Below, piece after piece: positions 1 to 26,949 of a stretch of 26,949 nt of DNA. This stretch comes from a virus. The first letter of the stretch is position 1; each line of letters begins with the position of its first letter. Below the pieces are notes generated by a model. The model was given only the letters and a program-made list of their open reading frames with translations, was not told the DNA's origin and ran no database searches. The stretch lies in the IMG/VR virus record IMGVR_UViG_3300045836_000276, positions 1 through 26,949 of that record; one strand, given 5' to 3'. The position numbers and the translations under genes are program-made.

Positions 1-443
1 TCCTTGCGCGAGTGCTCGATCGCGGCGTCGTTGGTGTCGTTGGCCAGCTCCGGGTCGTCGTCATCGTCGGTGGCCGAGGGCCAGACGATCACGTACGCGT
101 CGCCGAACTCGCCTGTGCGCAGGTGCAGGGACGAGGCCGTCAGGTCCATCAGGTTGTGTTGCCAGATCTCCTGCAGCACCTCGTCGACCTGGTTGTCCGC
201 GCAGGTCAAAGACGCGATCTCCAGGCGGTCGGCCATGGTGTCGACCGGGGTGGAGGCGAGGTTGAAGCGGAACGAAACGCCGGTTCGTTCCAGCGCGCGC
301 CGCAGACGGATGCTGGCGAAGAATTCCGGCATCGTACACTCATAATACATCTCAGCCCTATGATATTCGGGCAATGAGTTTGCCAGCTGCTGCAACCCCA
401 CCATGAGGTCGGGGTTGGCGGCGCGCGCCGCTTGACTGGCCAC
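1..443 (-). CDS. Phage portal protein, N-terminal part (runs off left edge)
   Basis: The reading frame is open from a GTG at 443 down to base 1 (147 codons), so the C-terminus lies outside the window. The start is chosen from a strong AAGAGGAG ribosome site at 458-451, eight bases upstream. The visible part has a helical N-terminus, then LRRALERTG and TPVDTMADRLEI near residue 65, and a GDAYVIVW strand near residue 120, followed by an acidic stretch. This resembles the N-terminal part of SPP1 gp6-type portals of actinophages, which form the dodecameric DNA gate at the capsid vertex and dock the terminase. Position downstream of terL on the same strand supports this. The terL-portal pair is separated by about 2.4 kb of opposite-strand cassettes. 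Codons 25-45 are unusually AT-rich (tat, cat, agg, tgt) compared with the rest. Confidence 0.72.
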   Translation of the reverse strand, partial: MASQAARAANPDLMVGLQQLANSLPEYHRAEMYYECTMPEFFASIRLRRALERTGVSFRFNLASTPVDTMADRLEIASLTCADNQVDEVLQEIWQHNLMDLTASSLHLRTGEFGDAYVIVWPSATDDDDDPELANDTNDAAIEHSRK

Positions 444-530
444 CTATGTACTCCTCTTGTTATACGACTAGGAGCATGGTAGCCAAATCGGACCTTACCG
501 GCGATCACGGGACATCACCGGTCCTGCTGG

Positions 531-560
531 TTGACAAATAGTCACGTAAGGGCTGATGAT
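531..560 (+). promoter_or_regulatory. Operator-promoter for the tRNA-Ile cassette
   Basis: TTGACAAATAGTCAC at 531-545 is one copy of the dispersed 15-bp box. Its TTGACA is a perfect -35, and GATGAT at 555-560 follows after 18 bp as a -10. Transcription would start near 567, at the first base of a 9-bp leader hairpin (567-575 with 591-599) that precedes the tRNA. A repressor bound to the box would cover the -35. Confidence 0.7.
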
Positions 561-604
561 GGTCGAGCGGCCCGGTTCCCCGCCGATGCGCCGGGCCGCA
601 CCCC

Positions 605-676
605 GCCGGGGTAGCTCAGCGGCAGAGCAGGACTCTTATAAGGTCCAGCGCGCGGGTTCGATTCCCGTCTCCGGTA
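605..676 (+). tRNA. tRNA-Ile, anticodon UAU (reads AUA)
   Basis: A complete cloverleaf can be drawn by hand. The acceptor stem is 605-611 with 669-675 (two G-U pairs). The D stem is 614-617 with 625-628. The anticodon stem is 630-634 with 642-646, around loop CTTATAA with anticodon TAT at 637-639. The T stem is 652-656 with 664-668, with loop TTCGATT. The discriminator base is A676; CCA is not encoded. The anticodon predicts decoding of AUA, a very rare codon in high-GC hosts, where AUA is usually read by a lysidine-modified CAU tRNA. The gene sits in its own cassette with a promoter at 531 and a terminator-like hairpin at 681-712. Confidence 0.88.
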
Positions 677-680
677 CACG

Positions 681-712
681 TCCCGCAGGTCTTATTCCCC
701 GGCCCTGCGGGA
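681..712 (+). terminator. Hairpin after tRNA-Ile
   Basis: TCCCGCAGG (681-689) pairs perfectly with CCTGCGGGA (704-712), giving a 9-bp stem around a 14-base loop. It lies five bases after the tRNA. No clear T-tract follows, as is common for actinobacterial terminators. The hairpin at 1918-1951 has nearly the same stem and loop. Confidence 0.6.
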
Positions 713-734
713 TGATCCATGTCCGCGTCTTGTG

Positions 735-764
735 TTGACAGATAGTCACGCACCTTGAGATGAT
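735..764 (+). promoter_or_regulatory. Operator-promoter upstream of the 279-aa gene
   Basis: Box TTGACAGATAGTCAC at 735-749 gives a perfect -35 (735-740), followed after 18 bp by GATGAT at 759-764. A second box begins at 764, so transcription would start inside it. The same two-box arrangement with the same 29-bp phase recurs at 1971/2000. Confidence 0.68.
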
Positions 765-778
765 TGACACATAGTCAC
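764..778 (+). promoter_or_regulatory. Second operator box, at the transcription start
   Basis: TTGACACATAGTCAC lies exactly 29 bp downstream of the box at 735, just after the -10. A dimer bound here would block the start site, so the promoter is probably double-locked. The TTG of this box opens a frame with the following gene, but no ribosome site precedes it. Confidence 0.62.
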
Positions 779-799
779 ACGGACCAAGGGAGAGCGCAG

Positions 800-1639
800 A
801 TGAACCGGTTCCCGAACCTCGACGCCGTCCGCGAACACCTGCGCAACCCGACCGAGGCCATGTTCAAGGGCGGCCGGGAGGAGCGCGAAAGCCGGACGGT
901 TCAGATCAAGGCCATCGCCGAGAACGAGACTCTGACTCTCAGCCGGGGCGGCCGGCTGGTCTGCTACAAGGACGAGGGCGACTGGCGTGTTGCCGTTCCC
1001 GGCGTCGCCCGCCACATCCCGATCCCGTTCATCGACCTGCGCAGCAAGACCAAGGCCCTGCTCTTCGCCCAGCTCCTGGAAGAGGGCATTGACATGCCCT
1101 GGGACGAAGACGACGTGGTCGACGCCATGCACGCCTTCCCGGACACGCACGGCGAGTCGCTGCCGTACGCGATCATGCGCATCGTCGCCGGCAACGACAA
1201 GCTGGACCCGAAGGGCCTGGTCGCGGCCGAGGTCGAGGCACACGACGCGAGCCGGGCCAAGCAAGAGCGCATCCTCGCCCGGGAGACGGCGGCCGGCTAC
1301 ACGGAGCGGATCAAGGTCTCGCAGATCGAGCCGGGGGACGAGATCTCGTATTCATACTCGGGCAAGCTGCGCTACGGCTGGCACGGTCTGGGGATCGAAA
1401 CCAAGCCGCACGACTGGGCTAACCTCACGATCCGCGCTCACGTGCTCGACGAGGGCCGGCTGATGACCCGGCACGGCAACAACTACGACGAGTTCATGGA
1501 CGGGCTGCGGTTCAAGGCGCAGGCCGTGTCCTGGTTCGACGACAACGGTGACGCGACCGGAACTCTGCCCGAGTACGCGATCGTGCCTACGGTCGACTGG
1601 TCCGCCCGGGTTCTGCGCAAGCCGAAGGCGGCAATCTGA
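800..1639 (+). CDS. Hypothetical protein, 279 aa, in a moron-like cassette
   Basis: I do not recognise the family. The ATG at 800 is chosen because AAGGGAG lies 8 bases upstream. The TTG at 764 in the same frame is part of an operator box. The protein is soluble, with charged N- and C-terminal regions and no membrane segment. Visible features are an acidic MPWDEDDVVDAMHAFPD patch near residue 105-120, an aromatic SYSYSGKLRYGWHGLGIE stretch near 190, and a C-terminal VPTVDWSARVLRKPK tail. It is the first gene of a two-gene unit: its stop overlaps the start of the zinc-binding protein at 1639 (TGATG), so the two are probably translated together. The cassette is opposite in orientation to the structural genes around it. 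Confidence 0.75.
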   Translation: MNRFPNLDAVREHLRNPTEAMFKGGREERESRTVQIKAIAENETLTLSRGGRLVCYKDEGDWRVAVPGVARHIPIPFIDLRSKTKALLFAQLLEEGIDMPWDEDDVVDAMHAFPDTHGESLPYAIMRIVAGNDKLDPKGLVAAEVEAHDASRAKQERILARETAAGYTERIKVSQIEPGDEISYSYSGKLRYGWHGLGIETKPHDWANLTIRAHVLDEGRLMTRHGNNYDEFMDGLRFKAQAVSWFDDNGDATGTLPEYAIVPTVDWSARVLRKPKAAI

Positions 1640-1902
1640 TGGCCGTCCAGTACCAGTGTCCTCACAAGGTAGCGTTCCGGTGCACACGTAACGGCACGCG
1701 GAAGCCGGCCAAAGGCAAGTGCCCAGGCTGCGGTGGACTGGTCAGCGAGTCACACGGCGTCTATGCCGCTCTGCCGTGGCGTCAGGACGGCCGGTACAAG
1801 GTCGAGCAGGCCGAGCGCGTGTTCCAGGTCGAAGCCGCGGCCCAGAGGTACGTCGACCTGCCCGAGAGCCGGGAGAAGAACCTCTGCGTGCGGTTCCTGT
1901 GA
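1639..1902 (+). CDS. Small zinc-ribbon-like protein, 87 aa
   Basis: The ATG overlaps the preceding stop (TGATG). Cysteines at residues 7, 15, 28 and 31 (CPHKVAFRC and CPGCGG) suggest a small zinc-binding fold in the first third. The remainder is mixed and ends in LCVRFL. Such zinc knuckles in short phage proteins usually stabilise the fold or contact nucleic acid or protein; no specific role is visible. It is the second gene of the cassette that starts at the promoter at 735, and a strong hairpin follows 16 bases after the stop. Confidence 0.75.
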   Translation: MAVQYQCPHKVAFRCTRNGTRKPAKGKCPGCGGLVSESHGVYAALPWRQDGRYKVEQAERVFQVEAAAQRYVDLPESREKNLCVRFL

Positions 1903-1917
1903 CTCCGCTGGGGACAA

Positions 1918-1951
1918 ACCCCGCAGGGCTATCTCCCCGGCCCTGCGGGGT
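1918..1951 (+). terminator. Hairpin closing the two-gene cassette
   Basis: ACCCCGCAGGG (1918-1928) pairs perfectly with CCCTGCGGGGT (1941-1951), an 11-bp stem, followed by tcttgtgt. Stem and loop nearly repeat those of the hairpin at 681-712, including the CCCCGG end of the loop. The next operator-promoter begins 20 bases later. Confidence 0.65.
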
Positions 1952-1970
1952 CTTGTGTCTGCTCCTTGTC

Positions 1971-2000
1971 TTGACAAATAGTCACATCCCTTGGAAAGAT
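1971..2000 (+). promoter_or_regulatory. Operator-promoter upstream of the PAPS-reductase-like gene
   Basis: Box TTGACAAATAGTCAC at 1971-1985 supplies a perfect -35 (1971-1976). An 18-bp spacer leads to AAAGAT at 1995-2000. The arrangement copies the one at 735-764. Confidence 0.68.
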
Positions 2001-2014
2001 TGACACATAGTCAC
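2000..2014 (+). promoter_or_regulatory. Second operator box, at the transcription start
   Basis: TTGACACATAGTCAC is identical to the box at 764-778 and lies at the same 29-bp distance from its upstream partner. It would cover the start of transcription. Confidence 0.62.
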
Positions 2015-2037
2015 ACCGATCAGGGGAGATCATCGAG

Positions 2038-2871
2038 ATGGCGACCACGGCACAGCAAACTCCAAATCTGGCCAGCTACGACGTGATCCTCGTCAACTCC
2101 AGCGCGGGCAAGGACTCCCAAGCGATGCTCACGCACCTGGTCGAGACCGCCGACGCCCAGGGCATTCCCCGCGACCGGATCATCGTCGTCCACGCCGACC
2201 TCGGGCGTGTCGAGTGGGAGGGCACGCGCGAACTCGCCGAGAAGCAGGCCGCCGCGTACGGACTGCGGTTCGAGACCGTGGCCCGCGCTGAGGACCTGCT
2301 CGACCAGATCGTCACACGGCACAAGACACTGCGCGCGAAGGGCGACACCACCACACCGGCATGGCCGTCCAGCCAAGCCAGATACTGCACGTCCGACCAG
2401 AAGACCAGCCAGGTCGCCAAGCTCATGACGCAACTGGCCGCCGAACACCGCGCCGCGCACCCGGACCGCCCGATCAGGATCCTGAACTGCCTCGGCATCA
2501 GGGCCGCCGAGTCGCCTGCGCGCGCCAAGAAGACGCCCTTCGGCCCGGACGCCGCCGCGACGAACGGGCGGCGCACCGTGGACCGGTGGCTGCCCATCTT
2601 CGACTGGTCCGACCAGCAGGTCTGGGACACCATCCGCGCCTCGGGGCTATCGCATCACCCGGCCTACGACGCAGGCATGCCGCGCCTGTCGTGCATGTTC
2701 TGCGTCCTGGCTGGCCGAAAGGAACTCGTCCTGTCCGCGCGCCTCAATCCGGCCATGGCTCAGGAATACCTGGCGGTCGAGCGCCTGGTTGGCCATACGT
2801 TCAAGAAGGATCTGTCAATGGCCGAAATCGTATCCGAGGCGAAATTCTCGTCAGCTGTCATCGCTGCTTAA
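2038..2871 (+). CDS. PAPS reductase / PP-loop ATP pyrophosphatase superfamily protein, 277 aa
   Basis: Proteins of this superfamily adenylylate or reduce a sulfur or carbonyl substrate through a PP-loop. Here the loop is SSAGKDS at residues 21-27, in place of the usual SGGKDS. HADLG follows at 52-56, ARYCTSDQK at 114-122 (compare CTxDLK of PAPS reductases), GIRAAES at 153-159, and a Cys-x2-Cys pair, LSCMFC, at 217-222. C117, C219 and C222 could help hold an Fe-S cluster, as known for the relative DndC; that is inference. No dnd partner genes are near. ATG 2038 follows GGGGAGATCATCGAG. It is a single-gene cassette with a double operator upstream. Its stop lies 3 bp from the convergent terL stop. 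Substrate unknown: DNA or RNA modification and sulfur metabolism are both possible. Confidence 0.82.
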   Translation: MATTAQQTPNLASYDVILVNSSAGKDSQAMLTHLVETADAQGIPRDRIIVVHADLGRVEWEGTRELAEKQAAAYGLRFETVARAEDLLDQIVTRHKTLRAKGDTTTPAWPSSQARYCTSDQKTSQVAKLMTQLAAEHRAAHPDRPIRILNCLGIRAAESPARAKKTPFGPDAAATNGRRTVDRWLPIFDWSDQQVWDTIRASGLSHHPAYDAGMPRLSCMFCVLAGRKELVLSARLNPAMAQEYLAVERLVGHTFKKDLSMAEIVSEAKFSSAVIAA

Positions 2872-2874
2872 CGA

Positions 2875-4626
2875 TCAAGCGTAGGAGTGCGAGCGGCCCG
2901 AGGACTTCGGGCCGCTCGCCTGCTTGCGGCGCAGGAACCGGCACACCGCGCTGCCGACCGCGTCGACCATGTCGTCGTGGCTCGCCTTCGGGAACGCGAC
3001 CATCTGCTCCTCCAGCGACCCGAGACGCTTGGTGTGCTTGACCCGGCCGCGCTGGTAATGCGCGAGCAGCTCGGCCGCGCGCACCTCTTTCTTCACGCTC
3101 TGATCGAAACACTGCAGCTTGACCGGCAAGTGATGCAGGATGTCCAGCCAGAGGTCCTTGCCCTGGTTGTCCTCGACGATGACCAGGCCGATCTCCGGGT
3201 ACTGCTCCAGCAGCTGCAGGATCTTCGTGCGCAGCGCCGCGCCGGTCAATTTCACCTGCGCCGCATAGCGCACCTCGCACAGGCCGAGGTTGCCGATCAC
3301 CTGGCGGCGCACCGCCTCGACATCGCCGGCCGGGGCGGAGGAGCGCTGCGCGGGCGGCTGCCAGGCGACGATCGCGAGCCCTGTGTAGTCCGAGTTCTTG
3401 CTCGTCGAGACCGCGGGGTCGACGGACAGCAGAACCTTGGTCGCTCCGTCCAGCGCGCCGTAGGTGAAGTCGTCCAGCGTCCAGTAATCGCCGTCGGCGC
3501 CGAGCGGCGAGTTGGCGAAGTTCTTCAGGTATGAGCGCGTGTGCCGGATCGCGGTCAGGAACGCCAGCGACCACTTCGCCGGCCAGATCGAGCGCTCCGA
3601 GCCGTCGGCTCGGGTCACGATCGGCGCGTAGTAGTGGACGCGGATGTTCTGCTCAGCGATCCAGGACTCCGCCTCCTCCCGCTCCTCGGTCACCGACTTG
3701 ACCAGCTGATGGATGATCGAGCCGGGCATCGTGACCGTGCCGACGATCACGACCCGGGCATACTCGGACAGCGGGAAGATGACATCGGTAACGGTCTTGA
3801 GGCGACCCTCGACCTGGTACTCGGAGTACTTGTCCTCGCCCGGCTCGATGTCGTCGAGCAGCAGCAGGTCCGGGCGCTGACGGCCGACCTTCAGGCCCAG
3901 GGAGCTGGTGTCGATGCCCTTGGCGGAGAAGACGAATCCGGACTGGGCGATGTACATGCCCTTGGTGTCCGAGGCGGTCACGCCACGGTTGCGGACGGCC
4001 GGCTGGCACAGGGCGGGGAAGTCGTTGCGCAGGTGCCGGTTGTTGTCGAGCTCGTGTTTGAAGGTCTGCAGGTGGGTCTCGGACTGGCCGGAGGAGTCGG
4101 AGAAGGCCGCGATGAACTTCTTGTGGCCGTGCGCGGCGGCCCACATGGGCAGGATCAGGAAGAACCAGGTGCTCTTGCCCATCTCGCGGGGCGCGACGTA
4201 GGCGTCGCGGTACTGGCGCGGCCGGCTGGACTTCTTGAGCCAGCGCCGGGCCTGGCGGCACCAGTCCAGGTGCGCGTCGGCGAAGGTGACTTTGCCGAGC
4301 CACTGCTTTGCAGCGTATCGGGCGACTTCCTCAGAGACGGAAACGTGCTGTTCCCCGAAATCGAGCTCGTCCTCTTCTGGGTAGTGGACGGTGCCACCGG
4401 TCGCGTCGCCGACGAGATGGTGGCGGAAGTAGACGATCGCCCAGAGCAGCGGGTCCAGGCGCGTGAGAGTGCGCCGGCCCTCGGCGGTGGCGAGCATCCG
4501 CGGATCGAACCGGGCGAGGTAGGCGTCGAGGTCGAAGGTCTCCGCGCTCTGCCCGGCGAGGTAACCGGTTGTGGGCGCGGAGACCTCGGTGCGGGCAGAC
4601 GGCGGGACGGTGCCGACTGCTGTCAC
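2875..4626 (-). CDS. terL: Terminase large subunit (ATPase-nuclease)
   Basis: The packaging motor cuts concatemeric DNA and pumps it into the prohead. The N-terminal ATPase has an atypical Walker A, APREMGKST (residues 145-153), and Walker B LLLLDDIE (255-262), followed by a VIVGT coupling strand near 293. The C-terminal RNase H-like nuclease shows LSVDPAVS (D403), LVIVEDNQG (E485) and SHDDMVDAVG (D551, D552, D555). Length, 583 aa, is typical. The frame is open further upstream, but that region overlaps the preceding gene in another frame. GTG 4626, 10 bases after the upstream stop, is the likely start. It has only AGGA very close by, so the exact start is uncertain. The gene is convergent with the 2038-2871 gene. 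Confidence 0.92.
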   Translation of the reverse strand: MTAVGTVPPSARTEVSAPTTGYLAGQSAETFDLDAYLARFDPRMLATAEGRRTLTRLDPLLWAIVYFRHHLVGDATGGTVHYPEEDELDFGEQHVSVSEEVARYAAKQWLGKVTFADAHLDWCRQARRWLKKSSRPRQYRDAYVAPREMGKSTWFFLILPMWAAAHGHKKFIAAFSDSSGQSETHLQTFKHELDNNRHLRNDFPALCQPAVRNRGVTASDTKGMYIAQSGFVFSAKGIDTSSLGLKVGRQRPDLLLLDDIEPGEDKYSEYQVEGRLKTVTDVIFPLSEYARVVIVGTVTMPGSIIHQLVKSVTEEREEAESWIAEQNIRVHYYAPIVTRADGSERSIWPAKWSLAFLTAIRHTRSYLKNFANSPLGADGDYWTLDDFTYGALDGATKVLLSVDPAVSTSKNSDYTGLAIVAWQPPAQRSSAPAGDVEAVRRQVIGNLGLCEVRYAAQVKLTGAALRTKILQLLEQYPEIGLVIVEDNQGKDLWLDILHHLPVKLQCFDQSVKKEVRAAELLAHYQRGRVKHTKRLGSLEEQMVAFPKASHDDMVDAVGSAVCRFLRRKQASGPKSSGRSHSYA

Positions 4627-4636
4627 GGTCCTATGA

Positions 4637-4945
4637 TCAGGTATTGATACCTTCGCGCGCCAGTTCCGCGCGCAGGGTCTCGATCGCGGCCTGAGCAGTC
4701 TCCTCGTCGCGCGGCATCCCGCACGCAACGCAGAACCGGTGATAGAAGCTGCGCGGGTTCGGCGAGTACAGGTGCGGGTCCTGCTTCGACCCGTGGAAGA
4801 CGACCGGCGCGTTGTAGACCTTGTCCAGCGCCTCGCACAGACTCGCGTACGTGAGAGATCCGCCGGACGGCGCGGTGCTGTAGTTCGATGCCTGCTCCGT
4901 GATGTAACCGGCGAAGAGTTCGTCGAACAGCGCCGCGCCGTCCAT
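4637..4945 (-). CDS. Hypothetical protein upstream of terL, 102 aa
   Basis: Not recognised. ATG 4945 is preceded by AAGGCCACCC. The protein is soluble, mostly helical at both ends, with a FCVACGMPRDEETAQAAIETLRAELA segment near the C-terminus in which two cysteines form a C-x2-C pair (residues 72 and 75). Its place directly before terL, 10 bases away, is where a small terminase often lies. However, no DNA-binding helix-turn-helix is visible here, and a better small-terminase candidate is at 7770-8288. Confidence 0.7.
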   Translation of the reverse strand: MDGAALFDELFAGYITEQASNYSTAPSGGSLTYASLCEALDKVYNAPVVFHGSKQDPHLYSPNPRSFYHRFCVACGMPRDEETAQAAIETLRAELAREGINT

Positions 4946-4958
4946 GGGTGGCCTTGTG

Positions 4959-5414
4959 TCAGGCCGCCGAGTCGGTCACCGTGACCGATGCCGGGGTGTT
5001 GTCGATGATCGTGACGGTGTCCGAGCCGGAGACGCCGTTCTCGGTCGTGGCCGTCACCGTGACGTCGCCGAGCGGCGCGTTGGCGAGCGTGGCCACGCCC
5101 GGGTTGTTCGGGTCGGCCGAGATCGTGCCGGCGGTCGCGGTCCAGCTGACCGGAGTGCCAGGCAGCGCCAGGTTCTCGGCGTTGGCCACGGCCGCCGTGA
5201 ACTTCGGGCTCGATCCGAGCGGGTAGGTGTTGGACACGCTGTTCTCCTCTGGTGTGACGGTGACGTGCGCCGGGACGAACACCCGGCAGTAATCGAGGTC
5301 GCGCTCGATCACGAGCAGTTCGGCCTCAAGTGCGCGCAGTTCGATGTCGAGCTCGCGATACCGATGGCAGTGGGCATGATCGCGGACACGGCTCAGGCGG
5401 TCGGTCAGGCTCAT
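4959..5414 (-). CDS. Bacterial Ig-like domain protein with coiled-coil N-terminus, 151 aa
   Basis: Residues 12-43 are a helical, Leu- and Glu-rich segment (ELDIELRALEAELLVIERDL) likely to form a coiled coil. From about residue 48 to the end the protein is all-beta with the pattern of a Big-type immunoglobulin-like domain: VTVTP, PVSWTATAG, GVATLANAPLGDVTVTATT and SDTVTI. In tailed phages such domains decorate capsids or tails and can bind cell-surface glycans, so a virion surface role is plausible but inferred. ATG 5414 overlaps the preceding stop (ATGA), with GGGAG upstream. It has no signal peptide or membrane anchor. Confidence 0.78.
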   Translation of the reverse strand: MSLTDRLSRVRDHAHCHRYRELDIELRALEAELLVIERDLDYCRVFVPAHVTVTPEENSVSNTYPLGSSPKFTAAVANAENLALPGTPVSWTATAGTISADPNNPGVATLANAPLGDVTVTATTENGVSGSDTVTIIDNTPASVTVTDSAA

Positions 5415-5608
5415 CGCTTGCGCACTCCCTTGCGTTCGGGCAGGCTGCGGAACCCGGTCTTCTTCCCGCGCTCGGCGACCACCTGCTCGGCCCACTTGTG
5501 CGCGAACGGCTTATGGGTGGCGAACAGGAACCTCCACTGGGCCTTGCTCCTGTCCGGCCCAGGTGATTTGTGGTGTCCGGACCCTGACTTAGCCTTGTCC
5601 TCAGCCAT
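5411..5608 (-). CDS. Small basic phage protein, 65 aa
   Basis: ATG 5608 is preceded by GGAAGGGGG. The protein opens with a disordered Lys/Gly/Ser segment, then RSKAQWRFLFATHKPFAHKWAEQ, and ends SLPERKGVRKR. An S-K/R-A-Q ... FA ... LPE-K pattern is recurrent in short phage proteins encoded near head genes, where its function is not settled. Start and stop overlap both neighbours (8 bp upstream, ATGA downstream), so it is translated as part of the leftward operon. Confidence 0.75.
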   Translation of the reverse strand: MAEDKAKSGSGHHKSPGPDRSKAQWRFLFATHKPFAHKWAEQVVAERGKKTGFRSLPERKGVRKR

Positions 5609-5840
5609 CGCTGACGCCCCCTTCCTCCCGGACGATCCGGGCCGATTCCCGGTACGCGGACACAGCCGCCTCACATCGTTCCCGCTCGATTCCGGTCATG
5701 GTCGACAGCAACCGCTCCAGCGACTCGGCGATCTTCTCCATTCGCTGGGCCGCATCCTTGGCCACCTGCTGGGCTGCCCACTTGCGCGCTTCGGCCAGTT
5801 CGTTCAACCGGGCAAGGGTGGGTGCTGGAACTTCGGTCAT
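5601..5840 (-). CDS. Coiled-coil hypothetical protein, 79 aa
   Basis: ATG 5840 overlaps the upstream stop (ATGA) and has GAGG seven bases upstream. Almost the whole chain is predicted helical by eye: ARLNELAEARKWAAQQVAKD and MEKIAESLERLLSTMT show heptad-like Leu/Ala spacing. No catalytic motif is visible. It ends 8 bp inside the next gene. Function unknown; small structural or assembly proteins of this size are common in such operons. Confidence 0.72.
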   Translation of the reverse strand: MTEVPAPTLARLNELAEARKWAAQQVAKDAAQRMEKIAESLERLLSTMTGIERERCEAAVSAYRESARIVREEGGVSDG

Positions 5841-6283
5841 CGGACCTCGGCTCCGTCCGCGAGGCGCATCCCGGCCAGTTCCAGGAACTCGGTCAGCCCG
5901 ATTGCGCTGTACCAGCACTCGCCCTCTTCACAGGGCTCATGAGTGAAGTGGGCAATCAGGACCGGCTCGTTCCCCGGGTCCTCGTACGCCTTCGGACTTT
6001 CGGCCGTCTCGACGCTGCCGAGGCCGGACCGGAAGCGCAGGTAGTAGTACTGCCCGGCAGCGTCCCACGCGTCCCATTGACTTGGACATGCGCGGCACGT
6101 CTGGACGACCTTGACCAGCGCCGGGACCTCGCGCTCCTCGGATAGGTAACTGGCCCAGAACATCCCAGCCAGTTCACCGACCCGGCCGAGCAGATCCGCC
6201 GACCGCTGCACAGACGCGCCGCCAGGCACGTAGTCAGCCGCGTCGTCCTGGGCGAGGAAGGTGAATCCGCCGACTTCGGTCAC
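5837..6283 (-). CDS. Hypothetical phage protein, 148 aa
   Basis: GTG 6283 overlaps the upstream stop (GTGA), with GGGAG 8-9 bases before it. Visible features are a WDAWDAAGQYYYLRFRSGLGSVE stretch in the middle, with many aromatics and a likely beta hairpin, cysteines at about residues 63, 66, 118 and 123, and a helical C-terminus ending GAEVR. The cysteines could form two pairs, but no standard zinc motif is clear. No membrane segment. Family not identified. Confidence 0.72.
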   Translation of the reverse strand: MTEVGGFTFLAQDDAADYVPGGASVQRSADLLGRVGELAGMFWASYLSEEREVPALVKVVQTCRACPSQWDAWDAAGQYYYLRFRSGLGSVETAESPKAYEDPGNEPVLIAHFTHEPCEEGECWYSAIGLTEFLELAGMRLADGAEVR

Positions 6284-6648
6284 GCTCGCCAGCTCCCGAT
6301 GTTCTCGATCTGCGCGATGTCCCGGCTGTTGTCGGCGATGTGGTTAGCGGCGTCGACCACGGACACGAAACCCTTGCGGGTCGGAGACAAGTGGGTGGCC
6401 ATGGCCAGCACCTTCGGATGGAAGGTGGCCGAGTACAGGTCGCCATGTTGCGGGTCGCGGTAGCCGCTAACGTAGCCGACGATGTTGTCGCCGAGCTTGA
6501 CGTGGAACTGCCGCGGGTTGTTGGTTCCGTGCACGTCGAAGCGCAGCGAGCTGGGCTGGTTCACGTAGTTCTTGGCGCTGCCGTTGCCGTTCGGCGCGCC
6601 CGTGTCCATCGGCCAGCCGGGCAGCGGGGTCTGGTTGTCGAAGCTCAT
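6280..6648 (-). CDS. Hypothetical protein, 122 aa
   Basis: ATG 6648 (MSFDNQTPLPG) overlaps the upstream stop; the frame remains open further upstream, but that part is out of register with its neighbours. The N-terminal 40 residues are Gly/Asn/Pro-rich and probably disordered. Residues 42-85 look beta-rich (SLRFDVHG, FHVKLGDNIVGYVSGY) and residues 90-115 helical. No recognised motif. It lies in the leftward operon between two genes that it overlaps by 4 bases each. Confidence 0.68.
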   Translation of the reverse strand: MSFDNQTPLPGWPMDTGAPNGNGSAKNYVNQPSSLRFDVHGTNNPRQFHVKLGDNIVGYVSGYRDPQHGDLYSATFHPKVLAMATHLSPTRKGFVSVVDAANHIADNSRDIAQIENIGSWRA

Positions 6649-6833
6649 CCGGCACTCAGCCAGATAGTCCGGGCCCGTCGGGCGGTCACCGCGCGCACAG
6701 CGCAGTCCATGGCGGCGTCCCACGTCGACCAACCGTCCGCGCCATGGGCCACGACACGTCCCTGGTTCAGGATCGTGACAACCCAGTGACCATCGATCTT
6801 CCTGACGGTTGCCCGGACTCTGCTCTGGGCCAT
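6645..6833 (-). CDS. Hypothetical protein, 62 aa
   Basis: ATG 6833 (MAQSRVRATVRK) follows a GAGGCGGCGTGAC leader that is also found in front of the next gene upstream. The protein appears to be a short beta sheet (RVRATVRKIDGHWVVTILNQGRVVAHG) followed by one helix (WDAAMDCAVRAVTARRA). The fold is compatible with a small nucleic-acid-binding or regulatory protein, but nothing proves it. ATGA overlap with the next gene. Confidence 0.65.
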   Translation of the reverse strand: MAQSRVRATVRKIDGHWVVTILNQGRVVAHGADGWSTWDAAMDCAVRAVTARRARTIWLSAG

Positions 6834-6834
6834 G

Positions 6835-7056
6835 TCACGCCGCCTCGTCCGCGTCGGCCACGGCCCACCCTGTCGTCTGCCGCAGGAGCCCGCCGAATGC
6901 CTCCACGACCTCGCGCTCCACGTCCTCGGCGTCGCTACCGTCATACGGCTTGTGAGCGACCTTCAGTCCATTGATATGGACGTTCCACCCACGATAGAAA
7001 CCGTTCGGCTCGATGCTCACCACAAGGGCCACGGGTCTGGTCATCGGCTCGGCCAC
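6835..7056 (-). CDS. Hypothetical protein, 73 aa
   Basis: GTG 7056 is used; ATG 7044 (MTRPVALVV) is an alternative. The beta-then-helix layout (VALVVSIEPNGFYRGWNVHINGLKVAH, then DVEREVVEAFGGLLRQ) resembles the 62-aa protein next to it, so the two may be distant duplicates. There is no known motif. The gap to the next gene is 1 base. Confidence 0.65.
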   Translation of the reverse strand: MAEPMTRPVALVVSIEPNGFYRGWNVHINGLKVAHKPYDGSDAEDVEREVVEAFGGLLRQTTGWAVADADEAA

Positions 7057-7057
7057 G

Positions 7058-7294
7058 TCACGCCGCCTGGGGAAGGGCGCCGGCCGCGGACTGCGCGCAC
7101 TGGTGGTCGATCACGGTATGGATCACGTCGAGCATCGTGACCGGCACGACGGTCTCGACCGGAACGGCCCACGTGCCGCCGCAGGCGTCGTGCTCCAGCT
7201 CGATCGCGCCGTCCTCGGCTTTCACGATGCGGATCGTGTGCGCCGCGGGGGCGGTCGGCGGGGCGGTTCCGTCGGCCCTGCCTCGTGCCGTCAT
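7058..7294 (-). CDS. Hypothetical protein, 78 aa
   Basis: ATG 7294 overlaps the preceding stop (ATGA) and GGAGAACC lies upstream. The N-terminus is Ala/Arg/Pro-rich. The middle, IRIVKAEDGAIELEHDACGGTWAVPVETVVPVTMLDVI, looks like a compact beta domain, and the C-terminus is Ala-rich. No recognised family. Confidence 0.65.
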   Translation of the reverse strand: MTARGRADGTAPPTAPAAHTIRIVKAEDGAIELEHDACGGTWAVPVETVVPVTMLDVIHTVIDHQCAQSAAGALPQAA

Positions 7295-7569
7295 CCCAGG
7301 TTCTCCACTGCGGGCTGCTCGCCGGCCTCGGCGAGGTCGACGTCGAACTCCCGGGCCCAGCCCTGCACACGCAGCAGGACGAAGCCGGGCGGGATCAGCT
7401 TGTTCAGGGCCTCGTCGTGGTCCCAGCGCACGGCCTCGACGTCGGTCAGGGTGCCGTCGTTGGCCGCGACGATGTTGGCGAGCAGGTCCGCCATGCCGCG
7501 CCGGTAGACCGGCGAGTCGGCGTCCCGCTCGGTGACGATCTGCTGGAAGTAGTAACTCGTGTCAGCCAC
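7291..7569 (-). CDS. Hypothetical protein, 92 aa
   Basis: GTG 7569 (VADTSYYFQQIV) is the best start: it lies just inside the end of the upstream gene, and the frame further upstream runs through two other genes. The protein is soluble and mixed, with a helical segment MADLLANIVAAND and a beta-rich PPGFVLLRVQGWAREFDVD near the C-terminus. No motif recognised. ATGA overlap with the next gene. Confidence 0.65.
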   Translation of the reverse strand: MADTSYYFQQIVTERDADSPVYRRGMADLLANIVAANDGTLTDVEAVRWDHDEALNKLIPPGFVLLRVQGWAREFDVDLAEAGEQPAVENLG

Positions 7570-7777
7570 CAGACACCGTCGCTTGCTCGGACACGATCTC
7601 CAGCTCGATGCCGCCGCACAGCACGAGGAGCTGATGACCGGGGAACTGGGCGGCGACCTGCTGGGCGATCTGCTCGGCGTCGTCCGCCATGTCGTCCGGG
7701 ACGCGCAGCAGGAGCTTGTCTCCCTCGCCCAGGGTGAAGCGCTGCGCCTCGACGAAGCGCAACTCGATCTCAGCCAT
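7562..7777 (-). CDS. Hypothetical acidic protein, 71 aa
   Basis: ATG 7777 is preceded by AGGAG eight bases upstream. The sequence alternates strands and one helix: IELRFVEAQRFTLGEGDKLLLRVPDD, then ADDAEQIAQQVAAQF, then QLLVLCGGIELEIV. This beta-helix-beta layout recalls small phage proteins in head-completion regions, but a family could not be named. It overlaps both neighbours by 8 bp. Confidence 0.68.
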   Translation of the reverse strand: MAEIELRFVEAQRFTLGEGDKLLLRVPDDMADDAEQIAQQVAAQFPGHQLLVLCGGIELEIVSEQATVSGG

Positions 7778-8288
7778 CGACCATCTCCTGATCGTCGTCT
7801 TCGTCGTCCTCGGCGAGGATCTCGGCCTCCTCGGCGGCGGCGCGCGCCTTGGCCTCGCGGATCATCTCCTGCAGCTCCAGGTCGAGCTGGGTGACGGGCG
7901 TGATCTCGCCGGAGACGTTCAGCTCCTTCGGCCGCTCGGTGCCGCACAGCACGTCGATGCGCTGCATCACCTGGCCGATCAGCCGGCCGACCTTCTCGAT
8001 CTCCTCGACCTTGCGGCAGTTCGGCAACATCGCCAAGTAGGCCTTGAGCAGGCGCTCGTACCGGTCCAGTTGCAGGGCGCGCACGTCCTCGCGCAGCTCG
8101 GTGGGGATGTACTCGCGCAGCGCGCTGGTGATCCAGACGTTGACGACCGAGGGCGTGGTGCCCAGCTCGTCGGCGATCTCGCGCACGTTGAAGGCGCGGG
8201 AGCGCAGCTCCATCGCGTAGCGCTGGCGCGCCTTGAGGTCGTCCGGGTCGGGGAGCGGGTAGGCGACCTCGACGGCGGTCTCAGACAC
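7770..8288 (-). CDS. HTH protein, small terminase subunit candidate, 172 aa
   Basis: Residues 19-55 form a helix-turn-helix: AMELRSRAFNVREIADELG then TPSVVNVWI. A long helical part follows (LQLDRYERLLKAYLAMLPN and GRLIGQVMQRIDVLCG), and the last 20 residues are highly acidic (ILAEDDEDDDQEMVDG). An N-terminal HTH, a helical oligomerisation region and a flexible acidic tail match the plan of phage small terminases, which recognise pac/cos sites. It lies eleven genes from terL, which is unusual, so this is a moderate-confidence call; a transcription regulator is the alternative. GTG 8288 overlaps the upstream gene. Confidence 0.55.
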   Translation of the reverse strand: MSETAVEVAYPLPDPDDLKARQRYAMELRSRAFNVREIADELGTTPSVVNVWITSALREYIPTELREDVRALQLDRYERLLKAYLAMLPNCRKVEEIEKVGRLIGQVMQRIDVLCGTERPKELNVSGEITPVTQLDLELQEMIREAKARAAAEEAEILAEDDEDDDQEMVDG

Positions 8289-8679
8289 CTGCGGTCACCG
8301 CCTGCCGGTGCCGCTTCACCGCGCGCCACACCGCTTGGTACGCGACGCCGGCCTCCTGTGCGATCTGCTTGAAGGTCTGGCCCTGCTCGTTGAGCTGCGA
8401 CCAGCGCGCGGCGTCGGACGCGTCGTTGCCGTAGTCCAGCGGCGGGGCGGGCTGGTGCACCGCCCTGCCCGCGGTGAAGGCGACGAACTGGCCGTCGACC
8501 TTGACCACGGCGGTCAGGCCGAACTCGGCCGCGGTCTTCTCGATCAGCTCGGCGAACTGCTCGGGGGGAAGGTCGAAGTCGCGGCCGGCGCGGTAGAGGT
8601 GTGCCTGGCCGTCGAGCAGTTCGTCCCAGCGGTAGTGCATGATACGGACATTGTCGTCAAAATCATGACAATACGTCAA
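8281..8679 (-). CDS. HTH-containing protein, 132 aa
   Basis: The C-terminal third (about residues 92-128) is a helix-turn-helix: WSQLNEQGQTFKQIAQEAG then AYQAVWRAVKRHR. The N-terminal part is mixed, with PEQFAELIEKTAAEFGLTAVVKV. TTG 8679 overlaps the upstream stop (TTGA), preceded closely by GAGGG. An alternative start is ATG 8640 (119 aa), which would be leaderless from the promoter at 8679-8650. With the HTH gene just downstream it may form a DNA-recognition pair for packaging or regulation; that is inference. Confidence 0.7.
   Translation of the reverse strand: MTYCHDFDDNVRIMHYRWDELLDGQAHLYRAGRDFDLPPEQFAELIEKTAAEFGLTAVVKVDGQFVAFTAGRAVHQPAPPLDYGNDASDAARWSQLNEQGQTFKQIAQEAGVAYQAVWRAVKRHRQAVTAGV
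8650..8679 (-). promoter_or_regulatory. Possible leftward promoter with degenerate operator box
   Basis: On the minus strand TTGACG (8679-8674), an 18-bp spacer and GACAAT (8655-8650) form a plausible promoter. The stretch 8679-8665 matches the 15-bp operator box at 12 positions. Transcription would start near 8643, right at ATG 8640, suggesting a leaderless mRNA for the HTH genes and those downstream. Confidence 0.35.
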
Positions 8680-8978
8680 TTCCCTCGGCGGGCGGGCAGC
8701 CAGTCCTGCAGGTCCCGCTGGTCGAGGTCGACGGGCATTAGCCGGCCGGGGGAGTAGGCGTACCAGTCCTCGCGGTCCCGCCAGATGTCACGGCGCACGC
8801 GCAGGCGAACGAACCAGCCGCCGTAGAAGCGGCACCAGCCGGTCACGAGGGCGGGTGCGAAGCCGGAGCCGGTCCAGTAGACGGCAGCGGTGCGCGCGCT
8901 GCGGATGCGCTCGGCCGGCAGGCGCGAGACCTCGTCCCGCCCGATCCGGGTCAGCGCCGCCGGAGGTTTCTCGTCCAC
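8676..8978 (-). CDS. Hypothetical basic protein, 100 aa
   Basis: GTG 8978 opens MDEKPPAALTRIGRDE. The protein is Arg- and Trp-rich, with a beta-like core (AAVYWTGSGFAPALVTGWCRFYGGWFVRLRVRRDIWRD) and a short helical tail, LDQRDLQDWLPARRG. It is not recognised. The bases just after its start (about 8970-8961) carry half of the GGAGG/CCTCC repeat found after other starts. Its stop overlaps the next start (TTGA). Confidence 0.66.
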   Translation of the reverse strand: MDEKPPAALTRIGRDEVSRLPAERIRSARTAAVYWTGSGFAPALVTGWCRFYGGWFVRLRVRRDIWRDREDWYAYSPGRLMPVDLDQRDLQDWLPARRGN

Positions 8979-9005
8979 GTCCGCCAGGATAGAACTATCG
9001 TTCGA

Positions 9006-9329
9006 TTAGGGGATGGAGATCCCGGCCGCGCGGGCGACCCTGTGAACCTCGTCCATGGACACCTCGACGCGGCAGCCCATCGCAGACGTGAGCCTCTGAT
9101 ACGTCCCAGACAGTAGGAGCGGAACCTGGACCTGCCCCCAGGGCGTGGGTCCGACGAGCGGTGTCAGGCGCATGATGCGGTCGGCGATGTTCTGGCAGCC
9201 GATGGACCACGATCCATTGAGCGCCTCACGGACGGCGGCGTCGAGGTCCGCCCAGAGGTCCGCGAGCTCTTCCTGGACGGCGGTGACGACATCGGACGGG
9301 ATATCAGAGCGAGGGACGGCAACGGTCAT
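9006..9329 (-). CDS. Hypothetical protein, 107 aa
   Basis: ATG 9329 (MTVAVPRSDIP) is preferred; upstream the same frame runs through Cys/Arg-rich nonsense to 9452, overlapping the VIT-like gene. The first half is helical and acidic (VVTAVQEELADLWADLDAAVREAL). The second half, NIADRIMRLTPLVGPTPWGQVQVPLLLSGTYQRL and a C-terminal MDEVHRVARAAGI helix, is mixed. There is no recognised motif. The ribosome site is weak (GGGCGGT). Confidence 0.66.
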   Translation of the reverse strand: MTVAVPRSDIPSDVVTAVQEELADLWADLDAAVREALNGSWSIGCQNIADRIMRLTPLVGPTPWGQVQVPLLLSGTYQRLTSAMGCRVEVSMDEVHRVARAAGISIP

Positions 9330-9355
9330 ACCGCCCAGTGTCCCGCACCCGTGGC

Positions 9356-9375
9356 GGAGGTTTCCCTCATCCTCC
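9356..9375 (-). repeat. Start-associated GGAGG/CCTCC inverted repeat
   Basis: GGAGG and CCTCC (5 bp) flank a 10-base spacer on the coding strand. The copy overlaps the last codons of the VIT-like gene and ends 26 bases before ATG 9329. Confidence 0.5.
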
Positions 9376-9837
9376 AGCTCCGAAAGCCAGGGCGCACAGC
9401 CACACGGCCGCGCCCGACACGAGTAACAGGCACAGGGTCTCGGCCGCCGCACGCACCGCGCCGCGGTCCCGGGCCCGTGCCGCGCTGATCCCGCCGCCCA
9501 GGGCGAGGTAGAGCAGGACGGAGGATGCGAACGCCCATCCTCCGCGCAGCACCAGGTACGGCGTCGCGGGCAGGAAGGTGCCGGCCGCGGTGCCGGCGCC
9601 GATCGCCAGCGACGCGCCCAGCCCGTGCTCCGAGTCGCCGAGCCACTGCCCGGCCGCCATCGAGAAGAAGCCGGCCACGGCCAGGCCGAGCGCGGTCTCC
9701 ACCAGCCGGGAGGGAGTGCCCAGCAACGTGAACATCCCGCCGAGCACGGTTACCGCGCCGTCGAAGGCGCCGAACACCGCGGGCCCGGTCCAGGTGCGGC
9801 GCCGGGGAATGCGGAGGTTTTCCGGATCCTCCGTCAC
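9367..9837 (-). CDS. VIT1/CCC1-like integral membrane protein, short form, 156 aa
   Basis: VIT/CCC1 proteins move Fe2+ or Mn2+ across membranes by proton antiport. This protein has five hydrophobic segments (about residues 18-40, 48-66, 74-96, 99-118 and 131-152). The family signs are FDGAVTVLGG near 25-34 and SMAAGQWLGD near 59-68, then GTFLPATPYLVL at 86-97. Two departures stand out: the conserved Glu of the SMxxGE motif is Gln64, and the cytosolic metal-binding insert between TM2 and TM3 of full-length members is missing, so transport cannot be assumed. GTG 9837 overlaps the upstream stop (GTGA). An inverted-repeat copy lies directly after the start. Alternative: an unrelated phage membrane protein. 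Confidence 0.62.
   Translation of the reverse strand: MTEDPENLRIPRRRTWTGPAVFGAFDGAVTVLGGMFTLLGTPSRLVETALGLAVAGFFSMAAGQWLGDSEHGLGASLAIGAGTAAGTFLPATPYLVLRGGWAFASSVLLYLALGGGISAARARDRGAVRAAAETLCLLLVSGAAVWLCALAFGAGG
9812..9833 (-). repeat. Start-associated GGAGG/CCTCC inverted repeat
   Basis: On the coding strand CGGAGG and CCTCCG (6 bp) flank a 10-base loop, beginning five bases after GTG 9837. It is a member of the dispersed family also seen at 10072, 9356, 11540, 11913, 12254, 12679, 13276 and 13731. Confidence 0.6.
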
Positions 9838-10103
9838 TCGTCGTCCTCGGTCAGCTCGTCCGCGGCCCGGATGATGCCGCGCAGCCGGGCGCACTCGTAG
9901 TCGAGCAGGCCGAGACGTCGGTAGTGGGGCGGAGCATCGGGCCAGAGTGAGGCAACGGTCGTGTGCGGTGTGCCCTCGTCGTCGAAGTACTGCTGCGCGC
10001 ACACCACGCCGACTTCGGTGAGCACGCCCTGGGCGAGGTCGTGGACAGCGAGGAAATCGCCGATCGCGCTGCGGAGGTTTTCCGCAGCCTCCTCCGGCGT
10101 CAC
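9834..10103 (-). CDS. Hypothetical protein, 89 aa
   Basis: GTG 10103 overlaps the upstream stop (GTGA). The sequence is helical at the start (EEAAENLRSAIGDFLAVHDLAQGVLTEVG), has a middle with QQYFDDEGTPHTTVASLWPDAPPHYRRL, and a C-terminal helix ECARLRGIIRAADELTEDDE. It resembles small phage proteins of unknown role. The GGAGG repeat lies in codons 3-11. GTGA overlap with the VIT-like gene suggests coupled translation. Confidence 0.68.
   Translation of the reverse strand: MTPEEAAENLRSAIGDFLAVHDLAQGVLTEVGVVCAQQYFDDEGTPHTTVASLWPDAPPHYRRLGLLDYECARLRGIIRAADELTEDDE
10072..10096 (-). repeat. Start-associated inverted repeat
   Basis: CGGAGG and CCTCCG flank this copy, seven bases after GTG 10103. 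An overlapping alternative hairpin, GCTGCGGA (10068-10075) with TCCGCAGC (10081-10088), has an 8-bp stem, so the site can form two competing structures. Confidence 0.6.
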
Positions 10104-10384
10104 GCCGTGGCCGGCCCGGTCAGGGAGGTGAGCGAGTAGCCCTGGTCCGGCGCCGCGCCCATCGCGTCCTGTCCGTCCCAGCGCACCGTGGGCAGCCGTT
10201 CGCCGGAGTGCGGATGATCCAGGTATCCGGTCACGGTGCCGCTCTCGCCGGACTTGGCGTGGGTGACGGGGGAGCCGACCGGCAGCGGCATGTCGGCCGC
10301 GGTGTCGTTGGGCCGCTCGTACCAGGCGCCCGAGTTCATCGAGCCCTGGTCGGCGTCGTACATCCGGGACTGGGCGGTGTCCAT
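10100..10384 (-). CDS. Hypothetical protein, 94 aa, probably leaderless
   Basis: ATG 10384 has no ribosome site, but TACACT lies seven bases upstream, which would put the transcription start on the ATG. The protein is Gly/Ser/Asp-rich. MPLPVGSPVTHAKSGESGTVTGYLDHPHSGERLPTVRWDGQ looks like a small SH3-like beta barrel (a Val-Arg-Trp-Asp-Gly strand is typical of such folds). No catalytic residues. GTGA overlap with the next gene. Confidence 0.66.
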   Translation of the reverse strand: MDTAQSRMYDADQGSMNSGAWYERPNDTAADMPLPVGSPVTHAKSGESGTVTGYLDHPHSGERLPTVRWDGQDAMGAAPDQGYSLTSLTGPATA

Positions 10385-10391
10385 GTCAAGG

Positions 10392-10397
10392 AGTGTA
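10392..10397 (-). promoter_or_regulatory. -10 element for a leaderless transcript
   Basis: TACACT on the minus strand lies in the 34-bp gap after the HTH gene. Seven bases separate it from ATG 10384. No good -35 is visible 17-18 bases upstream. Confidence 0.35.
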
Positions 10398-10418
10398 GAC
10401 GCGGACCAGGGCTCGGCT

Positions 10419-10676
10419 CTACGAACGTTCTGAGTCGGGGAAGTAGCGCACGTCCACGCCCAGGCGCTCCGAGTCCGCAGCGTACTTGCGCTCCATGAAG
10501 GCCTTCACGTGCTCGGCGTCGATCAGGCGGGTGCTGCCGCTCCAGTAGTGACGGATCTTCCCCTTGAGTACCAGGTTCCGGATCTTCTGGTAGTCCTCGC
10601 ATGCCAGCTCCGCGAGTCCCTGCATCGTCTGCGCCCGGTACACACGCTCCGGAGGCCGGGGCACCGCCTCAGTCAC
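10419..10676 (-). CDS. MerR/excisionase-like HTH protein, 85 aa
   Basis: Residues 20-63 read as a winged helix-turn-helix of the excisionase/MerR-like group: a leading helix, MQGLAELACEDYQKIRNLVLKG, then KIRHYWSGSTRLIDAEHVKAFMERK. The wing-like GSTRLID segment replaces the usual GRHRRF. Such proteins bind DNA to control transcription or recombination. GTG 10676 overlaps the upstream RHH gene by 8 bp, so the two are probably co-expressed regulators at the head of the leftward operon. Confidence 0.72.
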   Translation of the reverse strand: MTEAVPRPPERVYRAQTMQGLAELACEDYQKIRNLVLKGKIRHYWSGSTRLIDAEHVKAFMERKYAADSERLGVDVRYFPDSERS

Positions 10677-10929
10677 GGGCCGCGAACGGGTTGGGGACTG
10701 GCTGGCGGGGAGTAGAGGTTACGGCGGAGACGGGAAGAGGCGTCGTCGGCAATGACTTGCGGCCAGCCGCGGTGCGCTTGTCGTGGACAAGACGGAGTCC
10801 TTCGGCAATCAGCTCGGATACCGAGCGGCCGGTGTGTTCGGCCAGTTCCTCGGTGTCCTCCCAGAGCCGCATGTCGCCGGCCCTGACGTAGATGGTCTTG
10901 TTCGGCATACGGGCAGCGTATACGGACAT
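10669..10929 (-). CDS. Ribbon-helix-helix DNA-binding protein, 86 aa
   Basis: The pattern NKTIYVRAGDMRLWEDTEELAEHTGRSVSELIAEGLRLV (about residues 9-48) is a ribbon-helix-helix fold: a beta strand KTIYVRAG that enters the major groove, then two helices separated by a turn. These proteins are dimeric repressors. The start may be ATG 10929 or ATG 10908 (MPNKTIYV, 79 aa). A perfect 18-bp palindrome, 10925-10942, covers the first start and is a natural candidate for its own operator. It is the first gene of the leftward operon. Confidence 0.78.
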   Translation of the reverse strand: MSVYAARMPNKTIYVRAGDMRLWEDTEELAEHTGRSVSELIAEGLRLVHDKRTAAGRKSLPTTPLPVSAVTSTPRQPVPNPFAARD

Positions 10930-10942
10930 GACCGGTCATGTC
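10925..10942. promoter_or_regulatory. 18-bp perfect palindrome at the RHH gene start
   Basis: GACATGACCGGTCATGTC reads the same on both strands and spans the first codon of the RHH gene. Repressors of this fold usually bind such symmetrical sites as dimers or tetramers. Autoregulation is inferred. Confidence 0.55.
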
Positions 10943-11215
10943 TCGTTACTAAACGGTAGCTAAACCAAGGGCTGGTTCCGGCGATTCGGGAGGATAAGGG
11001 ATGAATACGTGAGTAAGCCCTACCCGCTCTTAGTGGGTCGCGCGGCTATGCGTACACGTACCCTCTCGCGCACCCACATCCGTATACGTATGGGTCGGTG
11101 ACCCACTGGCGTAAGGAGTGGGGGAAGTATCCTCCTCCGTTCTTTCATCCCGAATCGGCGCTCGGTTGCCGGAACCGGCGCTATGTTACTCACCAGTAAG
11201 TAATTGGCCAATAAC
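10943..11215. other. Non-coding divergent region with inverted and direct repeats
   Basis: This gap between the leftward and rightward operons holds no convincing long gene. TTTAGCTACCG and TTTAGTAACG lie in tandem on the minus strand (about 10966-10945). GTGGGT-C-GCGCG (11033-11044) can pair with CGCGC-ACCCAC (11067-11077). CGTACACGTA (11051) and CGTATACGTA (11081) are near-copies. GGGTCGGTGACCC (11092-11104) is a short dyad. Such clustered repeats suit a regulatory region or replication origin, but nothing decides. Confidence 0.4.
11009..11101 (+). CDS. Possible 30-aa basic peptide
   Basis: GTG 11009 has AAGGG about ten bases upstream and the frame runs 30 codons to TGA 11099-11101. The peptide is Arg-rich (MRTRTLSRTHIRIRMGR at its end). 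It lies entirely in the repeat-rich region, so the coding case is weak: the repeats could account for the open frame. Confidence 0.2.
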   Translation: MSKPYPLLVGRAAMRTRTLSRTHIRIRMGR

Positions 11216-11258
11216 GTGACTATTTGTCTTGACGGATAGTCACACGGATGAGACGCTG
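11216..11258 (+). promoter_or_regulatory. Double, head-to-head operator and rightward promoter
   Basis: GTGACTATTTGTC (11216-11228, inverted box) abuts TTGACGGATAGTCAC (11229-11243), making a near-perfect 28-bp palindrome. TTGACG at 11229-11234 plus GACGCT at 11252-11257 (17-bp spacer) form the rightward promoter for the genes from 11296. No convincing leftward -10 was found, so the inverted box probably adds repression. Confidence 0.62.
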
Positions 11259-11295
11259 GTCGCACCAACCCCTCACCTGCCTGAAGGAGGCCGGC

Positions 11296-11523
11296 GTGTC
11301 CCCGATGCCCGTGGAAGAGGCCGTGCACGCGATCGTCACGGGGGATCACCCCGAGGGCGGCGCCAACGACCCGAGGTTCGACCTGAGTGTCATCGACCTG
11401 CTGCAGTGCGGTCAGCTGGAGGCGGTGCGCTCGCAGGACGGCGCGATCTGCCTGCAGCTGACCGACGAGGGCCGCAACGCCCTCACGATCCTGTCGTTCA
11501 TCGACACCCCGGACGAGCAGTGA
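11296..11523 (+). CDS. Hypothetical protein, 75 aa, first gene of the rightward operon
   Basis: GTG 11296 is chosen because a consensus AAGGAGG (11284-11290) lies five bases upstream; the frame is also open from 11248. The sequence opens VSPMPVEEAVHAIVTGDHPEGG and continues with a compact pattern, FDLSVIDLLQCGQLEAVRSQDGAICLQLTDEGRNAL. This looks like a winged-helix-type fold (helix, then LEAV and ICLQLTDEG strands), common in phage and plasmid proteins. The role is unknown; a DNA-binding function is only suggested by the fold. Its stop overlaps the next ATG. Confidence 0.68.
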   Translation: MSPMPVEEAVHAIVTGDHPEGGANDPRFDLSVIDLLQCGQLEAVRSQDGAICLQLTDEGRNALTILSFIDTPDEQ

Positions 11524-11984
11524 TGGCCGGCGCACTACTGGAGGATTCCGTATCCTCCGCCCCCGACTGCGGCCACGCCGTATACGACGAGGCGTTCCAC
11601 GAGCTGTTGCGTGCCGTGATCGAGGTGCTGCGGTTCTCGATCGCGCCGGTCGACACCCGGGACCTGGGTGTGAAGCAGGTGGGCGCCGGCCACCGGATGG
11701 CGGTCGCCGCCCGCGACTTCGCCCTCAGCGTGGACACCCTGCCCGAATCCGAGCGCCCGATCGGCTGGAAGCCGCTCGTGCCGGGCGAGAAACTGCAGGC
11801 CGCGCTGGTGCAGTTGCGGGACGAGGCGCGCGAGATGGGCGACGGCCTCTACCCGGACGCCGTGCGCTTCGGCCTGTCCAAGGCGATCGCCGCGGTGAAG
11901 CTCGCGATCCGGGGAGGAACTCCCGAATCCTCCGCCTCCCCCGGAACCGGCTCTCGGTTTTCCGTCTGCGCAGGTGAGGGCTGA
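11523..11984 (+). CDS. Hypothetical protein, 153 aa (paralogue of the 12322 gene)
   Basis: ATG 11523 overlaps the upstream stop (TGATG). The core, about residues 25-110, shares a pattern with the protein at 12322-12897: ELLRAV near the start, then SVDTLPESERPIGWKPLV followed by LQAALVQLR. The two are therefore diverged duplicates. Residues 5-12 (LLEDSVSSAP) and the last 20 residues are encoded by the dispersed inverted repeats rather than by the conserved core. Function is unknown. No membrane segment or catalytic motif is visible. Confidence 0.7.
   Translation: MAGALLEDSVSSAPDCGHAVYDEAFHELLRAVIEVLRFSIAPVDTRDLGVKQVGAGHRMAVAARDFALSVDTLPESERPIGWKPLVPGEKLQAALVQLRDEAREMGDGLYPDAVRFGLSKAIAAVKLAIRGGTPESSASPGTGSRFSVCAGEG
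11540..11561 (+). repeat. Start-associated inverted repeat (perfect 7-bp stem)
   Basis: GGAGGAT (11540-11546) pairs with ATCCTCC (11552-11558) around TCCGT. It begins 15 bases after ATG 11523. This is the best-formed member of the family. Confidence 0.65.
11913..11963 (+). repeat. Two-hairpin repeat block before the 11984 gene
   Basis: GGAGGA (11913-11918) pairs with TCCTCC (11928-11933). A second hairpin, AACCG-GCTCT-CGGTT (11945-11959), follows. Together with the ribosome-site region gcaggtgaggg before ATG 11984, the block nearly repeats the one at 12254-12321. Confidence 0.62.
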
Positions 11985-12325
11985 TGCTCAAGTTCCATGT
12001 CTGCGTGACCCTCGCGTGCGACGCATGCGGTCGGTCTTTCGAGGGCGGTACCGACCTCACGATCCATTACCCGGACGGCGCCACGGCAGCTGAGGAAGCC
12101 GCCCTCTACGACTGGTTCGCCACCGACGCGGGCAACGCGCTGTGCGGCTCGGTGACCGGCCGGCACGACGCCGTGGCGCGGGAGCTGCTGCCGAAGTTGG
12201 GCGAGGAGGACCGCGGGGAACTGCGCCGCGTCTACCCGCACCTGTTTGACGACACGGAGGATTCGCAAACCTCCGTTCCCGAAACCGGCTCTCGGTTTGG
12301 CGAAGAAGCAGGTGAGAGCCGATGA
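11984..12325 (+). CDS. Hypothetical protein with N-terminal CxxC, 113 aa
   Basis: ATG 11984 overlaps the upstream stop (TGATG). The N-terminus, HVCVTLACDACGRSF, has cysteines at residues 6, 11 and 14, a possible metal site or redox pair. The middle is helical (AAEEAALYDWFATDAG) and a segment ending GELRRVYPHLFDD is conserved-looking. The last 20 residues (DSQTSVPETGSRFGEEAGESR) are encoded by the repeat block that leads into the next gene. Function is unknown. It forms part of the tightly overlapping rightward operon. Confidence 0.68.
   Translation: MLKFHVCVTLACDACGRSFEGGTDLTIHYPDGATAAEEAALYDWFATDAGNALCGSVTGRHDAVARELLPKLGEEDRGELRRVYPHLFDDTEDSQTSVPETGSRFGEEAGESR
12254..12298 (+). repeat. Two-hairpin repeat block before the 12322 gene
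   Basis: ACGGAGG (12254-12260) pairs with CCTCCGT (12270-12276). AAACCG-GCTCT-CGGTTT (12282-12298) is a second, perfect 6-bp hairpin. The block ends 23 bases before ATG 12322 and matches the block at 11913-11963 in order and spacing. Confidence 0.62.
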
Positions 12326-12897
12326 ACGAGTCCACCGCCCTCGGCCAGGCGACCGCCGACCTGCTGCGCGCCGTCGCCCGGTTCCAGTTGGCCCAGCTCG
12401 GCGACGAGACCTACGGCACGGCATTCACGTCAAGGGACCTGCTCGCCTGCTCTGCCCGGAACCTGGCGATCCAAGTCGACCGGCTGCCGCGCGACCAGCG
12501 CCCGCTCGGCTGGTGGCCGCTGGTCAGCCACCGGGAGCTCGCCGAGGTCCTGCTGATGCGCCTGCGCCAGAAGGAACAGCAGCTCGAATCCTCCCAGCAG
12601 ATCTCGTCCCTTCAGGAAGCTCAGGGCATCCGCTGTGCCGTGCTCCTGATCGAGGGAGCCTTCGGCTTCTCCTCCTCGAAGGATTCCAAATCCTCCGCCT
12701 CCGGACACGTCTCGTCGTACGAAGAGCTGCAGGTCGCCGTATACCGCGACGTCCTGTCGAAGATCCGGGTCCGGGTGATGCAGGTCTGCGACTTCGACTC
12801 CACCGAATCGGCCGCTCCGCAGGACGAGGCCTTCGCCCGCGAGATGGACGAGCTGAACACCTATGTCCGTGAACTGACAGACGGGATGGAGCTGTGA
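12322..12897 (+). CDS. Hypothetical protein, 191 aa (paralogue of the 11523 gene)
   Basis: ATG 12322 overlaps the upstream stop. The first half repeats the plan of the 153-aa protein: ADLLRAVARFQLAQL, IQVDRLPRDQRPLGWWPLV, then LAEVLLMRLRQKE. The second half is longer, with a Ser-rich FSSSKDSKSSASGHVSS stretch encoded by a dispersed inverted repeat (12679-12699), then a helical VYRDVLSKIRVRVMQV and an acidic end. The insertion of a repeat inside the coding region without a frame break suggests these repeats spread and are tolerated as linkers. Function is unknown. Confidence 0.7.
   Translation: MNESTALGQATADLLRAVARFQLAQLGDETYGTAFTSRDLLACSARNLAIQVDRLPRDQRPLGWWPLVSHRELAEVLLMRLRQKEQQLESSQQISSLQEAQGIRCAVLLIEGAFGFSSSKDSKSSASGHVSSYEELQVAVYRDVLSKIRVRVMQVCDFDSTESAAPQDEAFAREMDELNTYVRELTDGMEL
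12679..12699 (+). repeat. Inverted repeat inside the 191-aa gene
   Basis: GGATT (12681-12685) pairs with AATCC (12689-12693), followed by TCCGCC. It is the only clear family member far from a start or stop, and it encodes a Ser/Lys linker. Confidence 0.5.
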
Positions 12898-13247
12898 CCC
12901 TTCTTCTGAACCGCGAGGCGACGACCCTGTCGGACGCCCGGCGCACCGTGGCCGTCGGCTTCCCGCCCGAGATCGCCGACAACGCCGCGCTGGTCCTCTC
13001 CGAGCTGGTGACCAACGCGTTGCTCTACACCGTGCCCGGCGACGTCCGGGTGATCGCGCAGCGCGACCGCAGGTGCGCCAGGTTGATCATCGCCGACCCC
13101 GGCCGTGCGCCGGACTACGTGGAGACTCGCCCGGACGACGAGCACGGCTTCGGCATGGACCTGGTCGACGAACTGTCCGACCGCACGGGAGAGTGGCTGA
13201 CCCCGACCGGCCACCACGTCGTCTGGGCTGCGTGGGACCTGCGATGA
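12894..13247 (+). CDS. RsbW-like histidine-kinase-type ATPase (anti-sigma family), 117 aa
   Basis: The protein is a single GHKL ATPase domain of the small actinobacterial anti-sigma type. The N box is LVLSELVTNAL (E37, N41), the G1 box IIADPG (D68), and the G2 box GFGMDLVDELSD (85-96), followed by a conserved VVWAAW end. In hosts such kinases bind a sigma factor and phosphorylate STAS antagonists. A STAS protein lies at 18690 in the same window, so a phage-encoded partner switch is possible; their pairing is inference. GTG 12894 overlaps the upstream stop (GTGA), and its own stop overlaps the next ATG. Confidence 0.8.
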   Translation: MTLLLNREATTLSDARRTVAVGFPPEIADNAALVLSELVTNALLYTVPGDVRVIAQRDRRCARLIIADPGRAPDYVETRPDDEHGFGMDLVDELSDRTGEWLTPTGHHVVWAAWDLR

Positions 13248-13693
13248 CCGAGAACCGAGAGCCGGCTGCGGTGACGGGGGTTTTCTGTTTCCTCCGCACG
13301 AGCGCCGTGGCGAAGGCCGTGCAGTGGGACGGATTCAACCTGCCCGCGATGGAGGCGTTGCTCGGCCCGCATTTCGACTACAACGTCGGCGACAACGGAG
13401 TCTTCGACGCCTCGGTGCTCACCTCCGCCCACCACGCCTGGCAGGAGGTCTATCCCGGCGACTGGGCAGTGGTCGAGGGCGAGCGGATCGCCGTCTGCGA
13501 CCCCGCCGAGTTCGCCGAGCAGTTCGTCGCCGGGAAACCGTCCTATGAGTGGCGCGTGAGCACCGGCGGTGTCGTCTGGCCGATGCGGGACGAGGCCGGC
13601 TGCCGTGACTTCGGCCGCAAACGCGCGGCACAGGGTCACCAGGTGACGTTGGAGCGTTCCCTGCTCGGTGCGTGGGAGGTCATGGACCTGTGA
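13244..13693 (+). CDS. Conserved phage protein of unknown function, 149 aa
   Basis: ATG 13244 overlaps the upstream stop (ATGA). After a repeat-encoded N-terminus, the protein shows VAKAVQWDGFNLPAMEALLG and then PGDWAVVEGERIAVCDPAEFAEQF. This GDW(I/V)V ... F pattern is widely seen in small phage proteins, with no assigned activity. The C-terminal half, TGGVVWPMRDEAGCRDFGRKRAAQGHQ, is specific to this copy. It is translated together with its neighbours through 4-bp overlaps. Confidence 0.68.
   Translation: MTENREPAAVTGVFCFLRTSAVAKAVQWDGFNLPAMEALLGPHFDYNVGDNGVFDASVLTSAHHAWQEVYPGDWAVVEGERIAVCDPAEFAEQFVAGKPSYEWRVSTGGVVWPMRDEAGCRDFGRKRAAQGHQVTLERSLLGAWEVMDL
13253..13297 (+). repeat. Repeat block after ATG 13244, second hairpin inverted
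   Basis: AACCGAGAGCCGGCT (13253-13267) is the reverse complement, with one mismatch, of the AACCGGCTCTCGGTT element at 11945 and 12283. GGGGG then CCTCCG (13276-13297) is a degenerate GGAGG/CCTCC copy. The element order is kept, but the first part is flipped. Confidence 0.5.
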
Positions 13694-14433
13694 CCGTCCT
13701 GGATCAGAAACGAGGACCGGTTCCGGCGACGAAGGATTCCGTTTCCTCCGCCCCGGGCCGGGAGCACGGGTACGCGAAGTACAAACTGGAGGGCTGTCAC
13801 TGCTACCCGTGCTGTCTCGCGGCGAGCGTCTACAACGCGAAGCGGGAGCGAGGGATCGCCTACGGCACCTGGCAGCCGTTCGTCGATGCGCAGCCGGTGC
13901 GCGAGCACGTCCTGGCGCTGCGCGCGGCGGGACTCGGCCGCCGCAGGCTCCACATCCTGTCCGGTGTCCCGGAGAGGACGATCGAACAGCTGATCAACGG
14001 CAAGTCGGGCAGGCAGCCGCCGAAGAAGGTCCGCGTCGCCACGGCCGAGGCGCTGCTCGCGGTGAAGCTGAGTGCCGAGCCGGCCGATCACGCGCCGGTC
14101 GATGCGACAGGGTTCCAGCGACGGATGCACGCCCTGGTCGCCCGCGGTTTCCCGGGAGCCTTCCTCGCCCACAGGTTCGGGATGACGACCGCGAACTTCT
14201 GGGACCGGTTGGACCGGGGCCAGGTGTGGGCGGTGACCGCGCGCCGCGGCCGGGAGGTCTACGACGAGTTGTGGAACCAGGACCCGCTGAAACTCGGTGT
14301 CTCGCCGCACTCGCGCAACCGGGCGCGGAACTTCGCTCTCGCCCACGGCTGGCCGGGCCCGCTCGCCTGGGACGACGAGAGCATCGACGACCCGAAGGCA
14401 CGCCCCCGAGGTGTCGAGAGGAGGGCGGCGTGA
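13690..14433 (+). CDS. Actinophage HTH DNA-binding protein with Cys-rich N-terminus, 247 aa
   Basis: The N-terminal REHGYAKYKLEGCHCYPCCLAASVYNAKRERG (about residues 22-53) has four cysteines in a zinc-knuckle-like cluster. Residues 70-125 form a helix-turn-helix domain: VREHVLALRAAGLGRRRLHILSG then ERTIEQLINGK. A second helical domain follows (MHALVARGFPGAFLAHRFGMTTANFWDRL), which may be another HTH. This H-G-x-x-x-Y-x-x-x-x-C-x-C architecture is familiar from actinophage regulators of unknown target. It is a candidate for a phage transcription factor and perhaps for the repressor of the 15-bp box, but nothing links them directly. GTG 13690 overlaps the upstream stop. Confidence 0.72.
   Translation: MTVLDQKRGPVPATKDSVSSAPGREHGYAKYKLEGCHCYPCCLAASVYNAKRERGIAYGTWQPFVDAQPVREHVLALRAAGLGRRRLHILSGVPERTIEQLINGKSGRQPPKKVRVATAEALLAVKLSAEPADHAPVDATGFQRRMHALVARGFPGAFLAHRFGMTTANFWDRLDRGQVWAVTARRGREVYDELWNQDPLKLGVSPHSRNRARNFALAHGWPGPLAWDDESIDDPKARPRGVERRAA
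13731..13752 (+). repeat. Start-associated inverted repeat
   Basis: AGGA (13733-13736) and TCCT (13744-13747) flank TTCCGTT, followed by CCGCC. The copy begins 41 bases after GTG 13690 and encodes KDSVSSAP, nearly the same peptide as the 11540 copy. Confidence 0.55.
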
Positions 14434-14525
14434 ACGGGAACTTCTACCGCGGTCTCGTACTCGCGCTGACGGCGGCGCTGCTGTTCTGGATCGGTGTGAT
14501 GTTCCTCGTCAAGGAGCTGACGTGA
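14430..14525 (+). CDS. Single-helix membrane peptide, 31 aa
   Basis: GTG 14430 overlaps the upstream stop and has a strong GAGGAGGG site. The peptide is one transmembrane helix (YRGLVLALTAALLFWIGVMFLV) with a KEL tail. Size and layout fit small phage membrane peptides (holin-like, superinfection or signalling), but a specific role cannot be told. It overlaps the next GTG by 4 bases. Confidence 0.7.
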   Translation: MNGNFYRGLVLALTAALLFWIGVMFLVKELT

Positions 14526-14821
14526 CGGCGCTGATCCGCTCGCTGACGGCGAGCCAGGTGGCCGAGGCGCTGTTCGTGAGCCAGGCCACGGTCGGCAGGT
14601 ACGCGGTCGCCGGCCGGATCCCGTTCGACACGACGCCCGGCGGCCACCGCCGCTACAACCTGGCCGAGGTGCGCTCCGCGCTGCGGCGCGAGTCGACGAG
14701 GCCGGAACTGGACCCGGACGTGCTGCTGACCGATCTGCGCGCACTGACCAAGGCCGTGGCCCATCTGACGGCCCGTATCGAGATGTTCGTCCAGCAATCG
14801 AGAGCGAAGGAGGAGGCATGA
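14522..14821 (+). CDS. MerR/excisionase-like HTH protein, 99 aa
   Basis: Residues 7-55 are a MerR-type winged helix: SLTASQVAEALFVSQATVGRYAVAGRI then FDTTPGGHRRYNLAEVRSAL. GGHRRY is the canonical wing. The C-terminal 40 residues are helical, with heptad-like LTKAVAHLTARIEMFVQQ, suggesting a dimerising coiled coil. It is therefore a dimeric DNA-binding regulator, a candidate for the phage operator binder or a recombination directionality factor. GTG 14522 is preceded by AAGGAG six bases upstream. Confidence 0.76.
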   Translation: MTALIRSLTASQVAEALFVSQATVGRYAVAGRIPFDTTPGGHRRYNLAEVRSALRRESTRPELDPDVLLTDLRALTKAVAHLTARIEMFVQQSRAKEEA

Positions 14822-15348
14822 CCGGGATCACGCTGAATATCGACTTCAAGGATATCGACCTGGGGATGGAAATCGGCCGGGTCATCGACGAGGAAGGGGA
14901 CGTCGTCGGGGAGAGCACGCTAGCCGGCGCGGTGGTGCAGAAGCTGGCGGCCGAGGCGTCGCGTCAGTACAAGACCGAGTTGGCACAGCGCGTGCGCGAG
15001 ATCCGGGACGAAGAGATCCGGCTGGCCATCGCCCCCGAGATCGCGCTGGCGTTGGGTGAGCCGTTCCGGCGCACCAACGGATACGGGGAGCCGAAGGGCG
15101 AGCCGGTGACGATGCGCGAGTACATCGTCGACGTCGTCCAGTCGTGGATGAACGAGCGCGACAAGTACAACCACGACAAGGGCACGAACATCGAGCGGCT
15201 GGTGCGCAAACTGGTCGAGGAGGCTTTCAAGGCCGAGATCGCCGCGGCGGTGAAGTCGGCTCGCGAGGCCGTGACCAAGCAGATCGGCGAGTCGTTCGGC
15301 AACGCCGTGACTGACGCCGTGCGCACCGGACTGCGGGCGAGTATCTGA
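14818..15348 (+). CDS. Hypothetical phage protein, 176 aa
   Basis: ATG 14818 has AAGGAGG three bases upstream and overlaps the previous stop (ATGA). The protein is long-helical and charged: VVQKLAAEASRQYKTELAQRVREIRDEEI in the N-terminal half and a C-terminal ERLVRKLVEEAFKAEIAAAVKSAREAV. A central, more conserved-looking block, GEPVTMREYIVDVVQSWMNER, lies between. This points to a coiled-coil, oligomeric protein. No enzyme motif. Family not named. Confidence 0.7.
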   Translation: MTGITLNIDFKDIDLGMEIGRVIDEEGDVVGESTLAGAVVQKLAAEASRQYKTELAQRVREIRDEEIRLAIAPEIALALGEPFRRTNGYGEPKGEPVTMREYIVDVVQSWMNERDKYNHDKGTNIERLVRKLVEEAFKAEIAAAVKSAREAVTKQIGESFGNAVTDAVRTGLRASI

Positions 15349-15725
15349 TGGGTGAGGAGTACGACGCCGCTGAGGACGCCTTTCTGGCTGGCGAGCATTT
15401 CAGACAGCGTCCCGGCGACCAGCCGCTGCCGACTGGCGGCCGGGAGTGCGTCCAGAACCGGTTGATCCAGGCCATCCAGGAGCGCAGGGACCTTGGCGTA
15501 GCGCGCTATGGGCAGCCGCTGATGACGCACAACGGGCGCGACGCGCTGCAGGACGCCTGGGAGGAGGCCGTCGACCTGACGGTCTACCTCACCCAGCTGC
15601 GGATGGAGGCAGATGACCGGACCGAGGCCACTCAGCTGCTACGGAACTGGCTCGACCTGCATGTCCACGACCGGGGTGCGGGCACCGTCATGCGCGCCTA
15701 CTTGTTGCTGGGAGGAAAACCGTGA
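15348..15725 (+). CDS. MazG-like / nucleotide pyrophosphohydrolase-like protein, 125 aa
   Basis: The core LGVARYGQPLMTHNGRDALQDAWEEAVDLTVYLTQ (about residues 49-83) matches the all-alpha pyrophosphohydrolase pattern used by phage MazG-like proteins: a helix with EEAVD (72-76), where the acidic residues bind Mg2+. Such enzymes hydrolyse (d)NTPs or alarmone-related nucleotides; the substrate is unknown. Only one EExxD helix is clear, so the fold may be a reduced version. ATG 15348 overlaps the upstream stop. Confidence 0.65.
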   Translation: MGEEYDAAEDAFLAGEHFRQRPGDQPLPTGGRECVQNRLIQAIQERRDLGVARYGQPLMTHNGRDALQDAWEEAVDLTVYLTQLRMEADDRTEATQLLRNWLDLHVHDRGAGTVMRAYLLLGGKP

Positions 15726-15940
15726 CCGACTACCGCGCGCAGGCGATCAAGTGGGCGGGAGCGGAGCGGGCGGCGATGGTCGACGCGATCGCGCCGTTCC
15801 TGCACCACAACGAGTCGCTGCACATGCACGAGGACATCGGCGAGAGCTGCTGCGCGTACTGCTGGCTGCGCGCCGGCAAGGCGGTGATGGCGCTCGCCGC
15901 GGCCGGGCTGCTGCCGGGTGCTCAGGCGGCCGGTCGATGA
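15722..15940 (+). CDS. Hypothetical protein with CCxxC, 72 aa
   Basis: GTG 15722 has a strong GGGAGGA site and overlaps the upstream stop. The sequence is helical at both ends with a His/Cys-rich middle: HHNESLHMHEDIGESCCAYCWLRAG. The two His and three Cys could bind a metal. No known family is apparent. ATGA overlap with the next gene. Confidence 0.66.
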   Translation: MTDYRAQAIKWAGAERAAMVDAIAPFLHHNESLHMHEDIGESCCAYCWLRAGKAVMALAAAGLLPGAQAAGR

Positions 15941-16143
15941 CCGAGGTCTGGGAACTGGGCGCGTTGGACTCCAAGGTCGACTGGGAGGGCGGTGTGCTGG
16001 AGGCGATCGAGTACGGCATCAAGCCCGAGGAGGTTCCCGAGGGCGAGCTGCGTGAGTTGTGGGCGAAGGCGTGCGCGCTGCACGCCGAGCTGGAGCCGGT
16101 GCTGGAGCGCATCGGCGAGATCCTGGAAGAGGGCCGCACGTGA
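15937..16143 (+). CDS. Hypothetical acidic protein, 68 aa
   Basis: ATG 15937 overlaps the upstream stop (ATGA); the ribosome site is weak. The chain is acidic and mostly helical (EGELRELWAKACALHAELEPVLERIGEILEEG). No motif. GTGA overlap with the next gene indicates coupled expression. Confidence 0.66.
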   Translation: MTEVWELGALDSKVDWEGGVLEAIEYGIKPEEVPEGELRELWAKACALHAELEPVLERIGEILEEGRT

Positions 16144-17117
16144 GCCGCCTCTACTTCTCCTCCCCGTCCGGCGAGGCCGGGGTGAGCGGAGCCGAGTGGC
16201 ACTGGCTGCGCCGGCTGGCGCAGCGGCCCGGTGAAGCGGCCTGGGATCTGGACGACTTCGACCGCGCGACCCAGATCATGGCGCTGCTGGCACCTGACCG
16301 GGAGACGCAGCACCTGTTCAACGAGTTCGAGAAGGCCGCGGCGGTCGAGCGGCGCAACAAGGAGTTGTGGTCCGAGTGGGAGAGGATGCCGAAGCCGCGT
16401 CCTCACCCGTCGACCGACTACGAGCCGCAGCACCGGTTCGTCCAGCACCTGCGCACCTCGCTGCGCGTGAACAGCCACCCGATGCGCGTCGGCGGGATCG
16501 AACTGCGCAGCGCGAACGTGGAGCTGAACACCGCGCTGGTCGCGGGTAGCGACCTGGTCCGGCTCGCGGCCAAGCTGTCGATGTGGGCCGACCGCTTTCC
16601 CTTCGTCGAGGGAGCGGACCGCGCGTGGCTGGCCGACCTGATCGAGCAGGGCCTCAAGTCGGGGATGTACCGGCGCTCGCTGAACGGCCACGACATCGGC
16701 TGGCCGGGCGTCGTCGAACTCCTTCGCTCCCGCGACGACGAACCGGTGGTCGTGCACTACTCGGTCGAGGACTCGTTTCCGAGCCGCAGCGTCGCCGACT
16801 GGGCGCCGCCCGAGATGCCGGAGGGCTGGGCGCCGGACTGGGCGACTGATCGCTCCGACGCGGGCGAGTGGGCGTCCATGCCCGATGATCAGCGGCGCGC
16901 GTACTGGGGCGAGCACGTGAGCGACCTCTGGTATGAACTGCCGCTGGCCGAGCGCTGGGAGCGGTCGCTGGCCGGCCTGCGCGAGAAGCGCCCGTGGATC
17001 CGGCTGTACCCGGACCTGGCGCACTACACCTTCCATCTCGGGGTGAACGTCTACGACCTGTTCGCTCCGGACCGAGACGAGCGCGTGCGAGCCGCCGCGC
17101 AAGAAGAAGAGGACTGA
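16140..17117 (+). CDS. Conserved phage protein of unknown function, 325 aa
   Basis: GTG 16140 has GGAAGAGGG upstream and overlaps the upstream stop. The protein begins SRLYFSSPSGEAGVSGAEWHWLRRL, a start pattern I associate with a widespread actinophage family without known function. It is Trp- and Glu-rich, with PEMPEGWAPDWATDR and YWGEHVSDLWYELPLAERWE in the second half and no transmembrane segment. It is the largest gene of the rightward operon. An early, host-takeover or replication-related role would fit its position but is unproven. Confidence 0.7.
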   Translation: MSRLYFSSPSGEAGVSGAEWHWLRRLAQRPGEAAWDLDDFDRATQIMALLAPDRETQHLFNEFEKAAAVERRNKELWSEWERMPKPRPHPSTDYEPQHRFVQHLRTSLRVNSHPMRVGGIELRSANVELNTALVAGSDLVRLAAKLSMWADRFPFVEGADRAWLADLIEQGLKSGMYRRSLNGHDIGWPGVVELLRSRDDEPVVVHYSVEDSFPSRSVADWAPPEMPEGWAPDWATDRSDAGEWASMPDDQRRAYWGEHVSDLWYELPLAERWERSLAGLREKRPWIRLYPDLAHYTFHLGVNVYDLFAPDRDERVRAAAQEEED

Positions 17118-17119
17118 CC

Positions 17120-17596
17120 GTGGGAGTGAGCACAAACGCTTACCTGTTCTACGGGTACTGCTGGCAGGACGAGGATTACGACTTTGAGACCGACATCGAC
17201 GAGGTCGTCAAGGCGATGCTGGTCGGTCGCGGTATGACGGATCCGTGGAAGGAGCACTACGTCGGCGAACAGCCGTACGAGAACTACAAGGCGTGGGCCG
17301 CGACACCGCAGGGAAGTGTCGAGGAAGCCGCCTGGTATGCAGCGCAGGAGGAGGCGAAGGCCGAACTCGGCGTTGACTGGGGTAGCCACTGCTCGAATGA
17401 CTACTCGATCCCTTACCTGCACATCCCGCAAAGCCAGACGACCGCATACCGCGGTACGGCGCAGCCGATCACCGAGGACCTGAGCGTCGATCCGAAATGG
17501 AGAGAGAGGCTGGACACGTTCCTCTCTTCCCAGAACATCGAGCCGCCCGAGGGCGAGAACCAGCCGGGTTGGTGGCTTGCCTCGTACTGGGGCTGA
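17120..17596 (+). CDS. Hypothetical acidic protein, 158 aa
   Basis: GTG 17120 follows AAGAAGAGGA; GTG 17126 is an alternative. The protein is rich in Tyr, Trp and Asp (NAYLFYGYCWQDEDYDFETDIDEVV at the N-terminus). The middle carries EEAAWYAAQEEAKAELGVDWGSHCSNDYSIPYLHIPQS. The highly acidic, aromatic character is reminiscent of DNA-mimic or anti-defence proteins, but that is speculation. No recognised domain. Confidence 0.65.
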   Translation: MGVSTNAYLFYGYCWQDEDYDFETDIDEVVKAMLVGRGMTDPWKEHYVGEQPYENYKAWAATPQGSVEEAAWYAAQEEAKAELGVDWGSHCSNDYSIPYLHIPQSQTTAYRGTAQPITEDLSVDPKWRERLDTFLSSQNIEPPEGENQPGWWLASYWG

Positions 17597-17598
17597 CG

Positions 17599-17787
17599 TT
17601 GGGCACGTTATGCCAGGACAAGATCAGGTACCGCGACCGTATCGGCGCGCAACTCGCGCTGTTGCGGATCCAGCGCAAAGCTGAGCGTAAGAAAAGGAAG
17701 AAGGCTCCGACCCGGGTCTACGAGTGCCAGGTCTGCAAGGGTTGGCACACGACGTCTCAGGAACAGAAAACGCCGAAGACCAGCTAG
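17599..17787 (+). CDS. Small zinc-knuckle protein, 62 aa
   Basis: The C-terminus, VYECQVCKGWHTTSQ (residues 41-55), is a signature of short actinophage proteins: C-x2-C followed by G-W-H-x-T-S. Before it comes a very basic helix, RIQRKAERKKRKKAPTR, which suggests nucleic-acid contact. The start is uncertain; TTG 17599, three bases after the preceding stop, is the simplest choice, because no ATG or GTG is available after 17497, which lies inside the previous gene. It is the last gene of the rightward operon; a hairpin-rich region follows. Confidence 0.62.
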   Translation: MGTLCQDKIRYRDRIGAQLALLRIQRKAERKKRKKAPTRVYECQVCKGWHTTSQEQKTPKTS

Positions 17788-17825
17788 TCTTCTGCCACAC
17801 CCCGGTCATCGTGGTGGTCGACTAA

Positions 17826-17853
17826 CAGAGGCCCGCTGAGAAGCGGGCCTCTG
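17826..17853. terminator. Strong bidirectional terminator
   Basis: A perfect 12-bp stem, CAGAGGCCCGCT (17826-17837) with AGCGGGCCTCTG (17842-17853), encloses a GAGA tetraloop. It lies between the end of the rightward operon and the end of the leftward GntR gene, so it can serve both. A smaller hairpin, GAAGAC-CAGCTA-GTCTTC, precedes it at 17775-17792. Confidence 0.82.
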
Positions 17854-17857
17854 CGCT

Positions 17858-18613
17858 TTACGCGTCCAGGTCGACGGGCGGAAGGGTCTGGTACCCGATG
17901 ACCTCGCGCTCCGGGAGCACGGCCTCGGAGTAGACGATGACCCCGTCCTCGTCCCACCAGCGCGAGACGTGCCCTATCACCGGGGAGTCGGCGGCGACGA
18001 ACAGCTGGGACGCCTCCCGGGCGCTGGCGCGGCGGGCGTGCATGTCGTCCCGGGCCGAGGTGACCGAGCGGTTCGAGGCCTTGAGGTACAGCGCGGTGGC
18101 GTGGTTGACGGTCGACGGGTTGGTCTGGGCGAGCGTCGGGCACAGCGCCGCGGCCTCGGCCGGGTACCAGTCGACCACCAGCATCAGGCGCTTGAGGCTG
18201 CGCCCGACCACGTATTCGCGCCGCAGCACGCGGGCGGAGGACGGGTCCAGGTCGAACAGGTCCGCGACGTACGCGGGCGGCGCGACGACCTCGGCCGAGT
18301 TGACGAACGCGCTCTCGCCCTCCACCAGGTAGGGCAGGTTGCGCCGCACCCGGGAGAGTCGGTCGAGCCCGACGAGGGTGAGCTGGTGCTCGTCGCTGAC
18401 GTATACGCCGCGCGGGGTGACGCGCACCAGTCCCTCCACCTGCAGCGCGGCGTAGGCCTTGCCCGCGGTCGCGACGGCGACGCCGTGGCGGGCCGCCAGT
18501 TCCTCGACGGTGAGCAGCCGCTCGTTGGGGCTCAGTCCGTTCTCGCGGCCGCCTTCGAGGATGCGCGTGCGGATGTCGTCGACGATCTCGGTGTACTTCG
18601 CGGCGCGCGGCAT
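17858..18613 (-). CDS. GntR-family (HutC/UTRA type) transcriptional regulator, 251 aa
   Basis: The N-terminal winged helix, about residues 7-74, has the GntR layout: IVDDIRTRILEGG, then NERLLTVEELAARHGVAVATAGKAYAALQVEGLVRVTPRGVYV. Residues 100-245 look like a UTRA ligand domain (RVLRREYVVG, RLMLVVDWYPAEAAALCP, VYSEAVLPEREVIGYQTLP). Relatives in actinobacterial integrative elements (KorSA type) act as repressors. ATG 18613 follows a good AGAGGTGAC site. The divergent promoter region holds two 16-bp repeats that are probable operator half-sites. Whether a ligand exists is unknown. Confidence 0.88.
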   Translation of the reverse strand: MPRAAKYTEIVDDIRTRILEGGRENGLSPNERLLTVEELAARHGVAVATAGKAYAALQVEGLVRVTPRGVYVSDEHQLTLVGLDRLSRVRRNLPYLVEGESAFVNSAEVVAPPAYVADLFDLDPSSARVLRREYVVGRSLKRLMLVVDWYPAEAAALCPTLAQTNPSTVNHATALYLKASNRSVTSARDDMHARRASAREASQLFVAADSPVIGHVSRWWDEDGVIVYSEAVLPEREVIGYQTLPPVDLDA

Positions 18614-18624
18614 GCTGTCACCTC

Positions 18625-18670
18625 TTGCGTGGGGAAACTAGTTTGCTCTACGGTGAAACTAGGTTGCTCT
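18625..18670 (+). promoter_or_regulatory. Divergent promoter with two direct operator repeats (GntR target)
   Basis: GAAACTAGTTTGCTCT (18634-18649) and GAAACTAGGTTGCTCT (18655-18670) match at 15 of 16 bases and start 21 bp apart, two helical turns. TTGCGT (18625-18630), an 18-bp spacer and TACGGT (18649-18654) form a rightward promoter for the STAS gene. The repeats cover the spacer and the start site, so repressor binding would block it; they also lie upstream of the GntR gene. Confidence 0.62.
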
Positions 18671-18689
18671 CACAGACTAGGGGATGCGC

Positions 18690-19085
18690 ATGGACGCGCT
18701 CAAACCGCTCGACGTGGAGTCGTGGATCGATCAGGGCCGGGCCGTCGTGGTGGTGGGCGGCGATTTGGACACGCGCTCCGCCCCCCGGCTGCGCGCCGAG
18801 TTGGAGCAGCTGCAGCCGCCGGCCCGCTACCGGGTGGTCCTGGACCTGCGGAACCTGACGTTCATCGACGAGACCGGGATCGGCGTGCTGATCGGTGCGG
18901 CCAACCGGGCGAGGGCCGGCCGCGGCAGGACGGTGGTCGTCGCTCCCCGCGACGGCGTCGCGCGCCGGCTGTCGATCATGGGCCTGGCCGCGGTGCTGCC
19001 GCAGGTGGGCAGTCTCGACGAGGCGTTCGCCGTCCTGTCCTCAGCGCTTCCCTTGACAGATAGTCACACGAACGAGAAGATGTGA
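18690..19085 (+). CDS. STAS-domain anti-anti-sigma factor-like protein, 131 aa
   Basis: STAS proteins bind RsbW-type kinases and are switched by phosphorylation of a serine in a D-S-S/T-G motif. Here the sequence is LDLRNLTFIDETGIGVLIGAANRAR (51-75): D60-E61-T62-G63. One of the two usual hydroxyl residues is Glu, which may mimic a charged state or leave Thr62 as the only target. ATG 18690 is preferred to ATG 18684, because AGGGG lies seven bases upstream. The last 11 codons are the next operator box and promoter (19053-19081), an unusual overlap of coding and control DNA. A possible partner is the ATPase at 12894. Confidence 0.83.
   Translation: MDALKPLDVESWIDQGRAVVVVGGDLDTRSAPRLRAELEQLQPPARYRVVLDLRNLTFIDETGIGVLIGAANRARAGRGRTVVVAPRDGVARRLSIMGLAAVLPQVGSLDEAFAVLSSALPLTDSHTNEKM
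19053..19081 (+). promoter_or_regulatory. Operator-promoter of the 143-aa gene, inside the end of the STAS gene
   Basis: Box TTGACAGATAGTCAC at 19053-19067 provides a perfect -35. GAAGAT at 19076-19081 follows after 17 bp. The inverted box at 19082-19096 lies at the start site. Confidence 0.68.
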
Positions 19086-19096
19086 CTATCAGTCAA
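19082..19096 (-). promoter_or_regulatory. Inverted operator box at the start site
   Basis: GTGACTATCAGTCAA is the box in reverse (TTGACTGATAGTCAC on the minus strand). It sits 29 bp from the direct box at 19053, the same phase seen at 735/764 and 1971/2000, but with opposite orientation. Confidence 0.55.
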
Positions 19097-19116
19097 ACAT
19101 TGAAGGGGAGACGGCG

Positions 19117-19548
19117 ATGGCGGAGCAGCAGTACATGGCGAAGGTGATCGACGGCGCGACCCGCGGCCCGGTCGAGAAGTGGTTCGAGACCCGGATGGAC
19201 CGGGCGCTCTGGCTGCTGGAGAACGGCTACAGCTCGATGCGGGTCCTGAGTTTCTCCGACCCCGAGAGCGACGCGCGGCCGAGCGTCTTCGACGTCGACC
19301 AGGTGCAGAGCCCGATCGATGTGTTCTACCTGCGCCGCCGGAACACCGCCGACAGCGGCATGACGTTGAACTGCCAGCCCGACCCGCGTTGGCCGTCGCC
19401 TGAGCGGCACGAGTCCTGCCACGGCTGGGTTGCTCCCCTGAACAAGATCGGCCACGCGTGCAACTGCGACTGCCACCTGAACGGCAACGCCCCATGGTCG
19501 TACAACGCGGACCTGGAGCGTGTGAAGAGCCTGACCATTACGCGCTGA
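19117..19548 (+). CDS. Hypothetical phage protein with Cys-rich C-terminus, 143 aa
   Basis: ATG 19117 is preceded by GAAGGGGAG. Residues 5-60 are mixed (YMAKVIDGATRGPVEKWFETRMDRALWLLENGY). The C-terminal half has RHESCHGWV and then HACNCDCHLNGN, with four Cys and three His that could hold one or two zinc ions. The family is not recognised. The gene is expressed from the double-box promoter just upstream, and its end overlaps the convergent excisionase-like gene by 11 bp. Confidence 0.72.
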   Translation: MAEQQYMAKVIDGATRGPVEKWFETRMDRALWLLENGYSSMRVLSFSDPESDARPSVFDVDQVQSPIDVFYLRRRNTADSGMTLNCQPDPRWPSPERHESCHGWVAPLNKIGHACNCDCHLNGNAPWSYNADLERVKSLTITR

Positions 19549-19732
19549 GCGCTTCGACGATCGACGCGGTCACGACCCGGACGGTGGAGCCGACCTTCAG
19601 CGTCCGGGCCGGGAAGTGCCCGGTGCGGGCCAGCTCATAAGCGTGGGAGCGGCTGATGCCGAAGGCCTCCGCTGCCCGCTCGATCGAGACGGCGGCCGGC
19701 CAGGAGCGGATCTCGTCCAGGGTGTAGCTCAC
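19538..19732 (-). CDS. Excisionase-like small HTH protein, 64 aa
   Basis: The pattern VSIERAAEAFGISRSHAYELARTGHFPARTLKVGSTVRVVTASIVEAL is the excisionase/MerR-like winged HTH used by recombination directionality factors and small phage regulators. It lies directly next to the integrase, on the opposite strand, with a control region between, which is the usual xis-int relationship. GTG 19732 is preferred because GAGG lies five bases upstream; ATG 19744 is the alternative (68 aa). Its promoter uses the inverted box at 19777-19791. A Cox-like repressor role is an alternative. Confidence 0.74.
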   Translation of the reverse strand: MSYTLDEIRSWPAAVSIERAAEAFGISRSHAYELARTGHFPARTLKVGSTVRVVTASIVEALSA

Positions 19733-19761
19733 AGGTCCTCGCATTCTCCGTAGACCGCATC

Positions 19762-19791
19762 AGTCTGGACAGTGGCGTGACTATCTGTCAA
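19762..19791 (-). promoter_or_regulatory. Operator-promoter of the excisionase-like gene
   Basis: On the minus strand TTGACAGATAGTCAC (19791-19777) supplies the -35. CAGACT (19767-19762) follows after 18 bp. The box lies 24 bases before the integrase start and so could also influence it. Confidence 0.6.
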
Positions 19792-19814
19792 GGTAAGGCC
19801 GGAAGGGAGGCCCG

Positions 19815-21137
19815 GTGGCCAAGGAGGAGCCGATCCGCAGGATCCTGCTCGCGGACGGCAAGACGAAGCGGTACCGCCTCGTCGTCGACATCGGCGACGA
19901 CCCGGTCACCGGCAAGCGGCGGCAGTTCACGGGCACCTACACCAAGCTCAAGGACGCCAAGGCCGAACTCGCGCGCATCCGGCACGAGCGCAACACCGGC
20001 ACCTTCGTGCGGCCGGACAAGGAGCGCACCTTGAACGACGAGCTCGACGACTACCTCGCCGGGCTGCGCGGGAAGGAGGAGGCGACGCTGGCCAGCTACC
20101 GCCACGCGGTCAAGCCGGCCCGTGCGTTCATGGGAGAGCGCCGGCTGCAGGAACTGGAGAAGAAGGACTTCGACGAGTTCGTCGAGTGGATGTCGACGCA
20201 GGGACGCGCCCGCTCCACCTCCCCCCGCTACGGCAAGGGCCACGGACCGCGGGGCGTGCAGCTGACACTCAGCCGCCTGCAGGCCGCGCTGGACATCGCG
20301 GTGGCCGAGAAGCGGATCGCGTACAACCCGGTACGGCTGGTGGAGCGGCCGAAGAAGGTGAAACCCGAGCACGAGCTGTGGACCGACGCGGAGGAGGAGC
20401 GGTTCTTCGCCCACGTGGCCGGGGACCGCCTGGTCGCCGTGATCGAGTTGTTCGCCCGAGGCCTGCGTCCCGAGGAGCTGTGCGGCATCCGCTGGGGCGA
20501 CATCGACCCGGCGCAGCGCACCGCGCACACCGGCCTGCACGTGCGCACCGAGGTCGACGGCAGGCCGGTGGAGAAGCGGGCGAAGACGAAGGCGGGAGAG
20601 CGTGTCCTGCCGCTCGACGACGCACTGGTCAGGGCGTTGGAGGACTGGCGCCTGACCCAGCTGGCCGAGCGGCGCCGGGCGCTCTCGGCGTACCGGGACG
20701 GGGACTACGTCCTGTGCGATGAGACGGGTCGTCCCTTCCAGCCCAATTCCCTGCGCCGGTACATGCACAGGTTGATGGAGGCGGCAGGGGTCCGGCGCGT
20801 GACGCCGTATGAGGCGATGCGCCATGCGGCGGGCAGCCGGATGTCGCGGGCCGGGGTGGCGCCGCAGGTGATCGCGGCGTGGATGGGCCACACCAATCCG
20901 TCGTTCACGGCGGACAACTACATGCACGCGCGGCCGCAGGACCTGGCCGCAGCGAGGGACGCGCTGGAGCGCGGCAAGCGAGAACAGGGGAGGGAGAACG
21001 GTGAGCGAGTGGGCGAAAGCAGTGGCCAGAGCGTTAGCGGCGGTGAACCGCGACGCGGAGGCGGACGACGCGGAAAAGTTGCTGGAGCGCGCCGCCGCGC
21101 GGTTGGTGGAGGAAGCGCGGAAGGACCGGCGCAGTGA
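19815..21137 (+). CDS. int: Tyrosine site-specific integrase, 440 aa
   Basis: Integrases of this family insert the phage at an attB site, often a tRNA gene. The order is an N-terminal arm-binding/SAM-like region (to about 180), then the catalytic domain. Catalytic residues read as R218 in FARGLRPEELCGIRW, a beta-hairpin Lys in the KRAKTKAGERVLPL stretch, R336-H337 in PYEAMRHAAG, H359 in WMGHTN, and the nucleophile Y369 in DNYMHA. The first His of the usual HxxR box is Tyr332, an unusual substitution. Residues 390-440 are Gly/Arg/Ser-rich and overlap another gene in a different frame. GTG 19815 follows AGGGAGGCCCG. Confidence 0.9.
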   Translation: MAKEEPIRRILLADGKTKRYRLVVDIGDDPVTGKRRQFTGTYTKLKDAKAELARIRHERNTGTFVRPDKERTLNDELDDYLAGLRGKEEATLASYRHAVKPARAFMGERRLQELEKKDFDEFVEWMSTQGRARSTSPRYGKGHGPRGVQLTLSRLQAALDIAVAEKRIAYNPVRLVERPKKVKPEHELWTDAEEERFFAHVAGDRLVAVIELFARGLRPEELCGIRWGDIDPAQRTAHTGLHVRTEVDGRPVEKRAKTKAGERVLPLDDALVRALEDWRLTQLAERRRALSAYRDGDYVLCDETGRPFQPNSLRRYMHRLMEAAGVRRVTPYEAMRHAAGSRMSRAGVAPQVIAAWMGHTNPSFTADNYMHARPQDLAAARDALERGKREQGRENGERVGESSGQSVSGGEPRRGGGRRGKVAGARRRAVGGGSAEGPAQ

Positions 21138-21144
21138 TGACTGA
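21001..21144 (+). CDS. Small helical protein overlapping the integrase tail, 47 aa
   Basis: GTG 21001 has a strong AGGGGAGGGAG ribosome site. The frame (VSEWAKAVARALAAVNRDAEADDAEKLLERAAARLVEEARKDRR) is a clean amphipathic helix with strongly GC-rich third positions. In contrast, the integrase frame through the same DNA is Gly/Arg-rich with poor third-position bias. This frame is therefore probably the true selected one. Its stop lies inside the start of the next gene. Function is unknown. Confidence 0.6.
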   Translation: MSEWAKAVARALAAVNRDAEADDAEKLLERAAARLVEEARKDRRSDD

Positions 21145-21427
21145 CAAACCGTTCGACCCGCAGGCCTTCCGCGAGAGCCTGGAGGCAGCGGCCGGCCCGC
21201 TGAGGCGCGTGGCCGCGGTCACCTCGCAGATCGGTCTGTCGAAGATTCCCGCTGATGCGGCGTGTTGTTGCCACTGCCCTGTGTATGAACCGCATGAGTG
21301 CGAGGGTTGGCGTGCGGAGGGGTTGGTGCGCGAAGTGCCCTCGGGCCGGGTCTTCGGGCGTCAGCCGCCGCCCGTACAGGTGCCGGTATGCCGGTCCTGT
21401 CACGGCGTGGCGGTGCGGGACGCGTGA
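21137..21427 (+). CDS. Zinc-binding phage protein, 96 aa
   Basis: ATG 21137 overlaps the end of the 47-aa gene and follows GGAAGGACCGGCGCAGTG; GTG 21134 is an alternative start. Cysteines appear in ADAACCCHCPVYEPHECEGW and in VPVCRSCHG, enough for a zinc site. The N-terminus is helical (DPQAFRESLEAAAGPLRRVAAV). The role is not known. It is the second of three small genes following the integrase. Confidence 0.7.
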   Translation: MTDKPFDPQAFRESLEAAAGPLRRVAAVTSQIGLSKIPADAACCCHCPVYEPHECEGWRAEGLVREVPSGRVFGRQPPPVQVPVCRSCHGVAVRDA

Positions 21428-21456
21428 ATGTGTTCTCTCAGGGGTGGGAGGAAGCG

Positions 21457-21564
21457 GTGCACCGTCGCGAAGACCGGTTGATGAGCTACGCAGTGGGCGT
21501 GCTCGTCGTACTCGTTCTGGCGCTGATCGGTTTCACGGTCGCGTACGTTCTGAGCGCGGGTTAA
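21457..21564 (+). CDS. Single-helix membrane protein, 35 aa
   Basis: GTG 21457 is chosen because GGGAGGAAGCG precedes it. GTG 21424, which overlaps the upstream stop (GTGA), would give 46 aa. After VHRREDRLMSYA comes a 20-residue hydrophobic stretch (VGVLVVLVLALIGFTVAYVL), so the protein is an N-in, single-pass membrane peptide. It has no known family and resembles the 31-aa peptide at 14430 only in layout. Confidence 0.66.
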   Translation: MHRREDRLMSYAVGVLVVLVLALIGFTVAYVLSAG

Positions 21565-21639
21565 GGAGGCTACTGCGCGAGATGCGCGAGGAATAGCAAG
21601 ATCGAAAAGTATTCTGTGACAAAACGTGAGAGGAAGATC

Positions 21640-21802
21640 GTGAAAGCAGCGCGGACGGGGAGCGAGCCGACCACCGGTCGACGCCTCCCGCCTGCGCGGA
21701 CTGCGAGGGTCCGCTCCTCTCGCCAGGATCGCGGATCATGGTCGGTCTTGATCCAGCGTCAAGCACGGATCATCCGTGTCCTATTTGTATGCATTTCAAT
21801 GT
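21640..21802 (+). pseudogene. Possible frameshifted small zinc-ribbon gene
   Basis: GTG 21640 has a good GAGAGGAAG site. The frame then reads Arg-rich nonsense. In another frame (codons beginning near 21681) the DNA encodes PPACADCEGPLLSPGSR ... HPCPICMHFNVR and stops near 21802. That frame has two C-x2-C pairs 23 residues apart, a good zinc ribbon, but no start codon upstream. A single-base indel, real or from sequencing, or an unusual start would explain this. The alternative reading frame, 21616 to 21882, is a weak 88-codon ORF. Confidence 0.35.
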
Positions 21803-21883
21803 CCGCTGATCACGATCGATGTCCGGTGATGTGCGGTCGGATTTTTCCAGTCCGTGAGAGCGTATGTGAGAAAGGCTGTTGAT

Positions 21884-22546
21884 ATGGAGGGCTCGCGGAG
21901 CCGAAACGACGCCGCCGTCTACACGGGTCCGGGCGTGCCGAGGATCTTCGAAGACGCATACGTCGTCAACGCGGACGGTACGCTGAAGATCCTGCGGTGG
22001 TCGACCCGCCACGAACCGAAGCGCCATCCGATCGCCGAGTACGCGCCCGGCTGCTGGGAGCACTACGAGCACCAGGGCGAGCAGGGCGACGAGGTGGCCG
22101 AGCAGCCGAAACCGGCCGAGGCGGCTCGGGCGGCGCCGCGCAAGGCCCGTGCCTCGGTGCGCGACGTCGTCGAGCATCACGACGGTTCCCGGTGGTGGAC
22201 ACCCGACGACGGGCCGGATCCCGAACCGGAGATGAGTCCGGCCGAGCGGGAGGCGCAGATCCGCAGCCGTGAGCCGGGGGTGCCGGAGAACCTGCAGGCC
22301 GCCGCGCTGCGTCCCGCCCTTCCCCCGAGCGACTTCGCCGTGCCGACGCACCGGCTGCCGCAGCGCGAGCCGGCGCAGGCCTCGGATAAGACGCAGCTGT
22401 TGCCCGTGGTGCAGGACGACTCTCGCCAGTCGCCTGCGCCGGCTCGGCGGCGCGGTCGCACACGCGGATCCTGGCCGCGCAGCGGCACCGGTTCCCTGGC
22501 GCTGGCCGTGGTCGCGGCGCTCAGCGTTCTTGCATCCGTCCACTGA
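21884..22546 (+). CDS. Hypothetical tail-anchored membrane protein, 220 aa
   Basis: ATG 21884 has GAGAAAGG about nine bases upstream; GTG 21854 is possible. The N-terminal 60 residues have a compact VPRIFEDAYVVNADGTLKILRWSTRHEPKRHPIAEYAPG region. A long Pro/Glu/Arg-rich, probably disordered middle (residues 65-195) follows, then a basic ARRRGRTRGSWPRSG stretch. A short hydrophobic segment (LALAVVAALSVLASVH) ends the chain. This looks like a tail anchor with a positive-inside flank. Function unknown. Confidence 0.68.
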   Translation: MEGSRSRNDAAVYTGPGVPRIFEDAYVVNADGTLKILRWSTRHEPKRHPIAEYAPGCWEHYEHQGEQGDEVAEQPKPAEAARAAPRKARASVRDVVEHHDGSRWWTPDDGPDPEPEMSPAEREAQIRSREPGVPENLQAAALRPALPPSDFAVPTHRLPQREPAQASDKTQLLPVVQDDSRQSPAPARRRGRTRGSWPRSGTGSLALAVVAALSVLASVH

Positions 22547-22549
22547 GTA

Positions 22550-22579
22550 TTGACAAATAGTCACACCCCTGCCTACGCT
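22550..22579 (+). promoter_or_regulatory. Operator-promoter upstream of the tRNA-like element and helicase
   Basis: Box TTGACAAATAGTCAC at 22550-22564 gives a perfect -35. TACGCT at 22574-22579, after 18 bp, is the best -10 of the set. Transcription would start near 22586 and run through a leader hairpin (GGCGG 22587-22591 with CCGCC 22607-22611). The layout copies the tRNA-Ile cassette at 531-605. Confidence 0.7.
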
Positions 22580-22615
22580 TGTCCATGGCGGAATCTTCAT
22601 CGGTTACCGCCGGTA

Positions 22616-22713
22616 GGCCATGGCCCGGACGGTTCGGAGACTGACCCCTTCCGACACCGAGGCACAAGCAGAACCGCACAGCTCTCAAGCGGGTTCGACT
22701 CCCGCTGTGGCCA
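22616..22713 (+). other. tRNA-like element: intact T arm and acceptor, no clear anticodon arm
   Basis: GCGGG-TTCGACT-CCCGC (22689-22705) is a textbook T arm, followed by TGTGGCC-A (22706-22713). GGCCATG at 22616-22622 can pair with TGTGGCC to close a 7-bp acceptor stem. The 66 bases between do not form a normal D and anticodon arm. A hairpin, TTCGGAG with TTCCGA (22634-22654), has a 9-base loop. Distance from the promoter (66 bp versus 74 bp for tRNA-Ile) suggests a true but degenerate tRNA gene. Alternatively the 3' half is the tRNA-identity core of an attP site for the integrase. Confidence 0.45.
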
Positions 22714-22743
22714 CGCAGACACTCAACGAATCAAGGATTTGCG

Positions 22744-24351
22744 ATGACTCGCGCTCTACGGTTGAGGAAATACCAGGAACAGGCGGTGGAGGCCGTCGAA
22801 AAGGCGTGGGCCGACGGCATGCTGCGGCCGGCCATCGTCATGGCCACCGGATTGGGCAAGACGCGCACCTTCACCGAGCTCGCGCACGTCGAGGCGTCGC
22901 GCGGCGGCAAGGCGCTGATCCTCGTGCACCGCGACGAGCTGGCGCAGCAGACGCTGGCCACCGTCAAGGCCTTCGACCCGTCTCTGTCCGTCGGCCTGGT
23001 CAAGGCACAACACCGGGAAGTGGACGCACAGGTCGTCGTCGGTTCGGTGCAGACCCTCGCCCGGGAGAAGCGGCGCGACGAGCTGGAAGACGTCTCGCTC
23101 GTCATCGTGGACGAGGCGCACCACGCCGCGGCGCGCTCGTACCTTGACGTGCTGGAGCACTACGGGTGCTTCCGGGACACCCGGGCGCTCGGGGTGACCG
23201 CGACCATGTCGCGCTCCGACGACCGGGGCCTGGGCGACGTGTGGCAGGACGTCGTGTTCAAGCGCGACATCCTGTTCGGGATCCGCGACGGTTACCTGGT
23301 CGACGTGCGCGGCGTGGCGGTCGAGGTCGACGGCCTGGACCTCGCCTCGGTCGCTAAGACCCGCGGCGACTACCAGGACGGCGCGCTCGGCGACGCGATG
23401 CTCGCGTGCGACGCCGCCACGGTGGTCGCGCAGGCGTACAAGGAGAACGCCGCCGACCGCCAGGGTGTGCTGTTCGCCCCGACCGTCGCCACGGCGGATG
23501 CCTTCGCCCAGGCGCTGACCGCCGCCGGCATCCCGGCCGAGTGCGTGACCGGCGCGACCTCGCTGGAGGACCGCGCACTGATCTACAAGCGCGTCCGCTC
23601 CGGCGAAACACAGGTGCTGTCCAACTGCATGGTGCTGACCGAGGGCTTCGACATGCCGCAGCTCTCCTGCGGTGTGATCGCCCGGCCCACCCAGTCGCAG
23701 GCTCTGTACATCCAGATGGCCGGCCGGGTGCTGCGCACCCACCCGGGCAAGAAGGACGCGCTGCTGCTCGACGTCGTGGGCGTCAGCGCGCGCATGGGCC
23801 TGCGCTCGATCGTCGACCTGACCGAGACCGGCGTGAAGCTGGGCGACGGTGAGTCGCTGGCCGAGGCGATCGAGCGGGAGGCGGCCGAGCGCAGGGACTA
23901 CGAGACGTCGACCGCGATAAGGCTGCAGAGCCTCGCGACCCGTGAGATCGACCTCTTCCAGCAGTCCCACGCCGCGTGGCTGCAGACCGCCAAGGGCGTC
24001 TGGTTCGTCCCGACGCGCGAGCACACCTACTTCCTCTGGCCGGACGGCGACGAGGGCAACTTCAAGATCGGAAAGTGCGGCGTCTACTCGGCCCGCGGCG
24101 GCGAGTGGCTGATGGACGGACTGTCCCTCGACCTCGCGATGTCCTGGGCCGAGCAGTTCGCCGAGGAGGAGGACCCTATGGTCGCCTCCCGCAACGCCAG
24201 CTGGCGCACGAAGAAGGCCAGGCCCTCGGAGGCGCAGGTCGCGATCGCGGTCCGTATCGGCATCGGCTACGACGGCCTGTCAAAGAACGAGTTATCGAAT
24301 CGGATCTCGACGTACTACGCCAGCAAGATCCTTGACCGAGCCGTTTCGTAG
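22744..24351 (+). CDS. SF2 DEAH-type DNA/RNA helicase, 535 aa
   Basis: The motifs are clear. Q-like RKYQEQAVEAV starts at residue 8. Walker A MATGLGKT is at 33-40, motif Ia LILVHRDELAQQ at 58-69, and motif II VDEAHH at 122-127. Motif III VTATMSR is at 151-157, motif V LTEGFDMPQL near 298-307, and motif VI QMAGRVLR at 324-331. This is the UvrB/RecG-like type II restriction/phage helicase layout that unwinds DNA in replication or recombination. The C-terminal 150 residues have a Trp-rich region (WFVPTREHTYFLWPDGDEG) and a SEAQVAIAVRIGIGYDGLSKNEL segment that may bind DNA. ATG 22744 follows AAGGA. Confidence 0.88.
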   Translation: MTRALRLRKYQEQAVEAVEKAWADGMLRPAIVMATGLGKTRTFTELAHVEASRGGKALILVHRDELAQQTLATVKAFDPSLSVGLVKAQHREVDAQVVVGSVQTLAREKRRDELEDVSLVIVDEAHHAAARSYLDVLEHYGCFRDTRALGVTATMSRSDDRGLGDVWQDVVFKRDILFGIRDGYLVDVRGVAVEVDGLDLASVAKTRGDYQDGALGDAMLACDAATVVAQAYKENAADRQGVLFAPTVATADAFAQALTAAGIPAECVTGATSLEDRALIYKRVRSGETQVLSNCMVLTEGFDMPQLSCGVIARPTQSQALYIQMAGRVLRTHPGKKDALLLDVVGVSARMGLRSIVDLTETGVKLGDGESLAEAIEREAAERRDYETSTAIRLQSLATREIDLFQQSHAAWLQTAKGVWFVPTREHTYFLWPDGDEGNFKIGKCGVYSARGGEWLMDGLSLDLAMSWAEQFAEEEDPMVASRNASWRTKKARPSEAQVAIAVRIGIGYDGLSKNELSNRISTYYASKILDRAVS

Positions 24352-24370
24352 AGCCTGAGAAAGGACACTG

Positions 24371-25435
24371 ATGACCGATCCGTTCACCGCAGCCGAGGGC
24401 CAGAAGGCCGCCGACCCGTTCGAGCCGAAAAGGGACCGCTACGGAAGATATCTTCTTCCACCCCTGACAAACCCGAAGGGGAAGGAGAGCCCGTACACGC
24501 GGGCCACCACTTTCGCCAAGTCGATCAGCGACACCTTCGCCCTCTCCCAGTGGGGCGACCGGATGGTCGCCAAGGGCCTGACGCTGCGTCCGGACCTGTA
24601 CGCGCTGGCGGCCTCCACGCCGCTGGAGGACAAGGACAAGCTCAACCAGATCGCCGAGGACGCGAAGACCGCGGCCGGGTCGAAGTCGCGCGCCGGCCTG
24701 GGCACCGCGCTGCACGCGTTCACCGAGCAGATCGACCGCGGTGAGACGCCGAGTGTGCCCGAGCCCTGGGACAAGGACGTCGTCGCCTATCAGCAGGCCG
24801 TCGTCGAGGCCGGGCTCACGTACGACCCCGCACACATCGAACGGATCGTCGTGATCAAGCAGTTCGAGGTCGCGGGCACCTTCGACCGGATCACCTGTCT
24901 GGCCAAGCCGCTGGTGATGGAACGTCCGGGCCGCGAGGCGCTGCACCTGCCCGCGGGCACGTGGCTGGTCGCGGACCTGAAGACCGGACGGGATCTGCAG
25001 TACGGCTGGAACGAGATCGCGATCCAGCTGGCGCTGTACGCGCACGCCGACGGGATCTGGAACGGCGCGCAGCAGTGCTGGGAGGCGATGCCGCCCGTGG
25101 ACCGGCGCACCGCGCTGGTCATCCACCTCCCGGTCGGGGAGGCGAAGGCGACGCTGTACGCGGTGGACATCGAGGCCGGCTGGGAGGCCGCCGCGATGTG
25201 CGAGCAGGTGCGCGCGTGGCGCAAGCGCCGCGCGCTGGCCGGATCGGTCGCGATCGGCGGTCCCGGTCAGGCTGCGGCACCCGTGGCCGAGCCGACGTAC
25301 AGGGACCTGATCTCGGCGGCGCGCAGCAAGCAGGACCTGTCCGAGGTGTGGCGTAAGGCCACCGCGGCAGGCGAATGGACTTCCGAGCTGGAACGGCTCG
25401 GCAAGCAGCGACAGGCGGAACTGGCGCTGGTGTGA
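24371..25435 (+). CDS. PD-(D/E)XK nuclease of the RecB/Cas4 type, 354 aa
   Basis: Residues 108-230 give a RecB-like nuclease core: H115 in GLGTALHAFTEQ, D172 in FEVAGTFDRI, D202-x-K204 in LVADLKTGR, and Q219 in IAIQLALYAHA. Such proteins process DNA ends in phage recombination. No cysteine cluster for a Cas4 Fe-S site is seen. The N-terminus holds two DPF motifs (MTDPF, AADPFEP). A C-terminal YRDLISAARSKQDLSEVWRKA segment looks like a small helical domain. ATG 24371 follows AAAGGA and lies 19 bp after the helicase stop, so the two are probably one operon. Confidence 0.84.
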   Translation: MTDPFTAAEGQKAADPFEPKRDRYGRYLLPPLTNPKGKESPYTRATTFAKSISDTFALSQWGDRMVAKGLTLRPDLYALAASTPLEDKDKLNQIAEDAKTAAGSKSRAGLGTALHAFTEQIDRGETPSVPEPWDKDVVAYQQAVVEAGLTYDPAHIERIVVIKQFEVAGTFDRITCLAKPLVMERPGREALHLPAGTWLVADLKTGRDLQYGWNEIAIQLALYAHADGIWNGAQQCWEAMPPVDRRTALVIHLPVGEAKATLYAVDIEAGWEAAAMCEQVRAWRKRRALAGSVAIGGPGQAAAPVAEPTYRDLISAARSKQDLSEVWRKATAAGEWTSELERLGKQRQAELALV

Positions 25436-25439
25436 AACC

Positions 25440-25463
25440 GGGCGATATCGTTGTGAATCGCCC
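25440..25463 (+). terminator. Hairpin between the nuclease and ssDNA-binding-like genes
   Basis: GGGCGAT (25440-25446) pairs with ATCGCCC (25457-25463), a 7-bp stem around a 10-base loop. It lies just after the nuclease stop and 58 bases before the next start. It could be an attenuator or processing site that adjusts the level of the downstream gene. No T-tract follows. Confidence 0.35.
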
Positions 25464-25521
25464 AGTATGTCAAGCAGTTTACATACCTATACGCATTAAC
25501 GAGACACAAAAGGAGACCAGC

Positions 25522-25926
25522 ATGACCGCAGTCGCCGACCCGTTCGCCGCCCCGTCCGCCGGGGTGAAGATCACGGAGTTCAAGGGCTGCCTGCTCCTGT
25601 TCACGCCGCTGGCCTACGTCACCGACATCGAGACCAAGTTCGGCAAGACCGACGCGGTCGAGTCGGACGTCGTGGTCCTCGACGGCAAGGACAAGGGCGA
25701 GCGGATCGACAACGTCCGCATCTTCCAGGCGAACCTCGTGGGCGCCCTCAAGCACCGCATCGGGAAGACCCCCGGCATGGTGCTCGGTCGCCTCGGCACC
25801 GTCCCGAACAAGAAGGACGCGGAGGGCAAGCCGGTGTGGGTGCTGGAGCAGCCCACCGAGCAGGACAAGCAGGCCGCCCGCGACTACCTCGCCAAGGCGA
25901 CCGCCCCGAAGGACCCGTTCGCCTGA
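25522..25926 (+). CDS. Possible ssDNA-binding protein, 134 aa
   Basis: ATG 25522 is preceded by AAAGGAG. The body (VKITEFKGCLLLFTPLAYVTDIETKFGKTDAVESDVVVLDGKDKGERIDNVRIFQANLVGALKHRIG, about 15-80) is beta-rich with basic patches, which fits an OB-fold. The tail APKDPFA ends in an acidic-Pro-Phe tip like that of SSB proteins, and MTAVADPF begins the chain. It sits between a nuclease and a primase, as phage SSB genes often do. It is a good candidate but no decisive motif exists. Confidence 0.55.
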   Translation: MTAVADPFAAPSAGVKITEFKGCLLLFTPLAYVTDIETKFGKTDAVESDVVVLDGKDKGERIDNVRIFQANLVGALKHRIGKTPGMVLGRLGTVPNKKDAEGKPVWVLEQPTEQDKQAARDYLAKATAPKDPFA

Positions 25927-25957
25927 TCGGCGAGCGGAGCGCTACAGCTGCATGAGA

Positions 25958-25988
25958 CGCCCCGGCCTAAGTCAAGTAGGCCGGGGCG
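25958..25988 (+). terminator. Strong hairpin after the ssDNA-binding-like gene
   Basis: CGCCCCGGCCTA (25958-25969) pairs perfectly with TAGGCCGGGGCG (25977-25988), a 12-bp stem around a 7-base loop. It lies 31 bases after the stop and 68 before the next start. No T-tract; likely a GC-rich actinobacterial terminator. Confidence 0.62.
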
Positions 25989-26056
25989 CCGCATCCGATC
26001 CAAACCGTCCTTCGCCCGCCGTGCAAGCACCCGGGCCCGCGTGATGCGAGGTGGCT

Positions 26057-26949
26057 GTGTCAACGGGTGAGATCGAGCCAGGCTGGGACGCCCTGCCGAT
26101 CGCCCCCGAACACGCCGCGTACCTGGACGGACACGGCATCGAGTCCTCGGTCGCCGCACAGCACGGCCTGCGCAGCATCACCGACGTCGACCAACTCCCC
26201 GAAGAGTTCGCGCACCACGGCCAGGACGCGCTTCCCGCCCTGCTCTACCCCTGGACCGAGCCGGACGGCACCGTGCGCCGGCAACTGCGCGTCCCGGATC
26301 AGCGGATCAAGGACGGCTCCGGTCGGTGGGCGAAATACCTATGGGGGAAGGACGCCGCGGCCAAGCTCTGGGCCGCCCGGCCGGTCGACGGCGCGTCCCG
26401 GATGCTGATCGTGGAAGGTACCAAGCAGACGCTCGCCGCCGCCTCCCACGCCCCGGCCGACACGGCGGTCTACGGCATCGGCGGCTGCCGGATGTGGTCG
26501 CAGGACGGCGTGCCGACCCCGCACCTGGCCGTGGCCGAAGGCCTCGACGTTTTCGTCATCCTCGACGCGGACGCGGCGACCAATCTTGAGGTCTACAACG
26601 CCGGCATCTCGCTGCTCGGCGCGCTGACCGACCAGGGCGCGGCCAGCGTGCGGTTCGTGCGCCTGTCGGCCGGGAAGAAGGCAGGCCTCGACGACGTGCT
26701 CGGCGCGCAGCCGCGCGAGCGGCGCGCTGCGATGCTCGCCAACATGATCGACAAGACGGTCAAGGCCGGGGTGAAGGCGACCCGTCCCGCCGACACCAAG
26801 CCGAAGGCGCAGCGCCGGTCCTCCGCTCCCCTCTCCCAGGACGACGGACGCCCGGTCCTGGTCGTCAACGGCGACAAGCTCAAGGTCATCACACAGCTGA
26901 CAACGGCCCTGAAAGAGCGCTGGTCCGGCGACACGTTGTTCAACTACGG
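26057..26949 (+). CDS. TOPRIM-domain primase-like protein, N-terminal part (runs off right edge)
   Basis: Translation starts at GTG 26057, with GAGG five bases upstream, and stays open to the end (297 codons). After an N-terminal region with PEHAAYLDGHGI and a YPWTEPDGTVRRQLRVP beta segment, the TOPRIM fold appears: MLIVEGTKQTLAA (E120), then YGIGGCRMW and FVILDADAATN (D170, D172). DUF3854-type TOPRIM primases of phages and plasmids have this order and often carry a helicase domain after it. The last visible residues, RPVLVVNGDKLKVITQL, may lead into that domain. Expected role is priming of DNA replication. Confidence 0.78.
   Translation, partial: MSTGEIEPGWDALPIAPEHAAYLDGHGIESSVAAQHGLRSITDVDQLPEEFAHHGQDALPALLYPWTEPDGTVRRQLRVPDQRIKDGSGRWAKYLWGKDAAAKLWAARPVDGASRMLIVEGTKQTLAAASHAPADTAVYGIGGCRMWSQDGVPTPHLAVAEGLDVFVILDADAATNLEVYNAGISLLGALTDQGAASVRFVRLSAGKKAGLDDVLGAQPRERRAAMLANMIDKTVKAGVKATRPADTKPKAQRRSSAPLSQDDGRPVLVVNGDKLKVITQLTTALKERWSGDTLFNY

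Follow-up and report, generated by a model that had tools for sequence, protein, structure and literature searches.

Putative promoter-embedded operators dispersed through an integrase-bearing phage, and a small HTH protein as their candidate repressor

Operator copies, promoters and relatives

The window, by which we mean the whole 26,949-nt stretch analysed, carries a tRNA-Ile gene, a PAPS-reductase-like gene, a rightward operon and an excisionase-integrase region, with copies of a 15-bp motif, TTGACANATAGTCAC, dispersed among them. All eleven copies that the preliminary description had listed were found again, with their positions and strands. The putative operators, their predicted promoters and the genes concerned are as follows.

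531..545, + strand: operator copy; TTGACA forms the -35, -10 GATGAT at 555-560 (spacer 18); drives tRNA-Ile
605..677, + strand: tRNA-Ile gene with anticodon TAT; promoter at the 531 operator
735..749, + strand: operator copy; -10 GATGAT at 759-764 (spacer 18); drives genes 800-1902
764..778, + strand: second copy of the pair, lying on the start site/5' UTR; without -10
1971..1985, + strand: operator copy; -10 AAAGAT at 1995-2000 (spacer 18); drives gene 2038-2871
2000..2014, + strand: second copy of the pair, lying on the start site/5' UTR; without -10
2038-2871: PAPS-reductase-like gene under the 1971 operator-promoter
8665..8679, - strand: weak, probable twelfth copy, TTGACGTATTGTCAT
11216..11230, - strand: inverted operator copy, AAGACAAATAGTCAC, overlapping the 11229 copy by 2 bp; without -10
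11229..11243, + strand: operator copy, TTGACGGATAGTCAC; -10 GACGCT at 11252-11257 (spacer 17); promoter of the rightward operon 11296-17787
17858..18613, - strand: GntR-UTRA regulator gene
19053..19067, + strand: operator copy that overlaps a STAS gene at its 3' end; -10 GAAGAT at 19076-19081 (spacer 17); drives gene 19117-19548
19082..19096, - strand: second copy of the pair, in inverted orientation, lying on the start site; without -10
19538..19744, - strand: gene of the excisionase-like HTH_17 type (xis); promoter at the 19777 operator
19777..19791, - strand: operator copy forming the xis promoter, between xis and int; -10 CAGACT at 19767-19762 (spacer 18)
19815..21137, + strand: tyrosine integrase gene (int)
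22550..22564, + strand: operator copy; -10 TACGCT at 22574-22579 (spacer 18); promoter of a tRNA-like RNA and of the helicase gene 22744-24351

The motif is exact at eight of the 11 sites, with one mismatch each at 11229 (TTGACG) and 19082 (TTGACT) and two at 11216 (AAGACA). When up to three mismatches were allowed, the window gave 12 matches, whereas 100 shuffles averaged 0.50 and never exceeded 3. In an unbiased count, TGAC-N5-GTCA ranked first among gapped palindromes (11 seen, 0.46 expected), and its arms are present in every strict copy. The two-arm site with a 5-bp gap proposed earlier thus holds for its symmetric arms but not for its middle, which is asymmetric: A8, T9 and A10 are nearly fixed and, because this is so even in copies without a -10, the motif is an imperfect palindrome. 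The weak copy at 8665-8679 is probably a real site, since two relatives (G001 and G003) keep it at the corresponding position, and it has GACAAT 18 bp downstream.

An xAnnnT -10 box at a spacer of 17 or 18 bp follows seven of the 11 sites (531, 735, 1971, 11229, 19053, 19777 and 22550), the full TAnnnT form occurring only at 22550; at these spacers no -10 was found for 764, 2000, 19082 or 11216. The earlier claims that TTGACA serves as the -35 in most copies and that at least seven promoters in the window bear an operator therefore stand, as does the 29-bp start-to-start spacing of the pairs 735/764, 1971/2000 and 19053/19082. The tyrosine integrase gene indicates that the phage is temperate.

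As the window is the entire IMG/VR record, we extended the search to relatives. Megablast of the window against phages returned no match; the host is probably a Streptomyces-like soil bacterium. Three long contigs, two of them 73-75 kb and the third 49 kb in length, contain 6-15 strict copies each (15 in G001, 13 in G003, 6 in G002; a further contig, G004, has 3), and a reversed-pattern control gave 0. Pooling five related contigs yielded 57 sites, 36 of which have an xAnnnT -10 separated from TTGACA by exactly 17 or 18 bp, every other spacer accounting for 0-5. Most pooled sites are intergenic, although about 91% of these genomes is coding. The scan of relatives suggested in the preliminary description has thus produced further copies, mostly outside genes and with a sharp spacer peak. 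In addition, the inverted arrangements at 11216/11229 and 19053/19082 are kept in G001 and G003. We regard it as supported, at the level of sequence, that the copies are operators built into promoters, where in some cases a further copy covers the start site.

A scan of GTDB genomes for integrated copies found no prophage, only a 7-kb MAG contig. Another contig, G005 (45% GC), has two exact motif copies between divergent XRE genes; it does not belong to the family and was treated as convergent.

A candidate repressor and its homologues

Four proteins within the window had been put forward as binders, and family matches support none of them: those at 19538, 14522 and 10419 are of the HTH_17 type (excisionase/MerR-like), 10419 falling below the family cut-off, and the one at 13690 has no DNA-binding family match. 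It had also been allowed that the true repressor lies outside the window, which is probably the case. The best candidate is a 94-aa Cro/CI-type HTH protein (G001:41633-41917 and orthologues), whose gene is found in all three long motif-bearing relatives. It matches Pfam HTH_3 (3.3e-5 in G001, 1.3e-7 in G003) and a PHROG transcriptional regulator (2.8e-8), and its predicted fold, an HTH plus further helices, weakly matches Cro/CI-type proteins; domain match and fold agree on one HTH only. A sequence search of solved structures with the protein gave no match. Between relatives the HTH core is identical over 23 residues, and the operators are likewise the same.

The promoter of the HTH gene carries a degenerate operator in register in G001, G002 and G003 (in the forms TTGACGGAAAGTCAC, TTGACGAAAAGTCAC and TTGACGGATAGTCAC), then TAAGAT, with the ATG 6 nt later, and is predicted to yield a leaderless mRNA. 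Two marks of Cro/CI (XRE) repressors are accordingly found together, an HTH_3/Cro-CI domain and an operator in the own promoter. A search for dispersed copies with words from this promoter was uninformative in the GC-rich DNA. The gene probably adjoins the lysis genes in the window family; because it lies outside the window, we infer its presence in the window phage from synteny. Taken on this sequence evidence, the 94-aa protein is most likely the binder of the TTGACANATAGTCAC operators.

Homologues with 34-36% identity are encoded by three Hiyaavirus phages (Hiyaa gp32, Galactica gp31 and Keanu gp33). Their genes come after the endolysin gene and a membrane gene, are leaderless and have GACTAGCG-N5-CGCAAGTC at their own -35. 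CTTGCG-N5-CGCAAG, near-identical to this own-promoter palindrome, is among the most enriched palindromes in the Hiyaavirus genomes and in the contig G008; CTTG-N9-CAAG occurs 24 times in Hiyaa and 27 times in G008, against 1 for the control. These palindromes keep the register, with the left arm as -35 and a spacer of 17 or 18. Hiyaavirus thus shares with the window family a homologous short HTH protein in the same position, leaderless, and a dispersed promoter operator in equal register, but differs in its half-site (CTTGCG against TTGAC) and in having no annotated integrase. Two environmental phages agree with the Hiyaavirus pattern. In G014, the source of another homologue, eight promoters bear TTGAC palindromes, and the one at the HTH gene of that contig is degenerate.

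The other homologue-encoding contigs (G006, G007, G009-G013 and G015) have few or uninterpretable sites. The register-test controls gave 0 sites in Rooney, 1 in R4 and 3 in phiC31, and since the 3 sites of phiC31 over a tiny background make a misleading ratio, homologue-bearing contigs outside the window family with 10 or fewer register sites were not counted as support. Among the papers searched, none names Hiyaa together with 'Streptomyces phage'. At even odds, we would extend the pattern to a family of mostly leaderless Cro/CI-type regulators of about 70-100 aa beside lysis genes in phages that otherwise differ, each with a private operator spread over the genome whose left arm is the -35 hexamer at a fixed 17/18-bp spacer, half-site and recognition helix differing together while the register stays constant, in integrating and apparently non-integrating phages alike.

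Lysogenic silencing and competing readings

We place a probability of about 0.62 on the whole reading that one phage-encoded repressor, the 94-aa HTH protein, acts on operators embedded in the -35 for lysogenic silencing. The sites, their register, conservation, gene neighbourhood and association across phages are direct observations; that the protein binds, represses and gives immunity is what we infer. TTGACANATAGTCAC would be the operator of this single repressor, its left arm doubling as the -35 hexamer of early and middle promoters with a spacer of 18, sometimes 17, and because of this overlap a bound dimer would block RNA polymerase directly; a second copy over the start site would add a second block in several promoters. 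The repressor itself would be made from a leaderless mRNA, and its degenerate operator may allow weak autoregulation. In an integrase-bearing phage the likeliest role would be silencing of the tRNA, accessory cassettes, xis, right operon and replication in the lysogen, as the preliminary description had envisaged for one repressor and as the promoter layout supports. Counting against this reading, the asymmetric site centre is unexpected for a simple symmetric dimer, and the true switch between lysis and lysogeny could be a divergent XRE pair found in the relatives, which has CGCACAT repeats of its own. Also against it stand the position of the HTH gene outside the window, the few or uninterpretable sites of the other homologue-encoding contigs, the GTDB scan in which no prophage turned up and the missing integrase annotation in Hiyaavirus.

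In a competing reading, the same HTH protein might bind the operators as a Cro-like temporal switch, expressed either together with the lysis genes or from a promoter of its own and shutting early promoters late in infection; the separate XRE pair, as a possible immunity switch, speaks for it. We consider this possible but unlikely. In Hiyaavirus, and probably also in the window family, the lysis genes precede the HTH gene, and Hiyaavirus genomes combine this gene with about 24 operators; because they have no annotated integrase, the homologue there is unlikely to be an integrated-prophage repressor. However, in R4-type Streptomyces phages, too, the gene for the immunity repressor stands between the lysis and the early genes (PMC10276819), xis lies under an operator in the window family, as expected for lysogeny control, and the promoter of the HTH gene is separate and leaderless.

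It is improbable that the motif is instead an extended -35 element for a phage sigma factor, marking a promoter class rather than an operator. A sigma-70-like protein is encoded in the relatives (G001:49036-49545) and the fixed-spacing -10 at 36/57 sites would suit it, yet a -10 is missing from about 20 copies that are just as well conserved, among them the second members of the pairs, and the conserved right arm of the near-palindrome falls inside the spacer. TTGACA/TAnnnT is, moreover, the ordinary housekeeping consensus.

Very little probability attaches to the GntR-UTRA regulator (17858-18613) as binder: it lies next to the 19053/19082 pair and beside int/xis and is kept in G001 and G003, and the lack of a TTGAC operator at its gene would permit expression in lysogens, but its intergenic region holds a conserved AAACTAGTTT/AAACTAG repeat that is all but confined to this place. 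We rejected it on these promoter repeats and the missing TTGAC site. Equally improbable is the divergent XRE pair (G001:52936-53196 and 53327-53701) as source of the repressor of TTGAC sites, for despite its HTH repressor families and CI/Cro-like layout no motif copy lies between the two genes, only the conserved CGCACAT repeats.

Should silencing by the 94-aa protein be true, it would represent a third dispersed-operator architecture in actinophages, built on a short single-HTH protein and a promoter-embedded site in one fixed register. Immunity groups would become predictable from sequence, and the system would offer ready regulator/operator pairs for specificity studies and a compact repressible promoter set for actinobacteria. 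The function of the HTH gene in the cultured Hiyaavirus phages becomes testable at once.

Comparison with phiC31, L5 and R4

The likeness to L5 and phiC31 drawn earlier holds for the layout but not for membership in either type. phiC31 likewise has a palindromic operator dispersed in an actinophage genome and a repressor gene soon after the endolysin gene. Its repeat CTACTCACGTGAGTAG, which we recovered de novo in 13 exact copies, has neither the 5-bp gap nor the built-in -35 of the window motif, which is itself absent from the phiC31 genome, and its repressor gene spans 2,052 bp against the 94-aa candidate. By repeat sequence and repressor size, the window system is not of the phiC31 CIR type.

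The dispersed stoperators of L5 and other cluster A phages number 20-30, some of them in promoters, and a single small repressor serves them all (PMC9283540, PMC6550527). In L5 the sites are asymmetric, 13 bp long and mostly away from promoters, whereas those of the window family are mostly promoter-embedded near-palindromes; the L5 repressor is a monomer with two DNA-binding domains, whereas the candidate has one HTH. None of the L5-type features (absence of dyad symmetry, most sites off promoters, a repressor related to gp71/gp29) was found here.

Neither R4 gp28 nor gp29 has a relative in the set of proteins called in the window and its relatives, where gp29, annotated as similar to L5 gp71, gave no significant match; the window motif is absent from the R4 genome. 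In R4, a Streptomyces phage, the repressor gene lies between the lysis and early genes and the sites are dispersed (PMC10276819), and both this placement and the dispersed sites are shared with the window family.

Promoter-embedded motif sites in the window phage and its relatives

A scan of the window allowing up to three mismatches returned 12 matches to the 15-bp motif, against 0.50 expected in shuffles. All eleven copies listed in the preliminary description were recovered, together with a twelfth:

8665, minus strand: motif copy conserved in position in two relatives; GACAAT lies 18 bp downstream

When gapped palindromes in the window were counted without bias, TGAC-N5-GTCA ranked first for over-representation (11 vs 0.46). 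The arms are symmetric and the centre, A8 T9 A10, is asymmetric and nearly fixed, both in copies with a -10 box and in those without.

The window comprises one entire IMG/VR record (26,949 bp). Megablast of the window against cultured phages gave no match, and its terminase is nearest to those of Streptomyces phages such as Rooney and Gibson (~47% identity). By scanning viral contigs for the motif, we reached at least four related contigs:

Strict motif copies in related contigs (reversed control pattern, 0 in each)
G001, 74.7 kb: 15 copies
G003, 72.6 kb: 13 copies
G002, 49 kb: 6 copies
G004, 6.3 kb: 3 copies

The window is syntenic with G001 and G003, the common proteins being mostly ~55-92% identical. 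G001 reads as circularly permuted, so it shows regions absent from the window. Its two ends (1-366 and 74035-74703) each fall within a gene of one kind, whose protein has a repeated SVTASGSASVTAWDTA sequence; this suggests that the contig is circularly permuted or that the assembly broke at a repeat. Among the matches listed, several motif copies occurred only in window-family contigs and in G005, an unrelated contig of 45% GC. At 7815-7865 of G005 (L143), divergent XRE repressor genes flank two exact TTGACAAATAGTCAC copies that are 36 bp apart and look like a convergent operator.

Across 57 sites on five contigs, xAnnnT stands 17 or 18 bp from TTGACA in 36, and at any other spacer from 10 to 24 in at most five; the stricter TAnnnT gives 15 at spacer 17/18 vs at most one elsewhere. 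Copies without a -10 box are mainly second copies, placed over the expected start site. By our own gene calls ~91% of the window-family genomes is coding, yet most motif sites are intergenic, and many, on the five contigs, lie ~50 bp ahead of a same-strand start codon. Genes downstream include tRNAs, small early genes, xis and the helicase. We read the motif set as real, conserved, promoter-embedded operators in the window phage and its relatives.

The tRNA at one syntenic operator-controlled place switches identity:

Window 605-677: tRNA-Ile(TAT)
G001 10889-10963: tRNA-Met(CAT)
G003 59081-59156: tRNA-Ile(TAT)
G004 905-980: tRNA-Met(CAT)

Under the 22550 operator-promoter there is a tRNA-like RNA (window 22616-22712; acceptor GGCCATG / TGTGGCC, T-arm GCGGGTTCGACTCCCGC), conserved in G001 and G003. 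Neither ARAGORN nor Rfam recognises it; possible identities are a degenerate tRNA, some other structured RNA and an attP core.

A candidate repressor outside the window

The suggestion that the repressor is among the window proteins at 19538, 14522, 10419 and 13690 was not borne out: the first three match HTH_17 (excisionase/MerR-like) and the last has no family match. A strong candidate, judged from sequence, is instead a 94-aa HTH_3 protein encoded outside the window:

G001 41633-41917: HTH_3 protein gene
G003 15576-15848: HTH_3 protein gene
G002 29131-29415: HTH_3 protein gene

The genes ahead of it are putative lysis genes, judging by where they lie and by one small protein that looks membrane-bound; family searches on them in the relatives were uninformative. 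In the HTH gene promoter a degenerate copy of the motif stands in register with a -10 of TAAGAT, and since the ATG comes six bases past this box, the mRNA would be leaderless. G001, G003 and G002 agree in all 23 residues of the HTH core, and one operator is common to all three. An AlphaFold2 model (14 homologues) has five helices with a mean pLDDT of 81. Foldseek gave weak matches (best E 0.06), but these were consistently to HTH proteins of the Cro/CI type, among them restriction controller proteins, HigA, TP901-1 CI and P22 c2. A conserved F..YLR..VF segment in the C-terminal part may serve for dimerisation.

Homologues and known dispersed-operator systems

As an independent test, we turned to homologues of the 94-aa protein. 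Among cultured phages, clear ones are confined to five Hiyaavirus records, with an alignment identity of 34-36%; there the HTH genes follow an endolysin and a membrane protein. These genes are leaderless with GACTAGCG-N5-CGCAAGTC upstream, and a near-identical palindrome is dispersed across the Hiyaavirus genomes. Hiyaa has 24 copies of CTTG-N9-CAAG (control pattern, 1), and there are 27 in the environmental contig G008, which also encodes an HTH homologue; by the record's annotation table, 22 of the 24 Hiyaa copies are wholly between genes. The register matches that of the window family, with the left arm TTGCG as the -35 and a spacer of 17/18 to the -10. A third homologue type, in the environmental contig G014, comes with eight TTGAC palindrome promoters, one of them degenerate at its own HTH gene. 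Thus, in three groups the HTH gene accompanies a dispersed operator and bears an imperfect copy of it; the remaining homologue-bearing contigs have too few sites to bear on this. As a positive control, the palindrome count recovered the phiC31 repeat CTACTCACGTGAGTAG, the known operator of that phage.

The candidate system would work like the dispersed operators of phiC31, L5 and R4. It falls outside the L5 type (PMC9283540, PMC6550527), since the motif has symmetric arms and promoter-embedded sites and the candidate has one HTH; no gp71-like protein was found in the window family. Nor is it of the phiC31 type, from which it differs in repeat and repressor size. In R4-type phages the repressor likewise lies between lysis and early genes (PMC10276819).

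Proposed role of the candidate repressor, and other regulators

Most likely, a repressor dimer would sit on the -35 together with the first part of the spacer and so keep RNA polymerase out; where a second copy overlies the start site, it would add a further block, and the degenerate site at the repressor's own promoter would give weak autoregulation. The main rival keeps the same protein and sites and makes them a temporal switch; it is favoured by the lack of an annotated integrase in Hiyaavirus and by a further pair of divergent XRE genes in the relatives, which has CGCACAT repeats of its own. Lysogenic silencing is the role we prefer, as an integrase and xis are present in the window phage. 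The XRE pair (G001 52936-53701; L133 12936-13701) lacks the TTGAC motif and may form a CI/Cro-like switch of its own.

The in-window GntR-UTRA regulator is likewise disfavoured as binder of the TTGAC sites: the promoter of its gene bears a conserved AAACTAGTTT repeat, essentially absent elsewhere. In the intergenic region between this gene and a STAS-domain gene, unusual in a phage, AAACTAGTTT and an AAACTAG repeat (window 18614-18683) are conserved in three phages and are probably the operator of the GntR protein itself.
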